The notes below the pieces were generated by a model. The model had not been told where the DNA came from and made no database searches. It worked only from the letters and a program-made list of their open reading frames with translations. A program made the translations under genes and the position numbers. A DNA stretch of 64,000 bases from Microbulbifer sp. YPW1 (GTDB lineage: Bacteria; Pseudomonadota; Gammaproteobacteria; Pseudomonadales; Cellvibrionaceae), in the NCBI RefSeq assembly GCF_013367775.1, contig NZ_CP055157.1, positions 2,559,001-2,623,000 on the forward strand, given 5' to 3'. Positions within the stretch are counted from its first letter, which is position 1, and each line of letters starts with the position of its first letter. Below, one piece after another: positions 1-64,000 of this stretch.

Positions 1-59
1 CAGTGTGAAAACTGGCCGCGCCATCACAAAAAGCACGAATCGATTAAGCCAAGAGTTTC

Positions 60-761
60 ATGAATTACAAGCCGCTTAGTGACTACCCACGAGATGCAGT
101 GGATCGTCTCCTGAATGTCATTCATTTATTTCGTGATATTCGCGCCACCAGCGATTGGCAATACGACGTTTTGCTGAAACGTTCCCGCCTGTCTACATTG
201 GCGCCGGGAGAGGCGTTGCTGCACGCGGGAGACGTGGATCAGTGGGTGTATTTTCTGCTGCGCGGAGAACTGCACGTGCATGTAGACGATGCCGCGGCGG
301 CAGCGGAAGAGCGGCCACTGGCGGTGATTCGTCCGGGGGAGGTATTCGGGGATCTCTCCATGCTGCTGGCAGAGCCGCGCAGCGCCACCATTGTCGCGGC
401 CCCGTCAGGGCAGGAAAATCAGGTGCTGGCGGTCGACTGCACCCTGTTTGGTGACCTGGAGGATTTCTCCCTGTTGCACCTGCCCACCAAGCTGGTGTTT
501 TACCGCAATATGGTGCACTCCCTGCGCTGGAAACTGGAGGTGTACCGCTCCAAGTACCCGACGCACGATCTCGCCAACAGCCATCGCCGGCTCAAGCTGT
601 ACACCGGGCCCAAAAACAGCAAGGAAGAACTGGCAGCCCTGGCGGGACAGGCGCGCGACCTGGCGCGGATCCTGCTGGACTGGAACGCGGAATTCGGCAG
701 TGGCCAGCTCGCTGCAGAAGAGTCCGATATGACGGACTTCCTCGAGTCTATCCTTTCCTGA
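60..761 (+). CDS. Cyclic nucleotide-binding domain protein without DNA-binding domain
   Basis: The 233-residue protein carries a Crp-type cyclic nucleotide-binding fold at about residues 25-150. The phosphate-binding cassette is recognisable at residues 93-111 (GEVFGDLS followed by EPRSAT), with the phosphate-contacting Arg at 107. The usual Glu of this cassette is replaced by Asp98, so ligand binding may be weak or altered. The C-terminal 80 residues are predicted helical and contain no winged helix, so this is probably a signalling or scaffold protein and not a Crp-like transcription factor. It stands alone before the efflux genes. The ATG has no convincing Shine-Dalgarno sequence, so the start is less certain than the family call. 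Confidence 0.8.
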   Translation: MNYKPLSDYPRDAVDRLLNVIHLFRDIRATSDWQYDVLLKRSRLSTLAPGEALLHAGDVDQWVYFLLRGELHVHVDDAAAAAEERPLAVIRPGEVFGDLSMLLAEPRSATIVAAPSGQENQVLAVDCTLFGDLEDFSLLHLPTKLVFYRNMVHSLRWKLEVYRSKYPTHDLANSHRRLKLYTGPKNSKEELAALAGQARDLARILLDWNAEFGSGQLAAEESDMTDFLESILS

Positions 762-949
762 CTAGACCCCTGCCTGTAAAAAGCGTGGCCAGCTGGTCAC
801 GCTTCCTGTTCTCTGCCTCGAGTATCTCCTGAACCGACCTCACCACCAAACCTCGCTTTTATTCGCGCCGTTTGCGGGCTTATCTGCTGTGAATTTCGTA
901 ATTCGGCAGCATTAGCCCCTATGCAGTCATCGCTTTGCACATAAAATAC

Positions 950-973
950 GTATCCTTCCGATTGTTCGGATAC
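950..973. promoter_or_regulatory. Inverted repeat upstream of the RND efflux operon
   Basis: Two 6-base half sites, GTATCC and GGATAC, are separated by 12 bases and lie 31 bases before the adaptor gene start. The position suits an operator for a repressor of the efflux operon. No regulator gene is adjacent, so the partner is unknown and the site is only a candidate. Confidence 0.3.
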
Positions 974-1004
974 ATAACTTCAGATACTCGCGGGACTTAC
1001 CGGT

Positions 1005-2231
1005 ATGAATTTTCTGTTAAACCTCTGGCGGCAGCGCAACTACCGTTTTGCAGCCATCGTCGCCTTGTTGTCTGTGCTGTGGCTGCTGAGTGGCCTTGTG
1101 ACAGGTGATGGGGATTCAGAAATGGCCGCCAGGGAGAGCGGGGAGAAAAGCACGCGGCCTGCCGAGGCCATGCGCGTCAAGGCGCGGCAGCTACAGGCGC
1201 AACCCTATATGACGCGGGTGGTAGTCAACAGTCGCACCGAGGCCAATCGCAGTGTGCGCCTGCGGGCGGAACTCGACGGAGTCATCGCAGGCTTGCCAGT
1301 GGCAGAGGGACAGCGGGTAACCCGGGGCGACGTAATCTGTGAAATTGCTGCGGAGGATCGACCTGAGCAATTGGCGCGCGCGCGCGCGACCCTGCGCAAG
1401 GCGGAACTCGACTTTGCCGGTGCCAAAAAACTACAGGGCCGCGGGCTGCAGTCGGAGGCCGCCATGGCCCAGCAGGAGGTGGCATTGGCCAATGCACGGG
1501 CGGAGCTGAAACGCGCTCAGGTAGATGTGCAAAATCTTAAAATCCGTGCGCCATTTGACGGTCTGGTAAACAGTCGTGCGGTGGAGCTGGGGGATTTCAT
1601 CCGTCGCGGAGAAGAGTGCGCGACCATTCTCGACCTGAACCCGATGCTGGTAGTCGGCGAGGTCTCCGAGTCGCAGGTCGCAAGCTTGAAGCCGGGATCC
1701 GAGGCCAGTGCCCAGTTGCAAATGGGTCAGGTCGTTAAGGGGAGATTGCGCTATGTGAGCCAGGAGGCGCACCCGGTTACCCGCGCTTACCGGGTAGAGG
1801 TCGCCGTTGCCAATCCCGATGGTGCGCTGCGCAGTGGCATCAGTGCGCGAATGGCCCTGCCTACTGGCGAGGTACAGGCACACAGAATCAACGCCTCATT
1901 ATTGACCCTCGATGATCAGGGGGATCTGGGGGTGCGGACCCTGGATGAGGAGCAGCGTGTGCGATTCGCGAATGTGCACCTGATCAGCGATGAAAACGAG
2001 GGCGTGTGGATCGCCGGGCTGCCATCCAATGCCACCCTGATTACCGTGGGGCAGGAATATGTGAGCGAAGGTGAGAAGGTCGAGGTGGAGCTGGAAGAGT
2101 CCGCCGGTGACCTGCCCGCACCGATTGCCGGTGCAAAGGAGGCAACGGATGTGGACGATGCCTCAGTAGAGCCCGTAATTGAATCTGCGACGGATATGGC
2201 CGCAGAGCGTGTCCAGGAGCCCCGTCCATGA
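1005..2231 (+). CDS. RND efflux periplasmic adaptor subunit (HlyD/MFP family)
   Basis: This 408-residue membrane fusion protein would link an inner-membrane RND pump to an outer-membrane channel. Residues 15-33 form an N-terminal membrane anchor. A split biotinyl-lipoyl-like domain flanks an alpha-helical hairpin (roughly residues 95-175, rich in Ala, Glu and Arg), with the return strand at IRAPFDGLVNSR. A beta-barrel domain and a membrane-proximal region follow. The last 45 residues are acidic and low in complexity, an uncommon tail. The stop overlaps the permease start by four bases (ATGA), so the two genes are translationally coupled. No TolC-like gene is nearby, so the outer-membrane partner is presumably encoded elsewhere. 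Confidence 0.9.
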   Translation: MNFLLNLWRQRNYRFAAIVALLSVLWLLSGLVTGDGDSEMAARESGEKSTRPAEAMRVKARQLQAQPYMTRVVVNSRTEANRSVRLRAELDGVIAGLPVAEGQRVTRGDVICEIAAEDRPEQLARARATLRKAELDFAGAKKLQGRGLQSEAAMAQQEVALANARAELKRAQVDVQNLKIRAPFDGLVNSRAVELGDFIRRGEECATILDLNPMLVVGEVSESQVASLKPGSEASAQLQMGQVVKGRLRYVSQEAHPVTRAYRVEVAVANPDGALRSGISARMALPTGEVQAHRINASLLTLDDQGDLGVRTLDEEQRVRFANVHLISDENEGVWIAGLPSNATLITVGQEYVSEGEKVEVELEESAGDLPAPIAGAKEATDVDDASVEPVIESATDMAAERVQEPRP

Positions 2232-5200
2232 AGTTGCTGGAAAATGCGGTTGATCGATTCCGCAGTACCATCAGCCTGATGCTGTTGGTCGTGATCGTGG
2301 GGATCGTTGCCCGCGGCGCGATGACGGTGGAATCGAGCCCGGAAGTGAACCCCCCGATTGTGATTGTGCAGGTGATGCATGAGGGAATTTCACCAGAGGA
2401 CGGGGTTCGCCTGCTGATTCGCCCGATGGAGCAGGAAATCCGGGCGATCGAGGGGGTTGAGGAAGTCATGGCCACTGCCCGCGAAGGGCTGGTGTACCTG
2501 GTGATCGAATTTGATTCAGCCCTGGATGTCGACCTGGCGGTAGATGAAGTGCGTAACGCTGTCGACCGTGCCAAGGCGGAATTACCGCGGGATGCGGAAG
2601 AGCCGATCGTCGAGGAGGCATCTGCGCAGCCTTTCCCGACGATCGTCGTGACCCTGGCAGGGGACGGCATCAGCGAACGCGAATTGCTGCGCAGTGCGCA
2701 GTTGCTCAAGCGCAAGATCGAAAATATCAGTGAAGTGCTGAGTGCGGATATCACCGGAAACCGGGAAGAAGTGGTGGAGGCCATCATCGACCCGGTGCGT
2801 CTGGAGCACTACCAGGTGACCAGCGGCGAACTGATCAACGCTGTGTTGGGTAATAACCTGCTGATTCCCGCAGGTGAAATGGATGTGAGCAAGGGGCGGT
2901 TTTCGGTCAAGGTACCGGGACTGATCGAATCTGCGGACGACGTGTACCAGATTCCGCTTAAACAGTCCGAGCACGGTGTGGTCACCTTGGGGCAGGTGAC
3001 GGATATCCGTCGCACCTTCAAAGACGCCACTACCTTTACCAGCGTGAACGGTCGCCCCGGAATCGCCATCAATGTGGAAAAGCGTACCGGGGCGAGCTCC
3101 GTAGACCTTGCGGATACCGTGCGCGCGGTCGTGAATGCTGAGCGCGACTATCTGCCACGTGGGGCCAAGGTCGACTTTGTCTTTGATCAGTCGCAAGTCG
3201 CCCGGGATATGGTCAGTGAGATGGAGGGCAATATTCTCACCGCCATGTTGCTGGTGATGATCATCGTGGTTGCCGCACTCGGTTTCCGTTCCGGCCTGCT
3301 GGTGGGCTTTGGCATTCCCTTTTCACTGCTGTTCGGCTCGATCATCACCTGGTATCTGGGGTACTCGTTCAATTTTATGGTGATGTTCGGCATGCTGCTG
3401 GCGCTGGGCATGTTGATTGACGGCTGTATCGTGATTACCGAGTTCGCGGACCGCAAGATGGCCGAGGGGCTGTCTGCGCGGGTCGCCTACGCCATAGCGG
3501 TGCGGCGGATGTTCTGGCCGGTGGTGGCCTCTACTGGCACGACGCTGGCTGCATTCCTGCCGATTATTTTCTGGCCCGGGGTGGTCGGCGAGTTTATGCG
3601 CTATCTGCCGGTTACCGTATTTTCGGTACTGGCGGGATCCCTGATCTACGCGCTCTTCTTCGCGCCGGTGCTGGGGTCCGTGTTCGGCAAAAGCACTATG
3701 GACATCAACATCCAGCAAGAGCTCAAGCAGCTGGAAAACGGCAACCCCACTGAAATGCGTGGAATTACCGGGCTCTATGCGCGCATGCTTGATCCGGTGG
3801 TGCGTCATCCATTTGCTTCTTTCGGTGCAACCGTCCTGGTACTGATCGGTATCTTTATTGCTTTCCGTACATTCAACCCCGGTGTGGAGTTCTTTACAGA
3901 GACCGAAGAGCAGTATGGCAATGTCGAGGTGCGGGCCCAGGGGAACCTCTCGCTGGAGGAAAAGAAAGTACTGGTGGCGCAGGTCGAATCTGCGGTAATG
4001 CAGGTGCCGGAGGTGCGTGTGGTGTATTCGTCCATCGGCTCCGGGGGAATTTCCGGGAATACCGAAAAATCCCCGGACCAGATCGCCAATCTGCTCGTGG
4101 AGCTGCAGCCGTCGATGGAGCGGGAGCGCAAAAGCCGGGAAATTTTTGCTGATATCCGTCAGCGCACTGCGAACTTTGCCGGGATCAAAACCAGTGCCAA
4201 CCCGTTTGAAGGTGGGCCGCCGGTGGGCAAGGATATCGTGCTCGAATTGCGCAGCCGTGACTACGACCGCTTGCTGGCTGAAACCTGGCGTTTGCATCGG
4301 GCGATGGCTTCCGAGTTCGGTGGCCTCAGGGATATCGTCAACACCGCCCCCCTGCCGGGAATCGAGTGGGAGGTCCGCGTGGACCGGGCCAAGGCCGCTT
4401 TGTACGGTGCGGACCTGACGGGTGTTGGCCGGGCGGTGCAGCTGGTAACCAACGGCGTATTGATGGCGGAGTACCGCCCGGATGATTCCGATGAAGAAGT
4501 GGATATCCGTATCCGCTACCCGGATTACGCGCGGGGCATCACCGCGCTGGATGAACTCAAGGTAAATACCCCCGGCGGTGCGGTTCCGGTCAGTAGCTTT
4601 GTGCGTACCGAGGCCGGGCCCAAGGTGGACAAGATCGAGCGTATCGACGGTATCACCCGCATGCAGCTCAAAGCAGACGTGGAAGATGGTGTACTGGCGG
4701 ACGACAAGGTGCGGGAAATCCGCGAGTGGCTCACGCAACACCCGGTTGATGACCAGGTCGAACTGCTGTTCCGTGGTGCAGATGAAGATCAGAACGAGTC
4801 GCTGGTGTTTCTGCTGGGCGCCTTCCTGCTCTCTCTATTCCTGATGTTTATTCTGCTGGTGACCCAGTTCAACAGCTTTTATCAGTCCGCATTGATTCTG
4901 TCATCGGTAATCATGTCGACTGCTGGCGTGATGCTGGGGCTGACCCTGACCCAGAGTACTTTCAGTGTGATCATGACCGGTGTGGGGATAGTTGCGCTGG
5001 CGGGAATCGTGGTCAACAACAACATCGTGCTGATCGATACCTACAACTATGTGCGAAAGGCTGAGCCGGAACTGGGGCATGGCGCCGCGGCGGTGAAGGC
5101 GGCTGCACAGCGACTGCGGCCAGTATTTCTCACCACGGCAACGACCATTCTCGGCCTGCTTCCCCTGGCGCTGGGGGTGAGCGTGGATATGGTAGGGCGC

Positions 5201-5389
5201 ACGGTGGTGGTCAACGGGGTGATTGCGTCATTCTGGGTAAAGCTCGCCAGTGCGATTGTTTACGGGCTGTCTTTCTCTACCTTGCTGACTCTCATTGTTA
5301 CTCCGGTGATGTTGGCACTGCCGCCGGCACTGGCTGATATAGTTCGAAAGGTCCTATCCTTGCGGTTACGCGAGAAGTCTCAGGCCTGA
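2228..5389 (+). CDS. RND efflux transporter permease (AcrB-like superfamily)
   Basis: The 1053-residue length and layout match the RND permease family: an N-terminal membrane helix, a large periplasmic porter loop, six helices, a second porter loop and five more helices. It should couple proton influx to export of hydrophobic or toxic compounds, working with the upstream adaptor. The TM4 proton-relay motif, which reads Asp-Asp in AcrB, reads LIDGCIVITEF here, so only Asp398 is kept. The TM10 segment is VVNNNIVLID around residues 928-937, where AcrB has a relay Lys. Proton relay geometry may therefore differ from HAE1 drug pumps, and the substrate cannot be predicted. A strong bidirectional terminator follows. 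Confidence 0.92.
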   Translation: MKLLENAVDRFRSTISLMLLVVIVGIVARGAMTVESSPEVNPPIVIVQVMHEGISPEDGVRLLIRPMEQEIRAIEGVEEVMATAREGLVYLVIEFDSALDVDLAVDEVRNAVDRAKAELPRDAEEPIVEEASAQPFPTIVVTLAGDGISERELLRSAQLLKRKIENISEVLSADITGNREEVVEAIIDPVRLEHYQVTSGELINAVLGNNLLIPAGEMDVSKGRFSVKVPGLIESADDVYQIPLKQSEHGVVTLGQVTDIRRTFKDATTFTSVNGRPGIAINVEKRTGASSVDLADTVRAVVNAERDYLPRGAKVDFVFDQSQVARDMVSEMEGNILTAMLLVMIIVVAALGFRSGLLVGFGIPFSLLFGSIITWYLGYSFNFMVMFGMLLALGMLIDGCIVITEFADRKMAEGLSARVAYAIAVRRMFWPVVASTGTTLAAFLPIIFWPGVVGEFMRYLPVTVFSVLAGSLIYALFFAPVLGSVFGKSTMDINIQQELKQLENGNPTEMRGITGLYARMLDPVVRHPFASFGATVLVLIGIFIAFRTFNPGVEFFTETEEQYGNVEVRAQGNLSLEEKKVLVAQVESAVMQVPEVRVVYSSIGSGGISGNTEKSPDQIANLLVELQPSMERERKSREIFADIRQRTANFAGIKTSANPFEGGPPVGKDIVLELRSRDYDRLLAETWRLHRAMASEFGGLRDIVNTAPLPGIEWEVRVDRAKAALYGADLTGVGRAVQLVTNGVLMAEYRPDDSDEEVDIRIRYPDYARGITALDELKVNTPGGAVPVSSFVRTEAGPKVDKIERIDGITRMQLKADVEDGVLADDKVREIREWLTQHPVDDQVELLFRGADEDQNESLVFLLGAFLLSLFLMFILLVTQFNSFYQSALILSSVIMSTAGVMLGLTLTQSTFSVIMTGVGIVALAGIVVNNNIVLIDTYNYVRKAEPELGHGAAAVKAAAQRLRPVFLTTATTILGLLPLALGVSVDMVGRTVVVNGVIASFWVKLASAIVYGLSFSTLLTLIVTPVMLALPPALADIVRKVLSLRLREKSQA

Positions 5390-5421
5390 GGAAGACATTG
5401 AATCTACTGGGATTCACAATG

Positions 5422-5449
5422 AAAAAACCCCGGCGAGCCGGGGTTTTTT
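5422..5449. terminator. Bidirectional intrinsic terminator
   Basis: A perfect stem (CCCCGGC with GCCGGGG, two-base loop) is flanked by six A on the left and six T on the right. It can end transcripts of the RND operon on the plus strand and of the histone-like gene on the minus strand. Confidence 0.9.
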
Positions 5450-5474
5450 CGTTCTATCTGCCAGTAATGACAGT

Positions 5475-6332
5475 TTAGGCTTTGGCTTTCGGCGGACGAC
5501 CGCGACGAGCCGGTGCTTTCTTGGCAGCGGCAGACTTGGGCGGACGACCCGGCTTTTTCTTCGCTGCAGCGGACTTGGCCGGACGACCAGGCTTCTTAGC
5601 GGCAGTTTTGGTAGCGGCTTTCTTGGCCGGACGACCTGGCTTTTTCTTAGCTGCAGTCTTGGCTTTAGCCTTGGTCTTGGCAGCGGCCTTCTTGGCTTTT
5701 TCAGCTGCCTTCTTTTTGGCAGCGGCAGCTTTTTGCTTCTCAGCAGCAGCCTTCTTCTTGGCGGCGGCAGCAGCCTTCTTCTTGGCAGCGGCGGCTTTCT
5801 TCTTAGCAGCGGCGGCTGCTTTCTTGGCGGCAGCAGCGGCTTTCTTCTTGTCTGCAGCGGCCTTCTTCTTGGCAGCAGCAGCAGCTTTCTTGGCGGCGGC
5901 GGCGGCTTTCTTCTTCTCAGCTGCGGCCAGCTTCTTGGAGATGGCGGCCTCTTCCTTAGCTACAGCCTTGGCAATTTTGGTGGCCAGCTTGTTGTCAGCG
6001 CTGATGGTGGCCAGCTTGGACTTGGCTTCGGTAGCGGCGGACTTGGCTGCGGTGGCGGCTTTTTTAGCAGCAGAAGCGGCAGTCTGGGCGGCTTTCAATT
6101 GCTTTTGCTGAGCGGCGGATTTCTTCTTCGCGCGCGCTGCTTTTACCTTGGCGGCAGCTGCGAGTGCTTTCTTTGCTGCTGTCTCAGCTTCTTTGGAGGC
6201 CTTATCAGCTTCTTTTTTAGCGGCGGCTTCTTGTGTGCTGCGCGCCTTTTCCAGCTGAGCTTTCAAAGAGGCGAGTTCCGCTTCCAACTTCGCAACGGCA
6301 TTCACTTTCTTGGCAGATTTACGTGCGGCCAT
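5475..6332 (-). CDS. Histone H1-like Lys/Ala-rich protein with AT-hook-like tail
   Basis: The 285-residue protein is almost entirely Ala and Lys. It has a coiled-coil-like N-terminal third, then long runs of AAAKK-type repeats. The C-terminal tail holds four GRP cores in AT-hook-like contexts (KKPGRPAKK, KKPGRPAKS, KKPGRPPKS, ARRGRPPKA). This resembles bacterial histone H1-like or AlgP/AlgR3-type nucleoid proteins, which bind DNA through basic repeats. AGGGA lies seven bases before the ATG. The repeats make its length prone to variation by slippage. The gene converges on the RND operon and shares its terminator. A nucleoid or regulatory DNA-binding role is inferred from composition. Confidence 0.8.
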   Translation of the reverse strand: MAARKSAKKVNAVAKLEAELASLKAQLEKARSTQEAAAKKEADKASKEAETAAKKALAAAAKVKAARAKKKSAAQQKQLKAAQTAASAAKKAATAAKSAATEAKSKLATISADNKLATKIAKAVAKEEAAISKKLAAAEKKKAAAAAKKAAAAAKKKAAADKKKAAAAAKKAAAAAKKKAAAAKKKAAAAAKKKAAAEKQKAAAAKKKAAEKAKKAAAKTKAKAKTAAKKKPGRPAKKAATKTAAKKPGRPAKSAAAKKKPGRPPKSAAAKKAPARRGRPPKAKA

Positions 6333-6455
6333 AAAATATCCCTGTATCTAAATTTAGTATTTAGGTGTTATTTTGGATGAGTGGAATTCATCGCGCTAAT
6401 TGCAGCTTATTTATATGCTTGAATGCAAGTGTTTTAAGGGCGTTTTTACTCTCTA

Positions 6456-7388
6456 ATGAATAAATTTAAGGTTTTTTTTACATTTATCGCGTTTTTCTGC
6501 TTGCTGCTCTGTGGAATCGGGGCCATTTATGCGATTGCCAAGGGGGACACTAGTGCTTCTCTATCGGCGTGGTTCGGGCTGCTAATTAATGCCTGGGCTC
6601 TGCCATTATGGATGGCACTGCGTTATCTGAAAGCGGAAACATTTGCGGGCGATTTGCGTGAACCGGGTGCTTTTTCCGGTGTGCTATTCGGCCTGGCAAT
6701 TGTTTTATTGACGGATACCGACCGCGGATTGCCGATTTATCTGTCCCTGTGCAATCTATTTATACTGCTGGTTTATCTGTATCACCTGAGTGCGGTGGGC
6801 CATCCGCGAACACCGGCGGTAGATACGCAGTTCCCAGCCATTGCGCTTGTGGGTGACAAAAAATGGCAGGCTGAGAACTTTTGTCGCGAGCGACAGTTAC
6901 GTGGGGTGCTGGCGGTGTTCTTGCGCGGTAGTTATTGCGCGGGGAGTCGAGACCAACTGCACCAGATGCGGGCGCTGCTGCCGGACCTGGCACAACGAGA
7001 TATCGGTTTGATCCTGTTTGGCACGCAACCGGAACATAAATGGCCAGCCCAGTTGATTGCAGCTATTTACCCGGGCAGCGGGCAGGATACTGGGGCGGAT
7101 AGCAATGTCGAGAGTGGAGTGGGAGGCGGCGTTCGGAGCGACGTCGGGCGCAGTAAGAAACTGGTTGCGCTGCAGCAGCTGGACGTTAATGGCGAAAATA
7201 CATCAGCATTTGTGGCCCGCTCCGCGGCCCCGCTTATTCTGCGCCCGTGGGTGCGGGATGCTGCACGTCCCAGTGCCTGGCTGATTGATAATGAAGGTTT
7301 TGTCCTCTGGCGGGAACTATCGGCGAATTACCGGGTTCCGGCGAGCGCGGGGACGCTGCGCGCTCAGCTGTTTCGCATCGATGATTGA
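6456..7388 (+). CDS. Inner-membrane protein with redoxin-like C-terminal domain
   Basis: The first 110 residues contain four predicted membrane helices. The soluble C-terminal part contains VFLRGSYCAGSRDQL followed by a beta strand ending LILFG. This resembles the AhpC/TSA peroxiredoxin signature (typically RGxWCPxCRxQL), but only one Cys remains and the Pro is gone. A Gly/Ser/Val-rich insertion of about 30 residues follows the redoxin core and looks like a recently expanded linker. A thiol-based or degenerate redoxin role is possible; no exact function can be assigned. The stop codon lies inside the 13-base tandem repeat array that follows. Confidence 0.6.
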   Translation: MNKFKVFFTFIAFFCLLLCGIGAIYAIAKGDTSASLSAWFGLLINAWALPLWMALRYLKAETFAGDLREPGAFSGVLFGLAIVLLTDTDRGLPIYLSLCNLFILLVYLYHLSAVGHPRTPAVDTQFPAIALVGDKKWQAENFCRERQLRGVLAVFLRGSYCAGSRDQLHQMRALLPDLAQRDIGLILFGTQPEHKWPAQLIAAIYPGSGQDTGADSNVESGVGGGVRSDVGRSKKLVALQQLDVNGENTSAFVARSAAPLILRPWVRDAARPSAWLIDNEGFVLWRELSANYRVPASAGTLRAQLFRIDD

Positions 7389-7432
7389 GAGAGGCGATTG
7401 AGAGAGGCGATTGAGAGAGGCGATTGAGAGAG
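7383..7432. repeat. 13-base tandem repeat, 3.8 copies
   Basis: The unit GATTGAGAGAGGC is repeated three times without change and then in a partial fourth copy. The first unit contains the stop codon of the preceding gene, so copy-number changes would not alter that protein. It is a simple slippage-prone tract with no evident regulatory meaning. Confidence 0.9.
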
Positions 7433-7490
7433 ATCGTTGCGAACGAATTCCATCTGAATCTGCTTCTTCCGAGAGACCGCAGCAGCGAAT

Positions 7491-7527
7491 AAAAAAGGCG
7501 TAGTGGATATTCCACTACGCCTTTTTT
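7491..7527. terminator. Bidirectional intrinsic terminator
   Basis: A 17-base perfect stem (AAAAAAGGCGTAGTGGA with its complement) closes a three-base loop and ends in a T tract on both strands. It separates the plus-strand membrane protein gene from the minus-strand gene that follows. Confidence 0.9.
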
Positions 7528-7614
7528 ATTAAGCAGTATCAATTGCGGTGATATCGCAACCTTCCCAAACAATAGCTCGTAAGAGCCAGTGCACGTTGCG
7601 CAGGTTGGTGTGAA

Positions 7615-8046
7615 CTACAGTGGTCCGTAAGGCAGGTAGCGATTGTCGGAATGCTGGCGAATCCACAGTAACTGCTCCCGCTGCAGCGGTGCTTTGCGCT
7701 GGCGGAGGGATTTGGCCAGGGGAATGACCGGTGACTCGGCTCCGCCCTGCCAGTCCTGTAGCTGCATTTCTGCCAATGTGAAGAAGCGGATCAGTGCCCA
7801 CACCTGGGCGCTGTCCCAGTGGGATGCCTCTTCCAACCACTGGGTGGCGGGCAGGCCTGCGAGCCAGTTTGCAGACAGCAGCTCCTGCCCGAAAGACTTG
7901 AGCTCCGGTGCGGGGTTCCCGTCCGTGTTCGCGCCATCTGCTTCATTGATTGCATCGATGATGCGTTTTATCAGCGCGCGGTCGATCTCTGTGCGCGGCT
8001 GATCGTTGGAAGCTTGGTTGTCTGGTTCCCAGGCACCGACACTCAT
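7615..8046 (-). CDS. Conserved-looking hypothetical cytoplasmic protein
   Basis: The 143-residue soluble protein has no signal peptide or membrane segment and no domain I recognise. Its centre is helical and Trp-rich (NWLAGLPATQWLEEASHWDSAQVWALIRFFTLAE), and its end is basic. The start at MSVGAW is chosen because AAAGGAG lies six bases upstream of that ATG; a longer reading frame starting eight codons earlier lacks such a site. It is divergent from the methylglyoxal synthase gene and converges on a strong terminator. Nothing links it to a pathway. Confidence 0.65.
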   Translation of the reverse strand: MSVGAWEPDNQASNDQPRTEIDRALIKRIIDAINEADGANTDGNPAPELKSFGQELLSANWLAGLPATQWLEEASHWDSAQVWALIRFFTLAEMQLQDWQGGAESPVIPLAKSLRQRKAPLQREQLLWIRQHSDNRYLPYGPL

Positions 8047-8314
8047 AATCACTCCTTTATAGGTAGGCATGGCCAGAACGGGCTATGCATTCACAATGGG
8101 GCGGATTATACGCACCACGACGGGATGCTCTACCCGGCATTGCCCGGTATCGAGTCGTGATATCCCCGCACCCTGAAATGCCGCACTCGGCCAGGTGGAT
8201 AGAGACATTGGGTGCTCGCGATGGATGCTGGGCGCGGAATTTAGCATAATCATCCGGTGCTCCCGGCATATCGCGAGTGCATAACCGAATAGAGCAGATT
8301 CCATTGGGGGCTAT

Positions 8315-8785
8315 GTGGATTATATTGATCAGCCGATTGCCGCGCAGAAGCGCATTGCACTGGTAGCGCATGACAATCGCAAGGCCGCATTGATCGAGTG
8401 GTGTCGTCAGCATCGCGGCATACTCGAGCAGCACCACCTGCTGGGTACCGGGACCACTGGCAGCAAGATCGAGGCCGCCACCGGTATGCCGGTGGAGCAG
8501 TTGTTCAGCGGCCCTATGGGGGGCGACCAGCAGCTCGGAGCCAGAATTTGCCAGGGCGAGGTGGATATCCTGGTATTTTTCTGGGATCCCTTCGAGCCGA
8601 TGCCCCATGACCCGGACGTCAAGGCGTTGCTGCGGATTGCCGCGGTATGGAATATTCCGGTGGCCTGTAATGCCAGCAGTGCCGATATGATGATCCATTC
8701 CGAGCTGATGACCCGGAGTTTCCCCCGGCAAGTACCTGACTATCAGGGCTATCTGGCGGCGCGAAAGGACGAATTGGCTGTGTGA
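8315..8785 (+). CDS. mgsA: Methylglyoxal synthase
   Basis: MgsA converts dihydroxyacetone phosphate to methylglyoxal and phosphate, a bypass of lower glycolysis used when phosphate is scarce or sugar phosphates accumulate. The 156-residue protein matches the family along its whole length. The phosphate-binding GTGTTGSK (residues 44-51), the catalytic Asp71 in GGDQQ, and His98/Asp101 in PHDPD fall at the same positions as in the Escherichia coli enzyme. The start is GTG, with a G-rich stretch (GGGGGC) four bases upstream; an ATG two bases earlier is out of frame. It is a single-gene unit. Confidence 0.96.
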   Translation: MDYIDQPIAAQKRIALVAHDNRKAALIEWCRQHRGILEQHHLLGTGTTGSKIEAATGMPVEQLFSGPMGGDQQLGARICQGEVDILVFFWDPFEPMPHDPDVKALLRIAAVWNIPVACNASSADMMIHSELMTRSFPRQVPDYQGYLAARKDELAV

Positions 8786-8952
8786 TTTTTGAGCTTTTTG
8801 TCGATTAGTGTGATATAACTCATTGATTTTAAAGGGGTATAACCAAGACGCACAGGTTGCACTTGCATTGATGGCCATTTCCCGGCAATCTTCCCCACCT
8901 GATTAGACCGGTGTAACCGGCGAATTCGAATTAAAAAACAGTACGGTGTTTT

Positions 8953-9381
8953 ATGAGTAGACGACGCGGTAAGGCCGTAGAAGAAGAAAAGGCCGATATT
9001 GACCTGACGCCCATGCTGGACGTTGTGTTTATCATGCTGATCTTCTTTATCGTGACGGCATCCTTCGTAAAAGAGAAGGCGCTGGACGTGAACGTGCCGG
9101 ATCCTGATCAGACTGAACAGACTCCGCCCGATCCCGATAAGCAGAATATCCTGATTACAGTGAACTCTGCCGACGAGATCTGGATGGGCCAGAACCGCAT
9201 TGACAGCCGTGCTGTACGTGCCCGTATCGCACAGATGTTTGCGGAAAACCCGCAGGCCATCGTGATTGTACGTGCGCACAACAAATCCAGCGCGGACACT
9301 TATGTGACCATCGCCGATGCGGCGAAAGAGGTGAACCCGAACATTCAGGTTTCACTGGTACCGTTCGACGACAAGAGATAA
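8953..9381 (+). CDS. exbD: Orphan ExbD/TolR-family biopolymer transport protein
   Basis: The 142-residue protein has the ExbD layout: a short basic cytoplasmic end, one membrane helix starting DIDLTPMLDVVFIMLIFFIV with the proton-relay Asp at 23, and a small periplasmic domain with the usual beta-alpha pattern. ExbD works with ExbB to harvest proton motive force for TonB or related partners. No exbB or tonB gene adjoins it, so it probably partners with subunits encoded elsewhere. The sequence before the ATG holds the palindrome CCGGTgtaACCGG and only a weak ribosome site. Confidence 0.9.
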   Translation: MSRRRGKAVEEEKADIDLTPMLDVVFIMLIFFIVTASFVKEKALDVNVPDPDQTEQTPPDPDKQNILITVNSADEIWMGQNRIDSRAVRARIAQMFAENPQAIVIVRAHNKSSADTYVTIADAAKEVNPNIQVSLVPFDDKR

Positions 9382-9410
9382 TTCTCTGACGGTATCGCCC
9401 TCACAGGATG

Positions 9411-9437
9411 AAAAAGCCAGCAAATGCTGGCTTTTTT
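9411..9437. terminator. Bidirectional intrinsic terminator
   Basis: The stem AAAAAGCCAGCA pairs with TGCTGGCTTTTT across a two-base loop. It serves the exbD gene on the plus strand and the tryptophan dioxygenase gene on the minus strand. Confidence 0.9.
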
Positions 9438-9455
9438 TGTGTCTGCGGTTTGCCC

Positions 9456-10256
9456 TCAGAATTCGGAGCGGATGGCCCACAGGTCCGGGAATACGGGCTT
9501 GAACAGGGTGCTCTGCAGGTAGCCCACGCCACTGGAGCCGCCGGTGCCCATTTTGCTGCCGATGGTGCGCTCCACCATCTTTACGTGCCGGTAACGCCAC
9601 TGTTGCAGGGATGTGTCGATATCCACCAGTGCCTCGCAGATGTCGCTTACCAGCGGGTCATTCCGGTACACGTCAATCAGTACCTTCTGTACGGCGCTGG
9701 ACGTTGCTGCGACCTGGCTGAAGTCACGCTCCAGTACCGCTGTCGGTATTTCGTGCCCCTCGTGTGCGAGGAAGCGCAGGAAAGCGTCCCACAGGGTCGG
9801 TGCCTGCAAGCGTTTCTGCAAGCGCTGGTAGTGCTCTGAGCCCGGCTCGTAATTCTCCAGCTTCTTCGCATCTTTCGCGCCGTACAGGAACTCCAGCTCG
9901 CGGAACTGGTAGGACTGGAAGCCACTGGCGGTGGAGAGGCGGTCGCGAAATGACATGAACTCCAGCGGAGTCAGTGTCTCGAGGATATCCACCTGCTGGA
10001 TCAGTGTGCGGTAGATGGCATCTACCCGTTTCAGTGTGTGCAGGGCGCGATTGCGCTCTCCGGCATTGAAAAGACGCACCAGGAAGTCCAGCTCGTGTAA
10101 CAGCTGTTTGAACCAGAGCTCATAGCTCTGGTGAATCACGATAAACAGCAGTTCGTCGTGCTCCGGGCCTTCAGACAGGGGCTGCTGGCATTTGAGTAGG
10201 TCGTCTACCTTGAGGTAGGAGCTGTAAGTCACGGTCATTTTGAGAGCTTCCCTCAT
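9456..10256 (-). CDS. kynA: Tryptophan 2,3-dioxygenase
   Basis: This cytoplasmic haem enzyme opens the indole ring of L-tryptophan to N-formylkynurenine, the first step of the kynurenine pathway. Family signatures are strong. His42 in FIVIHQSYELWFKQLLHE corresponds to the substrate-binding histidine, and His224 in WRYRHVKMVERTIG is the expected haem ligand, followed by the GTGGSSG loop that closes over substrate. The start is uncertain: AGGAG is very close to the first ATG, and a second ATG six codons in (MTVTYSSYL) is the position usual for short bacterial forms. No other kynurenine-pathway genes are present, so the enzyme acts with distant genes. Confidence 0.95.
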   Translation of the reverse strand: MREALKMTVTYSSYLKVDDLLKCQQPLSEGPEHDELLFIVIHQSYELWFKQLLHELDFLVRLFNAGERNRALHTLKRVDAIYRTLIQQVDILETLTPLEFMSFRDRLSTASGFQSYQFRELEFLYGAKDAKKLENYEPGSEHYQRLQKRLQAPTLWDAFLRFLAHEGHEIPTAVLERDFSQVAATSSAVQKVLIDVYRNDPLVSDICEALVDIDTSLQQWRYRHVKMVERTIGSKMGTGGSSGVGYLQSTLFKPVFPDLWAIRSEF

Positions 10257-10569
10257 CTTCTCCTGCTTTCGAAATGGTTATACCGGTTTCTGCAGGCTTG
10301 TGAATCTGAAATTGCGTAAATCGCGCAAAGTTTGGTCGCATTATAAGGTCTATGCGGGTCAGATTGGAAAAGTCTGATTGTCGAGTTTGTTTCAGAATCC
10401 GTAACCCAAACTGGTCGAATTGGACCTCGTGTGAGAAGGGGGAGTGGCTAAACTAGTGTCTTTCCGGTTGTGACCATAATCTGTATTTGAGGTCATGCCG
10501 CCTGCCAGCTGGCGCCTGCCAGTCGGCGCTATATAACCTGTGATAAACAGCAAGATTGCGGAGTCCGCT
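10257..10569. other. Intergenic region between divergent kynA and isomerase-like genes
   Basis: This stretch must hold the promoters of both divergent genes. I see no clear coding potential and no operator or riboswitch that I can name. CGGAG at 10559-10563 is the ribosome site of the right-hand gene. Confidence 0.5.
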
Positions 10570-11349
10570 ATGCAGAGTACATGTGCAGAAATTCAGGCCC
10601 AGGTATCCGACCGGGTACTGGAAATCACCATAAACCGGCCAGAGCGCAAAAATGCGCTGACCATGGCCATGTACTCAGCCATGGCGGAGCTGCTTAATAG
10701 TGCCGCCAATGACCCCGGTATCCGGGTTGTTATCCTGACCGGTACTGGCGGAGCTTTCACCAGCGGTAACGACCTGGCGGATTTCCTTGGCGGTTCTGCG
10801 ACCGGAGAGGAGTCACCGGTATTCCAGTTCATGATGGCCCTGTACAACTTCCCCAAACCGGTTGTGGCTTCGGTCAGTGGCCCGGCAGTGGGTATCGGCA
10901 CTACCATGCTGTTGCACTGCGACCTGTCCATCGCCGATGACGACGCGGTGTTCCAGATGCCGTTCGTAAACCTGGGGCTGTGTCCGGAGTACTGCTCCAG
11001 CTTCCTGCTGCCGCGGATCATGGGGCAGGCGAAGGCCTCTGAGCTGTTGTTGCTGGGCAAGAAGTTCGACGCGCATACGGCAGCGGATGTAAATATCCTC
11101 AATGAAGTTGTGTACTCCGGCGAAGCGCTCAGCCGCGCGCGGGAATACGCTCGCGAGCTCGCGCAAAAAGCACCGGAAGCGGTGCGCCTGAGTAAAAAGC
11201 TGCTGAGGCAGGGAACCATGGAGAACGGGCTTGCGGTTATTCGGGAAGAGGCCGGGCATTTCCAGAAGCGATTGCAGTCGGATGAGTTCCGCGAAGCAGC
11301 CACAGCGTTTATGGAAAAGCGTCCCGCAGACTTCTCAAAATTTGACTGA
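10570..11349 (+). CDS. Enoyl-CoA hydratase/isomerase family protein, isomerase-like
   Basis: The 259-residue protein has the crotonase fold: RPERKNALT near the N-terminus, the oxyanion-hole segments GTGGAFTSGNDLADF and GPAVGIGTTMLLHCDL, and the core MPFVNLGLCPEYCSS. The two Glu of true enoyl-CoA hydratases are absent at their usual places. A single Glu in LCPE aligns with the catalytic Glu of Delta3,Delta2-enoyl-CoA isomerases of the Eci1 type. I therefore infer a double-bond isomerase in beta-oxidation of unsaturated acids, though substrate choice is open. The ATG is preferred to a GTG ten codons upstream because CGGAG sits six bases before it. Confidence 0.85.
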   Translation: MQSTCAEIQAQVSDRVLEITINRPERKNALTMAMYSAMAELLNSAANDPGIRVVILTGTGGAFTSGNDLADFLGGSATGEESPVFQFMMALYNFPKPVVASVSGPAVGIGTTMLLHCDLSIADDDAVFQMPFVNLGLCPEYCSSFLLPRIMGQAKASELLLLGKKFDAHTAADVNILNEVVYSGEALSRAREYARELAQKAPEAVRLSKKLLRQGTMENGLAVIREEAGHFQKRLQSDEFREAATAFMEKRPADFSKFD

Positions 11350-11418
11350 TTTTTCTATTTTTAATTTAACTTTTAGCGCTCGGTGTTTAAGGGTTAAATA
11401 TTGAGAGAAAAAAATTCT

Positions 11419-11442
11419 AAAGGCTGCTCTTTTGCAGCCTTT
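11419..11442 (+). terminator. Intrinsic terminator after the isomerase-like gene
   Basis: AAAGGCTGC pairs with GCAGCCTTT across a six-base loop and is followed by T residues. It ends the plus-strand transcript about 70 bases after the stop codon. Confidence 0.8.
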
Positions 11443-11780
11443 TTGTTGGCGATTTCCGTGTCGAAAGTGTGATGTATTTCTCTTTGTGCTCGCCTGAATA
11501 GCCCTTTGGGGCTAATCGTGAGGGCTTTTTTATGCTCCTGCGCGCACTGGTGCGAGGTACTTTTTCGAAAAAATGTGAATCTCCTTAAGCCCCCGGTTCT
11601 GCAGGGGAAAAGGGGCATGATAAAAATTTTACGAATCGGTACACTCCCCTCATATTTTCCCGGTCGGGTAGGCCCCGCTTGTAGCCCCGGTAATGAGGGC
11701 TTCAAGGATAACAGTCAATAACGAGCCGGGATTCTTCATGCGCGCAGTCGTATTGCTGTGGCAACCTGGCTTTCAGGATA
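11443..11780. other. Intergenic leader region before the diguanylate cyclase gene
   Basis: About 340 bases carry no credible gene. The part nearest the start is GC-rich and could fold, but I found no match to the GEMM c-di-GMP riboswitch core or another named riboswitch. The ribosome site of the next gene is an AGGA just before its ATG pair. Confidence 0.4.
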
Positions 11781-13748
11781 ATGATGACGACATCTCTAAT
11801 TTCCCCGGCTGTTTCTGCGGTATTGCGGGTCACTATCCTGTTGATTTCCCTGCTGCTGCCTGTAGCCGCCCATACTGAAGCGTCTGCGGTAACCCCGGTG
11901 TCGCCCATTGCGATCGGTACGGTTGAGAGCGGTGATCAACGGACTGGGCAGCAGGCCATCTGGCACGACGTCAGCGGTACGGCGGATCTGGCTGATGCAC
12001 GGCAGGCACTGGCAGAGGGGGGCTTTCAACCACTGCCGGGTGCGGGTTCGACAGGTCTGCAGAAGGGCAGTTACTGGTCTTACTTCGCGCTGGTAAATCC
12101 CACAGAAAAATCTGTGCCCCTGAACCTGGAATATGTGGACCATCAGGTGATCCGCTTGCAGGCGTTTGCGCGTCGCCCGGCCTCAGGTCCAGGGGGCGAG
12201 GCCGGCTTTGAACCCATCGTCGAGCTGGTAATGGGGGAAGCATTTTCCAAACGCCCGGTATTCCACAATCGTTTTGTGGTACCGGTAACTCTGGCGCCAG
12301 GGGAAACCGTGGAATTCCTGGTGCGCTTTGACTCGGAAGAGGCTGGTTTCGTCTTTCCTTCCATGCGTATCTGGAGCCCGCAGAAGCTGAGCCAGTCCCA
12401 CACCGGGGAAACGGCGATAGTGGCATTTCTGTTTGGAGGAATCGCCCTGATCTCCCTCTTTTCACTGATCGTGGGCATGACTACGGGAGAGTCGAGCTTC
12501 TTTGCGTACTTCGTCTATGGCCTGTCAAAGATCGTGGCATGGGGAACCATCCTGGGTTTCACCCACCAGTATCTGTTGCGCGACAGTTTTCACTGGAGCT
12601 ATATGTCCGCCACTGGTGCGGTGAGCATTCTGTGCGGAGTCATATTTGACCGGCTTTTCCTGCAAACCCGCAAGTACACGCCCAGGCTGGATTACATTCT
12701 CATCCTGATGATGGTCAACGCCACCGTGTTGTTGGTCAGTGCTCTGCTGCAGGTGAAGGCCGTAGCGCTGATCAGTATCACCCTGGCGCTTCTGCTGTAT
12801 CCCGCTTCCACGGTCATCGCACTGGTGCGCTGGCGGCAGGGGTCCAGTGAAGCGGCGGTATTTGCGGTTGGCTGGACACTGCTGTTGATGGGCCTGTTTT
12901 ACCAGGCGCTGCGTGACCTCGGGTTGGTCGAGCACAACCTGGTCAATTACTACCTGCCGCCGCTGAGTTCATTTATCGAGATGGTCACGATCATGGCGGC
13001 GATGGGCCTGAAGTTACGGCGGGTGCGTTTGCAGGGGCTGGAATCGGAGCGTCAGTACCGCCGCCATCTGGAAGAGTCCAAGGTCAAACTCGAAGGCCAG
13101 GTACGCGCGCGTACCGAGGAACTGGAAAAAGCCAAGCTTCAGGCGGAAATGGAAGCGCGTACCGATCCGCTTACCGGGGTTCGCAATCGCCGCAGCTTTC
13201 TCGCCGAGGCCGAGTTATGTATCAAGCGGGCGGAGCGCAAAGGGGAACCCATCAGCCTGCTGATGTTCGATATCGATCATTTCAAGTCTATCAATGACAA
13301 TCACGGGCACGGTGTCGGCGACGAGGCGTTGCGCCTGTTCAGCCAGACGATCCAGACAAAAATTCGCGAAACCGATGTGTTTGGTCGCCTTGGCGGTGAA
13401 GAGTTTGCCCTTTTGCTGACTGAGACCAAGCCCGATTCCCTGTATACCGCCGAGCGGCTTCGGGACAATATCGCAAGCGTGCGCCTGTCGTGCCTGGATG
13501 GTTTTATCCAGTTTACTTCCAGCATCGGTGTTGCCCACGGTGTGCCCGGTGACCCGGTAGAAAAGCTTCTGCGTCAGGCCGACCGCGCCCTTTACTGTGC
13601 CAAGGAGCGAGGACGCAACATCGTGGTTGAATATCATCCGGAACAGGAGCCACATGGCGCGGCCATGTCAGCGCAGCCGCGCATGGAGATAGCGGATGAA
13701 CCTGAAACGGAATCCAACCTGACAGCGCCCAGTCCCGAGCCAGCGTGA
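11781..13748 (+). CDS. Membrane diguanylate cyclase with 7TMR-DISM-type sensor
   Basis: The 655-residue protein should sense a periplasmic ligand and make cyclic di-GMP. A signal peptide (residues 1-33) is followed by a beta-rich extracytoplasmic domain to about residue 205, typical of 7TMR-DISM receptors. About seven membrane helices (about 210-405), a short coiled coil (about 415-455) and a C-terminal GGDEF domain follow. The active-site motif is GGEEF at 538-542, a permitted active variant. The RETD inhibitory site sits exactly five residues before it (529-532), so product feedback is likely. No EAL domain is present. It converges on glpQ with only 22 bases between the stops. Confidence 0.93.
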   Translation: MMTTSLISPAVSAVLRVTILLISLLLPVAAHTEASAVTPVSPIAIGTVESGDQRTGQQAIWHDVSGTADLADARQALAEGGFQPLPGAGSTGLQKGSYWSYFALVNPTEKSVPLNLEYVDHQVIRLQAFARRPASGPGGEAGFEPIVELVMGEAFSKRPVFHNRFVVPVTLAPGETVEFLVRFDSEEAGFVFPSMRIWSPQKLSQSHTGETAIVAFLFGGIALISLFSLIVGMTTGESSFFAYFVYGLSKIVAWGTILGFTHQYLLRDSFHWSYMSATGAVSILCGVIFDRLFLQTRKYTPRLDYILILMMVNATVLLVSALLQVKAVALISITLALLLYPASTVIALVRWRQGSSEAAVFAVGWTLLLMGLFYQALRDLGLVEHNLVNYYLPPLSSFIEMVTIMAAMGLKLRRVRLQGLESERQYRRHLEESKVKLEGQVRARTEELEKAKLQAEMEARTDPLTGVRNRRSFLAEAELCIKRAERKGEPISLLMFDIDHFKSINDNHGHGVGDEALRLFSQTIQTKIRETDVFGRLGGEEFALLLTETKPDSLYTAERLRDNIASVRLSCLDGFIQFTSSIGVAHGVPGDPVEKLLRQADRALYCAKERGRNIVVEYHPEQEPHGAAMSAQPRMEIADEPETESNLTAPSPEPA

Positions 13749-13770
13749 GTGGAAGCCTTCCCGGCGCGGT

Positions 13771-14883
13771 CTACGGTGTTGCCGCTGGCGCGTCGAGCCC
13801 ATCAACAAACCTGCGCACCTTGTCCGGATGATCGGTAAATACCCCGTCTACACCGACATCGTTTAGATACAGCGACAGCAGATCGTCGAAGCTCTCCAGG
13901 TTGTCGGGCAGCTGCTGCGGGTCAGCGCGAAATGTATAGGGATGAACCTTGAGACCGTGCTTGTGGGCGGTTGAGGCCAGACCGTTAGGTACGTAGGGTT
14001 CGTCGCCATCCGCTTCAACCACCAGCATGGGAAGCCAGGGACCAATCCCATCGGCGTAGCCCGCTATCGTTTTCAGCCCCTCTGGGGTGCGCATCCAGTC
14101 GTAGTCGTAATTGACCCACGTTCCATCCCGCTGTACACGCTTTTCTTCCCATTCCGTCTCTGCGATCAGCTGTATCAATGGGAGGTCCATCTCCAGCTCC
14201 GGCATCAGTGTGTTGTGGATATGCTGTAACTCTTCTGCATCGAAGCTCTGCAGGAATACTTTCTGTTTGCGGCTGGTATAGCCGTAACGTTTAAGGGTCT
14301 CCAGTACCGCGCGGGAAATATCCCGTCCCTCTGCGCGATGGAAGTAGGGCTTTTTGATTTCCGGATAGATGCCGGTGTCGTATTGCAGCGAGACATTCAG
14401 CCCCTGGATCAACTCCAGCTCCTGCTCAAAGGTCACCAGTTCAAAGTGCGACTTCCACAGGGGGAAGCGCCCTGCATATTGCGGGAAGTTGCGGCTTACT
14501 GCGGATACAAAAGGGCCGGAAACCTGCAGGCGCTTCAGTTCCGCGAGTGTGAAGTCGATTGTGTAGAAGTGTCCGTCTGCACGGGCGCGCCCGGGGAATT
14601 TCTCCGCGACATCCGTCACGTTATCCAGGTAGATGTCGTGCATGACGATCAGGTGATTGTCTTTGCTCAGCACCAGGTCCTGCTCGATGTAGTCTGCGCG
14701 CATGGCATAGGCCAGTGTCTTTGCCGCCAGTGTGTGCTCGGGCAGATATCCTGAAGCGCCTCGATGAGCGATCACTATGGGAGTATTATCCGGCTGACTC
14801 GATGCATCCAGTGGCAGAAAACTGGTAAGGAATACTGCAATAAGGCAGTAACCGAGCGTAGACCTGATTGGTTTGAAGGGCAT
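13771..14883 (-). CDS. glpQ: Periplasmic glycerophosphodiester phosphodiesterase
   Basis: GlpQ hydrolyses glycerophosphodiesters released from phospholipids to glycerol-3-phosphate and an alcohol. The 370-residue protein starts with a signal peptide (hydrophobic residues 10-27, cleavage near ASS) and keeps the catalytic set: His40-Arg41 in HRGASG, Glu67 and Asp69 in EQDLVL, and His82 in VMHD. Length and a GlpQ-type insertion suit the periplasmic and not the cytoplasmic (UgpQ) form. A GGA seven bases before the ATG supports the start. No glpT transporter gene is adjacent. Confidence 0.95.
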   Translation of the reverse strand: MPFKPIRSTLGYCLIAVFLTSFLPLDASSQPDNTPIVIAHRGASGYLPEHTLAAKTLAYAMRADYIEQDLVLSKDNHLIVMHDIYLDNVTDVAEKFPGRARADGHFYTIDFTLAELKRLQVSGPFVSAVSRNFPQYAGRFPLWKSHFELVTFEQELELIQGLNVSLQYDTGIYPEIKKPYFHRAEGRDISRAVLETLKRYGYTSRKQKVFLQSFDAEELQHIHNTLMPELEMDLPLIQLIAETEWEEKRVQRDGTWVNYDYDWMRTPEGLKTIAGYADGIGPWLPMLVVEADGDEPYVPNGLASTAHKHGLKVHPYTFRADPQQLPDNLESFDDLLSLYLNDVGVDGVFTDHPDKVRRFVDGLDAPAATP

Positions 14884-15054
14884 GGGCAGTCCAGCAATTT
14901 ATCTGTATTGCGCAAACATACCGTTACTCGGGAAGGGATAAAACCTCGGGCCGGTGAATCGGGAGATTTGTCATGGAATTGAAATATTGATGCGCTGTAA
15001 AGCGCTGCGTCAGAATAGTTACGGGCAGGTCAGCGGGAATGCGCTCTTCTCGCT

Positions 15055-15081
15055 GCGGGCCCGGGAATTGCCTGGGCCCGC
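15055..15081 (-). terminator. GC-rich hairpin after the M48 protease gene
   Basis: An 11-base stem (GCGGGCCCGGG with CCTGGGCCCGC, one wobble pair, five-base loop) lies 12 bases past the stop of the last gene of the large minus-strand cluster. There is no T tract on the minus strand, so termination may be inefficient or Rho-assisted. Confidence 0.5.
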
Positions 15082-15092
15082 GAGAAATGAGA

Positions 15093-16544
15093 TTACTGCA
15101 CAATCTTGATCCATTCGCCGGGCTTGGGTTCGCCCCGCGGATAATAACCGTTTAACAGCCGCAGTTGCTCCTCCGCATATTCGCCAATTTCCATATGTCG
15201 GGCGAGGGAGGAGAATGTGGTTTTATCATTGGCCTGCACGTACTTCACCCGCTTGATATCGGGTTTCACCACATCGGTTTTGCGCAGCGGGCGGAAGCTG
15301 CGGATACTGGTCAGGAACAGGTTGTCGTATTCGCTGCTCTCTTCGCTATCCTGCTTTTTGTTATTGATGCGGCCCTCCAGGATGTATTGGCGACTGCCAT
15401 AAAACAGCACTGCGACCCGGTCCGGTATATTCTCGCCGGCCACGGGCAGTTTGCCAGTGTGTCCCTCCAAGCGGTACTGGTTCAGTGCCTCGTCCTGCTC
15501 CAGGCTGCGCACATCGTATACACCGCGCAAAGCCATATCTGCGGGCTGGTTGCCATCCCGTTTGTCTACCCTGATCGTCAGGGTCGCAGACTTGTCCGGT
15601 GCTGTACCCACGATGGCGGTACGCTGGTTTTCCACCGTCCAGCCCTCCGGGAACAATAGCGAAAAGCCCAGGCTCTTGTGGTTGAAGCGGTTTTTCTCGC
15701 TCTCCTGGGCGTTCTGCCCGTACACAATGCCCTCGGTCTTTTCCCGGTAATACTCGACCTTGGTTATTTTTTTGTCTTCAGGCAGCGCGCCGGCTGCTTC
15801 TACTACCTCGCGCAGGCGAACGTCATTGCGGGGGTGTGATGAGAAGACACCGTGATACGTCTGCTGCTTCTTACCCTCCACACGGGCGCGTCGGCGGGCG
15901 AAGGTCTCCTGGTCTTTGAGCAGGGCAATCACATTGATCATTGACTGTGGGTCGTAGCCGGCGTTGTACATGTACTGTGCGCCGAATTTGTCCGCCTCCA
16001 GTTCCATGTCACGACCATAGCCTTTTACCGCAGCAGTGCTCCACAAGTTGGTCACGTCGCCGACAACGCCGCTGCCGGTGACGAGAACCGAGAGCACCGA
16101 AGCCACTCCGGCACCTGTGGCGGCGGTTTTCTGACGCACCGCGTGACGGGCGGTGATATGGCCCACCTCATGGGCGAGTACAGCGGCCATCTCGGCTTCC
16201 GACTGCAGATAGGTGAGCAGGCCGCGGTTGATATACACATAGCCGCCGGGCAGGGCGAAGGCGTTGATATCCTGGCTGTCGATCACGGTAAAGTGGTAGG
16301 TGAGATCGGGGCGGTCACTGGCCTTGGCGACCTTTTGCCCCACGTGCTCAACGTAGGCGTTGAGAATCGGGTCATTGTAGATGGGCGTGCTGGCAATCAG
16401 CTTTTCATGCATTTCCCGCCCGATCTTGATTTCCTTTTCTTCCGACATCAGCACCAGGTCCGGCCGGTTGGTGGCCGGATTGAAGGCACAGCCGGTTGCA
16501 GTGGCCAGCAGGATTGCTGCCAGTAGTTTGTTGATCGTGTGCAT
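15093..16544 (-). CDS. M48-family zinc metalloprotease lipoprotein with LysM-like tail
   Basis: The 483-residue protein has a lipobox ending TATGC (Cys19), so it should sit in the envelope as a lipoprotein. The zinc site is HEVGH at 125-129, with the third ligand in the MELEADKFGAQYM segment downstream, as in BepA/LoiP/YggG-type M48 proteases that edit outer-membrane proteins. The C-terminal 50 residues (TFSSLARH to PGEWIKIV) resemble a LysM peptidoglycan-binding fold. AGGAG precedes the ATG. It is the last gene of the long minus-strand cluster, 43 bases after the preceding lipoprotein gene, so it may process or assemble products of that cluster. Confidence 0.88.
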   Translation of the reverse strand: MHTINKLLAAILLATATGCAFNPATNRPDLVLMSEEKEIKIGREMHEKLIASTPIYNDPILNAYVEHVGQKVAKASDRPDLTYHFTVIDSQDINAFALPGGYVYINRGLLTYLQSEAEMAAVLAHEVGHITARHAVRQKTAATGAGVASVLSVLVTGSGVVGDVTNLWSTAAVKGYGRDMELEADKFGAQYMYNAGYDPQSMINVIALLKDQETFARRRARVEGKKQQTYHGVFSSHPRNDVRLREVVEAAGALPEDKKITKVEYYREKTEGIVYGQNAQESEKNRFNHKSLGFSLLFPEGWTVENQRTAIVGTAPDKSATLTIRVDKRDGNQPADMALRGVYDVRSLEQDEALNQYRLEGHTGKLPVAGENIPDRVAVLFYGSRQYILEGRINNKKQDSEESSEYDNLFLTSIRSFRPLRKTDVVKPDIKRVKYVQANDKTTFSSLARHMEIGEYAEEQLRLLNGYYPRGEPKPGEWIKIVQ

Positions 16545-16587
16545 CTGGGTCTCCTGTCGTTATTGTTTCCAGTCGAGTGTTACCCGC

Positions 16588-17262
16588 TCAGCGGCTGGCG
16601 GACTGCGGCGGCAGCAGGAATTCCTGCAGCTGTGCAGCCATGCCTTTGCAGGCGTTGTTCTGAACGCGAGCGATCAGAGGGATCGGTACCACAATGGCCG
16701 GCATGTAGGATGTACCCTGGGCATCTGCGCTGATCTTCCCAGACAGCTCCTGATCGCGGAAATCCCACACGGCGGCTTCGTAATCGGATTCTTTGTCCCA
16801 GGTGCCGAAGCCGAAGCAGCCGGCACCGGCAGTGCCGATGGAACAGCCGATGGAACCCGCACTGGAGGTGGTTTCGGTGGAGCCATCAATCCACACGATG
16901 TATTTCACCCCGTACTTTTCCATACGATCCCGCACATCGGGAATATCCATCAGCCTACCGAGGGACTTTATATGCATGGGCGCGGTACGCGGTTCGAACC
17001 AGGGATAGAGCGCATCCACAAACTGGCGCTCGGGAATCACATTCACCCCGGCTTTGGGGTTGTGCAGCGTCTTGCCTACACAGTCGATCAGATCCGGTTC
17101 GGTTTCGTAGTCGCTGGAGTGGCGTCGCCCTAGGATCACTACCGAGTCACCCAGGGCCAGCTCGCCGGTACTGCGGCGATACTCATCGATCACCACGGTA
17201 GTACAGCCACTGGAAAGTAATGCCAGCACAGAAACCGAAAAAAATGCGCTCAGGAATTTCAC
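16588..17262 (-). CDS. Envelope lipoprotein of unknown function
   Basis: The 224-residue product has a signal peptide with lipobox LLSSGC (Cys19) and a mature part rich in beta strands. A Gly/Ser/Cys-rich loop (SIGCSIGTAGAGCFGFG) is a feature I cannot match to a family. The start is GTG with AAGGAGG eight bases upstream; this ribosome site makes the choice firm. The mature protein contains several Cys that could form disulfides in the periplasm. It lies between another lipoprotein gene and the M48 protease gene in the large cluster, which suggests an outer-membrane component of the same assembly. Confidence 0.75.
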   Translation of the reverse strand: MKFLSAFFSVSVLALLSSGCTTVVIDEYRRSTGELALGDSVVILGRRHSSDYETEPDLIDCVGKTLHNPKAGVNVIPERQFVDALYPWFEPRTAPMHIKSLGRLMDIPDVRDRMEKYGVKYIVWIDGSTETTSSAGSIGCSIGTAGAGCFGFGTWDKESDYEAAVWDFRDQELSGKISADAQGTSYMPAIVVPIPLIARVQNNACKGMAAQLQEFLLPPQSASR

Positions 17263-17366
17263 CGGTACATCCTCCTTGTGATTCTCGCGAGGGTTTCAGC
17301 TGTGAAATACCCGCGAATGGAATCTCCTGATTCCTGGTTACCTGGTTTCCTCGCATGCGAAGGAAA

Positions 17367-18023
17367 CTATTCGTTGTCACCCGTCTGCTTCATGCTCAGG
17401 GCGCGCCGCTTGTTGTCAATGAACGCTTGCAGTTCCGGCACGCGTTCAAAACCGGTATACAGAGTTGCGCCCGCATCGCGCAGCGCCACGTTGATGGCCT
17501 GGGCGAGCGCGGCTTCCTGTGACTTCAGGAATGCGGTAGGGGTTTTGCCATAGGCGGTAATGACCCACTCGGCCACAGCATCTCCCTGCTGGTTATAGGC
17601 GTGCATGTCGTACTTGATCCACACCTCGAAGATATTCACCCGGGTTTCCCGCGGCATGGTGAACTGGAGTTCACGTACCTCCGGCACAATTACCAGATCG
17701 AGCCCCTGGGGCAGATTGGTCGGGTACTGTGCCAGGTTGATCGTCTCCTTGAACATGGAGCCGAGTACTGTCTCAAACAGGTTTTTCTGTGCGCGCCCGG
17801 TGTTGATGTTCCACTCATCGCGGTCGTCGCGATTCTCGCTATAAGTAAAATCACTGAAGTCCTCGCTCAGGTAGACACCTACCGTCAGGGGGTGCGGATT
17901 TCCCACCGGCGCCGGGAACTCTCCATCCACCGAGACGGTGTGGGCGCAGGCCGTCAACAGGCCGACCACGGCGAACAGCGACAATTTCCTGAGCGCGCTG
18001 ATTCCATTAAACATCCGATTCAT
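17367..18023 (-). CDS. Envelope lipoprotein of unknown function
   Basis: The 218-residue product begins with a signal peptide and lipobox LLTAC. The mature part is a mixed alpha/beta protein that I do not recognise, with the sequence VGVYLSEDFSDFTYSE near its start. The ATG at MNRMF is chosen because GGGAG lies six bases upstream; the frame remains open eight codons further. It follows the second vWA gene by 49 bases in the same direction. An outer-membrane lipoprotein partner of the cluster is the simplest reading. Confidence 0.75.
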   Translation of the reverse strand: MNRMFNGISALRKLSLFAVVGLLTACAHTVSVDGEFPAPVGNPHPLTVGVYLSEDFSDFTYSENRDDRDEWNINTGRAQKNLFETVLGSMFKETINLAQYPTNLPQGLDLVIVPEVRELQFTMPRETRVNIFEVWIKYDMHAYNQQGDAVAEWVITAYGKTPTAFLKSQEAALAQAINVALRDAGATLYTGFERVPELQAFIDNKRRALSMKQTGDNE

Positions 18024-18072
18024 GTGCTGCTCCCGGGTTTTTCTCAACCCTCTGCATATCCCTTACTGTGTG

Positions 18073-19074
18073 TCAGCGGAAATCGTTCAGGCCGACAAAA
18101 GTACCGCCATTTCTGTAAGTGAGTTCGCGCATCAGTGCCGCAAAGCGCAGGCCGGTGGTCTGCAGGTGCAGCGGACGAGAGAACTGGATCGGGAAACCGA
18201 TGGCATGGATCCGCACCATGCGCTGGTCTTCTCCACGCTGGGCATTTACCCGGTCTACCGCCATCATCACGTTGCGAATGGACTTGCCGGTAAATTCATC
18301 CCCGAGTACATAGATACTGATTTTCTTGTTCGGGTCGTAAAAAGTGCGTACCGCTTTCTGGATACCCTCTACCGGGCTCGAGTTACTGAACGGGTTCCAC
18401 GAGCGCAGGCGATCGAGCACTGCCTTGCGACGTCCCGGGGTGTCCGGAATCCAGCGGTTGCGATAATTGGAGAACATGTAGTCCCCCATATCGTTCATCA
18501 CCTGTATCCCTTTCACATTGGGATACAGGTTCAGGGTGTTGACCATCTCGTCGATCATCCGATCCCAGCCGTAATTGAACATACTGCCGGAGGTGTCGAT
18601 GATGAACAGGATGTATTCGCTGTCTACGGGAATACCGCCAATGACGTTATTCTTGCGCTGGTAGTTTTCTCCCAGCAGTCGCTTCATCTCATCGGTCATA
18701 CTTTGCAGGGCAATGGTCAGTTCGCCCTTGAGCTTGCCTTCCTCGGACTCGCCTTCGGTTTTCCTCGCGTACTGGGCGTGTAGTGTTTCCAGCTCACCCT
18801 TGAGCTTGGCAATACGCTTGGTTTCGATATCCAGCTGCTCTTTCTTGGCATTGAGGTCGCGATTCAATACCGAGGTCTCGCCGCGGATTTCCGCCAGCTG
18901 CTCCTGTAGCTCCTGCACTTGTCCGTCCAGATCCAGTTCGGCTTCTTCGAGGACAATCGGTTCTACGGTCTTGGCGATCATTAGCAACAGCACGATGGCG
19001 CCAAAGCCGCAACAGATCACGTCGAGAAACGAGATGCTGAACTCTTCCTGTTGTCGTTTGTTACGTCTGCTCAT
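18073..19074 (-). CDS. ExbD-like membrane anchor fused to coiled coil and vWA domain (second copy)
   Basis: The 333-residue protein starts with a basic stretch and a single membrane helix, FSISFLDVICCGFGAIVLLL. Asp18 lies inside the helix near its cytoplasmic start, as in ExbD/TolR/MotB. Residues 40-135 form a charged coiled coil. A von Willebrand A domain follows, with the metal-binding MIDAS motif DTSGS at 160-164. vWA domains bind protein partners through a metal ion. The start overlaps the stop of the first vWA gene by four bases. I infer that the protein replaces ExbD/MotB next to the TolQ-like channel encoded upstream. It ends in a short beta-rich segment. Confidence 0.8.
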   Translation of the reverse strand: MSRRNKRQQEEFSISFLDVICCGFGAIVLLLMIAKTVEPIVLEEAELDLDGQVQELQEQLAEIRGETSVLNRDLNAKKEQLDIETKRIAKLKGELETLHAQYARKTEGESEEGKLKGELTIALQSMTDEMKRLLGENYQRKNNVIGGIPVDSEYILFIIDTSGSMFNYGWDRMIDEMVNTLNLYPNVKGIQVMNDMGDYMFSNYRNRWIPDTPGRRKAVLDRLRSWNPFSNSSPVEGIQKAVRTFYDPNKKISIYVLGDEFTGKSIRNVMMAVDRVNAQRGEDQRMVRIHAIGFPIQFSRPLHLQTTGLRFAALMRELTYRNGGTFVGLNDFR

Positions 19075-20153
19075 GGCCAGTCCTTGGAGGGTGCGAGGAA
19101 AGACCCCTGGGTTTCCATGGCCAGCTTCCAGAATTCACTGGCGGCGAAGGGATCGCCTTCCATGGGGGCCAGGACCACATTGACCGGGATGCTCTTGGGC
19201 AGGGCATCCACTGCCTTGCGGAACAGCTTCAGGCGTTCCTTGCCGGAAATGGTGTTACCCCGCGGCGACTTCATCCCCTGGGTGGGTAGACCGTCGGTGA
19301 TCAGGATAATGTTGTCCGGCAGAGGCGACATGTTGTTTACCGCGTTGAAAATACGCTCCAGGCTGGTGCCGTTTTGCGGCACTATGGCATCCAGCTCCTT
19401 CATCGCGTTGTCCATCTGGTCCCGGTCATCTACATTCAGCCAGCGGTCTTCAGTGCCCACAATGGCAGCGCGGAAGCCGGTGTTGAAAGTGTAGATCTGG
19501 TACTGGCTGTCCTGGGGGAATTGCGACACCAACCAGGACACCGTCTGTTTAGCGCGGCGCCATTTTTCCGTGTCGCGTTTGACCGAGTCGGACATATTGC
19601 GGGTACGGATCACCTTGATCAGTTCGTCGCCCAGCATACTCGCGGAAGAGTCCAGCAGAATGAGGATGCGATCACCGCCAAGGCGCAGCCCGGTGAGATA
19701 TTGCCGATCGCCGTCGCCGACAAACTTGCGCACGTTGTTGCCCAGTTTCTTGTTTTCTTCTTCCAGTTGCTTCTTGGCCTGCTCGAGTTTCTTTAGTTTT
19801 TCCTGCAGGCGGGCGATATCCATTTCATCGGTACTGCTGTCGACCTCCGCAATGTTGCCCTTTACCTCCTCAATCTGATCCATGATGCGTCGGGCGAGCC
19901 CCTGGGCCTTGGCCAACTCATCACTGGTGGTGTCCAGGGTGTTGCGCGCCAGCACCAGGTGCTCGCGCCCGAACTGGACCTCTTCCTGCAGCAGGTTCAC
20001 TTCCGCTGACAGGTCCTCGTTTTCAGCCTGAATGTCGTTGTCGGAGCCGTGTTTTATGATCAGGAAGATCAATGCGACGGCCCCAAAACCGCAGGACATG
20101 ATGTCCAGAAACGACAGGCTGAACGCTGTAAACCGCCGTTTTTTACGCGCCAT
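19071..20153 (-). CDS. ExbD-like membrane anchor fused to coiled coil and vWA domain (first copy)
   Basis: The 360-residue protein has the same plan as its downstream neighbour. It has a basic N-terminus and a helix FSLSFLDIMSCGFGAVALIF with intramembrane Asp17. A long coiled coil spans about residues 38-142, and a vWA domain carries a MIDAS-like motif DSSAS at 168-172 and a later ITDGLPTQG strand. Both proteins share SFLDxxxCGFGA in the helix, so they are paralogues made to work together, probably as a heteromer. GGAG lies five bases before the ATG. The start overlaps the stop of the actin-fold-like gene by 11 bases, which implies tight co-translation. Confidence 0.8.
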   Translation of the reverse strand: MARKKRRFTAFSLSFLDIMSCGFGAVALIFLIIKHGSDNDIQAENEDLSAEVNLLQEEVQFGREHLVLARNTLDTTSDELAKAQGLARRIMDQIEEVKGNIAEVDSSTDEMDIARLQEKLKKLEQAKKQLEEENKKLGNNVRKFVGDGDRQYLTGLRLGGDRILILLDSSASMLGDELIKVIRTRNMSDSVKRDTEKWRRAKQTVSWLVSQFPQDSQYQIYTFNTGFRAAIVGTEDRWLNVDDRDQMDNAMKELDAIVPQNGTSLERIFNAVNNMSPLPDNIILITDGLPTQGMKSPRGNTISGKERLKLFRKAVDALPKSIPVNVVLAPMEGDPFAASEFWKLAMETQGSFLAPSKDWP

Positions 20154-21447
20154 AATGCTCCACGCTGATCGCAGTGATTACATCATCAAAGTTGGCCGCA
20201 CCGATCCGGTCGCCGGCAGTGAGGTTGACCGGCGCGGAGATTTCCTCGCCGTTCAACATCAGTTGCGCACCTGCATCCACACGCAGGGCCAGGCGACCGG
20301 CGTGGTTGGTGATGGTGGCTGCCGGATGGCTGGGCGGGGTGGGTGTGACATTGAGCTTGCCTTCCTGCCAGCTGACAAACAGCGGATGCTGTGCAGCCAG
20401 CGCGCGATGTCCATAGAGCAGGTGGGTGGCGCCTGCCTCCGCGGCAGCGTTGACCTGTACCGCCACCTCGGTGGTCGGCGCTGCGCTCATACTGGTAATC
20501 AGGCGCAGGTTGCCGCTGTCGCTGTGAATTTCCTGCCAGCGCTTCTCTGCCGATTGCGCCACGGCGTTGTGCGGCAGTAGATGAATGCGCTCAGCGAGCT
20601 GGGCGCCGCCGGGAATCTCAGCCCAGCGGTGGGAAACGAATACAACACTGTTGGGTTCACCGAGGTTTTCGATCATCGCACGCACCCGTGACAGGATCGG
20701 GGTACTGGCATCCTGCAGCTGTCGCAGGCTGACTTTGGCAGTGCGGTCATCCAGCTCTGCCATCACCTCACCCTGGCGCATGGCCTTGGCGATCCACTGG
20801 GGGAGCATGTCGTAGAGTTGTTGCTCTGCTTCAGCGGAATGCAGTGGGTCGAACCGACACTGCATGATGAAAGCATCGGTAAAAATACGTGCCCACGCTT
20901 CCTGGAAGTGCTGCAGTCCTGCGTCGGTGACGGTTTCCGCAATGTCCAGTTCCGCCTGTTCGTGTACTACCACGCGGCTCACCAGGGTCTGATGGCGGTG
21001 CAGGTCAATATGCAGGTGTACACCGCGCGGTGCGCAGCTGCTGATACAGGCAGCGGCAGAATCGATCAGTGCCACGGCGTTGAAAGGACTTTCCTTGATG
21101 ACTCCCAGCAACAGCGCGAGCTGTTCGCGGGTGAAATTTCCCGGGACGGCCAGCGCGACTTCGTCCGGGAGGTCACACAGCTCTGCAATATGCTGAAGGT
21201 GACAGAATGCGAGGTCCGCATGGTGGCGACATCCGGGATTGTCAGACTTTACCGACTCGAGGCTGAGCCGACGCCAGAACTGCTGGTTGACTTGGGTAGG
21301 GTGGCTGCGCGCACGCATCAGCGCGCCGGTACCGGTGAGGATCTCGCGCGTATTGATGATAGCGACACCGGGGCTTTCCAGTACCTCGTTATTGCCATCG
21401 AAAACGCGCAGGCCACAGTCGTTGATTTCCAGTACACCTTTGCTCAT
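20143..21447 (-). CDS. Degenerate actin/Hsp70-fold-like protein with FHA-like C-terminal domain
   Basis: The 434-residue cytoplasmic protein has no membrane segment. Its order of motifs recalls actin/Hsp70 ATPases: an N-terminal beta hairpin (GVLEINDCGLRVFDG), a segment LAVPGNFTREQLALLLG followed by VALIDSAAAC, and a strand HIDLHRHQTL where Hsp70 has its phosphate-2 loop. The glycines that bind ATP are missing, so it may not hydrolyse ATP. The last 65 residues, ending GAQLMLNGEEISAP and LTAGDRIGAANF, look like a small FHA-like beta sandwich that could bind phosphoprotein. AGGAG is five bases before the ATG. Position between channel and vWA genes suggests a cytoplasmic adaptor. Fold assignment is by eye only. 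Confidence 0.55.
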   Translation of the reverse strand: MSKGVLEINDCGLRVFDGNNEVLESPGVAIINTREILTGTGALMRARSHPTQVNQQFWRRLSLESVKSDNPGCRHHADLAFCHLQHIAELCDLPDEVALAVPGNFTREQLALLLGVIKESPFNAVALIDSAAACISSCAPRGVHLHIDLHRHQTLVSRVVVHEQAELDIAETVTDAGLQHFQEAWARIFTDAFIMQCRFDPLHSAEAEQQLYDMLPQWIAKAMRQGEVMAELDDRTAKVSLRQLQDASTPILSRVRAMIENLGEPNSVVFVSHRWAEIPGGAQLAERIHLLPHNAVAQSAEKRWQEIHSDSGNLRLITSMSAAPTTEVAVQVNAAAEAGATHLLYGHRALAAQHPLFVSWQEGKLNVTPTPPSHPAATITNHAGRLALRVDAGAQLMLNGEEISAPVNLTAGDRIGAANFDDVITAISVEHYGA

Positions 21448-21558
21448 GGGAGCTCCTGTTTTCCCTTATCGGATAGTCGTTTCCCTGGCTACCCGCTGTT
21501 TATTCCGTTTGCTGTTGTCTTTAGATGGCGGTTCCGGCTGGTCGTGAGCCAGGTGGGC

Positions 21559-22353
21559 TCAGCTGACTTTCAGGAAGCGCAATAATTTGTTGTCACAATA
21601 ATTCTGTGTATCCAGTACCAATCGCTCCTGCATCAGCTGCAGCTGGTGGGTGAAGAACATGATTACGATACTGATGACCAGCGCGATAAAAGTGGAGTTG
21701 AAGGCCACACCCAGGCTTACCGTAACCCCGGCAATATCACCTTCCACAGCGCGGTGTGCCTGGGCCAGGGCTTCACCGATGCCGCGTACCGTGCCGATAA
21801 ACCCGATCGAGGGAATCGCCCAGGTGATGTAGCGCACCATGGCCAGTTCAGAGTCCAGTCGATCGCCCTCGGTGTCACACACCTCCTTTACCGAGTTGGA
21901 TACGGCCGCCACGTTGCGGGTGGAGCCGAAGCGTTGTAGTGCGGTGAGCAGGGCGCGGGGCAGAAGGAAGTTGCGCTCTTCCTCTGGTAGCGCCTGTATC
22001 GGTCGCGATAAATCCCGCGCATCCTCCGGCAGGATTGGGGTGCCCTCGCTTACGTTGAGCAGCGCCTGGTCCAGCAGTTTGCGCTCGCGCATGCTGCGTC
22101 GCGCCTTCAGGCCCATAATGGCCATTGCCCACAACATCAGCACGAAGCAGGCCTCCTGCTCGTAGTCGCGCATCACGATGTAAATGGATCGCTGCTGGAT
22201 ATAGGTTTCGCCGGCTTCTTCGCGAGCCATCTGTTCTTCGATCAGGGCGTCGGCATTGGGCCGGATGATGGCCACGTAAATTGCGTGGACCAGGATGATT
22301 GCCCCGAGTAGGGCAAACAACTGGAATACAAAATCTGAAGACTTGAATTTCAT
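21559..22353 (-). CDS. MotA/TolQ/ExbB-family proton-channel protein
   Basis: This is the channel subunit of the cluster. It has one N-terminal membrane helix (LFALLGAIILVHAIYVAII), a second hydrophobic segment (CFVLMLWAMAIMGL), a cytoplasmic region, then the two signature helices: AIPSIGFIGTVRGIGEAL and GVTVSLGVAFNSTFIALVIS. The GFIGTVRGIGEA and ALxxT-type spacing match TolQ/ExbB/MotA proteins, which form a pentamer that conducts ions around an ExbD-type dimer. No ordinary exbD/tolR gene is adjacent; the two vWA proteins just downstream are the likely partners. The start at MKFKSS is preferred since the first ATG directly abuts its would-be ribosome site. Confidence 0.85.
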   Translation of the reverse strand: MKFKSSDFVFQLFALLGAIILVHAIYVAIIRPNADALIEEQMAREEAGETYIQQRSIYIVMRDYEQEACFVLMLWAMAIMGLKARRSMRERKLLDQALLNVSEGTPILPEDARDLSRPIQALPEEERNFLLPRALLTALQRFGSTRNVAAVSNSVKEVCDTEGDRLDSELAMVRYITWAIPSIGFIGTVRGIGEALAQAHRAVEGDIAGVTVSLGVAFNSTFIALVISIVIMFFTHQLQLMQERLVLDTQNYCDNKLLRFLKVS

Positions 22354-22453
22354 GGGTTTTCCCGCTTTTTGTGGGGCCATTCCTTTGGCAAAAGGCCCGG
22401 GTATTGCTCTGATTATGTCCGTTCAATCCGGTATTGCGTGTTGCGGTGGTCCG

Positions 22454-22786
22454 TTAGATATCCACCGGGTAGGAGACCGAAAGGTCCTCTGAAATTTCTT
22501 CCGTTGCCTCGTAGTTATCTGCGCTTTGTGCGCTCTGCGCCTTTATCTTTGTCGGCTTGGCCGGTGCCGTTTTTTCACTGACCGAGGCGTTACTTTTTTC
22601 TGCTGCCTGCGGTTCAGCCTGTTGCGACTTCGCCGTTTCTCCAGTGGTTTCCGTTTCTGTGGTTTGCGTGGTCTGGGCAAAACCGGGTATGGCGATAGTC
22701 GTGAGCACGACGAACGCAATTACTCCTGCACGGCTTCTCGGTGTGATCGGGTTTGTCACCATGTCACAGTTATTTTTGGGTTTCAT
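22454..22786 (-). CDS. Small secreted low-complexity protein
   Basis: The 110-residue product has a basic N-terminus and a hydrophobic stretch (AGVIAFVVLTTIAIPGFA) that looks like a cleavable signal peptide. A Thr/Glu/Ala/Lys-rich, probably disordered mature region of about 75 residues follows. GAGG lies seven bases before the ATG. It sits 46 bases after the PEGA protein gene and about 100 bases before the channel gene in the same direction, so it is likely a periplasmic accessory of that assembly. No family is recognised. Confidence 0.6.
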   Translation of the reverse strand: MKPKNNCDMVTNPITPRSRAGVIAFVVLTTIAIPGFAQTTQTTETETTGETAKSQQAEPQAAEKSNASVSEKTAPAKPTKIKAQSAQSADNYEATEEISEDLSVSYPVDI

Positions 22787-22832
22787 AACACTGCCTCGCT
22801 TGTTATTGCACTAGCCATTTGTTCGCAGCAAT

Positions 22833-24923
22833 TCAGTTCACCCAGCGCGCCACACGAAAGCCAATATCGTCACGGGCTTCAGCACCATAGTCGCGGTAGG
22901 AGAGACGCAGTTCGGTAAGCCCTGCATGTTTCCAGCTGGAACCGCGAACCACGTGGTAATCCCCTTCCTGGGGACCCACGGGGTTCTCTTCCCGCTTCAG
23001 GGAGAGGCCAGTGCCAATGGTGTAGAGGTCGTGAATCCACTCAGATACATTGCCGCCCATGTCAAACACACCCATATGATTGGCGCCGAAGCTACCGACG
23101 GGTGCAGTGGCGGCATAGCGGTCGTTGTAGGTGCGCAGTACTGCGGGGACAATCTGGCCGGCACTGCTGTCGGCGTAGTTGCCGGAATTTTTGCCCACGG
23201 GCAGGGAGTCGCCCCAGGGGAATTTGCGCATTGCGCCGCGTTCGTAACGGGCGGTCCAGGCCCACTCCGCTTCGGTGGGCATGCGATAGCCATTGGCGCT
23301 TGCGTCGAACCCGACCACCCGGCCGCGCTCGCTGCGATAGACCTCCTTGAGGCCGTCGCGTGCACTGAGCCAGTTGCAGAAAAGTGCCGCGTCATTCCAG
23401 CTGACATTCACTACCGGCAGACTGTCGTTATCGAGACTGATACCGTTGGCGTGGCTGGAGCTATGCATGCGTTTGTAGCGGCGATATTCGCGGTTGGTCA
23501 CCTCGGTGGCACCGATATAAAACGGGCGGGTGAGGGCTATTTTTCGCAGCACCTCGTTGGCGCGCCGGCCCTGTTCTCGACGGGAGGAACCCATGGTGAA
23601 CTGCGTATTCGGACGCATCAGCAGCATCTTGCCACCGGCGCCGTGGGTAATCTCTGCGGCAACATTGCTCCAGCGTGCCTGCTCACCGGTCAGTAATACT
23701 GCACGCACCGACTGCTTGAGTTTGCTGGAGGGCACGATGGTGGTCTGGTAGTCCTCGTAGCCGGACTTGCGAACGGTAATGGTGTGGCTGCGGGTCGGTA
23801 GGGTGAAGGTCTGCCCGGCTCTACCCGCGAGCTTGCCATCGATAAATACCTGGGCATCCTCGGGGCTGCTGGAGATGGAGACCTTGCCGAATACGGCAGT
23901 GAGCTGCACGTTCATATCCTGCAGGTCGCCCGCGCGTACATCCACGCTGCGTTCCACGGTACTGTAACCATCGAGGAAAAAACGCAATTCGTGGCGACTG
24001 TTGGATGCGAGATCGAGATCCATGGGGGTCTGGCCGCGATACTCACCATTGACGGTAACACTGGCCCCTGGTGGGTTGGTCACAACGCGCAGAGTGCCAT
24101 CGGCGGCATTGAGGTCGACGGTCTCCAGTGTCTGGTCGACCCCCGCAGTGACCGGCACCGGGACCTGTACGGTCTTGTATTGGGGCAGCGAAATATCTAC
24201 CAGCCGATCTCCCTGTACAAGTTCTGCAGTGAGCGGTGTGGTACCGAGGATTTTTCCTTCGACACTCACGGTTGCTCCGGCCGGGTTGCTGGTGATGTGT
24301 ACGTTGGCCCAGGCGGGGCGCAATTTGGCTGTGAGTGTCTGGGTGTTATCCAGACCTTCGATTTCGATTTCCTTGCTGAATGGCAAGTAGCGATCGGTGA
24401 GGATCGTGATGCGCTTGCGGCCTGCGGGAATGGACTCGGCTAGACCATCGCTGCTGGTAACTTCGGTGCCATTCACTAGCACCCGTACCGGTACCTGAGG
24501 ATCAGTCACAACCTGCAAGTGTCCCGGCAGGCGTTCCAGATTGACCGCATGGCGGCTGTTACTGTCGCTGCTGACTTCCACTTCGCCACTCTGCGGGATA
24601 TAGCCTGTCGCACTGATGGTGTAGCTGTAATGTCCGGGCAGCACCAGGTGGCCGTCGCCCAGGGGCAGGGCCAGGCCGCTGACGGATACATCCGCATCCG
24701 CGGGTTGCGTTTCGAAAATCAGGGAGCGCGCCACCAGTAGATAAACCAGCATCAATGCGCCCAGTAACAGGCAGCCGGCGACAGTGATGGCCTTGGGTGA
24801 CAGCAGCAGTTTTTTGCCGCCGGAGGAAACCGGGGCCGGGGTGAATCCGATCGGTTGGATGACCGAAAGATCTTCATTTTCCGGTTCGTTATCACGAACG
24901 GGTACCGCTTCCTTGGCTGTCAT
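22833..24923 (-). CDS. Five-PEGA protein with cysteine-less formylglycine-enzyme-like domain
   Basis: The 696-residue inner-membrane protein has a cytoplasmic N-terminus, one membrane helix (about residues 47-68) and a large periplasmic part. Five PEGA-type beta repeats lie at about 70-135, 137-205, 208-275, 281-347 and 350-413. A SUMF1/FGE-sulfatase fold domain follows from about 435 to the end (MGSSRREQG, YRMPTEAEWAWTAR, MGGNVSEWI, VVRGSSWKH, IGFRVARW). The two catalytic Cys of formylglycine-generating enzymes are absent; the matching region reads RGSSWKHAGLTELRLSYRD. It is therefore probably a structural or ligand-binding version. AGGA nine bases before the ATG supports the start. Confidence 0.85.
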   Translation of the reverse strand: MTAKEAVPVRDNEPENEDLSVIQPIGFTPAPVSSGGKKLLLSPKAITVAGCLLLGALMLVYLLVARSLIFETQPADADVSVSGLALPLGDGHLVLPGHYSYTISATGYIPQSGEVEVSSDSNSRHAVNLERLPGHLQVVTDPQVPVRVLVNGTEVTSSDGLAESIPAGRKRITILTDRYLPFSKEIEIEGLDNTQTLTAKLRPAWANVHITSNPAGATVSVEGKILGTTPLTAELVQGDRLVDISLPQYKTVQVPVPVTAGVDQTLETVDLNAADGTLRVVTNPPGASVTVNGEYRGQTPMDLDLASNSRHELRFFLDGYSTVERSVDVRAGDLQDMNVQLTAVFGKVSISSSPEDAQVFIDGKLAGRAGQTFTLPTRSHTITVRKSGYEDYQTTIVPSSKLKQSVRAVLLTGEQARWSNVAAEITHGAGGKMLLMRPNTQFTMGSSRREQGRRANEVLRKIALTRPFYIGATEVTNREYRRYKRMHSSSHANGISLDNDSLPVVNVSWNDAALFCNWLSARDGLKEVYRSERGRVVGFDASANGYRMPTEAEWAWTARYERGAMRKFPWGDSLPVGKNSGNYADSSAGQIVPAVLRTYNDRYAATAPVGSFGANHMGVFDMGGNVSEWIHDLYTIGTGLSLKREENPVGPQEGDYHVVRGSSWKHAGLTELRLSYRDYGAEARDDIGFRVARWVN

Positions 24924-25309
24924 TTATGATTTCCTGTTACTGCGTAGTTATTGATTTTAACGACGCTGCTTTATTGCCTTCCGGATCACGGGTTTGGCGC
25001 CGATCTCCTGTCGGCCCCGGGCTTGCTACCAGAGACAAAGCCGCGCATTTCAGCTTAGTCCGCTCTGAGGGTTGCAGGCTGTGGACCGGTGTTTTTGGCG
25101 TGGGATTTTCTGTTTTACCGACACCGGGACGACAATTTCGTCCACACCTGCAGCACTCGCTTGAGGCGGCTTTTGGGCGTCGTAGGTGGTTTCAGAAAAT
25201 GGGCGGGCAGTCAGAAAATCTGAGGGGGCCCGCGGGCAGTTACGTCAAAACCTGGGTGACTTCAATGTCATACAGCTTTGATCTGCCCGCGGAAAAAGGG
25301 TTTCAGGTT
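24924..25309. other. Intergenic gap inside the large minus-strand cluster
   Basis: This is the longest gap between genes of the cluster, about 390 bases. The base composition is similar to its surroundings, and I see no credible gene, terminator or named regulatory element. It could hold a second promoter for the PEGA, channel and vWA part of the cluster. Confidence 0.4.
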
Positions 25310-26878
25310 TCAGGATTTATTGGCGCTGTTAATTTTCTCTGCACACTCGATGGTGACTACCGGTGATTCGGAAGATGGGTCGACCACAAATTCCTGGCGC
25401 ACATCGCGGTACCCGTGACGGGTACCCACGGCGGTGTAGCGGCCGGGCTTGAGGGCAATCTCACGCTCGGAAAAATTTCCCAGCTTGCCAACGTGATAAA
25501 TGGTGACATTTGTGCTGGCATCTGACTGTAACAATACGGTGATCGGAATCAGGGATTTGGTCAGTGCAGTTTCCAGCTGTTCGATCTGGCCCTGTAACCG
25601 CGGGGTGCTGACGTCTAATGCGCGCGCTTCCGCGAGCACCTTGCGGGCATACTGATTGCGCTTGCTTTGTCCGAGGAGTAACGGATCACCGAGTAACTCC
25701 TGCAGCTGATCATCCAGTTTGGCTCGGGCTTGCGAGCGCGCCTTGCCGGTGATGGCCTCTACCAGGCTGCTGTCTTCAGCGATCAGCTTTCCGTACTTTT
25801 CTGCGGCCTTGTGCCACTGCTCCTGCTGCTCGCTAGCCGCGGCGCTGTCAAAAAGACGATCGATACGAGCCTGGGCGATTCCGTTATTTGCCTGTGCAAT
25901 ACCCACACCGGGATCGGAGGCGTTGGGTTTCAGCTTTCGCGCTTTTAAGAAAAACGACTTGGCCTTGTCATAGTCACTTTTGGCGATGGCTGCGTACCCC
26001 GCGGACATCGCCTCGCTGTAGTCCCGTTCCAGGATTGCCGCATTCACCTCAGGCAGCAGCGCCTTGGCGGGTGCTGTGTCGCCATCCAGTTCGAGGGCCT
26101 TTTCCAGTTCCGCCTTCGCCGTATCCAGGGTGTTTTCCGCGAAGGCTTCCTTACCGGCGGTAAAGTGTGGCCACACCTCGGGTAAGAGCTCGGCGCGCTC
26201 CTTTCCCTTTACGCCGCGGGGGTGCTTTTCGGATATGGTGAGCACCAGGTCAAAAGCCTTGCTGGCCGCTTCGGCGTCTCCGCTGTCGAGTGCGCTGTTT
26301 CCTTCCGCCAGATGTTGTTCAATACGCTGGGGAATACTGTCTCGCAGCTGCTGCATGCCGGCAAGGGCCTGGCGGTACTGTTCCAGTGCCTGCATAAATT
26401 TACGCTGGCGATAGATGCCGTCCGCTTCTTCGGCCAGGGTACGTGCGGCAAAGTATTCTTCCGCAGCCCAGGTTTCCACCTTTCGCTCCAGGAGTTCCTC
26501 CTGCAATTGCAGTATCTCCTGCAGGACCTGCTGTACCTCTCTGCGCTGTGCGGTAATTTCCGCGTCGGTATACGGGGATTCCTTGATTTTTTTAACCGGA
26601 GTGGCTGGTGCGCTGCCATCTTGAACCGGGCTGGCAACCCTGGTTACAGTCGGCTTTTCAACCACCTGCGGCAATACCCAGAATACGCCCACCAGAGCAG
26701 CGAGCATACCGCTGCCCAGCAGGACCGGGACTAGTTTTCCGCTGCCGGACTTTTTGTCTGCGGTACCCGGCTGTGGGCCGGGTTTGACGTCTTCGCCGGT
26801 CGAGGAATCGCCACCGAATGAAAAGTCGGCGGGCTGAATGAAAGGCTGATCTTCCGATGATGGATCGCGGTGTTGCAT
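25310..26878 (-). CDS. Membrane-anchored TPR-like protein with PEGA-like C-terminal domain
   Basis: The 522-residue protein has a disordered cytoplasmic N-terminus of about 47 residues and one membrane helix (LVPVLLGSGMLAALVGVFWV). A long periplasmic helical region at about 100-430 has repeat spacing typical of tetratricopeptide repeats (for example AIAKSDYDKAKSFFLKARKL). The last 80 residues form a beta domain (ITVLLQSDASTNVTIYH, EREIALKPGRYTAVGTRHGY) like a PEGA module. GGGA precedes the ATG. The same membrane topology and PEGA-type ending as the downstream protein suggest that both build one periplasmic scaffold. Confidence 0.78.
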   Translation of the reverse strand: MQHRDPSSEDQPFIQPADFSFGGDSSTGEDVKPGPQPGTADKKSGSGKLVPVLLGSGMLAALVGVFWVLPQVVEKPTVTRVASPVQDGSAPATPVKKIKESPYTDAEITAQRREVQQVLQEILQLQEELLERKVETWAAEEYFAARTLAEEADGIYRQRKFMQALEQYRQALAGMQQLRDSIPQRIEQHLAEGNSALDSGDAEAASKAFDLVLTISEKHPRGVKGKERAELLPEVWPHFTAGKEAFAENTLDTAKAELEKALELDGDTAPAKALLPEVNAAILERDYSEAMSAGYAAIAKSDYDKAKSFFLKARKLKPNASDPGVGIAQANNGIAQARIDRLFDSAAASEQQEQWHKAAEKYGKLIAEDSSLVEAITGKARSQARAKLDDQLQELLGDPLLLGQSKRNQYARKVLAEARALDVSTPRLQGQIEQLETALTKSLIPITVLLQSDASTNVTIYHVGKLGNFSEREIALKPGRYTAVGTRHGYRDVRQEFVVDPSSESPVVTIECAEKINSANKS

Positions 26879-26966
26879 GGTATTCCCGCTATGTTCGCTG
26901 TTATTTTCGCTCGCCGGCCCGCGGTGCGCAGGGCCGGTCGGACTCGGTTACTGGCTGGCCGGCGAC

Positions 26967-28163
26967 TCAGATGTCACTCATACCACCGGTTTCTACCTCA
27001 TAGATTTCCTTGAGCAGCTCGCGCCACTGGCGGTACTGGTTTTCCACAGAGCCGGACAGGGTCACGGTACGGTCTTCCAGTTCCACGATTCGGGGCTCAA
27101 CTTCCGCCTCCATGGAATCTCCCAGTTCCTGCAGTGCCTCGATATGCATCTTGGCTTCAGAGCGGCGATCAAAACCGCTTTTCACCAGATAGCCGCCGCC
27201 GGCCACTGCCACGTTACCCGCCTGACGGGCGGCACCACCGCCAGCGCCAGCCGCGGCAATGCCGCCGACAATGGCAGCGACGCCCATGATGGTGTTGTTG
27301 CGCGCTTTGCGTTTCAGTTCGCGCATCTGCTTCACTTCTTCATAGCTCATGGCACGCCACTCCTGATAGGGCGTCTCCATGGTTTTGACGAAGGTGTCGT
27401 AGTAGCCCTGTAGGGTATCTACGAACAGGTAATCGCGTTCGCGAATCTGGCGTACCCGCATCAGCATCGGGTCATTGTCGGCGGGCAGGGCGGTGAGCTG
27501 GTAAAGTCCCTGATCGTCCTGCACCAGGTAACGATCGAAGGCACCGGGAGAAAAGCTGCGGGCAAATTTAATTTCGGAAATGGTGCGCAGCTCGGCAATA
27601 TATTCACTCGACAGTCCCTGGCGATAGGTGAGCAAGTCGTTGGAAATACGGTTGTAGATTCCCTGGAAGGCATCCCCTTCGGTGGGGTGTTTACGGTCGT
27701 AGGCGTAGTGGGAGGCCTGCTCGGTGTACTCCCTGGTAAACCATACCTGGCCGCGAGAATCGGTGGCGGTGACCTCTACGGTCAGGGTTTCGCCATCGGA
27801 CTGAACGATGGTTCCGGTGACGGTTACATCGATATTGGTGCGCTCACTGGGAATTACCCGCACGGCGCCCCAGCCCTGACTGGATTGCAACGCGTCCGCG
27901 AGAGTTACCGCGATATAGCGGGATTCGGCGCGGCGTAATTCCGGAAATACCAGCTCGTCCTCTTCCGGTTCCTCTTCCTGCTCCAGGCCCGCATTGAATT
28001 GCACAATGCCCACATCCAGCAGGCGATTTTCGGCGATTGCCGCATCCTCTACCGTCAGCGGGGTGTAGGCGGTGGTGCGGACCTCGGTTGTGGTGCAGCC
28101 GGCAAGCACCAGTAAACTCAGTGCCAGGCTGCACAGGGTTGTGCGTGTGTGCGAGAAAAACAT
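26967..28163 (-). CDS. Envelope lipoprotein with glycine-zipper segment
   Basis: The 398-residue product has a signal peptide with lipobox VLAGC (Cys23) and an acidic patch (EQEEEPEEDEL). A beta-rich central domain (INVTVTGTIVQSDGETLTV-like strands) is followed by a Gly/Ala-rich hydrophobic stretch, GVAAIVGGIAAAGAGGG, that resembles a glycine zipper able to insert in or associate with membrane. A charged helical tail follows. GGGAG lies upstream of the ATG. It begins 30 bases after the serine-rich lipoprotein gene, so the two are co-transcribed. I do not recognise the family. Confidence 0.75.
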   Translation of the reverse strand: MFFSHTRTTLCSLALSLLVLAGCTTTEVRTTAYTPLTVEDAAIAENRLLDVGIVQFNAGLEQEEEPEEDELVFPELRRAESRYIAVTLADALQSSQGWGAVRVIPSERTNIDVTVTGTIVQSDGETLTVEVTATDSRGQVWFTREYTEQASHYAYDRKHPTEGDAFQGIYNRISNDLLTYRQGLSSEYIAELRTISEIKFARSFSPGAFDRYLVQDDQGLYQLTALPADNDPMLMRVRQIRERDYLFVDTLQGYYDTFVKTMETPYQEWRAMSYEEVKQMRELKRKARNNTIMGVAAIVGGIAAAGAGGGAARQAGNVAVAGGGYLVKSGFDRRSEAKMHIEALQELGDSMEAEVEPRIVELEDRTVTLSGSVENQYRQWRELLKEIYEVETGGMSDI

Positions 28164-28193
28164 ATCACTACTCTCCCTGATGAATACTCATCT

Positions 28194-29591
28194 TCATTTC
28201 TGTGATTTTTTATATTTCCGGTACTCTTCCCAGAGTCGCTCTTGTAATTCAGGATCGGATTCGCGCATGGCAGCTTCGCGAATCTGACGGGCGACCACAT
28301 CGTCATCATCACCGCTGGGTATATCCGCGGGTACCACGGCGGTTGATCCGGTGTGGTTATACTCGCCCTGGCGCCCTTTGGTGGGCAGCCCGGGTCCGGT
28401 GGCCTGGCCGCTGGAGTTGTTCTGCTCTGGACCACCGCCCTCTTCACCGCTAGCGGCGGGTGGCGCGCCACCGAATTCCTCTTCGGCGGTTTTGATCAGA
28501 TCTTCCAGAGATTCACCCGGGGGAACTTCGTCTTCAGCCGCAGCTTCTTCTTCCGGCGAGGCAGGACGGTTGCGGACGTAATCCCGCTCGCGCAGGATCA
28601 TGCCGTCGTAACTGGCCATGGTGGATTCGAACTGACCTTCCAACTCCGCAACCCGTTCGGCAGAGCTCACTGGCGCCTCGTTGGGTGCCTGGTTGCTTCC
28701 GCCAGGCTGGCCACCACCGGCAGCGCTGGCTTGCGCGGTACTTTGCTGACCACCGCTCTGGCCTCCGCCACTCTGCCCCCCACCACTCTGCCCCCCACCA
28801 CTCTGCGCTCCTGCGGGGGAGCTGTTGGATGGCGAACTGCTGGATGCGCTGCTTGGTGCACTGCTCGAAGCGCTGGCTGAAGCGCTACTTGTAGAACTGG
28901 CGCTGCTGCTGGAGGAGGAACTACTGGACGACGAGCTGCTGGACGACGAACTGCTGGACGAAGAGGCACTCGCGGTTTTTTCCTCCTCGGAAAAATCGAT
29001 TTCATCCGGCGGCTCGCCCTGGCTGTTGGATGACGGATCCGGCGGCATACGGGAATCTTCCGGGCGCTGGTCGGAATCGCTGTACACCGGTGTCGACGGG
29101 TTGCCGCTGGCGCTTGGGTCCTGTGCGCTGCTGCTGGACGAGCGCGAGCGCCGCTCGGATTCCGAACCGCTGTTGGACGCGGTGGAAGCCTGTTGGCTGG
29201 AGCGGTCGCCAGACTCGATACTCGGCATGGAGGTGTTCGGCTGAGCAGGACTGCTCGATGTCGATATGCTCGGACTACTCCGGCTGCTGCTGGGCGAGCT
29301 GGGTGACGGCATGCTGCTAGCCGTAGAGGGGCTCGATTTGGATTGGCTCGACGATGAGCTGGATGACTGCGACTGAGACTGGGATTGCGACGAGCTGGAA
29401 GGGCTCGACGGAGATTTCTGTTGTGGTTGTGCTGGCGGCTGCTGTTGCGTCTGCTGGTTTTTACAGCCGCTGATCACGGCTGCCAACACCACCACAGAGG
29501 CGAGGGCTTGCCAGCGCAGGCCTGAAAAGTCAGATGCCGGTTTATGCGCCGAGCTGCGATTAAAATAGTGTGCAATCTTCCGTAATGCCAT
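28194..29591 (-). CDS. Serine-rich low-complexity lipoprotein
   Basis: The 465-residue product has a signal sequence ending in lipobox VISGC (Cys43). A very long Ser/Gln/Pro/Gly-rich region of about 270 residues follows, including uninterrupted serine runs and GGGQS repeats, then a charged, more ordered C-terminus (about residues 305-465) ending RLWEEYRKYKKSQK. The start at MALRKIAH is chosen because AGGAG lies eight bases upstream; the open frame reaches 46 codons further. The serine region is probably an extended, possibly glycosylated or phosphorylated spacer that carries the C-terminal part across the periplasm or out from the cell. Confidence 0.75.
   Translation of the reverse strand: MALRKIAHYFNRSSAHKPASDFSGLRWQALASVVVLAAVISGCKNQQTQQQPPAQPQQKSPSSPSSSSQSQSQSQSSSSSSSQSKSSPSTASSMPSPSSPSSSRSSPSISTSSSPAQPNTSMPSIESGDRSSQQASTASNSGSESERRSRSSSSSAQDPSASGNPSTPVYSDSDQRPEDSRMPPDPSSNSQGEPPDEIDFSEEEKTASASSSSSSSSSSSSSSSSSSSSSASSTSSASASASSSAPSSASSSSPSNSSPAGAQSGGGQSGGGQSGGGQSGGQQSTAQASAAGGGQPGGSNQAPNEAPVSSAERVAELEGQFESTMASYDGMILRERDYVRNRPASPEEEAAAEDEVPPGESLEDLIKTAEEEFGGAPPAASGEEGGGPEQNNSSGQATGPGLPTKGRQGEYNHTGSTAVVPADIPSGDDDDVVARQIREAAMRESDPELQERLWEEYRKYKKSQK
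28751..28806. repeat. 15-base direct repeats encoding GGGQS units
   Basis: Nearly identical 15-base units (core ACCACTCTGCCCCCC on the plus strand) lie in tandem inside the serine-rich lipoprotein gene. They encode the GGGQS repeats on the minus strand and are prone to slippage. Confidence 0.7.
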
Positions 29592-29823
29592 GAGCTTTCT
29601 CCTGATGCGTTCACGGGTCGCAGCGAAATCGCGGCGACCCGTTTTGCTCCTTGTCTGTTCGACAGTTTTTGTCCCTTGGGGTTTGCAGGCCTGAATATTT
29701 CTGGTGCCAGTTTTTACGCTGCGTAACATGGCTACCTGAATCTTTACCTGTGTCCCGGCGGACGCAAACCAAACCTCGCTACATCAGTCGAACACGATGA
29801 TTCCTCTTTTCTTCACATTCTCT

Positions 29824-31119
29824 TCAGTCGAATACAAATCTCTGCACGATACCGGTAGTTTCCACCGGTTCTCCATTCTCAAATCGCGGCCGGAACTTCG
29901 CTTTTTTGAGAACGTTGCGCACCCGTGAACGAATACTTACCTTGCTTTCCGGTTTCGCGCTGAGGATCTGGATATTGCGCGCCTTGCCGAATGCGGTGAC
30001 GTCATAGGAAACGGTCACATAGCTGTTTGCCAGTGCTTCACGATCTTCGTCCAGCAGCGGCAGGGTGGGCAGCGCCGCAGGACGACCGAAAATCTCGTCG
30101 ATCTCCTGATTGGTAGCACCGTTGTCCCATAGGGCCTGGTAGGCCTCACCGTAGGTTTCGCGCGCGGAGTGCCACTTGTTGAACATCATGTACCAGTCAC
30201 CCAGTTCCACTTTCGCTTTCGCAGAAGCGGCCGGTGGTGAGCTCGGGTTTTTCTGGTAAACATCCATGATTTTGGTGATCGCGGTTTTACCTGAACTGAA
30301 ACTGTTGATGCGGTAGTGGTCGAGTTGCGCGCGGCGCTGCTGGTCCATATTGCCGCCGCCGAAACTGGTGTTTACCACAATGGCTTCCTGGGGCTCGCCG
30401 GAATAGGTGGCGAGGTAGTAATTGGTAGCCTTGAGGCCGCGCAGAGCTTCCACCAATCGCAGGTCGTTGGCACCGAAGTTCTGAGAAATGATATCTACCG
30501 CCAGCGCATAGAGGTTGGTGGCATTGATCAGGTGCTCGAAAAGGGTGGCTCCTTTTTCGTCGATATAGGCCTGCAGGTGCCAGTTGCTCAATTGATTGAT
30601 GATCGGCAGCATGCGCGGATCTTTTTCTCCGTAATTTTTTGCGTGCAGCCAGAAAAGGTATTCGTGGTTGTCGTTGGCCTCTTCCCACTGGTTGAGCGCT
30701 ATCTGGCTTTCAATCATGCGCTCGATCATCGGTACCTGGTTGAGGGAGTAAAGCCCCTCGTTTACGCGATTGATCAGCATCGCGCGACGGAATTCTGAAA
30801 TCGCCAGCTCATGTGCTCCGCTGCGTTGCAGTGCGGAGCCGAGCCCCATCAACTGCTCATCCAGCCCGGCGCCGTAGGCTCCGTACTCTGCTTCCATTTC
30901 CTCGATGCGCTGGCGGTATTCATCTGCGGCTTTTGATGGGCGAAGTTGTCGTTTGGGTTTTTCCAGTGGTTTTGAGGCCGCTTCTATATAAGCCGCTGGA
31001 GGAGCCTTGGCATTGTCGAGTGCGGAGATTTCCTCCGCCGCAACAGAGCCACACAGCAGAGCTGAGGCTGTAAACATCAAGCCGATAGCAATAGTGTTGC
31101 TGGTATCTGTCTGTGTCAC
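29824..31119 (-). CDS. Periplasmic TPR-like protein with TonB-like C-terminal domain
   Basis: The product starts at a GTG followed by a hydrophobic stretch and a signal-peptidase-like site (GSVAAEE). The mature protein has a helical, TPR-like body and, in its last 65 residues, a TonB-type C-terminal domain (VTVSYDVTAFGKARNIQIL, then AKFRPRFENGEPVETTG). Unlike TonB it has no N-terminal membrane anchor motif beyond the signal and no Pro-rich spacer. An ATG 39 codons earlier also stays in frame, but it would put an odd 45-residue extension before the signal sequence, so I prefer the GTG. It is the first gene of the large cluster. Outer-membrane contact through the TonB-like domain is inferred. 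Confidence 0.75.
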   Translation of the reverse strand: MTQTDTSNTIAIGLMFTASALLCGSVAAEEISALDNAKAPPAAYIEAASKPLEKPKRQLRPSKAADEYRQRIEEMEAEYGAYGAGLDEQLMGLGSALQRSGAHELAISEFRRAMLINRVNEGLYSLNQVPMIERMIESQIALNQWEEANDNHEYLFWLHAKNYGEKDPRMLPIINQLSNWHLQAYIDEKGATLFEHLINATNLYALAVDIISQNFGANDLRLVEALRGLKATNYYLATYSGEPQEAIVVNTSFGGGNMDQQRRAQLDHYRINSFSSGKTAITKIMDVYQKNPSSPPAASAKAKVELGDWYMMFNKWHSARETYGEAYQALWDNGATNQEIDEIFGRPAALPTLPLLDEDREALANSYVTVSYDVTAFGKARNIQILSAKPESKVSIRSRVRNVLKKAKFRPRFENGEPVETTGIVQRFVFD

Positions 31120-31944
31120 GGTAGAACCACTTCCATTCCATGTTGTGCCTGACTCACCGACGCCTGTTGAGGAGGCGCCGCCGAGCTCGAAACCCGCGAT
31201 CAAACGGTGGTGATTGGCAGACGCATTTGCGGCCACCGCAACCCCGATTACACGGGACTTCTCTCCCTGACGTGTGGTTCGTCTACTTTCCTGCCGGTTG
31301 CCCGGTGTGCTGTCGGTATCGACGCTGGACTCTGGTGATGAGGGAACTTCTCAAGCCGAAAAAAGGCATTGGTTTCCCTTGCATTTGGTGTTCACCGTCC
31401 ATGTATTTTGAGTATAGCTAACGAATTTTCGTCCTTTGCTTCCCCGGGTGGGGTGGCGCGCCAGCGGCGATTTGTACTGTCTTTTCGGCGCTGTTTGCTG
31501 ATACGTCAAAAGATTTTCACCGGTGACGACGTTATGTACCCAGTGGAGTAGATAGGCACAGAGACGACCTGTTCAGGGGTTTGTTGAGTCTGGCAGCAGG
31601 GGCTGAGGTGGGGGGCGATTTTCACAAAAGCGGATGCCAAAAATTTCGCCGCGAGAAAAATTCTGTCGGCTGCTGGCTCCTGTGCCGCTGGCGGAAGGCT
31701 AGCTTGTCGGTTGAGGCTTCCTTTTCTTCCGTCGTCGGTACGGATTCCTTCTGGTGGGGTGCCCGGGCCGGTTTCACGGGTCAAAAAAAACGGTAGAGAG
31801 ATTTTTGTCCTAAGAGTAGTGGTAGATCGGCTTATTTATTGCGCAATCTTCCGGCATATTGGTTTCGACATTTGGAAAGTTCGGCGGATAGAGCCATAAT
31901 CCGCTGGATTGACCGTAACTGTGCAATTTCAGTGGGAGCGCTTT
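31120..31944. other. Intergenic region between the cluster and ilvE
   Basis: About 820 bases separate divergent genes. Promoters for the large minus-strand cluster and for the aminotransferase must lie here. I found no convincing open frame, RNA gene or long repeat. Confidence 0.4.
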
Positions 31945-33009
31945 GTGAGCATAACAATACAACCTGAAGCCATCGCCAGCCTGCGGGGATTTGAAATGCC
32001 GGAGCGCCTCGGCTTTGGCACCGTCATGGCCCCGGTGATGTTCCGAGCCCGCTATCAGGATGGGCGCTGGAGCGACGGCGAGCTGGTCCCCTATGGTCCT
32101 CTGGCTCTGGACCCCGCGGCCAAGGTGCTGCACTACGCCCAGTCCTGCTTCGAGGGGCTCAAGGCGTACCGCTGTGGCAGTGGTGTCGGTCTGTTTCGCC
32201 CGGAGCGCAACGCCCAGCGCATGGCGCACTCTGCGCGTCGTCTGTGCATGCCTCCGGTCCCTGAAGCGCTGTTTATGGACGCGGTTCGTACTGTGGCGGC
32301 GCACTGCGCAACCCTGATTCCGGGCAATAGCGGTGAGTCCCTTTATATCCGTCCCTTCCTGATGGGAACCCAGCCGGACCTCTCGGTTACCGCCAGCAGG
32401 GATTACGACTTCTACGTGATTGCCAGCCCCTCCGAGGCCTACCACGCGGGCAGTATGCGCCTGTGGGTAGAGCGTGAAGACAGCCGCGCTGCCGTGGGCG
32501 GCACCGGCGATGCCAAAGTGGGTGGTAACTATGCCGCGTCATTGCTCAGTATTGCCCGTCTCAAGGAGCGGGGATACGACCAGTCCCTGTGGCTCAATCC
32601 CGGAAACCGTCACTCCATTGATGAGCTATCCGGGATGAATTTCTTTGCGGTGATGGATGGCAGCCTGCATACCCCGGCGTTGAATGGCTCTATCCTCGAA
32701 GGGGTTACCCGGGACTCCATGCTGACCCTGGCGCGGGACATGGGGCTTGAGGTGCATGAGCGGGAAATGGACATCGATGACCTGTTGGCTCTTGTGGCAT
32801 CCGGAACCTGCAGCGAGGCTTTCGCCTGTGGTACTGCGGCCATTGTCAGCCCGATTAGCGAGCTGGGGGACGGCGAGCAGCGTTACCGCCTGAGCAAGTC
32901 CCCGGGGCCGGTCGCAGAGCAGCTGCGCCGTGCGCTACTGGATATTCAGGAGGGCAGGGCAGAAGATCGCTTTGGCTGGATGCAAATGGTGCAGGTGGCG
33001 GCTTACTGA
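31945..33009 (+). CDS. ilvE: Branched-chain amino acid aminotransferase
   Basis: This PLP enzyme of fold type IV transfers the amino group between glutamate and the keto acids of leucine, isoleucine and valine. The 354-residue length and motifs fit the longer BCAT group (mammalian/Actinobacteria-like): YAQSCFEGLKAYR, YIRPFLMGT, the PLP lysine Lys191 in GDAKVGGNYAASL, and SGTCSEAFACGTAA near the phosphate-binding end. The start is GTG with GGGAG six bases upstream; the frame remains open 12 codons earlier without a ribosome site. No other branched-chain biosynthesis genes are close. Confidence 0.94.
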   Translation: MSITIQPEAIASLRGFEMPERLGFGTVMAPVMFRARYQDGRWSDGELVPYGPLALDPAAKVLHYAQSCFEGLKAYRCGSGVGLFRPERNAQRMAHSARRLCMPPVPEALFMDAVRTVAAHCATLIPGNSGESLYIRPFLMGTQPDLSVTASRDYDFYVIASPSEAYHAGSMRLWVEREDSRAAVGGTGDAKVGGNYAASLLSIARLKERGYDQSLWLNPGNRHSIDELSGMNFFAVMDGSLHTPALNGSILEGVTRDSMLTLARDMGLEVHEREMDIDDLLALVASGTCSEAFACGTAAIVSPISELGDGEQRYRLSKSPGPVAEQLRRALLDIQEGRAEDRFGWMQMVQVAAY

Positions 33010-33112
33010 CGCGAGCTTCTTCCGGAGGGAAAAAAGCCCGGCGGGATATCTTTTGTCACAGAGTCTGGATGCGTCAATTCAAGACGTTCGAGTGCATAAG
33101 TAGCACTCATAT

Positions 33113-33152
33113 AAATGCGGCTGTTTCCTGTGGAAACGGCCGCATTTTTTTT
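33113..33152 (+). terminator. Intrinsic terminator after ilvE
   Basis: A 14-base stem starting ATGCGGC pairs with a GCCGCAT arm across a short loop and is followed by eight T. It ends the plus-strand transcript about 100 bases after the ilvE stop codon. Confidence 0.88.
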
Positions 33153-33489
33153 GCGTAAATTACTACGGTTGCGTTGACTTGAATGACGGTGGTGTTACAA
33201 CGTAATCGTGCCCTGAAAAACCTGCTAGCGCTGCGATGCATGCGGCACAGTAGTTTTCTCGGCTGGAGTTCGCGCCCTGCGCGAGCAATGCGCTGGCGGT
33301 TTGTTACCGGCAGTGTCAACAATAAGAAACTGGAACTTTTGGGAAAAGCCTTTGGCGGTATCCCTCACTTTGACAAGTAGTATCCAGATCAATTTGAGAC
33401 ACAGGAGTCGGGTTACGTCTGTGACTCCTTAAAAGGCTCTCCCTCACGGCCACAAGCCGTGCGGTTCCTCGCGAGTGAGGAGAATGGGA
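33153..33489. other. Intergenic region before the Yip1-like gene
   Basis: No credible gene is visible. The end of the region, GAGGAG seven bases before the ATG, supplies the ribosome site for the membrane protein gene and lies inside a possible in-frame GTG start. Confidence 0.4.
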
Positions 33490-34092
33490 ATGCTGAATCA
33501 TCTCTACGGCCTGATGGTACAACCGCGCAGGCAGTGGCATGAAATTGCCGGTTTGTCTGAAAAAGGATTTAACCGTCAGATCCCTTACGTCGTTGTCCTG
33601 GCTCTGGTGCCGGCGCTCTGCTGGTACTTCGGGACGACAGAAATCGGCTGGAATATTGGCAGCGGTGGCCAGGTGCGCACCCTGACCAGTAACAGCGCCC
33701 TTTCACTGGTAGCCGTGTTTTACGTCACCATGATTCTGGCGGTGGTTGCCGTCGGCTACTTTATTCACTGGATGGCAAAAACCTACGGCGCCAAGACGCA
33801 CCCGATGAAGGGGATTGTGATTGCGAGCTTTACCGCCACGCCGATTTTTGTCGCCGGTGCTGCCGGTCTTTATCCGATTCTCTGGCTGGATATTCTGCTT
33901 GCCACTCTGGCAGTCGCCTACGCGGTGTATCTGCTGTATGTCGGGATTCCCATAGTGCTGGATGTGAATGAAGAGCGCGGCTTCCTGTTTGCCAGTGCTG
34001 TGGTTACCGTTTGCCTGGTGATGGCCGTGGTGGTGATGGTGGCAACGGTACTTTTCTGGAGCTACGTAGCCGCCCCGGTATTCCAGCATTGA
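33490..34092 (+). CDS. Yip1-like polytopic inner-membrane protein
   Basis: The 200-residue protein has a short cytoplasmic N-terminus with an amphipathic segment (MVQPRRQWHEIAGL) and five predicted membrane helices. This matches the Yip1/DUF1282 (YohC-like) group of bacterial inner-membrane proteins, whose function is poorly known. The ATG at MLNHLYGL is chosen because GAGGAG is seven bases upstream; in-frame starts nine and 15 bases earlier overlap that site. It stands alone between two non-coding stretches. Membership of the family is likely; role is not assignable. Confidence 0.75.
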   Translation: MLNHLYGLMVQPRRQWHEIAGLSEKGFNRQIPYVVVLALVPALCWYFGTTEIGWNIGSGGQVRTLTSNSALSLVAVFYVTMILAVVAVGYFIHWMAKTYGAKTHPMKGIVIASFTATPIFVAGAAGLYPILWLDILLATLAVAYAVYLLYVGIPIVLDVNEERGFLFASAVVTVCLVMAVVVMVATVLFWSYVAAPVFQH

Positions 34093-34656
34093 TCAACGGC
34101 GCGGCTGAATAACGACTAGTCAGCGCCTGTGGATTCCTCGCCTGTTGCCCGCTGTGGATAAAGTCCGCCGGGTGACAGGCAGGGCTCCGATACCACTCTG
34201 CCTCGCAAATTTTTCGCCCCTTTTCCTGTCGGCAAGCCCTCACCGCGCTTCGCGCAATCATCCCCTTTTTGTCCTTGTGCTTCTCATTGCGTATTCACTA
34301 CGGCGAACCGCGGCAAGTCAGAGGGACCCTGAACCCCGGTCCAGAATCAGACTGTCAGGTCACTCATTAACTGGTTAATACGAGACACAATACCGTTTTT
34401 TCCGTTGTTCCCTCGCGGGGCTTTGGATACTATCCAGCCAAAGCCAGTCGACGTAATCTGCGCTTTCTAGTTGGTACAAGCGTACCAATTAAAAACGGTT
34501 TTGGATTCTTGGTCACTTTTCCTCTGATTCCAATACCGTTCTTCGGCCCCGATCTGACAGTGCTGGCCGTGGCACGGGTTGCTGCGATACGGGATTGGGC
34601 CGAGGTTGAATAACTAAAAACAGCGATAAAAACGACTAAGGAAATCGGGAGATTCC
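34093..34656. other. Intergenic region before the beta-helix lipoprotein gene
   Basis: About 560 bases without a believable gene. The one structured element I see is the inverted repeat at 34471-34488, listed separately. The promoter of the beta-helix/cytochrome operon should lie in the right half. Confidence 0.4.
34471..34488. promoter_or_regulatory. Perfect inverted repeat upstream of beta-helix/cytochrome operon
   Basis: TTGGTACAAGCGTACCAA has two perfect 7-base arms around a four-base centre. It lies 169 bases before the first gene of the operon and could be an operator for a dimeric repressor, or a small hairpin. No run of T follows, so a terminator is less likely. Confidence 0.4.
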
Positions 34657-35976
34657 ATGAAAACACCAGCCAAACTGGGTGTATTTTTACTTGCAGCGAT
34701 GGCAGCCGCCTGTTCCCAGGACAATGCCTCAAACAATAGCAACGCCAGTGCCAGCGCGGAAACCGCAGCGGCTACCGCAGATTTTCAAAAGCAACTCCTA
34801 AAACAGCTGATTCAGGCGCAGTCCGGTGATGTCATTGAAATTCCGGAAGGGCGCTACGAGCTGAATCGCAGCCTTTCCCTGAATGTCGACGGGGTTACTA
34901 TCCGCGGCGCGGGTATGGACAAGACCATCCTGTCTTTCAAAAACCAGATTCAGGGCGCAGAAGGCCTGCTGGTCAATGCCAGTGATTTCACTATTGAAGG
35001 TCTCGCTATTGAAGACACCATCGGCGACGCGCTGAAGGTCAACGAAGGCAAGAACATTATCATCCGCGACATTCGTGTGGAGTGGACCAATGGTCCCGCC
35101 ACAGAAAACGGCGCCTACGGAATTTATCCGGTACAGACGGAAAATACTCTGGTGGAAGGTACCGTTGCCATCGGCGCATCTGACGCCGGCATCTATGTCG
35201 GGCAATCTCGCAATGTGATCGTGCGCAACAACCGTGCTGAATTTAACGTGGCGGGCATTGAGATTGAAAACACCATCGGTGCCGACGTCTACGACAACGT
35301 GGCGACCAACAATACCGGCGGTATCCTGGTATTCAACATGCCGAACCTGCCGCAACCGGGTCACAGCACCCGTGTGTATAACAACAAGGTGTACCAGAAC
35401 AACACCGAGAACTTTGGTCACGAAGGCACTCCGGTGGCAGCGGTACCTGCGGGCTCCGGTGTGGTCATCAACTCCAATGATTTCGTGGAGATTTTCAACA
35501 ACGAAATCTCAGACAACGATACTGCCAATGTGATCGTCAGCAGCTATTTTGCAGCCGGTTATTACAGCGACAAGTCCACCCAGGAAAACTTCGACCCCTA
35601 TCCGGAAGGCATTTACATCTACGATAACACCTTCACTGGTGGCGGCTCCTCACCGGATCATCTGGAGCTGAAAGCGCTGAAAGTGGCCAAGTTCGGATTG
35701 ACCGGCAGCTTGCCTGATGTTCTGTGGGACGGTGCTGTGGACAGCAAGAAAATGGTGGATGGCGCATTACCTGAAGCGCTCAAGCTGTGTATCGAGAACG
35801 AAGGGGTTGGCATCATCAACATCGATGTCCAGAACGACTTCAAGAATATCTCGACGGATATTGCTGCACACAATTGCAGCCTGAAAAAACTGCCGCAGAT
35901 CGTACTGGATTTCGACGGCGAACAGGAAAAACCTCAGGAAGAGCAACACGCAATCAATGAGGTAGTCGATGCGTAA
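34657..35976 (+). CDS. Parallel beta-helix repeat lipoprotein
   Basis: The 439-residue product has lipobox MAAAC (Cys19) and a low-complexity Asn/Ser/Ala linker. A right-handed parallel beta-helix follows at about residues 60-300, with repeats of the NVIVRNNRAEFNVAGIEIENT type. The C-terminal 100 residues contain two Cys that may pair. This family is regularly found next to SO2930-type diheme cytochromes, as here: the stop overlaps the cytochrome start by eight bases. Such proteins may bind or cleave polysaccharide, but no catalytic residues can be named from the sequence. It probably sits in the outer membrane facing the periplasm or outside. Confidence 0.87.
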   Translation: MKTPAKLGVFLLAAMAAACSQDNASNNSNASASAETAAATADFQKQLLKQLIQAQSGDVIEIPEGRYELNRSLSLNVDGVTIRGAGMDKTILSFKNQIQGAEGLLVNASDFTIEGLAIEDTIGDALKVNEGKNIIIRDIRVEWTNGPATENGAYGIYPVQTENTLVEGTVAIGASDAGIYVGQSRNVIVRNNRAEFNVAGIEIENTIGADVYDNVATNNTGGILVFNMPNLPQPGHSTRVYNNKVYQNNTENFGHEGTPVAAVPAGSGVVINSNDFVEIFNNEISDNDTANVIVSSYFAAGYYSDKSTQENFDPYPEGIYIYDNTFTGGGSSPDHLELKALKVAKFGLTGSLPDVLWDGAVDSKKMVDGALPEALKLCIENEGVGIINIDVQNDFKNISTDIAAHNCSLKKLPQIVLDFDGEQEKPQEEQHAINEVVDA

Positions 35977-37102
35977 GCTGTTGTTGTCCAAGTGGTTGGG
36001 GGCCGCTGCGGTGGCCCTGACCCTTGCGGGCTGTGGTACATCCCGCGAACCGGTTACCCTGCACGAAAGAAATTCGGTACCGGATAGCCTGAGTCAGTGG
36101 CATGTGGTCGAGGCCCTAAACGGCGAGCTCTCGCTGAATGAAGGTGTTGTCCCCTATGACCTGAATACCGCGCTGTTTACGGATTACGCCCATAAGCTGC
36201 GTACCGTTTGGATGCCGGAAGGCACCAGTGCAGATTACGGCGATGAAGACTTCAATTACCCAGTGGGTACTGTAATCAGCAAGACGTTTTACTATCCGCT
36301 CGGCGAAGATGGCTCGGTACTGCGCACAGATGACTACTCTCAGGACTTTGCCGGCAGCGGCCTAAACCTGAGCAAGGTAAAGCTGATCGAGACACGCTTG
36401 CTGGTCAAGCGCGCGGACGGTTGGCAGGCGCTGCCTTATGTCTGGAACGACGCTCAGACCGATGCAGTACTGGAAATCGCGGGTGAGGCAAAACGCCTGC
36501 AGCTGGTCAGCGATGATGGCTCTGGCGAAGCATTCACCTACGTGGTGCCGGATTCAAACCAGTGTGCCGGTTGCCATGCGGACAACCACACACAAAAGGC
36601 GGTACGCCCCATTGGCCCGCGGGCCCGTCACCTGAACAAGTCTTACGCTTATGAAAGTGGCAGTGAGAACCAGCTGGCCTACTGGCAGCAGGTCGGCTAC
36701 CTGAGTGGTCTGCCGGAGTTGGCCGAAGTGCCGCGCAATGTCAGCTATAGCGATGCCAGCGCGTCGCTGGAAGATCGCGCGCGCTCCTATCTGGATATCA
36801 ATTGCGGCCATTGCCACAATCCCAGCGGCGCAGCCGATACCTCGGGGCTGATGTTGCACGGCAGTGAGCGTGACTTGCGCAGGCTCGGAGTGTGTAAACC
36901 GCCGGTGGCCGCAGGTACTGGCTCAGGTGATCGCCTGTTTGCCATTGTGCCGGGAAGCCCGGAAGAGTCGATTTTGAATTTCCGGGTCGAGTCGACGGAT
37001 CCCGGTGCCATGATGCCGGAACTCGGACGCAGCCTCACCCATGAGGAAGGTACCGAGCTGCTGAAAGCCTGGATTGCTTCCATGCCGGGTAATTGCAGCT
37101 GA
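35969..37102 (+). CDS. SO2930-family diheme c-type cytochrome lipoprotein
   Basis: The 377-residue product has lipobox LAGC (Cys22) and two haem c attachment motifs, CAGCH (Cys199-His203) and CGHCH (Cys279-His283). The domain before the first haem site is beta-rich, and the C-terminal 95 residues follow the second site in a cytochrome-like fold. The gene overlaps the beta-helix lipoprotein gene, and the pair is a recognised conserved unit of unknown role. An oxidase or electron-transfer function linked to the partner protein is the plausible reading. Being a lipoprotein, it should be tethered in the periplasm. Confidence 0.9.
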   Translation: MRKLLLSKWLGAAAVALTLAGCGTSREPVTLHERNSVPDSLSQWHVVEALNGELSLNEGVVPYDLNTALFTDYAHKLRTVWMPEGTSADYGDEDFNYPVGTVISKTFYYPLGEDGSVLRTDDYSQDFAGSGLNLSKVKLIETRLLVKRADGWQALPYVWNDAQTDAVLEIAGEAKRLQLVSDDGSGEAFTYVVPDSNQCAGCHADNHTQKAVRPIGPRARHLNKSYAYESGSENQLAYWQQVGYLSGLPELAEVPRNVSYSDASASLEDRARSYLDINCGHCHNPSGAADTSGLMLHGSERDLRRLGVCKPPVAAGTGSGDRLFAIVPGSPEESILNFRVESTDPGAMMPELGRSLTHEEGTELLKAWIASMPGNCS

Positions 37103-37108
37103 TCGATA

Positions 37109-37138
37109 AGCGGATGGTGGTTCTGGCCACCATCCGCT
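37109..37138. terminator. Hairpin between convergent cytochrome and transglycosylase genes
   Basis: A perfect 12-base stem (AGCGGATGGTGG with CCACCATCCGCT, six-base loop) sits seven bases after the cytochrome stop codon and 20 bases past the opposing gene's stop. No T tract is present on either strand, so it may act with Rho or protect 3' ends. Confidence 0.6.
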
Positions 37139-37157
37139 GTCTGACTCATGCCTCTGT

Positions 37158-39590
37158 TCAGGTGTTGCCCGGAAACGGTATATCCGTAGCCCGGTGTGCG
37201 GCTTTCAGGAATTCCGGGTAAAGGTAATCCAGCAGGTATCCGGTTTCGATGTCGCTCCTGCGCTTGTAGTCTTCCAGTAGCGCGACATAGGTGCGGTAGC
37301 GCGCTTGAATCTTGCGCACATAATCGTAGGGCTCCTGACCCCGAGCGTAACCGTAGCGGGCCTTCTCGTAATATTTCTTTTCCGACAGCAATAGCATCGC
37401 TTTCTCGACGTTGTCGAACCAGACCCTGCGATCCCAGCCTTTCTCTTCCGCCAGATCCTGTGCATCGTATACATGTCCCAGTCCGGCATTGTAGGAGGCG
37501 AGGGTAAACCACATCATGTTCTCCGGGCTGATGTCCTTGTCCTCGAACTTGCGATGCAGCCACTCCAGGTACTTGAGTCCGGCGCGCACGCTGGTCTCCG
37601 GGTCGAACAGGTTTTTCTCACCCACCTGCTTCCCTGTGTCTGGCATCACCTGCATAAGGCCCCGAGCGCCGACCCAGGATTTGGCTTTGGGATTGAAGGT
37701 GCTCTCCTGGAACATCTGTGCGACCACCAGCCGCCAGTCAAAATCGTATTCGTCCGCGTATTTCTTCACGAACTTGTCGAAAGGAGAGATGGTGCCATCT
37801 GCGTTCAGTTCATTGATCTCGGGGCGGGTTCTTTTGGGTGCATCAAAGTACTTGGTGTAGAGTACTGCCATTTTTTTCTGAGTGCTCTTTTTGTCGAAGA
37901 ACTTGTTCACGGCCTTGAGCAACTCCGGGTTGTTCTCCCGCACCATCCACCCGTAGACATTGTCGTCCACGTGCAGGTCAATCAATTCATCTATGTTTTT
38001 TCGCCAGCTATGCTCGAGTTTTACCGAGACATCATCTGCGATGGCCAGGTCGTATTCCTTGTCTGCTACCTTGTCCAGAACCTGCTGGATATTTAGCTCC
38101 TCTGGCGCCAGTTCTATCTTGACATCGGGTACCTTTTTTTTGAGCTCCATCGCGATATCGTAGTGATTGGCGGACTTGCGTACATAGATAGTTCGTCCGG
38201 CCAATTCCTCCAGGCTGTCGATCTTGTCGTCATCGCGACCGACGACCACTACCTTCTCCCTCATGTAGGCGCGGCCGAAGTCCATGCCACTGTTGTCCCT
38301 GCGTTCAGTGGCGGAAAGCAGACTCGCTGCGATATCAGCTTTGCCATCTCGAATCATGGTGAGCAGGTCCTGATGGGTCGGTGCAACAATGATTTCCAGT
38401 CGCAGTTTCTGCTCTTTGGCAAACGCCTGGGCAAGCTCGTATTCATAACCCATGATTCGGCCTTTCCACATATAGTAGGTGCCGGGGTGATTGCGCGTCA
38501 GTACCCGTATGTAACCGCGTTCGCGGATCTCTTCCAGGTCTCCCACCGAGCGATCGATAGTGCGGGTCAGCTTGCTGTGACGAACGAAGTCGTTTACCGC
38601 TTCCAGAAGCTCGGGTGAGTTTTTACGTATCGCCCAGGCCATCTGGCGCTCATCGGGAAATATATGATTCTGGATGAGATTGTCCTTGAACTGGGACACC
38701 AAGTTATACACCTGATTTTCGACAATAGTGAAATCAAGATGCCCCTCGGAGACATTGATTACCAGTTCAACATAATTTGTTTCGGACACCTTGAGCTTGA
38801 GGCCGGGATGTTTTTTGACAAACTCCCGTGCTAATGCTTCGTACGCGGTACCTTTGGTTACCTCTAGAGTTTTGCCTTTATAGTCTGTCGATTCGGTCAC
38901 CGGCTTGACGTTGTTGCGGGAAACCAGCACCAGTTCGGTGTTCGCAGTGGGGATGGAAAAGTCAACTTCCTGCTTACGCGCATCGGTGACCACCATATTG
39001 TTGGCGATGATGTCTCCCTTGCCCGCCTCAAGCAGGGGAACCAGTTGATCAAAGTTGTGCGCATATAGTACGACCGGTTCCAGCCCGATGTGTTCGGCCA
39101 TGCGTTTGGCTTCACTTAACTCTATGTCCTGCTGGGTTGCCTCGCGATGGAGAGAGTCGGTATTGGAGATGTCCACGAGGATTCTCAGCTTTCCGTGTTT
39201 TCTAATCTGCGAGAGGTCGCCACTTTCCGTGTAGTTGCGGTAGGCATTTATGGGGTATTCGCCACTGGTTTCCGGCGGCCAGTTAGCTTCCGGGCGAAGA
39301 TCGCCCTTGGTCGCCGGGCGCATAGCGGGCTCTTCTTCGCTGGTGTCGATGGCCTGATCCGCTGCCTCTATGTCAGCCTTGCTGTCAGACTGACGTGATT
39401 CACCTTCTGAGACGGGTTGCCTGCCTGTGCTGTCTTGATTGGCTGCTTTTTCGGTGTCTGCAGGTGTCGGCGAACCGCTAGCGGCATCCCGCTGGCAGCC
39501 GGAGACTGAGATCACCAGGAGCACCAGCAGAATCAGGCAGCAGTGAAGGCGGCGTGTAGAGACCAAATCCATGGTACTTCTGTAAAACAT
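37158..39590 (-). CDS. Lytic transglycosylase lipoprotein with two solute-binding domains
   Basis: The 810-residue product is an expanded MltF-type enzyme that cleaves peptidoglycan glycan strands to 1,6-anhydro ends. A lipoprotein signal (VISVSGC) is followed by a charged linker, two successive family-3 solute-binding domains (about 125-350 and 355-590), and a C-terminal SLT domain with catalytic Glu629 in MFQESTF and the GARGLMQVMP loop. Escherichia coli MltF has only one solute-binding domain, which senses muropeptides. The second copy here is unusual. The start codon is not fixed by a ribosome site; an ATG six codons inside is possible. It is a tandem paralogue of the next gene. Confidence 0.9.
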   Translation of the reverse strand: MFYRSTMDLVSTRRLHCCLILLVLLVISVSGCQRDAASGSPTPADTEKAANQDSTGRQPVSEGESRQSDSKADIEAADQAIDTSEEEPAMRPATKGDLRPEANWPPETSGEYPINAYRNYTESGDLSQIRKHGKLRILVDISNTDSLHREATQQDIELSEAKRMAEHIGLEPVVLYAHNFDQLVPLLEAGKGDIIANNMVVTDARKQEVDFSIPTANTELVLVSRNNVKPVTESTDYKGKTLEVTKGTAYEALAREFVKKHPGLKLKVSETNYVELVINVSEGHLDFTIVENQVYNLVSQFKDNLIQNHIFPDERQMAWAIRKNSPELLEAVNDFVRHSKLTRTIDRSVGDLEEIRERGYIRVLTRNHPGTYYMWKGRIMGYEYELAQAFAKEQKLRLEIIVAPTHQDLLTMIRDGKADIAASLLSATERRDNSGMDFGRAYMREKVVVVGRDDDKIDSLEELAGRTIYVRKSANHYDIAMELKKKVPDVKIELAPEELNIQQVLDKVADKEYDLAIADDVSVKLEHSWRKNIDELIDLHVDDNVYGWMVRENNPELLKAVNKFFDKKSTQKKMAVLYTKYFDAPKRTRPEINELNADGTISPFDKFVKKYADEYDFDWRLVVAQMFQESTFNPKAKSWVGARGLMQVMPDTGKQVGEKNLFDPETSVRAGLKYLEWLHRKFEDKDISPENMMWFTLASYNAGLGHVYDAQDLAEEKGWDRRVWFDNVEKAMLLLSEKKYYEKARYGYARGQEPYDYVRKIQARYRTYVALLEDYKRRSDIETGYLLDYLYPEFLKAAHRATDIPFPGNT

Positions 39591-39636
39591 CCAATGTATT
39601 CATAGGAAGTCTAGTCTTGCGGCTTCAGGGGCGCTG

Positions 39637-42099
39637 TCAATCGCCGGGTTTCCGGGAAAGTAGGCGCAAAATTTTCCTGCGCGCCGCATTTTCCTGAAAG
39701 CGCCAGGGTCGGGCCGGAGGCGTCAGCGGGCGCGGAATGATACCGATGAACAGCAAGGTGAGTACGGATGCCAGTGTGACATCGTTGCCCTGTTTCCGCT
39801 GATGGGCATCAAGCAGGGCGACATAGGTACGATAGCGTGACTCGATCTTGCGCACGTAATCATAGGGCTCCTTGCCCCGCGCATAGCCATAGCGCGCCTT
39901 GCGATAGTACTTTTTCTCTGATAGCAGCAGCATGGCATTTTCGACATTGCCGAACCAAACATTTCGGTCCCAGCCTTTATCTTCCGCTAGATCCTGCGCA
40001 TCGTAAACGTGGCCCAGTCCCGCGTTGTAGGATGCCAGGGTAAACCACATCATGTTTTCCGGACTGATACCTTTGTCCTCGAACTTGCGGTATAGCCACT
40101 CAAGATATTTGATCCCCGCGCGCACGCTGTTTTCCGGATTGAACAGGTTTTTCTCTCCCACCTGTTTTCCAGTATCGGGCATCACCTGCATCAACCCTCT
40201 GGCGCCCACCCAGGATTTTGCTTTCGGGTTGAAGCTACTCTCCTGGAACATCTGAGCGACGATAAGCCGCCAGTCGAACGCATACTCTTGGGAATATTTC
40301 TGTACCAGGCCATCAAAAGGAGATATCTCGCCCTTTGCTGTCAGTTTTGTAATTTCCGGTCGCGTGGGTTTGGGGGAATTGAAATATCTTGTGTAGAGCT
40401 GCTTGCGCCGTTTTACGGTTTTGCTGCTGGCCATAAATGTATTGATCGCTTTGAGCAGTTCCGGGTTATCTTTTCGGACCATCCACGAGTGATCGTGATC
40501 ATCGTCCAGGTCAAGGTCAAAGCGAATGTCATCGCGCCACCCGCGTTCCATATTTACGGTGATATCATCTGAGAATGTGTGATTGTAATTCTTCTCTGCA
40601 ATTTGATCGAAGATCTCCTGGATATCCATGGTTTCCGGGGCCTGTTCCAGTTTAACGCCGGGAACACGTTTCTGAATTCTCTGGAACAGATCAAAATGGC
40701 TGCTCCCTTTGCGCAGGTGTATGGTGCGCCCAGAAAGGTCCTGCAGGTTCTTGATGTCGTCTTCTTTACGGGATACCACACCGACCTTGACCGAATGCGT
40801 CGCGTCACTGAAAGCCATCCCCTGGTCTTTGCGTCTCTGGGTAGGTGCGAGCAGGTTTGCCGCGATATCTGCCTTGCCGTCCTGCAACATCTGGATAAAG
40901 GATGCATGGTCGGGCGTAACGATAACTTCAAGGCGAAGCTTTTGTGACTTGGCAAAGTCTTCGAGAAGTTCGAATTCGTAACCGAGAACCCGGCCTTTCC
41001 ACATGAAGTAACTGCCGGGGTTATTGCGTGTCACCGCACGCAGGATACCGCGTTTCTTTATCTCCTCTAGATCGCCTGTCGAGCGCTGGGTGGTTCGGGT
41101 GAGTTTTATGTGACGTATCTTTTCGTTGATGGCCTGCATGAACAGGGGAGAGTTCTTACGTATTGCCCACGCAATCTGACGCTCCTCGGGGAAAATAACG
41201 TTCTTCTTCAGATCACTGAGAAATTGCATGACCTGGCTGAGAGGCGCATCGTCAAGGATGGTGAAGTCGAAATCTTTTTGCGAGACCTCTACCGCCAGGT
41301 CCACGTAGTTAGTGTCCACAACCTTGACCTCAAGGCCCGGGTGCTGTTTGGCAAAACTGTGCGCGCGGGCCTCGTAAACAGTGCCGCGGGTTACCGCAAG
41401 CACCTTGCCTTTCAGATCGGTATTTTTATCGATGTCTGGTGCGTCCTTATGGGAAACCAGAACCAGATGTGTATTTGCCACCGGAATCGAGAAGTCGATT
41501 ATCTTTTTGCGCTCGTCAGTGATTACCAGGTCATTGGCAATGATGTCTCCCTTGCCTTCATTCAGGTAATCGATCAGCTGAGCAAAGTTATTAACGTAGA
41601 GGACCACCGGCTCGAGACCGAGACGTTCTGCCAGTCTCCTCGCCTGGTCAATTTCAAGATCCTGACGGGTCGCGGCGCGGTGCAACGAGGCGATGGTGCC
41701 GATATCTACCAGAATACGCAGTTTGCCGTGTCTCTGAATTGCATCCAGGTCGCCAGTTTCCGTGTAGTTCTCGATTTTATCGATAGGGAATTCACCAGCC
41801 AGCTCCGGGGTCAGGGAAGAACTGCCCGGATCTGTCAGCAGTGTTATGTTGATGTCCTGCGTTTCGAAATCCCGATTCTGTGCGTCGCCTGTTTCTTTGG
41901 GCGGGTTATCTGCCTGGCCTTTTTTGGGGTTGGTCTGACCAGATGCTGGTTGCTGCACAGTTTGCTGTCTAGCCTGTTCCGGGTCATCGGTATTCCGGCT
42001 CTGGTGTCTATCGCAGCTGCTGATCAGCAGGAGTAATGCGGTGAACAGTATTCTGATTACTCCGAATACGAAATCTGTTCTGCGAGCATAGGGTTGCAT
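39637..42099 (-). CDS. Lytic transglycosylase lipoprotein with two solute-binding domains (paralogue)
   Basis: The 820-residue product has the same order as its downstream neighbour: a lipoprotein signal (LLLISSC), an Asn/Gln-rich linker, two family-3 solute-binding domains and an SLT domain with catalytic Glu620 in MFQESSF. Sequence identity is high across the SLT domain and moderate in the linker and binding domains, as expected for an older tandem duplication with sensor divergence. It differs at the C-terminus, which ends in a hydrophobic stretch (VTLASVLTLLFIGIIP) and a basic tail. The two genes are 46 bases apart in the same direction and may share a transcript. Confidence 0.9.
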   Translation of the reverse strand: MQPYARRTDFVFGVIRILFTALLLLISSCDRHQSRNTDDPEQARQQTVQQPASGQTNPKKGQADNPPKETGDAQNRDFETQDINITLLTDPGSSSLTPELAGEFPIDKIENYTETGDLDAIQRHGKLRILVDIGTIASLHRAATRQDLEIDQARRLAERLGLEPVVLYVNNFAQLIDYLNEGKGDIIANDLVITDERKKIIDFSIPVANTHLVLVSHKDAPDIDKNTDLKGKVLAVTRGTVYEARAHSFAKQHPGLEVKVVDTNYVDLAVEVSQKDFDFTILDDAPLSQVMQFLSDLKKNVIFPEERQIAWAIRKNSPLFMQAINEKIRHIKLTRTTQRSTGDLEEIKKRGILRAVTRNNPGSYFMWKGRVLGYEFELLEDFAKSQKLRLEVIVTPDHASFIQMLQDGKADIAANLLAPTQRRKDQGMAFSDATHSVKVGVVSRKEDDIKNLQDLSGRTIHLRKGSSHFDLFQRIQKRVPGVKLEQAPETMDIQEIFDQIAEKNYNHTFSDDITVNMERGWRDDIRFDLDLDDDHDHSWMVRKDNPELLKAINTFMASSKTVKRRKQLYTRYFNSPKPTRPEITKLTAKGEISPFDGLVQKYSQEYAFDWRLIVAQMFQESSFNPKAKSWVGARGLMQVMPDTGKQVGEKNLFNPENSVRAGIKYLEWLYRKFEDKGISPENMMWFTLASYNAGLGHVYDAQDLAEDKGWDRNVWFGNVENAMLLLSEKKYYRKARYGYARGKEPYDYVRKIESRYRTYVALLDAHQRKQGNDVTLASVLTLLFIGIIPRPLTPPARPWRFQENAARRKILRLLSRKPGD

Positions 42100-42254
42100 G
42101 TTGTCTGCGAGTCCGTTGAGGTCGGATTAAATTGCAATTGTGGCTATGCGGTTAAGTCTAGCTATTACTGGGTGATAGGCGACGTTTCGGGTAATGAAGC
42201 GGAATAGATCGGAAGGTAAGCGGGCGGCTGGTAAGGGTAAAGAAATGATCAATC

Positions 42255-42284
42255 CGGCGCAGATGCGGGGTGCACGCTGCGCCG
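42255..42284 (-). terminator. Hairpin after the TetR regulator gene
   Basis: CGGCGCAG pairs perfectly with CTGCGCCG around a 14-base loop just beyond the TetR stop codon. The minus-strand sequence after it is only moderately T-rich, so this is a weak terminator candidate. Confidence 0.5.
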
Positions 42285-42300
42285 AAAATACCTGAGGTGA

Positions 42301-43023
42301 TCAGGTGTCCTGTGGCTGGAGCAGAGGGCTCGTGGCGGGTGCGTCTGCAGTGGCGGGAATCAGTCCCTTGACCATCAGGGTGACCGCACGCTCCAGTAAA
42401 GGAGAGTCGATGGCGACGGCGCCGCTCAGCACCTGGAATTCCAGGTTGAGAATGGTGCCGTGACAGATCTGTGCCGCTGCGACCGGGTCTGTGAGTTTCA
42501 GTAGCTCAAAGAATTCCACGATCATGTTTTCCGTGGCCTGGTTGGCCATACGAACGGCGCGGGTGAGTTGCTCGTTGCGCAGCGCTTCGTTCTTGAATGC
42601 AAGCTCGATCACCCGGTGGTCACGGTTGCTGGCCTGGGAGCGGATATGCATCAACACGAAACGAGTGAGCTGTTGAATCAGCTGGCGGCGACCGGCGGGG
42701 GCGGCGAGTTGCTCTGGTGTCAGCTGGCGGGCGACCTCGAAGCTCTCTTCCCGAAGTGCTCGAGTCTCATCGATGTTTTGTTCTATGAAATAGGTAAAGG
42801 CGTCGCTGATCAGGTCGTTCAGATCTTTGAAGTAATAAGTGGTTGCTGCCAGTGGTACGGCGGCTTCTTTTGCCACGGCACGGTGACGGATACCACGGAT
42901 ACCTTCTTTGACGATCAGACGCAGGGTCGCTTCGAGAATGGCTTTGCGGCGTTGACGGCTGTCGGCGCGCTGGGCTTTACGCCCATGGTAGACCAGTTCA
43001 GACTTTCCATTGTCTAAAGTCAT
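42301..43023 (-). CDS. TetR-family transcriptional regulator
   Basis: The 240-residue protein has a TetR helix-turn-helix domain at about residues 22-75 (RRKAILEATLRLIVKEGIRGIRHRAVAKEAAV then ATTYYFKDLNDL) and a helical ligand-binding C-terminal domain. The N-terminus has a basic extension of about 20 residues. Such proteins repress nearby or own transcription until a small ligand binds. There is no divergent gene close by, so its target cannot be read from context; the region upstream contains GACCGGTC, a palindrome that might be part of an operator. The ATG lacks a strong ribosome site. Confidence 0.87.
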   Translation of the reverse strand: MTLDNGKSELVYHGRKAQRADSRQRRKAILEATLRLIVKEGIRGIRHRAVAKEAAVPLAATTYYFKDLNDLISDAFTYFIEQNIDETRALREESFEVARQLTPEQLAAPAGRRQLIQQLTRFVLMHIRSQASNRDHRVIELAFKNEALRNEQLTRAVRMANQATENMIVEFFELLKLTDPVAAAQICHGTILNLEFQVLSGAVAIDSPLLERAVTLMVKGLIPATADAPATSPLLQPQDT

Positions 43024-43484
43024 TTTGACGAGAATTCCTGTGCGGTAGTAAGCGAAAGCTATCGAGAATCAGGTACTACAAAATCCGGATGAAAATAGCG
43101 TGATAATTGGAACGCGGACTTCATTGTCCACGCCTGGTTTCAGTTCTCGGAAGGTCCCGTTTTTTATCGTTGTGCAATTAGTTTAACGAATGTCACAGAC
43201 TTATTGCTACGAATAGTTTTGACCGGTCGGCCATTCCGGAACGACGGCGCTATTTTAGCGATGTGGTGTGCCTTGGCCACGTAAGAATTGAGGTTTGTGA
43301 AGTAAATCCCATTACACTTGCTTACACGGGATTTTATTTGAAGGATGCTTCGGGAAAGGGAGCTGCTTTATTTTGCGAGCGACAATAAATTGGTCGAAAA
43401 GCATCGATTGGTCGCAAAAGACTTGAGGGAAATGTTGCGGCTATGCGGAAAGCCCTGTTCGCTTCCCGCATGACTTTATAAACC
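43024..43484. other. Intergenic region between rnfE and the TetR gene
   Basis: About 460 bases without a convincing gene. The left part holds the TetR promoter. A hairpin with an 11-base stem (ATGCGGAAAGC with GCTTCCCGCAT, one wobble) at 43443-43471 lies just past the end of the Rnf operon and is the likely operon terminator, though it lacks a T run on the minus strand. Confidence 0.45.
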
Positions 43485-44198
43485 TTACTGGATTTTCCCG
43501 GTGGTACGCACCCGTTTGCTTCCCTTGACGATATTGACTTCGGCCTGACGGCGACGTTCGATGCCTGCATCGATAGCATTTTTTGCTGCGATCAACAGGC
43601 CGGCGACCAGGAAGGCACCGGGAGGAAGTACCGCGACCAGAAAACCGGAGTAATCCTGTCCCAGCACCGGTAGGGTCCAGTTTGCGGCGATGGGCCCGAG
43701 CAGCAGATCCATATCGCTGAATAAGGTGCCGCGGCCGATAATTTCCCGCACAGCACCAATGACAATCAGTACCGCGCTGAAACCGGCCCCCATCATCAGG
43801 CCATCCAGCAGGGATGGCAGTACCGGGTTTTTACTGGCGAAGGCATCGGCCCGGCCGAGGATCGCACAGTTGGTTACGATCAACGGAATAAAAATACCCA
43901 AGACCAGATACAACTCGTAGGTAAATGCCTTCATCAGCAATTCGGCACAGGTAACGAAAGTGGCGATGATCATCACCGATGCGGGCAGGCGTACGGTTTC
44001 CGGCATCTGATGGCGCACCAGTGATACAGCTAGGTTGGAGCAGGCGAGTACCGCGGTCGTGGCGAGGCCGAGGCCGATGGCATTCACCACCGAGCCGGTG
44101 ACCGCCAGCAGCGGGCAGAGCCCCAGCAGCTGCACGAGTGCCGGATTGTTTTTCCACAGGCCGTTGTGGGTGATTTCACTGTAGCTCGGGGTTGCCAT
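43485..44198 (-). CDS. rnfE: Electron transport complex subunit RnfE
   Basis: RnfE is an integral subunit of the Rnf complex, which couples electron flow between ferredoxin or NADH pools to ion transport across the inner membrane. The 237-residue protein has six membrane helices and the family motifs [17 protein letters not shown] and [18 protein letters not shown], where the Cys residues help form the membrane-embedded iron site shared with RnfA. AGGAGA precedes the ATG, and the stop of rnfG overlaps the start (TGATG). It is the last gene of the operon. Confidence 0.96.
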
Positions 44199-44878
44199 CA
44201 GTCGTTCTCCTGCTCGGACTGCGCCGGGTCAATTTCAACCGCGCGCTTCGACACCGGTGCGCTGAAAATCTCCTGTTGATGCTCGGCGACGAAATCCAGC
44301 ACCTTGCGCACTTGGTTGACCACAGCCCGCGGGGTGATGGTGGCACCGGTGAACTGGTCAAAAGCGCCGCCGTCTTTTTCTACTTTCCACATAGCGCGGC
44401 CGGGATCTTCCAGGGACTTGCCGTTGAAGGACAGAATCCAGTCGCTCTTTTTAACTTCTACTTTGTCACCGAGACCGGGTGTCTCCGCGTGGTTGGTGAC
44501 CCGGACACCGGCGATGGTGCCGTCTCGGTTGACCCCTACCAGCATACGGATGGGGCCGGAGTAACCGTCCGGAGCCACGGTGGGGATGATTACCGCATCG
44601 ATGGTGTCATTGCCCTCGCGCGCCAGATTGATATTCCCGCCCTGTTTCAGTCCCAGTAGGGCCCAGTACTGCTTTGGAATCGGGTAGGTGTCCACCAGCA
44701 GGTCGTTGCTATGGCGTTCGATGGGAATGATCTCCAGTAGCGCCTTGGCAGCCGCTTCGCGGATAGCGCGTTCGATGGGCTCGCGGGTGGTGATCTGGGT
44801 GACAGCGAGGGTGCCGGCGGTAACCAGTGCAAACAGCGCCAGAATGGCCGCGTTGCTACCGATGGAGCGTTTCAGCAT
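44198..44878 (-). CDS. rnfG: Electron transport complex subunit RnfG (covalent FMN)
   Basis: RnfG carries a covalently bound FMN on its periplasmic domain. The 226-residue protein has one N-terminal membrane helix (residues 9-28) and the flavinylation motif TGATIT, with Thr180 as the expected FMN attachment site. The final 40 residues are charged. GGAGG lies seven bases before the ATG. The start overlaps the rnfD stop by one base (TAATG), so the subunits are made in a coupled fashion. ApbE-type flavin transferase, needed for modification, is not encoded in this window. Confidence 0.95.
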
Positions 44879-45930
44879 TACTGTTCCTCCAGGTCGGTCG
44901 CCTTGCGCGCAGCCTTGTGACCGTAAGTGCGCGGCAGGGTGTAATTATCGATAAAGGGGGCGGCAAAGTTCATCAGCAGCACCGCAAAAGCCACGGCGTC
45001 GGGGTAGGCACCCCAGGCGCGGATAACGAATACCAGCAGGCCTACACCGGCACCGAACACCAGTCGTCCCCGGTTGCTGGTGCAGCCGCTCACCGGGTCG
45101 GTGACGATAAAGAAAGCGCCCAGCATGGTGGCGCCGGAGAACAGGTGCAGCAGGGGTGAGCCTTCACTCAGGGAGCTGCCGCCGTCGTAGAACACTACCG
45201 ACAGCAACGCCAGTGTGGCGAGCATCGCCACCGGAGCATGCCAGGTAATCAGGCGACGGAACAGCAGGAACAGGCCACCGAGCAGGAAGCCGAAGTTGGC
45301 CATCTCCCAGCCCGCCCCGGCAATTTCCCCGTTGCTGAACATGGGCTCCATTTCATACAACTGGGCGAGGATGGTGGACTGGTTGTGACGCACGATTTCC
45401 AGCGGTGTGGCGCGGGTAAAGCCATCCACGCTCATGTTGCCGAAAATCAGGGAAAAGGTTTCACCAAGTCCCGGTGTGCCGTTGATCAGTTCCGCGGGTG
45501 CGACCCAGCGGGTCATTTCCACGGGAAAACTGATCAGCAGTACCACATAGCCCACCATTGCCGGGTTGAACGGGTTGTACCCCATGCCGCCGTAAAGCTG
45601 CTTGGCCAGCAGAATCGCGCTGATACTGCCGATCACGGGAATCCACCAGGGACAGTAGGGGGGCAGGGCGATGCCCAGCAGCAGTGCGGTGACCAGTGCA
45701 CTGTAATCCTTCAGGTAAAAGCCTACCGGGCGCCCGCGCAGTTTCATCACCGCCGCTTCGGTGAGCAGTGCCGTGGCGGTACACAGGGCGATATTGAACA
45801 GCACGCCGGGACCGAAGAAGACCACCAGCGCCAGCACGCCGGGAATCGTCGCCGCCGCCACCTGCAGCATTACCTTGGCAGTGCTCTGGCCGGAGTGGGC
45901 GTGAGGGGATGTAACTCGCATCAGGGACAT
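44878..45930 (-). CDS. rnfD: Electron transport complex subunit RnfD (covalent FMN)
   Basis: RnfD is a polytopic membrane subunit with a covalent FMN. The 350-residue protein has about nine membrane helices and the NPFNPAMVGYV motif. The flavinylation segment is VDGFTRATPLE, with Thr175 as the probable FMN site; the usual Ser/Gly before Ala-Thr is Arg here. The ribosome site is weak. It lies 38 bases after rnfC in the operon order rnfA-B-C-D-G-E. Confidence 0.95.
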   Translation of the reverse strand: MSLMRVTSPHAHSGQSTAKVMLQVAAATIPGVLALVVFFGPGVLFNIALCTATALLTEAAVMKLRGRPVGFYLKDYSALVTALLLGIALPPYCPWWIPVIGSISAILLAKQLYGGMGYNPFNPAMVGYVVLLISFPVEMTRWVAPAELINGTPGLGETFSLIFGNMSVDGFTRATPLEIVRHNQSTILAQLYEMEPMFSNGEIAGAGWEMANFGFLLGGLFLLFRRLITWHAPVAMLATLALLSVVFYDGGSSLSEGSPLLHLFSGATMLGAFFIVTDPVSGCTSNRGRLVFGAGVGLLVFVIRAWGAYPDAVAFAVLLMNFAAPFIDNYTLPRTYGHKAARKATDLEEQ

Positions 45931-45968
45931 GGGGTTTCTCTATTCGCTCCCGGGGTACTTTTCCGAGG

Positions 45969-48179
45969 TTATTTACCTGAGCCCTGCTGGGCGGCCAGTT
46001 TTTCCTGCAGCTTGCCCTGCATTTTCTCCAGTGCGGTTTCGAAGGCGTCGGTATTCGGATCGTCTTCACTGCGCGCCTTGGCGAGGCGGGCTTCGGCTTT
46101 CTCCACCCGTTTTTTCAGCGCCTCGATCTCGTTCGCCAGTTTTTCTTCCGGCGTCATGCTGGCGCGGGCGGCGGCCGCGGCCTTGGCCTTTTCGATGGCC
46201 GCACCGGCTGCGCTGGAGGAGGCGCCGGCTACGGTGAGCTTGTCCGCGGTGACCGAAGGCTGTGCGGGACTCTCTTGCGCGCTTTCCGGGTTCTCCTTGC
46301 CGGCTTGCGTGGGTGCCTCCGCGACCTGCTTTTCCGCTTCGGCCAGCTTGTCGCGGGCCTCCTTCAGCTTCAGTTCGGCCGTTTTCAGCTGGGCTTCCAG
46401 GGGGGCCTTCTGCGCCTCTTCGGCCTCTGCCAGCTTCTTCTGCATGCGTTCCACACGGTGCTCGGCACTGGTGAGGGAGCGCTGGGCGCGCGCCAGCACC
46501 TGCTCGGGGGCTGCCTGTTTGGCTTTTACCCGTGCTAGCGCTGCAGCCACCACATCCGACTCCTGTTTGGCGGCTGTGGCTTCCGGGCTGTTGGCTTCCT
46601 GCTCGCGTTTTTTGCGCGCCTCTTCCGCGGCCTTCTTGCGCGCCAGTCGCTTGGCCTCTTTTTCCTGTTCCGCTTTTTCCAGACGCAGCTTGCGGTACTC
46701 GAAGCGCTCGCGGGCGCGATCCGCCTTCTCCTTCTCGGCGCGGGCCTCGCGGATATCGCCCTTGGCTGCGCGGTAGTACTGCACCAGGGGAATGCTCGAC
46801 GGACACACGTAGGAGCAGGCACCGCATTCGATACAGTCGAACAGGTTGTACGCCTGCAACTTTTCGCGGTCTTCCGCCCGTGCATACCAGTAGAGCTGCT
46901 GTGGCAGCAGGCTGGCCGGACAGACCTCCGCACACAGACCGCAGCGGATACAGGCCTGGGCCGGTGGTGGCGCTGGCAGCTCCTGTTTACTGGGGGCGAG
47001 GATACAGTTGGTGGTTTTGACTACCGGCGCGCTGTCGTCCTCGATGGTGTAACCCATCATCGGGCCGCCGATCACGATACGCTGGAGCTGCTTGCGGTTC
47101 AGGCCGTGCTGCTCGAGCACATGGCGGATGGGGGTGCCCAGCGGAACTTCGATGTTGCGCTGACGATCGAGGGATTCACCCACCACAGTGGTGACCCGGC
47201 TGATCAGCGGTTCACCCAGAGCAATCGCACGGAATACCGCGCGCGCGGTGCCGACGTTCTGGCACACGACGCCCACATGGGCAGGCAGCCCCTCGTTGGG
47301 CACCTCGCGCCCGGTGAGAATCTGGATCAGCTGCTTCTCGCCCCCGGACGGATACTTGGTGGGAAAGACCACCACATGGAAGCGGGTACCGGCGGCAGCC
47401 TGCTTCATTGCCGCGATGGCTTCCGGCTTGTTGTCCTCAATGCCGATCAGCACCCGTTCCGGCTGGTCCAGCAGGTGAGCGAGTATTTCCACACCGCCGA
47501 TGATCTCGCTGGCGCGCTCGCGCATCAGCATATCGTCGGCAGTGATATAGGGCTCGCACTCGGTGCCATTGATGATCAGGGTATCGATGGTGGCGCCGCC
47601 GCGGGGGTTCAGTTTGACCGCAGTGGGAAAGCCTGCGCCGCCCATGCCGGCGATACCGCAGTCGCGGATTTTTTCCAGCACGTCATCGATATCCCGACTG
47701 GCGTAGTCTTCCATCGGAGTAAGCGCACACCATTCGTCGCGGCCATCGGTGTGGATCTGGATACAGTCCGCCACCATACCGGATGGGTGGGGCACCGCCA
47801 TGGGTTCGATGGCCACCACTTTGCCCGACGAGGGCGCGTGTACCGGGCAGCTCACCAGGCCGTCGGCCTCGGCGATCTTCTGTCCCTTCAGCACCAGGTC
47901 ACCGAGCTTCACCAGGGGAATGGCGGTCCCGCCAATATGCTGGTTAAGCGGGACTACAAGATCTTCCGCCAGGGGAATACTGCCGATGGGCTCGCCGGTG
48001 GACTGGTGTTTGTTTTCCGGCGGATGGATGCCGCCGTGGAAATCATTGACCTTGAGTTCACGGGACAGGTCGCGCGCCTTTTCGCTGGCAATCAGGTGGG
48101 CCTCGCGGGCGGCGCGGCGCTCATCGGCAGAAAGGTGGCTGCTGGGTTCGCGCTGGTTGCGGTCGTTTAACTGGCTCAT
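45969..48179 (-). CDS. rnfC: Electron transport complex subunit RnfC with long coiled-coil tail
   Basis: RnfC is the peripheral subunit that binds NADH and FMN, related to NuoF. The 736-residue protein has the nucleotide-binding region with [13 protein letters not shown], then two 4Fe-4S motifs ([11 protein letters not shown] at about residue 410 and [11 protein letters not shown] at about 450). From about residue 475 to the end it is a Lys/Glu/Ala-rich coiled coil, longer than the catalytic core needs. Such extensions are seen in RnfC/RsxC of gammaproteobacteria and are variable. The start overlaps the rnfB stop (ATGA) with GGAG upstream. Confidence 0.95.
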
Positions 48180-48784
48180 GCTGCACTCCGGTCATCGGTG
48201 TGCAGGTCGGGGCGGTCGCTGGCGATCAAGTCGATTCCGTCACTGGGTTTATTCGGGTGCCACTCCTGCAGGGAGGTTTCCACCGGCACCATGTCGATAC
48301 AGTCCACCGGGCAGGGTTCCACGCACAGGTCGCAGCCGGTGCACTCGTCCACGATGACCGTGTGCATCTGCTTGGCCGCGCCGACAATGGCGTCTACCGG
48401 GCAGGCCTGGATGCACTTGGTACAGCCGATGCACTCCGCCTCGCGGATAAACGCCACTTTCTTGACGTCTTCCTCGCCGTGCTCTGCATCCAGCGGCACC
48501 GCTTCTACGTCCAGCAGATTGGCCAGTTCGTTGATGGTGGCCTGGCCACCGGGTGGACATTTGTTGATCGCCTCGCCATTGGCAATGGCCTCGGCGTAGG
48601 GCCGGCAGCCGGGGTGGCCGCACTGGCCGCACTGGGTCTGTGGCAGGATGGCGTCGATCTGGTCGACGATCGGGTCTCCTTCGACCCGGAAACGCACCGC
48701 GGCAAAGCCCAGCAGCGCACCAAATACCAGTGCCATGCCGCCGAGAATAAGCAGAGGCGTGGATACTTCAGACAACCAATCCAT
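48176..48784 (-). CDS. rnfB: Electron transport complex subunit RnfB (ferredoxin-like)
   Basis: RnfB passes electrons through iron-sulfur clusters on the cytoplasmic side. The 202-residue protein has an N-terminal membrane helix, a first cluster motif CGQCGHPGC at about residues 52-60, then two 4Fe-4S ferredoxin motifs, [14 protein letters not shown] and [16 protein letters not shown]-terminal tail of about 35 residues is acidic. AAGGAGGAG lies upstream of the ATG. It starts 12 bases after rnfA. Confidence 0.96.
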
Positions 48785-48796
48785 CGTCGCTCCTCC

Positions 48797-49372
48797 TTAT
48801 ACCAGTCCGCTGAAGCCCATAAAGGCCAGCGACATTAGTCCCGCGGTCATCATGCCGATGGCCGCCCCCTTGAATGGCTTGGGCACGTCCGCCACCGCGA
48901 GGCGTTCGCGCATCGCGGAAAACAGGATCAGAACCAGGGAAAAGCCCACCGCGGCACCGAACCCGTACAGGGTGGACTGTACGAAATTGTTGGCTTTCAG
49001 GGTGTTCTGCAGCGCCACACCCAGTACCGCGCAGTTGGTGGTGATCAGGGGAAGAAAGACCCCCAGCACCCGGTGCAGCAGCGGGCTGGTCTTTTCGATG
49101 AACATGCGCGCGAACTGCACCACCACAGCGATGACCAGAATGAAGGAGATGGTGCGCAGGTACTCCATGCCGAAAGGTTCGAGCAGGTAGGTGTTCACCA
49201 GATAGGAGCAGATCGCGGCCAGGGTGAGCACGAAGGTCGTCGCACCGGCCATGCCGATGGCCGTTTCCAGCTTGTTGGAGACCCCCATAAACGGGCACAG
49301 TCCCAGAAACTGTACCAGCACATAGTTGTTCACCAGGATGGTGGAGAGCAGAATGACGGTAAATTCGGTCAT
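48797..49372 (-). CDS. rnfA: Electron transport complex subunit RnfA
   Basis: RnfA is the membrane partner of RnfE and shares its six-helix fold and iron site. The sequence starts [18 protein letters not shown], continues [14 protein letters not shown], and carries [16 protein letters not shown], all typical. The start is the ATG giving MTEF, since known RnfA proteins begin there and the open frame 18 codons earlier adds no plausible sequence; GGA lies seven bases upstream. It is the first gene of the Rnf operon. Confidence 0.95.
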
Positions 49373-49786
49373 AGAGATTCCATTCGGCCCGCAGTACCCC
49401 GCCCGCAGGGCTTGATCGCGCAGCATAATCGCGGCAATAGTTGGCGGGCGGTACCGCGTCTGTACAAAATTTGGACATCAGGCCGGCAGCCGAGCGGCGA
49501 AGTGCGGCTCAATTTACCGCCTTGCGCGCATTTCCGCTGCGGTGGCGCGAAGATTGCAAATTTGCAAACTGTTGTTGCCAGAGTAGGGGGCGGTATTATG
49601 GGCGAGAGGAAATAGGCGTTCAACTTGCCATACCCCATGTCTGTGGATGGATCCCGGCTCCGATGGGCTGTGCCAATCGAATTTCGCAACTTTTGCCGAT
49701 CCTATGTGAAGACCTCAATCGTCTGTTCATGACACTTTTGCTGTAGGCGACTCTTGCTTTTTAAGACCGACCATTAAAGACCGACC
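49373..49786. other. Intergenic region between rnfA and the transglutaminase-like gene
   Basis: About 410 bases hold the promoters of two divergent genes. No gene or named operator is visible. At the right end the 14-base unit AAGACCGACCATTA is repeated in tandem with one change at 49763-49790, directly covering the start codon of the right-hand gene. Confidence 0.45.
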
Positions 49787-50353
49787 ATGAAAGAATTCCT
49801 GGAATCCTCCGCCATCATCGACTGGGAGCACCCAGACATACTGGATATCGCCAGCGAGCTCACCTGTCTGTCTGGCGCCCGCTTCGGTACCGCCAGAAAC
49901 TGCTTCAATTTCGTGCGTGATGAAATCCGCCACAGCGGGGACTTCGAGCTGAACCCGGTAACCTGCCGCGCCTCTGACGTATTGCGTGAGGGCACTGGCT
50001 TCTGTTTTGCCAAAAGCCATCTGCTGGCGGCGTTACTGCGCGCCAACGGCATTCCCGCCGGGCTCTGCTACCAGCGGCTTCTGCTGGATGAAGCACAGGG
50101 AAAGTATGGCCTGCACGGGCTGAACGCGATCTATCTCGAAGCTTACGGCTGGTTCCGGGTGGATGCGCGCGGCAACAAGCGCGGCGTGACCGCAGAATTC
50201 ATCCCGCCCCAGGAGAGTCTCGCCTATACCCCATCCGCCGAGGGTGAGCGCGATCTGCTGGACATCTACAGCGAGCCCCTGCCCCAGGTGCTGGCAGTGT
50301 TACAGGAGCAGCAGACTTATTGCGGGGTGATCGAGCACCTGCCGGACGTTTGA
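49787..50353 (+). CDS. Transglutaminase-like cysteine protease-fold protein
   Basis: The 188-residue cytoplasmic protein has the catalytic triad order of transglutaminase-like enzymes: Cys73 in GTGFCFAKSHLLAALLRANG, His110 in KYGLHGLNAIYL and Asp126 in WFRVDARG. The family includes peptidases and amidases, and the substrate cannot be told. There is no signal peptide. The start lies within a duplicated 14-base stretch, and no ribosome site is evident, which may indicate low or leader-dependent translation. It precedes yghU by 70 bases in the same direction. Confidence 0.82.
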   Translation: MKEFLESSAIIDWEHPDILDIASELTCLSGARFGTARNCFNFVRDEIRHSGDFELNPVTCRASDVLREGTGFCFAKSHLLAALLRANGIPAGLCYQRLLLDEAQGKYGLHGLNAIYLEAYGWFRVDARGNKRGVTAEFIPPQESLAYTPSAEGERDLLDIYSEPLPQVLAVLQEQQTYCGVIEHLPDV

Positions 50354-50423
50354 TATCCCGGCCCGGGGCGTTACTCTTGTCGACCAAATTGTCGATCCAA
50401 TTTTCATTGAGACAGGAGTCAGT

Positions 50424-51299
50424 ATGTCGGACGTGTATACCCCGCCCAAAGTGTGGCAATGGGATTCCGAAAGCGGCGGGCAATTCGCAAACATCAACCG
50501 CCCCATCGCCGGTGCCACCCACGACAAGGCCTTGCCCGTGGGCAAGCACCCGATGCAGCTCTACTCCCTGGCCACGCCCAACGGCGTCAAAGCCGCCATC
50601 ATGCTTGAAGAGCTACTGGCGCTGGGACACGAAGGAGCCGAGTACGACGCTCACCTGATTCGTATCACCGAAGGCGACCAGTTCAGCAGTGGATTTGTCG
50701 ACATCAATCCCAACTCCAAAATCCCCGCCCTGGTCGATCACAGCACCACACCACCGATCCGGGTATTTGAATCCGGTTCCATCCTGCTGTACCTGGCAGA
50801 AAAATTCGGCGCCTTCCTGCCCCACACACCAGAGCAGCGCACGGAAACCCTCAACTGGCTGTTCTGGCAGATGGGTGCCGCGCCATTTCTCGGCGGCGGC
50901 TTCGGCCATTTTTACGCCTATGCCCCGGAAAAATACGAATACCCGATCAACCGTTACACCATGGAAGTGAAGCGACAGCTGGATGTACTTGACCGCCAGC
51001 TGGCGGAGCATCCGTTTATCGCAGGCAAGGAATATACCATCGCGGATATGGCCATCTGGCCCTGGTACGGAGCAGTAATCAACAACGAAGCCTACGACGC
51101 CGCGGAGTTTCTCCAGGCGCACACCTACAAAAACGTCAACCGCTGGGTAAAAGAAATCGGCGAACGGCCCGCCGTGCAGCGCGGAAAAATGGTCAATCGC
51201 ACCTGGGGTGAGCCATCTGAGCAATTGCATGAGCGGCACAATGCCAGTGATTTTGAAAATCGTACGCAGGATAAACTCGAAGATTCAGGTGAGAAATAA
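50424..51299 (+). CDS. yghU: Glutathione-dependent disulfide-bond oxidoreductase
   Basis: YghU is a glutathione transferase-fold enzyme that reduces disulfides using glutathione and can act on organic hydroperoxides. The 291-residue protein follows the family closely. It has an N-terminal arm with YTPPKVWQWD and the thioredoxin-like domain with LATPNGVKAAIMLEEL, where the loop residues replace a catalytic Cys. The SGSILLYLAEKFG and FWQMGAAPFLGGGFGHF segments and a helical C-terminal domain complete the match. AGGAG is six bases before the ATG. The gene ends at a large inverted repeat that serves as its terminator. Confidence 0.94.
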   Translation: MSDVYTPPKVWQWDSESGGQFANINRPIAGATHDKALPVGKHPMQLYSLATPNGVKAAIMLEELLALGHEGAEYDAHLIRITEGDQFSSGFVDINPNSKIPALVDHSTTPPIRVFESGSILLYLAEKFGAFLPHTPEQRTETLNWLFWQMGAAPFLGGGFGHFYAYAPEKYEYPINRYTMEVKRQLDVLDRQLAEHPFIAGKEYTIADMAIWPWYGAVINNEAYDAAEFLQAHTYKNVNRWVKEIGERPAVQRGKMVNRTWGEPSEQLHERHNASDFENRTQDKLEDSGEK

Positions 51300-51338
51300 T
51301 CCGAGTGCAGTGAAGGCTACATTGGTCTGAACTGAAGA

Positions 51339-51448
51339 AAAAGCTGTGGGTGAAAGGTTTCAAAACTGTCGGAAACAGGGATGTTTCCGACAGAGCGTAC
51401 AGGGACGTATTTACAGCGGTTTTGAAACCTTTCACCCGCGGCTTTTTC
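51339..51448. repeat. Nested inverted repeat between yghU and the sirtuin gene
   Basis: A 29-base outer arm (core GGTGAAAGGTTTCAAAAC at 51349-51366) pairs with its complement at 51419-51447, with only two wobble mismatches. Inside it a second perfect hairpin, TGTCGGAAACA with TGTTTCCGACA around GGGA (51367-51392), is followed by an unpaired ACAGGGACGTATTTACAGCG. The outer arm ends in a T run on the plus strand and A on the left, so it can stop transcripts from both sides. Its size and nesting suggest a mobile or REP-like intergenic element. Confidence 0.85.
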
Positions 51449-51496
51449 GCTCCGCGGCTAGCTGCGAAGTGAAGGTGGAAAAGCCGATGACTCTGA

Positions 51497-52384
51497 CTAC
51501 AGGTGATCCAAAGTCGCGGCTAAAGTTTTTCCAATCCCCGCACTCAATTTCAAATCGAGTAAATCATCCGCCCGGGTGCGTCCCAGGTTCAGAGCTGCGA
51601 TAGGCTTGCCCCATTCCTTCGCGTAGCGACAGAAACGAAAGCCGGAATACACCATCAGGGAAGAGCCCACTACCAGCAACGCATCACTGTTCTGTAGGGC
51701 ATCCAGTGCCTGCTGCACCCGCAGCTTCGGTACATTGTCCCCGAAAAAAACCACATCCGGCTTGAGAATGCCGCGACAGTCCGGGCAGTCTGCCACCTGA
51801 AAACTGCTGAAGTCCACCTCCAGATCCGCGTCTCCATCCGGGGCGGAGTCCGCCGTATAGTGCCTGAATGCCGGGTTCAGATCGTAGCTGCGCTCGTGCA
51901 CCGCCTGCCGGTTCTCGCGAAATGTACAATCCATACAGCGGATTTCATCCGCGCGGCCATGCAGGTCCACCACATTGCGACTGCCCGCCCGCTGGTGCAG
52001 ACGATCCACATTCTGCGTTACCAGTAACTCGATATGCCCGCGTCGCTCCAGCTCTGCCAGGTGGTAGTGCGCCGGATTCGGCTGTGAATTGCGGATCAAC
52101 GGCCAGCCGATCAGCGCGCGTCCCCAGTAGCGCTGGCGGGTGGCCTCACAGGCCATAAAATCCCGGTGATCCACCGGCGGCTTGCGCTTCCATTCCCCTT
52201 TACTATCGCGGTAATCCGGAATACCGGAATCGGTACTCACGCCCGCACCGGTGAGCACCATCAGTCGCGGGTAGCGCTGGATAAACGCCGCCAGTTGCGC
52301 GGCTGCAGCGTCAACAGAACTAGCTTCACCGACATCTTGACGGAGCGCATCGTTGATAGGGGAAGAAAGGGGACGCAAACTCAT
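51497..52384 (-). CDS. NAD-dependent protein deacylase of the Sir2 family
   Basis: Sirtuins remove acyl groups from lysines with NAD. The roughly 295-residue protein shows GAGVSTDSGIPDYRD, the TQNVDRLHQRAGS segment with the catalytic His nearby in DLHGRAD, the zinc Cys pairs CMDC and CPDC with about 60 residues between them, and VGSSLMVYSG near the NAD site. The long zinc-insert and overall shape fit the class II/SIRT4-like group of bacterial sirtuins. The ATG two codons after a GTG is chosen because GAGG then has a usual distance. Targets are unknown. Confidence 0.9.
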   Translation of the reverse strand: MSLRPLSSPINDALRQDVGEASSVDAAAAQLAAFIQRYPRLMVLTGAGVSTDSGIPDYRDSKGEWKRKPPVDHRDFMACEATRQRYWGRALIGWPLIRNSQPNPAHYHLAELERRGHIELLVTQNVDRLHQRAGSRNVVDLHGRADEIRCMDCTFRENRQAVHERSYDLNPAFRHYTADSAPDGDADLEVDFSSFQVADCPDCRGILKPDVVFFGDNVPKLRVQQALDALQNSDALLVVGSSLMVYSGFRFCRYAKEWGKPIAALNLGRTRADDLLDLKLSAGIGKTLAATLDHL

Positions 52385-52514
52385 ATACACGGGCCTCAGG
52401 TCTGGACCACTATTGTAATCGAGTCTGACACAAACAGGTTGCAGGGGCGTGACGCTGACGCGCGGGGCGCCAGCGTCTGTTTGTCGCCGCCGGGGTGAAG
52501 GAAGAGCGTGCGAG

Positions 52515-52964
52515 TCAGTAGGTCTTGTACGGCAGGAACTTGCCCGACATCACCATATTCACCCGGTCTCCCTTGGGGTCTTCCTCACGCTGGATATCCA
52601 TGGAGAAATCGATGGCGCTCATGATCCCATCACCGAATTCTTCGTGAATCAGCTCCTTGATGGTAGTGCCATATACGTTGACCAGCTCGTACAGGCGGTA
52701 AATCAGCGGATCCGTGGGAACCGCTGTGGGCAGCGAGCCCTTGTAAGGGGCAATCTGCAACCAGGCGATGGCCTCATCACTGAGGTCAAACAGTTCGCCC
52801 ACAATGGCAGCCTGCTGTTTGGTGAGCGTCATCTGCCCGAGGCAGGCGGCCGTGGTCCACTCTTTGGACTGTCCCACGGCGTCTGCCACCTGTCCCCATT
52901 TCAGGTCCTTGCGCACCTTGGCGGAGAGAATCATGGCGGTAACTTGCTCGCGATTGCTGATCAT
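52515..52964 (-). CDS. cynS: Cyanate hydratase (cyanase)
   Basis: Cyanase decomposes cyanate with bicarbonate to ammonia and carbon dioxide, giving cyanate detoxification and nitrogen. The 149-residue protein has the helix-turn-helix-like N-terminal domain and the catalytic residues Arg90, Glu93 and Ser116. These correspond to Escherichia coli Arg96, Glu99 and Ser122 with a constant offset of six. AGGAG lies eight bases before the ATG. It is 47 bases downstream of the kinase/phosphatase gene in the same direction and is the third gene of the nitrogen-linked operon. There is no cynT carbonic anhydrase gene nearby. Confidence 0.96.
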   Translation of the reverse strand: MISNREQVTAMILSAKVRKDLKWGQVADAVGQSKEWTTAACLGQMTLTKQQAAIVGELFDLSDEAIAWLQIAPYKGSLPTAVPTDPLIYRLYELVNVYGTTIKELIHEEFGDGIMSAIDFSMDIQREEDPKGDRVNMVMSGKFLPYKTY

Positions 52965-53011
52965 GGAATGGCTCCTGTGTGTTTTCGAGGTTGTCGGTGA
53001 AATTTACTGGC

Positions 53012-54751
53012 TCAGGTAGTGCTGGAAATCAGGCTCAGCAAGTAAAAAATTATCAGTAGCAGAACACCGCTTACCGACTGCCAGAAGCGCACCGGATAGC
53101 GCTCGATCAACGGCGGGCGGGTAGTGTTCAGATATTCCGGGTTGGGGTGGCGGAGTTCGTAGGCAAATTCCGACAGCGCCTCGTGCCGGCGCAACGGGTT
53201 CGGCTGCAGTGCTTTTCTCAGCGTGGCATCGATCCATGTGGGAATCTCACGGGTTTCACTCAGCACGCTGCGATAGCGCAGGCGGTGCTGTGCAGCCACC
53301 GTGGTGCACCGGGCCACCTGCGTTCCGTAGGGAAATTCCGCGGAGAGCAGGTGATAGGTGAGTACCGCCAGGGAAAAAAGATCCGAGCGCGGGCTGCCCA
53401 TATCGCCGAGAAAATATTCCGGGGCACTGTACAGCGCGGTACCGAGAATCAACTGGCCATTTTCGGCGGCGCCGTCTGCATAGCTTTCCGCAATCCCCGC
53501 TACCCTGGCAGAGCCCAGGTCGATCAGCGTGACGGTACCCGCACTGCTGATCATGATGTTTTCCGGGCGCAGGTCCTGGTGCAGGATTTCCGCCCGGTGC
53601 AGGGCCTGCAGTCCGCGCGCGATCTGCTCGACAATATTGCGTACCGTTTCCAGATTCGGGCTGGGGTTGTCTGTCATCCACTGTCGCAGGGTCTGGCCCT
53701 GCACCAGTTCCATTGCGGTGTAAACGAAGTTGCGCTGGCGGCGGTTACTTGCGGCGCGCACCACATGGGCACTGTTGACCCGCCGCGCGATCCACTCCTC
53801 CATCAACAGCCGTTGCAGGTAGGCCGGATCATCGGAAAGATCGATGGACGGGGTCTTCAGGATCACCGGTGTGCCGCTGTTCTGGTCGCTGGCCAGGTAG
53901 ACATGACTGCGACTGCTGGCGTGGATCTCGCGCTCGATGATGTAGCCGTCAAACTGGTCGCCGGCTTTCAGTAGCGGAGGCAGTGGCAGCGCGCCCGCCT
54001 GATCCATCAGCTCCGGCCTTGGTTCCGGGAGTGTGTCCACGCGCACCAGCTGCACGGTGAGATTATCGTCACTGCCATTCGCCAGTGCGGCAGCCACCAG
54101 GGTTTTCGCGGCGCTGTCGAGGCAGCTGTCCTGTTGTTCCAGATATTCGATCAGGTCCTTGTGGGAGAGCGCTTCGTGCACGCCATCGGTGGTGAACAGG
54201 AACAGGTCACCGGTTTCCAGTGGCAGGCGCCGGTAGTCCACATCCACCTGCTGCTCCGCACCCAGGGCGCGGCTCAGGTAACTGGTTTGTTCGCCAACCC
54301 ACTGGCGATGGTCGTGGGTAAGCTGTTCGAGAGAACCCCGGCGAAAGCGGTAGATCCGCGAGTCGCCAAGGTGGAAAAGATGCGCTTCAGCGCCTTTGAA
54401 GATGGCAGCACTGAAGGTGCACACGTAGCCCTTGTCCCTGTCGTAGCGGAAAGGACTCTGGCGGGTTTGTTGGTACAACCACGCATTGGTGGCCATGAGT
54501 ACCTGTTGCGCGGCGATCTGCACGCTCCAGCCGTCGGAAGTACAGTAGTAGTCGTCGAGAAAGCTCTTGACCGCGGTCTCGCTGGCAACGCCACTGACGC
54601 TGCTGCTACTGATTCCATCGGCGATGGCGAATGCCGCACCCTTGAGGCCCAGGTGTGGCTCCGATGGTAGTCGCGCACCACAGCGGTCCTGGTTTTCGGC
54701 TTTTACGCCGGCACTGGAGTGTTGACCGACCGCAAGGGAAATTGTGTTCAT
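53012..54751 (-). CDS. PP2C phosphatase / Ser-Thr protein kinase fusion
   Basis: The 579-residue membrane protein joins a PP2C-type phosphatase (residues 1-240, with ENQDRCG, ADGISSSSVSG, HLGDSRIYRF and DGVHEAL motifs for metal binding) to a Hanks-type kinase (about 265-540). The kinase has an ATP Lys in VILKTP, the catalytic loop HQDLRPEN and LIDLGSAR in place of the usual DFG. A C-terminal membrane helix (SGVLLLIIFYLLSLIS) anchors it. This fusion is a known companion of nitrate/nitrite assimilation genes in pseudomonads and relatives. It lies between a nitrite-type channel gene and cyanase, so it may control transport or assimilation. Confidence 0.92.
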   Translation of the reverse strand: MNTISLAVGQHSSAGVKAENQDRCGARLPSEPHLGLKGAAFAIADGISSSSVSGVASETAVKSFLDDYYCTSDGWSVQIAAQQVLMATNAWLYQQTRQSPFRYDRDKGYVCTFSAAIFKGAEAHLFHLGDSRIYRFRRGSLEQLTHDHRQWVGEQTSYLSRALGAEQQVDVDYRRLPLETGDLFLFTTDGVHEALSHKDLIEYLEQQDSCLDSAAKTLVAAALANGSDDNLTVQLVRVDTLPEPRPELMDQAGALPLPPLLKAGDQFDGYIIEREIHASSRSHVYLASDQNSGTPVILKTPSIDLSDDPAYLQRLLMEEWIARRVNSAHVVRAASNRRQRNFVYTAMELVQGQTLRQWMTDNPSPNLETVRNIVEQIARGLQALHRAEILHQDLRPENIMISSAGTVTLIDLGSARVAGIAESYADGAAENGQLILGTALYSAPEYFLGDMGSPRSDLFSLAVLTYHLLSAEFPYGTQVARCTTVAAQHRLRYRSVLSETREIPTWIDATLRKALQPNPLRRHEALSEFAYELRHPNPEYLNTTRPPLIERYPVRFWQSVSGVLLLIIFYLLSLISSTT

Positions 54752-54821
54752 AGATTTATTCGAGATCCGCAGTGATCGCTACCTGGAAGGACTAGTGCTG
54801 AGTACGCTTCCGGGAGTCGGT

Positions 54822-54857
54822 CCCCTCGCGCACCACGCGGGGTTTTCGCGCGAGGGG
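54822..54857 (-). terminator. Hairpin between the nitrite-type channel and kinase genes
   Basis: CCCCTCGCGC pairs perfectly with GCGCGAGGGG around a 16-base loop in the 127-base gap between two genes of one operon. It may reduce expression of the downstream genes or stabilise the upstream message. Confidence 0.5.
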
Positions 54858-54878
54858 GCAGCGATACGGAAGCCGATA

Positions 54879-55727
54879 TCAGGCCATGGCTTCTTTGCCA
54901 GGCTTTGCGGTTGCGGTGGTCAGCTGACGCTTGGGCGCAGTTTTGTAGTGGGTGCTGTAAAGGGTCAGGCCAGTGAACGCGAGGCCACCCACCAGGTTGC
55001 CCAGCGCGGTGGGGATCTCGTTCCAGATAAAGTAATCCAGTACGGAAAAATCACCGCCCATCAACATCGCGGTGGGGAACAGGAACATGTTCACCACGGA
55101 ATGCTCGAAGGCCATAAAGAAGAACAGCATGATGGGCATCCACATGGCCAGAACTTTACCGCTCACGTGGGTGGAAATCATGGCTCCCACTACGCCCATG
55201 GATACCATCCAGTTACACAGCATGCCGCGCAGGAAAATGGTGAACCAGCCAGCGGCACCGTATTCCGCGTAACCCAGGGTACGCGCTTCACCAATGGAGG
55301 AAAGCTTGGCGCCAACGGCCCCCGGCTCGGTGTTGAAGCCCATGGTAAACACAAACGCCATGATGACAGCCACGGTCAACGCGCCGGCAAAGTTGCCCAG
55401 GAAAACCAGGCCCCAGTTGCGCAGAATCCCCTGAATGGTCACCCCCGGACGCCGGTCGAGCCAGGCGAGTGGTGTAAGAACAAACACACCCGTAAGCAGG
55501 TCAAAGCCCATCAGGTAAAGCATGCAGAAACCGACAGGGAACAGTATTGCCCCGATTAAGAAGACACCGGTTTGCACGGCGACGGTAACTGCGAACACTG
55601 CCGCCAGGGCGAGAATGGCACCGGCCATGTAAGCGCGCACCAGGGTGTCGCGGGTGGACATGTAGATTTTGGATTCCCCCGCATCGACCATTTTGGTCAC
55701 AAATTCATTGGGAACGAGATAAGCCAT
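54879..55727 (-). CDS. Formate/nitrite transporter family channel (FNT)
   Basis: The 282-residue protein has six membrane helices and FNT signatures: ESKIYMSTRDTLVRAYMAGAILAL, DLLTGVFVLTPLAWLD, NWGLVFLGNFAGAL, GMLCNWMVSMGV, MWMPIMLFFFMAFEHSVVNMFLFP and WNEIPTALGNLVGGL. FNT channels move formate, nitrite or hydrosulfide. Context (a nitrate-sensing antiterminator next door, a kinase typical of nitrate assimilation, cyanase) favours nitrite or a related nitrogen anion. The start at MAYLVPNEF is set by AAGGTGAT just upstream. The frame stays open 72 codons further, but that stretch is the regulatory leader. Confidence 0.92.
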   Translation of the reverse strand: MAYLVPNEFVTKMVDAGESKIYMSTRDTLVRAYMAGAILALAAVFAVTVAVQTGVFLIGAILFPVGFCMLYLMGFDLLTGVFVLTPLAWLDRRPGVTIQGILRNWGLVFLGNFAGALTVAVIMAFVFTMGFNTEPGAVGAKLSSIGEARTLGYAEYGAAGWFTIFLRGMLCNWMVSMGVVGAMISTHVSGKVLAMWMPIMLFFFMAFEHSVVNMFLFPTAMLMGGDFSVLDYFIWNEIPTALGNLVGGLAFTGLTLYSTHYKTAPKRQLTTATAKPGKEAMA

Positions 55728-55824
55728 AGTTATCACCTTGTTGAAGTTTGAGGACCGGTTGTCCATCTGTGCTGAACGTAGGTGCGTGTACAGGGTGAAT
55801 GTGTTCGCACCGAAAATTCTGGGC

Positions 55825-55882
55825 ACAAAAAAAAAGGCGCCCACACAGACCTGCCGAAGCCGGAAAGTGATGGACGCCTTTA
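55825..55882 (-). terminator. Leader terminator upstream of the FNT channel gene
   Basis: On the minus strand an 11-base arm AAAGGCGTCCA pairs with TGGGCGCCTTT (one wobble) and is followed by a run of nine T. It lies within the untranslated leader, about 100 bases before the channel start codon, so it should stop transcription unless antitermination occurs. Confidence 0.85.
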
Positions 55883-55904
55883 TCCAGTGTGTTCTGTTTG
55901 TCGC

Positions 55905-55951
55905 GGGCGCGATGCCCAGCGGGATCGTGCTTACCCCCTGCACAAGATCCC
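55905..55951 (-). promoter_or_regulatory. Two hairpins in the FNT leader, candidate ANTAR targets
   Basis: On the minus strand the first hairpin is GGGATC, a two-base bulge and GTGC pairing with GCACGATCCC, with a loop beginning AGGGGG. The second, just after it, is GGGC with GCCC around ATCGC. Both lie between the sigma-54 promoter and the leader terminator, the place where ANTAR proteins bind paired hairpins. Loops have A first and G fourth, as ANTAR targets require, but the loop sizes are not the standard six bases. Confidence 0.5.
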
Positions 55952-55966
55952 CGCACCAGAGATAAA

Positions 55967-55982
55967 AGCAATCTCGGTGCCA
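55967..55982 (-). promoter_or_regulatory. Sigma-54 promoter of the FNT channel operon
   Basis: Read on the minus strand, the sequence is TGGCACCGAGATTGCT. The -24 element TGGCAC and -12 element TTGCT have the canonical five-base spacing, so it fits the sigma-54 consensus. Transcription would begin near 55956, just before the first leader hairpin, giving a leader of about 230 bases. Sigma-54 control implies an enhancer-binding activator, most likely NtrC. Confidence 0.8.
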
Positions 55983-56226
55983 ACTTTTTCCTGCCCTATG
56001 AATTCGCGGGAAATTGCGGATATGGCACTAATTCCTAATTTATTGGCGCAAGAAAATGCTTGTCTAGCGCGTCTTTGCCCATTTTTGGTGCGCGATTCCC
56101 GTCGGTGGGCACAGTGAGTATTGGGGCTCGGGAATTGGAATGAAATTTTTCGGAGCATGCCCCCGGCACTGGAATATTTATTGCTGCACTAGTGATATCC
56201 ATCATTCTTCGCCGGAATATGCCGTC
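55983..56226. other. Upstream region between the sigma-54 promoter and the NIT-ANTAR gene
   Basis: This is where activator sites for the sigma-54 promoter and the promoter of the divergent regulator should be. It is AT-richer than the average of the window. Short GGTGC and GGGCAC words around 56087-56110 might be NtrC half sites, but their spacing does not match the consensus well. Confidence 0.35.
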
Positions 56227-57582
56227 ATGCCCAATCACAGTGAAGATGCAGAGAAATTCCTGCTGGCCGCCAAGCGTTCAGAGATTCAGGCGCTGGAGCG
56301 GCTGACGGGCAGTTGCGAACTGGTGACTACGGTTTCCGACCTGGTACACCAGCTGCAGCGCGAGCGGGGTATCAGCAATATCTACCTGGTTTCCGCGGGC
56401 TTTCGTTTCTCTTCCCTGCGTGCTGAGCAGATGCAAGCCTGCAGCGCCAGTGCCGACACCTTTCGGCAGTTGCTGCACGACCAGTACCTGCAGGAAGGCA
56501 AATGCAATAATCCCCGGGATATGCGTCTGCTGAACAGCATCGCCTATTCCCTGCATGGGCTTGACGAGCTGGCGGAGCTGCGCAGGCATATTGATGCGTT
56601 TGAGGTCAGTGCGCTGGAATCCACTGATGCATTTTGCCGGTTGATTGCCGGGTTATTGTCGGTGGTATTTGAGGCGGCGGACGTGGCGGATGACCCGGAA
56701 GTAACGCGTCTGTTAGTGGCGCTGTTCAACTTTATGCAGGCCAAGGAATTTTCTGGTCAGGAGCGCGCCTGGGGTGCCATCGGTTTTGCCAGTAGCCACT
56801 TCGATGAACGTTTGCACGAGCGTTTGGTGCACTTGCAGGACTGCCAGCGGCGCAGCCTGGAAATCTTTCTGGAATTTGCCGGCGACACCGAACGGGCCCG
56901 CTGGCAGGCCATTGAAGACAGTGACGAGACCCGCGACCTGAACCGGTTGCGCAGGGTGATTGCTGGCTTGAAAAATGGTGAGCCGATTGCCTCGGAGGTG
57001 AGCGAAGTCTGGTACCAGCTCGCCACCGCGCGGATTGATTCCATGCACCGGCTGGAAGATACCATGGCCGCGCGCCTGTTGAAGGTCAGTCGAAAACGGG
57101 TGGCGGACGCGCAATCGGAGCTGGGACACCACTATGCCCAGCTGCAAAAATTGAAATCCACCGACTGGAGCCGGCTGCCGGCTCTCGCGGTATTGTTTGA
57201 TCCCGAAGTTCCGGGGCTCTATGGGCGGGCGTCTACCGCTGGAGTGCCGCCCCTGCATGGCCAGCACCTGGCCCACTCCCTTTACGACCTGATTCGGTCC
57301 CAAGTCGCGCATATCCATCGGGTCAGCGAGGAGCTTGAAGAAACCCGCCGCGCACTCACCGAGCGCAAGCTGGTTGAACGCGCCAAAGGCGTCTTGATGC
57401 GCAGTCTGCGACTCAACGAAGACGAAGCCTATCGCACCATGCAGCAACGGGCGATGGAAATGAATCTGAAGCTCGCAGAGGTTGCGGCGAAGATCATCGA
57501 GATTGGTAACCGGCGCGGGTCACTGGACTACAGGGGAAAAAATCCGCGGCCTGAAGGAGCCACACGCGGTGGCCCCGGCTAA
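56227..57582 (+). CDS. Nitrate/nitrite-sensing NIT-ANTAR antiterminator (NasR type)
   Basis: The roughly 451-residue cytoplasmic protein has an N-terminal all-helical NIT domain (about residues 25-270, with the RERGISNIYLVSAG signature) that binds nitrate or nitrite. A linker leads to a C-terminal ANTAR RNA-binding domain (about 365-427, with ERAKGVLMRSLRLNEDEAYRTM). This is the build of Klebsiella NasR, which prevents termination in the nas leader when nitrate or nitrite is bound. It is divergent from a gene whose leader contains a terminator. The ATG at MPNHSEDA is preferred; the frame is open 29 codons earlier into AT-rich sequence. Confidence 0.9.
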   Translation: MPNHSEDAEKFLLAAKRSEIQALERLTGSCELVTTVSDLVHQLQRERGISNIYLVSAGFRFSSLRAEQMQACSASADTFRQLLHDQYLQEGKCNNPRDMRLLNSIAYSLHGLDELAELRRHIDAFEVSALESTDAFCRLIAGLLSVVFEAADVADDPEVTRLLVALFNFMQAKEFSGQERAWGAIGFASSHFDERLHERLVHLQDCQRRSLEIFLEFAGDTERARWQAIEDSDETRDLNRLRRVIAGLKNGEPIASEVSEVWYQLATARIDSMHRLEDTMAARLLKVSRKRVADAQSELGHHYAQLQKLKSTDWSRLPALAVLFDPEVPGLYGRASTAGVPPLHGQHLAHSLYDLIRSQVAHIHRVSEELEETRRALTERKLVERAKGVLMRSLRLNEDEAYRTMQQRAMEMNLKLAEVAAKIIEIGNRRGSLDYRGKNPRPEGATRGGPG

Positions 57583-57586
57583 CACA

Positions 57587-57829
57587 TCAAAATGCCCGCA
57601 GGGTGAGATACCAGTTGAAGAGGGTGTGGGGTGCAGGCGTATTGAAGAAGCGCTGCAGGATGAATCCGCTGGCGAAGGCTACGCCCATTGCCACCGGCAG
57701 GGGAATTCGTCTTGTCTGTACCAGCGCCTGGGCCCGCTGCTGTTGCAGCAGGCTGAGCGCACTGCGTCGCTGCAATGCCATATCCTGGCGACAGGTTTCA
57801 ATCTGCCTGTTTAAAGAGCGCAGTGACAT
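57587..57829 (-). CDS. Small YqjK-like membrane-associated protein
   Basis: The 80-residue protein starts MSLRSLNRQIETCRQDM, continues as a Gln/Arg-rich helix and has a short hydrophobic segment (LPVAMGVAFASGFILQRFF). It overlaps the end of the YqjE-like gene by 32 bases. Gene order DUF883 - YqjE - small basic protein matches the yqjD-yqjE-yqjK set of enterobacteria, so YqjK-like is my reading, with weak sequence support. It converges on the NIT-ANTAR gene with four bases between stops. Confidence 0.6.
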   Translation of the reverse strand: MSLRSLNRQIETCRQDMALQRRSALSLLQQQRAQALVQTRRIPLPVAMGVAFASGFILQRFFNTPAPHTLFNWYLTLRAF

Positions 57830-58373
57830 CGTCGAGTGCCTCCTTTGCCTGTTTCTTGCTTTCTTCAAATCCGAGCAATTTGCGCAAGCTGTTGATCGAC
57901 AGTAGCAGCCCGGCAACAATCAGAATTTGCGACAGCACAAAAACCCCAAAGCCGATATAGACCGACTCGAAGAGATAGTAACCGAGTAATCCCAGTCCCG
58001 CGCACAGGCTTACGAGCAGGGCAATGGCGAGGAAAAACAGCACCAGTAGAAACAGCACAATACGCTTGCCGGCACTGAGTGTGCGCTGAAATTCAAGCTG
58101 TACCAGGCGGGTAAAATTTTCCGACCAGGCTGCGGCTACCGTCATGGTGGCTTCGGCGCGCTGTATCAACTGGTCGATCTCCGAGCCGCTGTGGGCGGTG
58201 GAGGGTTCATCGTTAGGTAAATGATCCCGGCTGCGAGATTCCGCAGCCGGTGGGGATTCTTCCTGGAATTGGTTTTCTGTATCGTCACTATTCGCGTGAC
58301 TATCCAAGTCACTGTTCAGGTCACTGTTCTCGTGACCATGCGCGCGCTTTCCGGGTTTGTCAGAACCGGCCAT
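57798..58373 (-). CDS. YqjE/phage holin-family inner-membrane protein
   Basis: The 191-residue protein has a charged, Asp/Ser/His-rich N-terminal half without structure and two closely spaced membrane helices (RIVLFLLVLFFLAIALLVSL and YIGFGVFVLSQILIVAGLLL), the pattern of YqjE and the holin-X superfamily. It probably works with the DUF883 protein, which in Escherichia coli links ribosomes to the inner membrane in stationary phase. GAGGGG precedes the ATG. It overlaps the next small gene, which points to co-translation. Confidence 0.78.
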   Translation of the reverse strand: MAGSDKPGKRAHGHENSDLNSDLDSHANSDDTENQFQEESPPAAESRSRDHLPNDEPSTAHSGSEIDQLIQRAEATMTVAAAWSENFTRLVQLEFQRTLSAGKRIVLFLLVLFFLAIALLVSLCAGLGLLGYYLFESVYIGFGVFVLSQILIVAGLLLSINSLRKLLGFEESKKQAKEALDDVTALFKQAD

Positions 58374-58454
58374 TCAGTAATCCCCTCGGGTCGAAAATAA
58401 TTATCCACAATCCGCGGTACTTGTTCGCGGATTTACAGACGCTTACCGGAAAGG

Positions 58455-58745
58455 TCACTTGAGTATTTTGGCAATCAGCCAGCCCGCGGCAAATGCACAG
58501 CCCACACTGACCAGAGGATGTGCCTTGATGGAGCTCTCCGCCCGCTCTGCCACATCGTGTGCGCGCTGCTTGCCTTTCTCTACGGATTCCTGGGTACGTG
58601 CCTTCACGTTGTCCGCGGTCGCCCGCGCTCTGGCTTTGACATGATCTGCGGTGTCGTGCGCCGCTTCGCCGGCCAGGTGGTAGGCCTGATTCAGCTTCTC
58701 GCGCGTGGAATGGGTCCCGCTGTTTGGGGATTTTGCAGTTGCCAT
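58455..58745 (-). CDS. DUF883-family (YqjD/ElaB-like) membrane-tethered protein
   Basis: The 96-residue protein has a helical, Ala/Lys/Arg-rich soluble part with heptad-like spacing and a C-terminal membrane helix HPLVSVGCAFAAGWLIAKIL, the DUF883 signature. Family members YqjD and ElaB bind ribosomes and are made in stationary phase. GGAGGAG sits before the ATG. It is the first gene of a three-gene unit, 81 bases before the YqjE-like gene. Confidence 0.9.
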   Translation of the reverse strand: MATAKSPNSGTHSTREKLNQAYHLAGEAAHDTADHVKARARATADNVKARTQESVEKGKQRAHDVAERAESSIKAHPLVSVGCAFAAGWLIAKILK

Positions 58746-58861
58746 GACGCTCTCCTCCGATAGTAAAGGTGAGCGCCAAGGTTAGGATCGGGCGGGGTGC
58801 AGTCGCAGGGGAATTTCGCGAAAAGTTATTATTGGTCTGAGCGGCGTTTTCTTTATAGCTT

Positions 58862-59794
58862 TCAGGTATTGCGCCACTCGCGGATATTATTGACCACACC
58901 GTCTAACAAGCGCTGTCGGCTCTCGCGGCTGATCCACGCATTGTGCGGGGTGATGATCAGGTTGGGAATGTCATCCGCCAGCAGCGGGTGATCGGCGGGA
59001 GGCGGTTCCACACTCAGCACATCCAGCGCTGCGCCCCCGATATCGCCATTTTTCAGCGCTGCCACCAGTGCATCTTCATCCACCAGGCCGCCGCGCGCAG
59101 TATTGACCAGGAAAGCGGAATTTTTCATCGCCCCGAGAAACTGCTCGTCGACCAGAGTATCGGTTTCATCGGTGAGCGGGCAGTGCAGGCTGATTACGTC
59201 GGCCTCACTCAGCAGCCGCTCTAAAGGTACCCGCCCGGCTTTTTTCTCACCGGTAAAAGAGTCCGCGATCAGGATATGCATTCCCAGCGCCTCGCCCAAG
59301 CGGGCCACCTTCTGCCCGAGGTCTCCGTAACCGATAATGCCCAGGTTTTTGCCCGCCAGTTCCATCACGGGATAATCCAGCCGGCAGAAAATGGGCGACT
59401 GTGTCCAGCGTCCTTTGCCCACATCGTCGCTGTACTGGTGCCAGCGGGTGGCCAGGGCAAGTATCAATGCGACGGTGTGTTGCGCGAGGGAACTGCCCGT
59501 ATATCCGGCCACATTCATGACCGGAATGTTTTTCTGCGATGCGGCATCCAGATCAATATTGTTGGTGCCGGTGGCGCAGACACAGATCAGTTTCAGGTTG
59601 GGGGCACCGTCGATCAGTGCGCGGTCGAGAACGACTTTATTGGTGATAACCACATCCGCATCCTTGATGCGTTCCGCCGTTTCTTCGGGTGCTGTGGTTT
59701 CAAAATAATCCCAATGATCCAGAATACCTTCCAACGCCGAAGTATCCAGCTCTTCAAGCTTCATGGTCAGCGTATCGAGAAAAACACCACGCAT
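58862..59794 (-). CDS. D-2-hydroxyacid dehydrogenase (glycerate/hydroxypyruvate type)
   Basis: The 310-residue cytoplasmic NAD(P)-dependent enzyme reduces 2-keto acids such as hydroxypyruvate or glyoxylate. It has the Rossmann motif GIIGYGDLGQKVARLGEALG, catalytic Arg in NTARGGLVDEDAL, a Glu in the DVLSVEPP segment and His in ITPHNAWIS, the D-isomer dehydrogenase triad. It most resembles glycerate dehydrogenase (HprA), but closely related enzymes differ in substrate. The start is the ATG with AAGGG about nine bases upstream. It is followed by the DUF883 operon. Confidence 0.88.
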   Translation of the reverse strand: MRGVFLDTLTMKLEELDTSALEGILDHWDYFETTAPEETAERIKDADVVITNKVVLDRALIDGAPNLKLICVCATGTNNIDLDAASQKNIPVMNVAGYTGSSLAQHTVALILALATRWHQYSDDVGKGRWTQSPIFCRLDYPVMELAGKNLGIIGYGDLGQKVARLGEALGMHILIADSFTGEKKAGRVPLERLLSEADVISLHCPLTDETDTLVDEQFLGAMKNSAFLVNTARGGLVDEDALVAALKNGDIGGAALDVLSVEPPPADHPLLADDIPNLIITPHNAWISRESRQRLLDGVVNNIREWRNT

Positions 59795-59823
59795 CAGATT
59801 AACCCTTTCTTACCGCAAGCAAA

Positions 59824-59952
59824 CTCTCCGCTAAGGCACACAGGGGCGGTACCCTGCGGAATATTTAGCGGTGAAATTGTGGAGTATCAAGCTCTCCGCT
59901 AAGGCCCTCAGGGGCTGTTTTCTGCGGAATATTTGCCGATGAGGTTGTGGAG
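59824..59952. repeat. Two 61-base direct repeats between metG and the dehydrogenase gene
   Basis: The two copies (59824-59884 and 59892-59952) begin CTCTCCGCTAAGG and end TTGTGGAG, with a seven-base spacer. They differ at about a quarter of positions, so they are diverged. The second copy continues into an arm complementary to part of itself, CCTCTGAGGGCC against GGCCCTCAGGGG. They may be an upstream regulatory or intergenic element. Confidence 0.8.
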
Positions 59953-59998
59953 CAGAAAACTGCCTCTGAGGGCCGCCCCACCGTTACTAAACAACGCA

Positions 59999-60024
59999 AA
60001 AGCGGGCTCAAAAGCCCGCTTCCA
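59999..60024 (-). terminator. Intrinsic terminator after metG
   Basis: On the minus strand AAGCGGGCT pairs with AGCCCGCTT across a short loop and is followed by TT. It ends the metG transcript about 20 bases after its stop codon. Confidence 0.8.
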
Positions 60025-60041
60025 TCCCGTCACAATTCGGA

Positions 60042-62081
60042 TCACATTACCCGCATGCCAGGCTGCGCACCCGCGTGCGGTTCCAGGATCCACAGATCCT
60101 TGCCGCCCGGCCCCGCCGCCAGCACCATGCCCTCACTCACGCCAAAGCGCATCTTGCGCGGCGCCAGGTTGGCCACCATCACCGTGTGCTTGCCGATCAG
60201 GTCTTCCGGGCTGTAAGCGCTCTTGATACCGGCAAATACATTGCGTGTCTCACCGCCCAGATCCAGGGTCAATCGCAGCAGCTTGCCTGCGCCTTCCACA
60301 TGTTCGGCATTGGCAATCAGGGCAATACGCAGATCCACCTTGGCGAAATCGTCGAACTGGATCTGATCCGCAATGGGATCGTCCGCCAGTGGTCCGGTGG
60401 CCGCTTTGGCCTCAGCCTGCAGCTGCGCCAGGGACTCCTTCGCCGCCTCCTGCATGGCTTCTACCTGCGTCTTTTCAATACGCTGCATCAGCGGCTTGAA
60501 CTTGTTGATGGTGTGGCCGGCCAGCGGTGTGGTAGCAGTATGCCAGTCCAGTGCGGTACCCAGGAATGCCTCCGCCTTTTGGGCGGTCTCTGGCAGTACC
60601 GGCGCCAACCAGGTCATCAGCGCGCGGAACATGTTCACGCCCTGAGAGCAGATCGCCAGCACCTCGTCTTCCTTGCCTTCCTCCTTGGCCAGTGACCAGG
60701 GGGCCTTATCCGCAATCCACGCATTGGCCGCATCCGCCAGCGCCATAATCTCGCGGGTAGCGCGGCTGTATTCGCGGGCCTCGAAGAACTCGGTAATGCG
60801 CGGATGGGCTTCCACAAACTGGTTCCACAGCGCCTCGTCTGCCAATTGATCGGCCAGAGCGCCGCCCGATTTGCTGACGAACTTGGCAGTGCGCGAGGCG
60901 ATATTCACCACCTTGCCCACCAGGTCCGAGTTCACCTTGGCGATAAAGTCTTCCAGGTTGAGGTCGAGATCATCCACACCGGCGGTGAGCTTGGCGGCAA
61001 AGTAATAGCGCAGGTATTCCGGGTCCAGGTGATCCAGGTAATTGCGCGCATTAATGAAAGTGCCGCGGGACTTGGACATTTTCTTGCCATTGACGGTCAG
61101 GAAACCGTGTACACACACCTTGTTGGGGGTGCGGAAATCGGCCGAGTCCAGCATCGCCGGCCAGAACAGCGCGTGGAAGTTGACGATGTCCTTGCCGATA
61201 AAGTGGTACACCTCGGCGGCGCTGTCTTTTTTCCAGTACTCCTGCCAGTCCAGGCCTTTGCCATCGCAGTAGTTTTTCAGGCTCGCCATATAGCCGATCG
61301 GTGCGTCCAGCCAGACGTAAAAGTACTTGCCCGGGGCATCGGGGATTTCAAAACCGAAATAGGGCGCATCGCGGGAGATGTCCCATTCCTGCAGCCCCTC
61401 GTCCAGCCACTCGGACAGCTTGTTGGCGACTTCATCCTGCAGGGTGCCGGAACGGGTCCACTGCTTGAGGAAATCGGTGAATGCCGGCAGGGTGAAGAAG
61501 AAGTGTTCGGACTCCTTTTCCACTGGAGTGGCACCGGAGACGGCCGATACCGGATTGATCAACTCGGTGGGGCTGTAGGTGGCGCCGCAGGCTTCACAGT
61601 TATCGCCGTACTGATCTTCGGTCTTGCACTTGGGACAGGTGCCCTTGATGTAGCGATCCGCCAGAAACAGTTCTTTTTCCGGATCGAAGGCCTGGGTAAT
61701 GGTGCGCGAGGCAATATGGCCATTTTCCCGCAGGCGCTTGTAAATCATCGCAGACAGTTCGCGGTTTTCCTCGGAATGGGTGGAGTGGTAGTTGTCCACA
61801 CCGATGAGGAAGTCGTTGAAGTCACGCTGGTGCTCCGCCTGCATGTTGGCGATGTGCTGCTCCGGGGTCAGACCCAGTTGCTCGGCCTTCAACATGATCG
61901 CGGTGCCGTGGGCGTCGTCCGCGCACATGTACAGGCACTGGTTGCCCTGGGCGCGCTGGAAGCGGGCCCAGATATCGGTCTGGATGTACTCGAGAATATG
62001 ACCCAGGTGCAGGGAGCCGTTTGCATACGGCAGTGCACTGGTGACGAGAATGTTTCTGGGTTGATTGTCGGTCTGAGACAT
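60042..62081 (-). CDS. metG: Methionyl-tRNA synthetase
   Basis: MetG charges tRNA with methionine in protein synthesis. The roughly 679-residue enzyme has the class I signatures [10 protein letters not shown] near the N-terminus and KMSKS in [13 protein letters not shown]. It has a knuckle with zinc Cys pairs (CPKCK and CEACG), an anticodon-binding helical domain, and a C-terminal EMAP/Trbp-like tRNA-binding domain that forms the dimer. The ATG giving MSQTDNQ is preferred; a TTG and an ATG lie a few codons earlier in frame. It is divergent from the Mrp gene, an arrangement common in gammaproteobacteria. Confidence 0.97.
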
Positions 62082-62306
62082 CATGGCTTCCAAAGGCTGC
62101 GAGACTTGACGGTTTCAATTGAGTTTGCGGCGGCCCGGGGCCCGGCAAGGCGCTCGGTGCGGCCGGAAAAGAGCGCGGAATATAGCAGAAATGGGGCCTG
62201 CAAGGCACCCGCTGCCGTTTGTGCTGTGGGGCAACCTACCCTTGTGCTGGCGGCAGGGGTTCCGCCAAAATGCCGCCACTCATCGCCAGTCAGTAAGGAA
62301 AACACT

Positions 62307-63476
62307 GTGACCGATCACAATCACGACCACGATCATGACCACGAAGACATTCCCGCCGATGTCCAGGCCCAGCTGGAGCGGGTCGCAGAGGTGATCGGCG
62401 CGCTGGAAGACCCGGCGACGGGCCAGCCGCTGGACCAGCTGGAGGCGGATATCGAAGTCGGGTTTGACGAGGGCACCGTTTACACCGGCGTGACGCTCGG
62501 CTACCCCTGCGCCAGCCAGCAGGAGGCGTGGGCACAGCGGGTGCGCACCGCCTGTGCGCCACTGCTCGCGGAGGGCCCCCTCGCCGGGGCCGAAATCCAG
62601 AGTGATCTGTATTTCCATATCGCACGTACAGACAGTGGTGAGGTGCCGGAATCTCTGCGCGCAGTGAAAAACATCATTGCCGTGGCCTCGGGCAAGGGCG
62701 GTGTCGGCAAGTCCACCACCGCGGTGAACCTGGCCCTGGCACTGGCCGCTGAGGGTGCCAGCGTTGGGCTGCTGGATGCCGATATCTACGGCCCCAGCTT
62801 GCCCACCATGCTGGGGACCGAGGGGCTGCGACCGGAGGTGAAGGGTGGCAAGTTCTTTGTGCCCATCCCGGCACAGGGAATCCAGACAATGTCTCTGGGC
62901 TACCTGCTCACCGAAGACACCCCGGCGGTGTGGCGCGGCCCCATGGCCAGTGGCGCCCTGAACCAGATGCTGACCCAGACCCTGTGGGGCGAGGGGACAG
63001 AGGATGGCGAGCTGGATTACCTGGTGGTCGATATGCCACCGGGCACGGGCGACATTCAGCTGACCTTGTCGCAGAAGGCCGCACTGGCCGGCGCGGTAAT
63101 CGTGACCACTCCCCAGGATCTGGCGCTGGTGGATGCGATCAAGGGGGTGGAAATGTTCCACAAGGTGTCGGTACCGGTGCTGGGTATTGTCGAGAATATG
63201 GCGCTGCACACCTGCTCGAATTGCGGTCATCAGGAGCCGATATTCGGCAGTGGCGGCGGCGATCGCATAGCCGAGGAATACGATACCCGCTTGCTGGGCC
63301 AGTTGCCGCTGGCGATGGCGATCCGCGAGCAGACCGATAGTGGCAAGCCGACGGTGGCCGCACAGCCAGATGGCGAAGTGGCTGCGCTGTATCGGGAGAT
63401 CGCACGCAAGGCCGCCGCACAGGTGTGGCTGGATGCGGATAGTGAAGGTGGGCTGCCAGAGATTGATCAGGGCTAA
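62307..63476 (+). CDS. mrp: Iron-sulfur cluster carrier Mrp/ApbC
   Basis: Mrp is a P-loop ATPase that binds and transfers 4Fe-4S clusters to apoproteins. The 389-residue protein starts at a GTG with AAGGAA upstream, contains a His-rich end (DHNHDHDHDHED), a MIP18-like (DUF59) domain at about 18-110, the P-loop GKGGVGKST at 129-137, the DADIYGPSLPTML signature and a C-terminal cluster site CSNC at 303-306. The frame is open far upstream over the opposite metG strand; the GTG is chosen from the ribosome site and the family start. The His tract may bind metal. Confidence 0.94.
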   Translation: MTDHNHDHDHDHEDIPADVQAQLERVAEVIGALEDPATGQPLDQLEADIEVGFDEGTVYTGVTLGYPCASQQEAWAQRVRTACAPLLAEGPLAGAEIQSDLYFHIARTDSGEVPESLRAVKNIIAVASGKGGVGKSTTAVNLALALAAEGASVGLLDADIYGPSLPTMLGTEGLRPEVKGGKFFVPIPAQGIQTMSLGYLLTEDTPAVWRGPMASGALNQMLTQTLWGEGTEDGELDYLVVDMPPGTGDIQLTLSQKAALAGAVIVTTPQDLALVDAIKGVEMFHKVSVPVLGIVENMALHTCSNCGHQEPIFGSGGGDRIAEEYDTRLLGQLPLAMAIREQTDSGKPTVAAQPDGEVAALYREIARKAAAQVWLDADSEGGLPEIDQG

Positions 63477-63666
63477 CGGTATTTGTGTTCAGAATGCCGC
63501 CTAGTACGATCGTGCAAATTGCGGTTCTTTAGGCGGGTCATTTACGTCGGTGAGTTGGACCTGTATCCCCATCTATGTGGTGTGACTGGGCCGACTGTAT
63601 GTGCCGTTACAAATTTTCTGGGCATACGGTTACTTAGTAGTAGGAAGTCCTGAGGAGGAGAAGAAA
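63477..63666. other. Intergenic region after mrp
   Basis: About 190 bases without a gene; the right end carries the strong ribosome site GGAGGAG of the partial gene. No terminator is clear. Confidence 0.4.
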
Positions 63667-64000
63667 TTGGGCTTTCAGATTCGATTCAATTCTGCAGTGC
63701 GCACTGTCAGCGCGATCTTTTTCGATCGTGTGGAATTGGCAGACAAAATCGCTTCCGCCCGTCAGGTGGCGGAGAAATACGGTCATTTGAATCCGCTATC
63801 CATTCTGGTGGATGTGCGCAATGCGGATATTGACATGACCATTGAAGAGCGCCGACAGTTCGGCGCTTTCGCGGCGCACCTGCCCGGACTCAGCCATGCG
63901 CGGATTGCCGTGCTGCACGCGGCTGATCGCAACGCCAATGTGGTGATCAACAGTACGGCGCAGTCTGAAGGGATGCATATTGTGGAGTTTGTTTCCGAGC
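63667..64000 (+). CDS. Partial gene, SpoIIAA/STAS-like hypothetical protein
   Basis: A frame starting at TTG runs off the right edge after 111 codons. GGAGGAG lies six bases upstream, which supports this non-ATG start. The product begins MGFQIRFNSAVRTVSAIFFDRVE and continues with alternating strands and helices (SILVDVRNADIDMTIEERRQFGAF, ARIAVLHAADRNANVVIN), the pattern of short SpoIIAA-like/STAS-fold proteins that I have seen annotated as hypothetical. The rest of the gene is outside the window. Confidence 0.6.
   Translation, partial: MGFQIRFNSAVRTVSAIFFDRVELADKIASARQVAEKYGHLNPLSILVDVRNADIDMTIEERRQFGAFAAHLPGLSHARIAVLHAADRNANVVINSTAQSEGMHIVEFVSE

Follow-up and report, generated by a model that had tools for sequence, protein, structure and literature searches.

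Gene cluster and its conservation

The minus strand of Microbulbifer sp. YPW1 carries 13 genes between positions 15093 and 31236 of the window (the entire 64,000-nucleotide stretch analysed here) that form one conserved cluster (Table 1) and very probably an operon. All 13 genes are present in 56 of the loci of 80 named relatives, in an identical order and on a single strand in every one of them (56/56); 41 of these complete loci come from outside Microbulbifer. This conservation of gene order far beyond the genus argues that the cluster is not a chance arrangement. It bears out the original prediction in two respects, in that the 13 consecutive minus-strand genes are a real unit and in that the same neighbours recur, as that prediction had proposed to test.

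Table 1. Genes of the cluster, with positions in the window, in the order of transcription
Gene	Position	Strand	Core	Features
TonBC	29824..31236	-		exported TPR protein, TonB_C-like C-terminus; most upstream gene; start at 31119 equally likely
SerR	28194..29729	-	core	lipoprotein in this strain, Ser-rich linker, conserved C-terminal motif; start uncertain
LpC	26967..28163	-	core	lipoprotein, predicted to be sorted to the outer membrane
TPR	25310..26878	-	core	single-TM protein, periplasmic TPRs
PEGA/FGE	22833..24923	-	core	one TM segment, four PEGA repeats, FGE domain (catalytically dead)
Sm110	22454..22786	-		small protein, hydrophobic N-terminal segment
ExbB	21559..22380	-	core	TolQ/ExbB-type channel; PF01618, 1e-13
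Act	20143..21447	-		predicted Hsp70-NBD fold, FHA-like C-terminus, without nucleotide motifs
vWA1	19071..20153	-	core	transpore-helix Asp, coiled coil, vWA head with MIDAS
vWA2	18073..19074	-	core	second, heterologous TPH-vWA protein
LpB	17367..18047	-		lipoprotein (lipobox in 73/84); start uncertain
LpA	16588..17262	-		lipoprotein (lipobox in 62/81), conserved Cys residues
M48	15093..16544	-		metalloprotease lipoprotein, BepA-like N-terminal part; PF01435, 1.6e-38

More distant Gammaproteobacteria and Mariprofundaceae retain a seven-gene core (SerR-LpC-TPR-PEGA/FGE-ExbB-vWA1-vWA2), the order of which is kept in 66/66 named loci having all seven genes; the other six genes (TonBC, Sm110, Act, LpB, LpA and M48) lie outside this conserved core. 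The remaining 24 named loci account for 84 missing gene cells, 71 of them beyond a locus end. Where there was room for them to be seen, the only core genes missing are four in one split operon (locus L054), and LpC is still found elsewhere in that genome. A GDPD gene (13771-14883) was rejected as a member of the cluster, being seen in 13 loci only, every one of them from Microbulbifer.

Median intergenic gaps range from -4 to 44 bp over all 12 gene pairs (64-80 loci). The original prediction of several genes overlapping by 4-11 bases was overstated: just two pairs overlap in Microbulbifer sp. YPW1 (vWA2/vWA1 by 4 bp and vWA1/Act by 11 bp), and the ten remaining gaps span 25-386 bp, with the longest at the TPR/PEGA junction. 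In a promoter and terminator scan of 15093-31236 the minus strand was free of terminator-like sites, with totals not exceeding those of shuffled sequences; this is weak evidence that the genes may be co-transcribed.

The channel and its probable vWA partners

The channel protein ExbB is present in 77 of the 80 named loci, the three misses all falling beyond locus ends. Its assignment as a TolQ/ExbB-type channel, already made in the original prediction, is upheld by the Pfam match (Table 1), by an alignment to residues 103-211 of the TolQ chain 8odt (E only 0.098) and by the matching of both TolQ pore Thr residues in 101 of 103 ExbB proteins. The two ExbD-like vWA proteins of that prediction are likewise upheld. 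Both have an ExbD/TolR-like N-terminal membrane helix, and the key helix Asp is found in 106/106 vWA1 and 106/107 vWA2 proteins. The sole exception (locus L068) has a split vWA2 frame, and the two genes occur together in all 80 named loci.

The spacing between the membrane-helix Asp and the MIDAS Asp varies little in both proteins, with a median of 151 for vWA1 (134-156, n=104 of 106) and 142 for vWA2 (124-144, n=101 of 107). Coiled-coil matches cover approximately residues 35-147 of vWA1. The MIDAS pattern is unmatched in 2/106 vWA1 proteins and in 4/105 vWA2 proteins having a readable helix, and vWA2 scores under the Pfam VWA cut-off. None of the 13 proteins matches the ExbD/TolR family in Pfam or contains the SHLS motif, in agreement with the expectation that the channel would be devoid of an ordinary exbD/tolR partner. 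Seven other places in the genome belong to the MotA_ExbB family, so the ordinary Tol/Ton motors are probably separate. Overall, the gene set and its order, together with the membrane helices and the Asp, Thr and MIDAS residues, are well supported at the level of sequence.

Probable periplasmic and outer-membrane components of the core

A strong hydrophobic N-terminal segment is seen in 85 of 88 TPR proteins of at least 400 residues. In the PEGA/FGE protein, the segment corresponding to the FGE catalytic site was located in 93 of 95 proteins. The catalytic motif of formylglycine-generating enzyme, CxxxxC, is absent from all of these segments (0/93), and a working FGE enzyme was rejected on this basis. 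The GldK model (TIGR03525, NCBIfam) scores 115.8 bits against a cut-off of 350, which leaves this protein outside the GldK family.

The C-terminal motif of SerR is conserved in 84/87 proteins. The description of SerR as a Ser-rich lipoprotein, correct for Microbulbifer sp. YPW1, does not extend to the family: in distant loci the protein is shorter and lacks this richness in Ser (median Ser content of 8.1%, n=21, vs 19.2%, range 5-29%, in 66 named loci), and a lipobox was found in 66/87 proteins, with none recognised in 21. A universal Ser-rich lipid tether was therefore rejected, and the variable Ser content and missing lipoboxes indicate that flexible tethering by a lipid does not belong to the core features.

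LpC has no Asp at +2 and presumably resides in the outer membrane. Residues ~36-192 are predicted, by structural matching, to adopt a TolB-N/CsgG/PelC/FlgT-like fold, an assignment derived mainly from VIA alignments, with a Foldseek E <= 0.001 for one chain only. The same fold occurs in TolB, LptE and PqiC. The protein also has a long helical hairpin, the hydrophobic tip of which is rich in Gly. Sequence searches of solved structures with LpC, LpA and LpB returned nothing usable.

Accessory proteins

TonBC was found in 64/80 named loci (all but one of the 16 misses being beyond a locus end) and is rare beside the core in distant loci (5/28), while Sm110 occurs in 74/80 named and 12/28 sampled distant loci. 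Act is predicted to have the fold of the Hsp70 nucleotide-binding domain, as the original assignment to an actin/Hsp70-like fold had it. Proteins of the Hsp70/ASKHA type carry phosphate and adenosine motifs (DLGGGT-type and GG). Inspection by eye showed both to be absent from Act in every one of the 20 + 32 rows (A2 and A4), and a canonical ATPase was rejected. Act is present in 10/28 sampled distant loci and in 0/10 fetched loci of the Mariprofundaceae group.

In one locus (L202) LpB and LpA lie away from the core, and relatives of LpA occur in two genomes having no motor match (G164 and G084), so LpA is not motor-specific. The M48 protease was correctly recognised in the original prediction, with the Pfam match (Table 1) and HExxH in 74/74 proteins; a lipobox is seen in 47/74. 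Against the BepA model (NF052400) it scores 146 bits, with a cut-off of 570, and is thus not classed as BepA.

Distribution and origin

Strong vWA1 matches were detected in 20 of 274 class genomes; for the class of Mariprofundaceae the figure is 12/78 genomes. This patchy distribution indicates that the function is not essential. LpC was found in 19 of the 274 class genomes. Of these, 18 show a strong vWA1 match and the 19th has broken remnants; LpC was not found in 2 of the 20 genomes with strong vWA1 matches. The gene set is carried by marine bacteria and occurs in named cultured strains, e.g. Microbulbifer species and Pseudoalteromonas denitrificans.

A mobile element was rejected: vWA1 had no plasmid match, and its tree broadly follows taxonomy, with long branches, unsure deep joins and Bowmanella (Alteromonadaceae) placed apart from other Alteromonadales. 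The same applies to a defence origin, since PADLOC matches (7 proteins) were weak, with the lowest E-values on coiled-coil parts. The best E-value of the channel with PADLOC ZorA was 0.011, and its score with the NCBIfam ZorA model (NF033917) was 12.2 bits vs a cut-off of 500, giving no assignment to Zorya. A phage origin was rejected as well, the only match in PHROGs (5 proteins) being to the vWA2 coiled coil (phrog_6631, 1.6e-5).

Proposed mechanism and alternatives

The anatomy described above gives good support to an ion-driven envelope machine. In the reading that we prefer, with a probability of roughly 0.6, the operon encodes an envelope-spanning machine in which a vWA1/vWA2 axle in the ExbB channel acts on outer-membrane lipoproteins. 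ExbB would form a TolQ/ExbB-like pentamer, and a vWA1/vWA2 heterodimer would take the place of ExbD/TolR as its axle. Each axle subunit would comprise one membrane helix with a proton-binding Asp, a coiled coil of ~100 residues and a MIDAS-bearing vWA head kept at a near-constant distance from the membrane. Ion flow may move the axle so that the heads take hold of and let go of partners close to the outer membrane, probably LpC, as a ring-type lipoprotein, and SerR through its conserved C-terminal motif. PEGA/FGE and TPR, both anchored in the inner membrane, would provide a static periplasmic scaffold. Act could serve as a cytoplasmic adaptor or regulator in many Gammaproteobacteria, and the further lipoproteins and the M48 protease might extend the outer-membrane side. 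We infer the stoichiometry, the movement and the other steps of force transmission, the partner contacts and the purpose from this arrangement; passing ion-driven movement to outer-membrane lipoproteins is the most likely role.

Among the alternatives, a powered machine for export or assembly of a surface polymer or protein, with LpC rings forming an outer-membrane exit or collar (like PelC, CsgG and FlgT) driven or gated by the motor, in the manner of GldLM in the type IX system, seems unlikely. It would account for the LpC domain and for the dead FGE domain, the fold of which also occurs in GldK/PorK. On the other hand, no beta-barrel, glycosyltransferase or obvious cargo is found among the 13 proteins, and TolB, LptE and PqiC share the LpC fold yet are not known to export polymers. 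An envelope sensor, in which ion flux and vWA binding would inform the cytoplasm, via Act, of the envelope's mechanical or chemical state, is improbable given that Act is not a core protein, even though its fold and FHA-like end would suit such a role and a cousin motor locus (L135) has FHA and PP2C proteins.

We doubt strongly that the cluster encodes an Agl-Glt-like engine for gliding or surface motility. The partner subunits in that system, AglQ and AglS, are of the ExbD type, and no ExbD family match is found among the 13 proteins. The part types in common are channel, TPR, FHA, TonB_C and lipoprotein-type proteins (PMC3169522). The chance of a divergent Tol-Pal or Ton system is very small: the TolQ-like channel, the TolB-N-like LpC and the TonB_C end of one accessory protein would fit it, yet gene content mostly refutes it, as no TolR/ExbD, TolA or Pal family match is found in the 13 proteins and the genome has its other MotA_ExbB-family places.

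A bolder version of the preferred machine, which we advance tentatively and consider somewhat doubtful, is a complete, unnamed class of trans-envelope ion motors apart from Tol-Pal, Ton, Mot, Agl-Glt, Gld and Zorya. In it, the seven core genes would provide an axle coupled to an outer-membrane ring of TolB/CsgG-fold lipoproteins, with metal-binding heads gripping and releasing the acidic end motif of SerR so that ion flow drives cyclic pulling or rotation right at the outer membrane, and a nucleotide-free Hsp70-fold/FHA protein acting as a cytoplasmic clutch in some lineages.

Comparison with known systems

To our knowledge, a job has been established for no more than a few of the 5:2 ion-driven motors. 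The cluster shares with Tol-Pal and Ton a channel of the 5:2-type family and, presumably, ion-driven force applied to the outer membrane; it differs in having vWA heads instead of TolR/ExbD, TolA/TonB with their SHLS helix and Pal. Neither the Tol-Pal set (TolR, TolA, TolB propeller, Pal) nor the Ton set (ExbD, TonB with an SHLS membrane helix) is represented among the 13 proteins. If the proposed machine is real, the axle itself, ending in a vWA head, would carry force to the outer membrane in place of a side arm of the TolA/TonB type. The Agl-Glt system of Myxococcus gliding likewise combines a TolQ-like channel and two partner subunits with TPR, FHA and TonB_C domains, but the partners there are ExbD-type and the protein families differ. 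GldKLMN of type IX secretion also unites an ion motor with an FGE-fold protein; in contrast, the FGE domain here sits on a TM-anchored PEGA stalk, and ten proteins scanned gave no match to GldL/GldM. LpC has in common with FlgT, PelC, CsgG and the TolB N-domain the predicted fold of its residues ~36-192, to which it adds the hairpin and tip.

The closest relatives are TolQ-like motors for which paired vWA "transpore helix" (TPH) proteins have been proposed as the axle, a motor of this type having been modelled there with AF3 (PMC12204202, Mol Biol Evol 2025). These have a TolQ-like gene without tolR/exbD, a heterologous vWA pair and a conserved transpore-helix Asp, and they occur in Proteobacteria; the present cluster agrees in its channel gene adjoining the vWA genes, heterologous pair, helix Asp and lack of tolR/exbD and SHLS. 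The original prediction of an ion-driven envelope machine stands as regards anatomy, but the machine is not wholly undescribed, the motor core having already been proposed in PMC12204202; in addition, six of the genes are non-core. Within the literature searched, where only PMC12204202 was directly relevant, we did not find the seven-gene core, LpC with its combination of fold and hairpin, a dead FGE domain on PEGA repeats, an Hsp70-fold protein without nucleotide motifs or the SerR motif. For the second family of that study, section 8 and the legend to Fig. 4 (panel c of which concerns an Idiomarina cluster) name no PEGA/FGE, LpC, SerR, TPR or Hsp70-fold protein, extra lipoproteins or M48. 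With candidates for an outer-membrane ring, a scaffold and a ligand motif, the seven conserved genes would make the published prediction of a motor core a testable machine.

Conservation and layout of the probable operon

Scanning of species genomes with an alignment of vWA1 (the first of the two TPH-vWA proteins, which combine a transpore helix, a coiled coil and a MIDAS vWA head) yielded at least 592 matching stretches, 585 of them relatives, and the best 80 were taken as loci. All 13 genes are present in 56 of these best 80, invariably in the same order and on one strand; the recurrence of the same neighbours around the channel and vWA genes, as anticipated in the original prediction, is thereby confirmed. 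Outside Microbulbifer the complete set occurs in 41 of 64 loci, in order in all 41. The remaining 24 loci lack 84 gene cells, 71 of which lie beyond the locus end as judged from expected gene lengths. The other 13 (nine loci) had room to be seen: the M48 protease in four loci, the Hsp70-fold/FHA-like protein Act in three, the small protein Sm110 in a single locus, and in L054 the stretch from TonBC to PEGA/FGE. In one incomplete locus (L080), TPR and PEGA matches are fragmentary, located at the locus end and reversed in order. The seven core genes (SerR, LpC, TPR, PEGA/FGE, ExbB, vWA1 and vWA2) are found together in 66 of the 80 loci with their order kept in every one. The operon is also present in a locus titled as a Klebsiella pneumoniae MAG (L056), whose vWA1 tree neighbour is an uncultured gammaproteobacterial MAG (L057); the former is probably mislabelled.

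A distant sample of 28 loci (L120-L137 and L165-L174) contained the seven core genes in 20 cases, in order in 19, the exception being L127 with ExbB moved behind vWA2. The accessory genes are less regular in this sample (Act in 10 loci, LpB and TonBC in five each, LpA and M48 in four each). Ten of the 28 loci belong to a single family outside the window's class, the Mariprofundaceae (assigned by the names on three vWA1 proteins; class Mariprofundia per NCBI). In L123 and L124 the operon lies near another ExbB-family gene, in a setting that by order and gene lengths looks like yebC-ruvCAB-ybgC-tolQR.

The window spans bases 2559001-2623000 of a 4.58 Mb single-contig chromosome, and its closest named relatives among the matches listed in the vWA1 scan are Microbulbifer (M. 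mangrovi, L010, vWA1 99%). The 13 minus-strand genes were verified by translating them and searching for family matches; a further family search covered ten of them. Overlaps of 4 and 11 bp agree in size with those originally proposed, but they involve only two gene pairs rather than several, the ten other gaps being 25-386 bp. Median gaps for each adjacent pair, computed with mechanically chosen gene starts over 64-80 named loci, range from -4 to 44 bp, which is typical of an operon. A scan of the window, no better than shuffles, found no minus-strand terminator-like site inside the operon. The long gap between TPR and PEGA/FGE in the window, against a median of ~0 across 72 named loci, possibly holds an internal promoter or decayed sequence. 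The downstream neighbours are a GDPD gene and a GGDEF 7TM protein.

Coordinates of the operon, its surroundings and related loci
Feature	Sequence	Positions	Strand
13-gene operon	window	15093-31236	minus
386-bp gap, TPR to PEGA/FGE	window	24924-25309	
Class IV aminotransferase and Yip1-domain protein, upstream	window	31909-34092	plus
ExbB-family channel, one TPH-vWA protein, FHA, PP2C and trypsin-FHA proteins	L135 (G090:C1:4000-22302)	8122-13570	
Broken LpC and TPR pieces	L199 (G185:C1:1838000-1857900)	6370-9500	
LpB-LpA pair	L202 (G167:C52)	7978-9400	

Channel and proposed axle proteins

ExbB matches PF01618, and the alignment of its profile to 8odt TolQ spans residues 103-211 (E 0.098) and puts the GTV and ST threonines on those of TolQ. 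An alignment of 30 sequences shows no variation at either threonine, and both were matched in 101 of 103 loci; in the other two the pattern missed the second-site threonine. Pairing of the channel with an ordinary exbD/tolR gene, an arrangement at odds with the original prediction, was not encountered, as family searches matched none of the 13 window proteins to the ExbD family.

The N-terminus of vWA1 and vWA2 is a single hydrophobic helix, with F-L-D inside it in the window. The membrane Asp is present in vWA1 in 106/106 cases and in vWA2 in 105/107 by pattern (counting the cousin protein of L135) and by eye in L127, vWA2 of L068 being a split frame. The D-x-S-x-S of the head is found in 104/106 vWA1 and in 101/105 vWA2 with a readable helix. 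In both proteins a nearly constant distance separates the membrane Asp and the MIDAS Asp, with a median of 151 residues in vWA1 (134-156, n=104) and 142 in vWA2 (124-144, n=101). Residues ~35-147 of vWA1 are coiled-coil-like; since a helix rises 0.15 nm per residue, ~100 coiled-coil residues would span roughly 15 nm.

Linkage and distribution across genomes

A class sample of 274 genomes was searched with vWA1, LpC, Act and LpA irrespective of position. At E <= 0.001 vWA1 gave 24 matches: 20 were stronger than 1e-50, and those in G054, G090, G210 and G240 were weak. The lipoprotein LpC was matched in 19 genomes, 18 of which fall among the 20 with strong vWA1. In 12 of these 18 genomes vWA1 and LpC lie on one contig; for the remaining six, the contig with the vWA gene measures 3.6-5.1 kb or starts within 1.2 kb of that gene. 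The nineteenth, the one-contig genome G185, carries broken LpC and TPR pieces and, by profiles, no motor genes in the 20 kb around the LpC pieces, and so looks like it retains a decayed operon copy. LpC had no match in two of the 20 strong vWA1 genomes (G087 and G213). In L054, where the upstream half is absent beside the motor, LpC is still present in the genome, on a separate contig. Act was matched in 14 genomes, 11 clearly and all among the 20, and weakly in three (G169, G205, G216); LpA was matched in nine, seven among the 20 and two without a motor match. The LpB-LpA pair of G167 is on a contig other than that of the core operon; an oppositely oriented NlpC/P60 gene lies next to it.

In a phylum sample, vWA1 was matched in 15 of 299 genomes (the window's own, one congener, 12 of the Mariprofundaceae group and, weakly, G054) and not in G447 of the window's own family. 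In the group's class, better known as Zetaproteobacteria, vWA1 was matched in 12 of 78 genomes. From these distributions of vWA1, LpC, Act and LpA, the system is patchy and accessory but cohesive. A vWA1 tree of 75 rows shows the expected groups for Microbulbifer, the Halieaceae and most of the Colwellia/Pseudoalteromonas/Alteromonadales rows; Bowmanella is separate from the other Alteromonadales, and the tree's deep branches are long and uncertain.

Proposed mechanism and role

Gene set, gene order and conserved residues are established at the sequence level; the folds of Act and LpC are predicted. Ion flow through ExbB would turn or tilt the vWA axle, the vWA heads would cyclically contact LpC and SerR, and the static side may be held by the PEGA/FGE and TPR proteins. 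The related locus L135 combines its channel and TPH-vWA protein with an FHA protein, two PP2C phosphatases and a trypsin-FHA protein, and PEGA/FGE, LpC, TPR and SerR were not found in it, suggesting a modular motor that is combined with varying partners. Among candidate roles we rank force-driven outer-membrane remodelling highest, followed by powered export or assembly, sensing and motility.

Comparison with known systems

A membrane-tethered vWA family co-occurring with tolQ in the absence of tolR/exbD is described in section 8 of PMC12204202 (Mol Biol Evol, June 2025). According to this text, its vWA proteins mostly form heterologous pairs and carry a proton-binding Asp, an AF3 model puts them inside the pentamer, and the function of the family is not known. 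The text of section 8 makes no mention of SerR, LpC, TPR or PEGA/FGE for this family, and no other description of the machine was found in the open-access literature searched. The original prediction of an undescribed machine thus appears to hold for the whole assembly in the literature searched but not for its motor, which agrees with the published family description in all features compared and is already known as a prediction.
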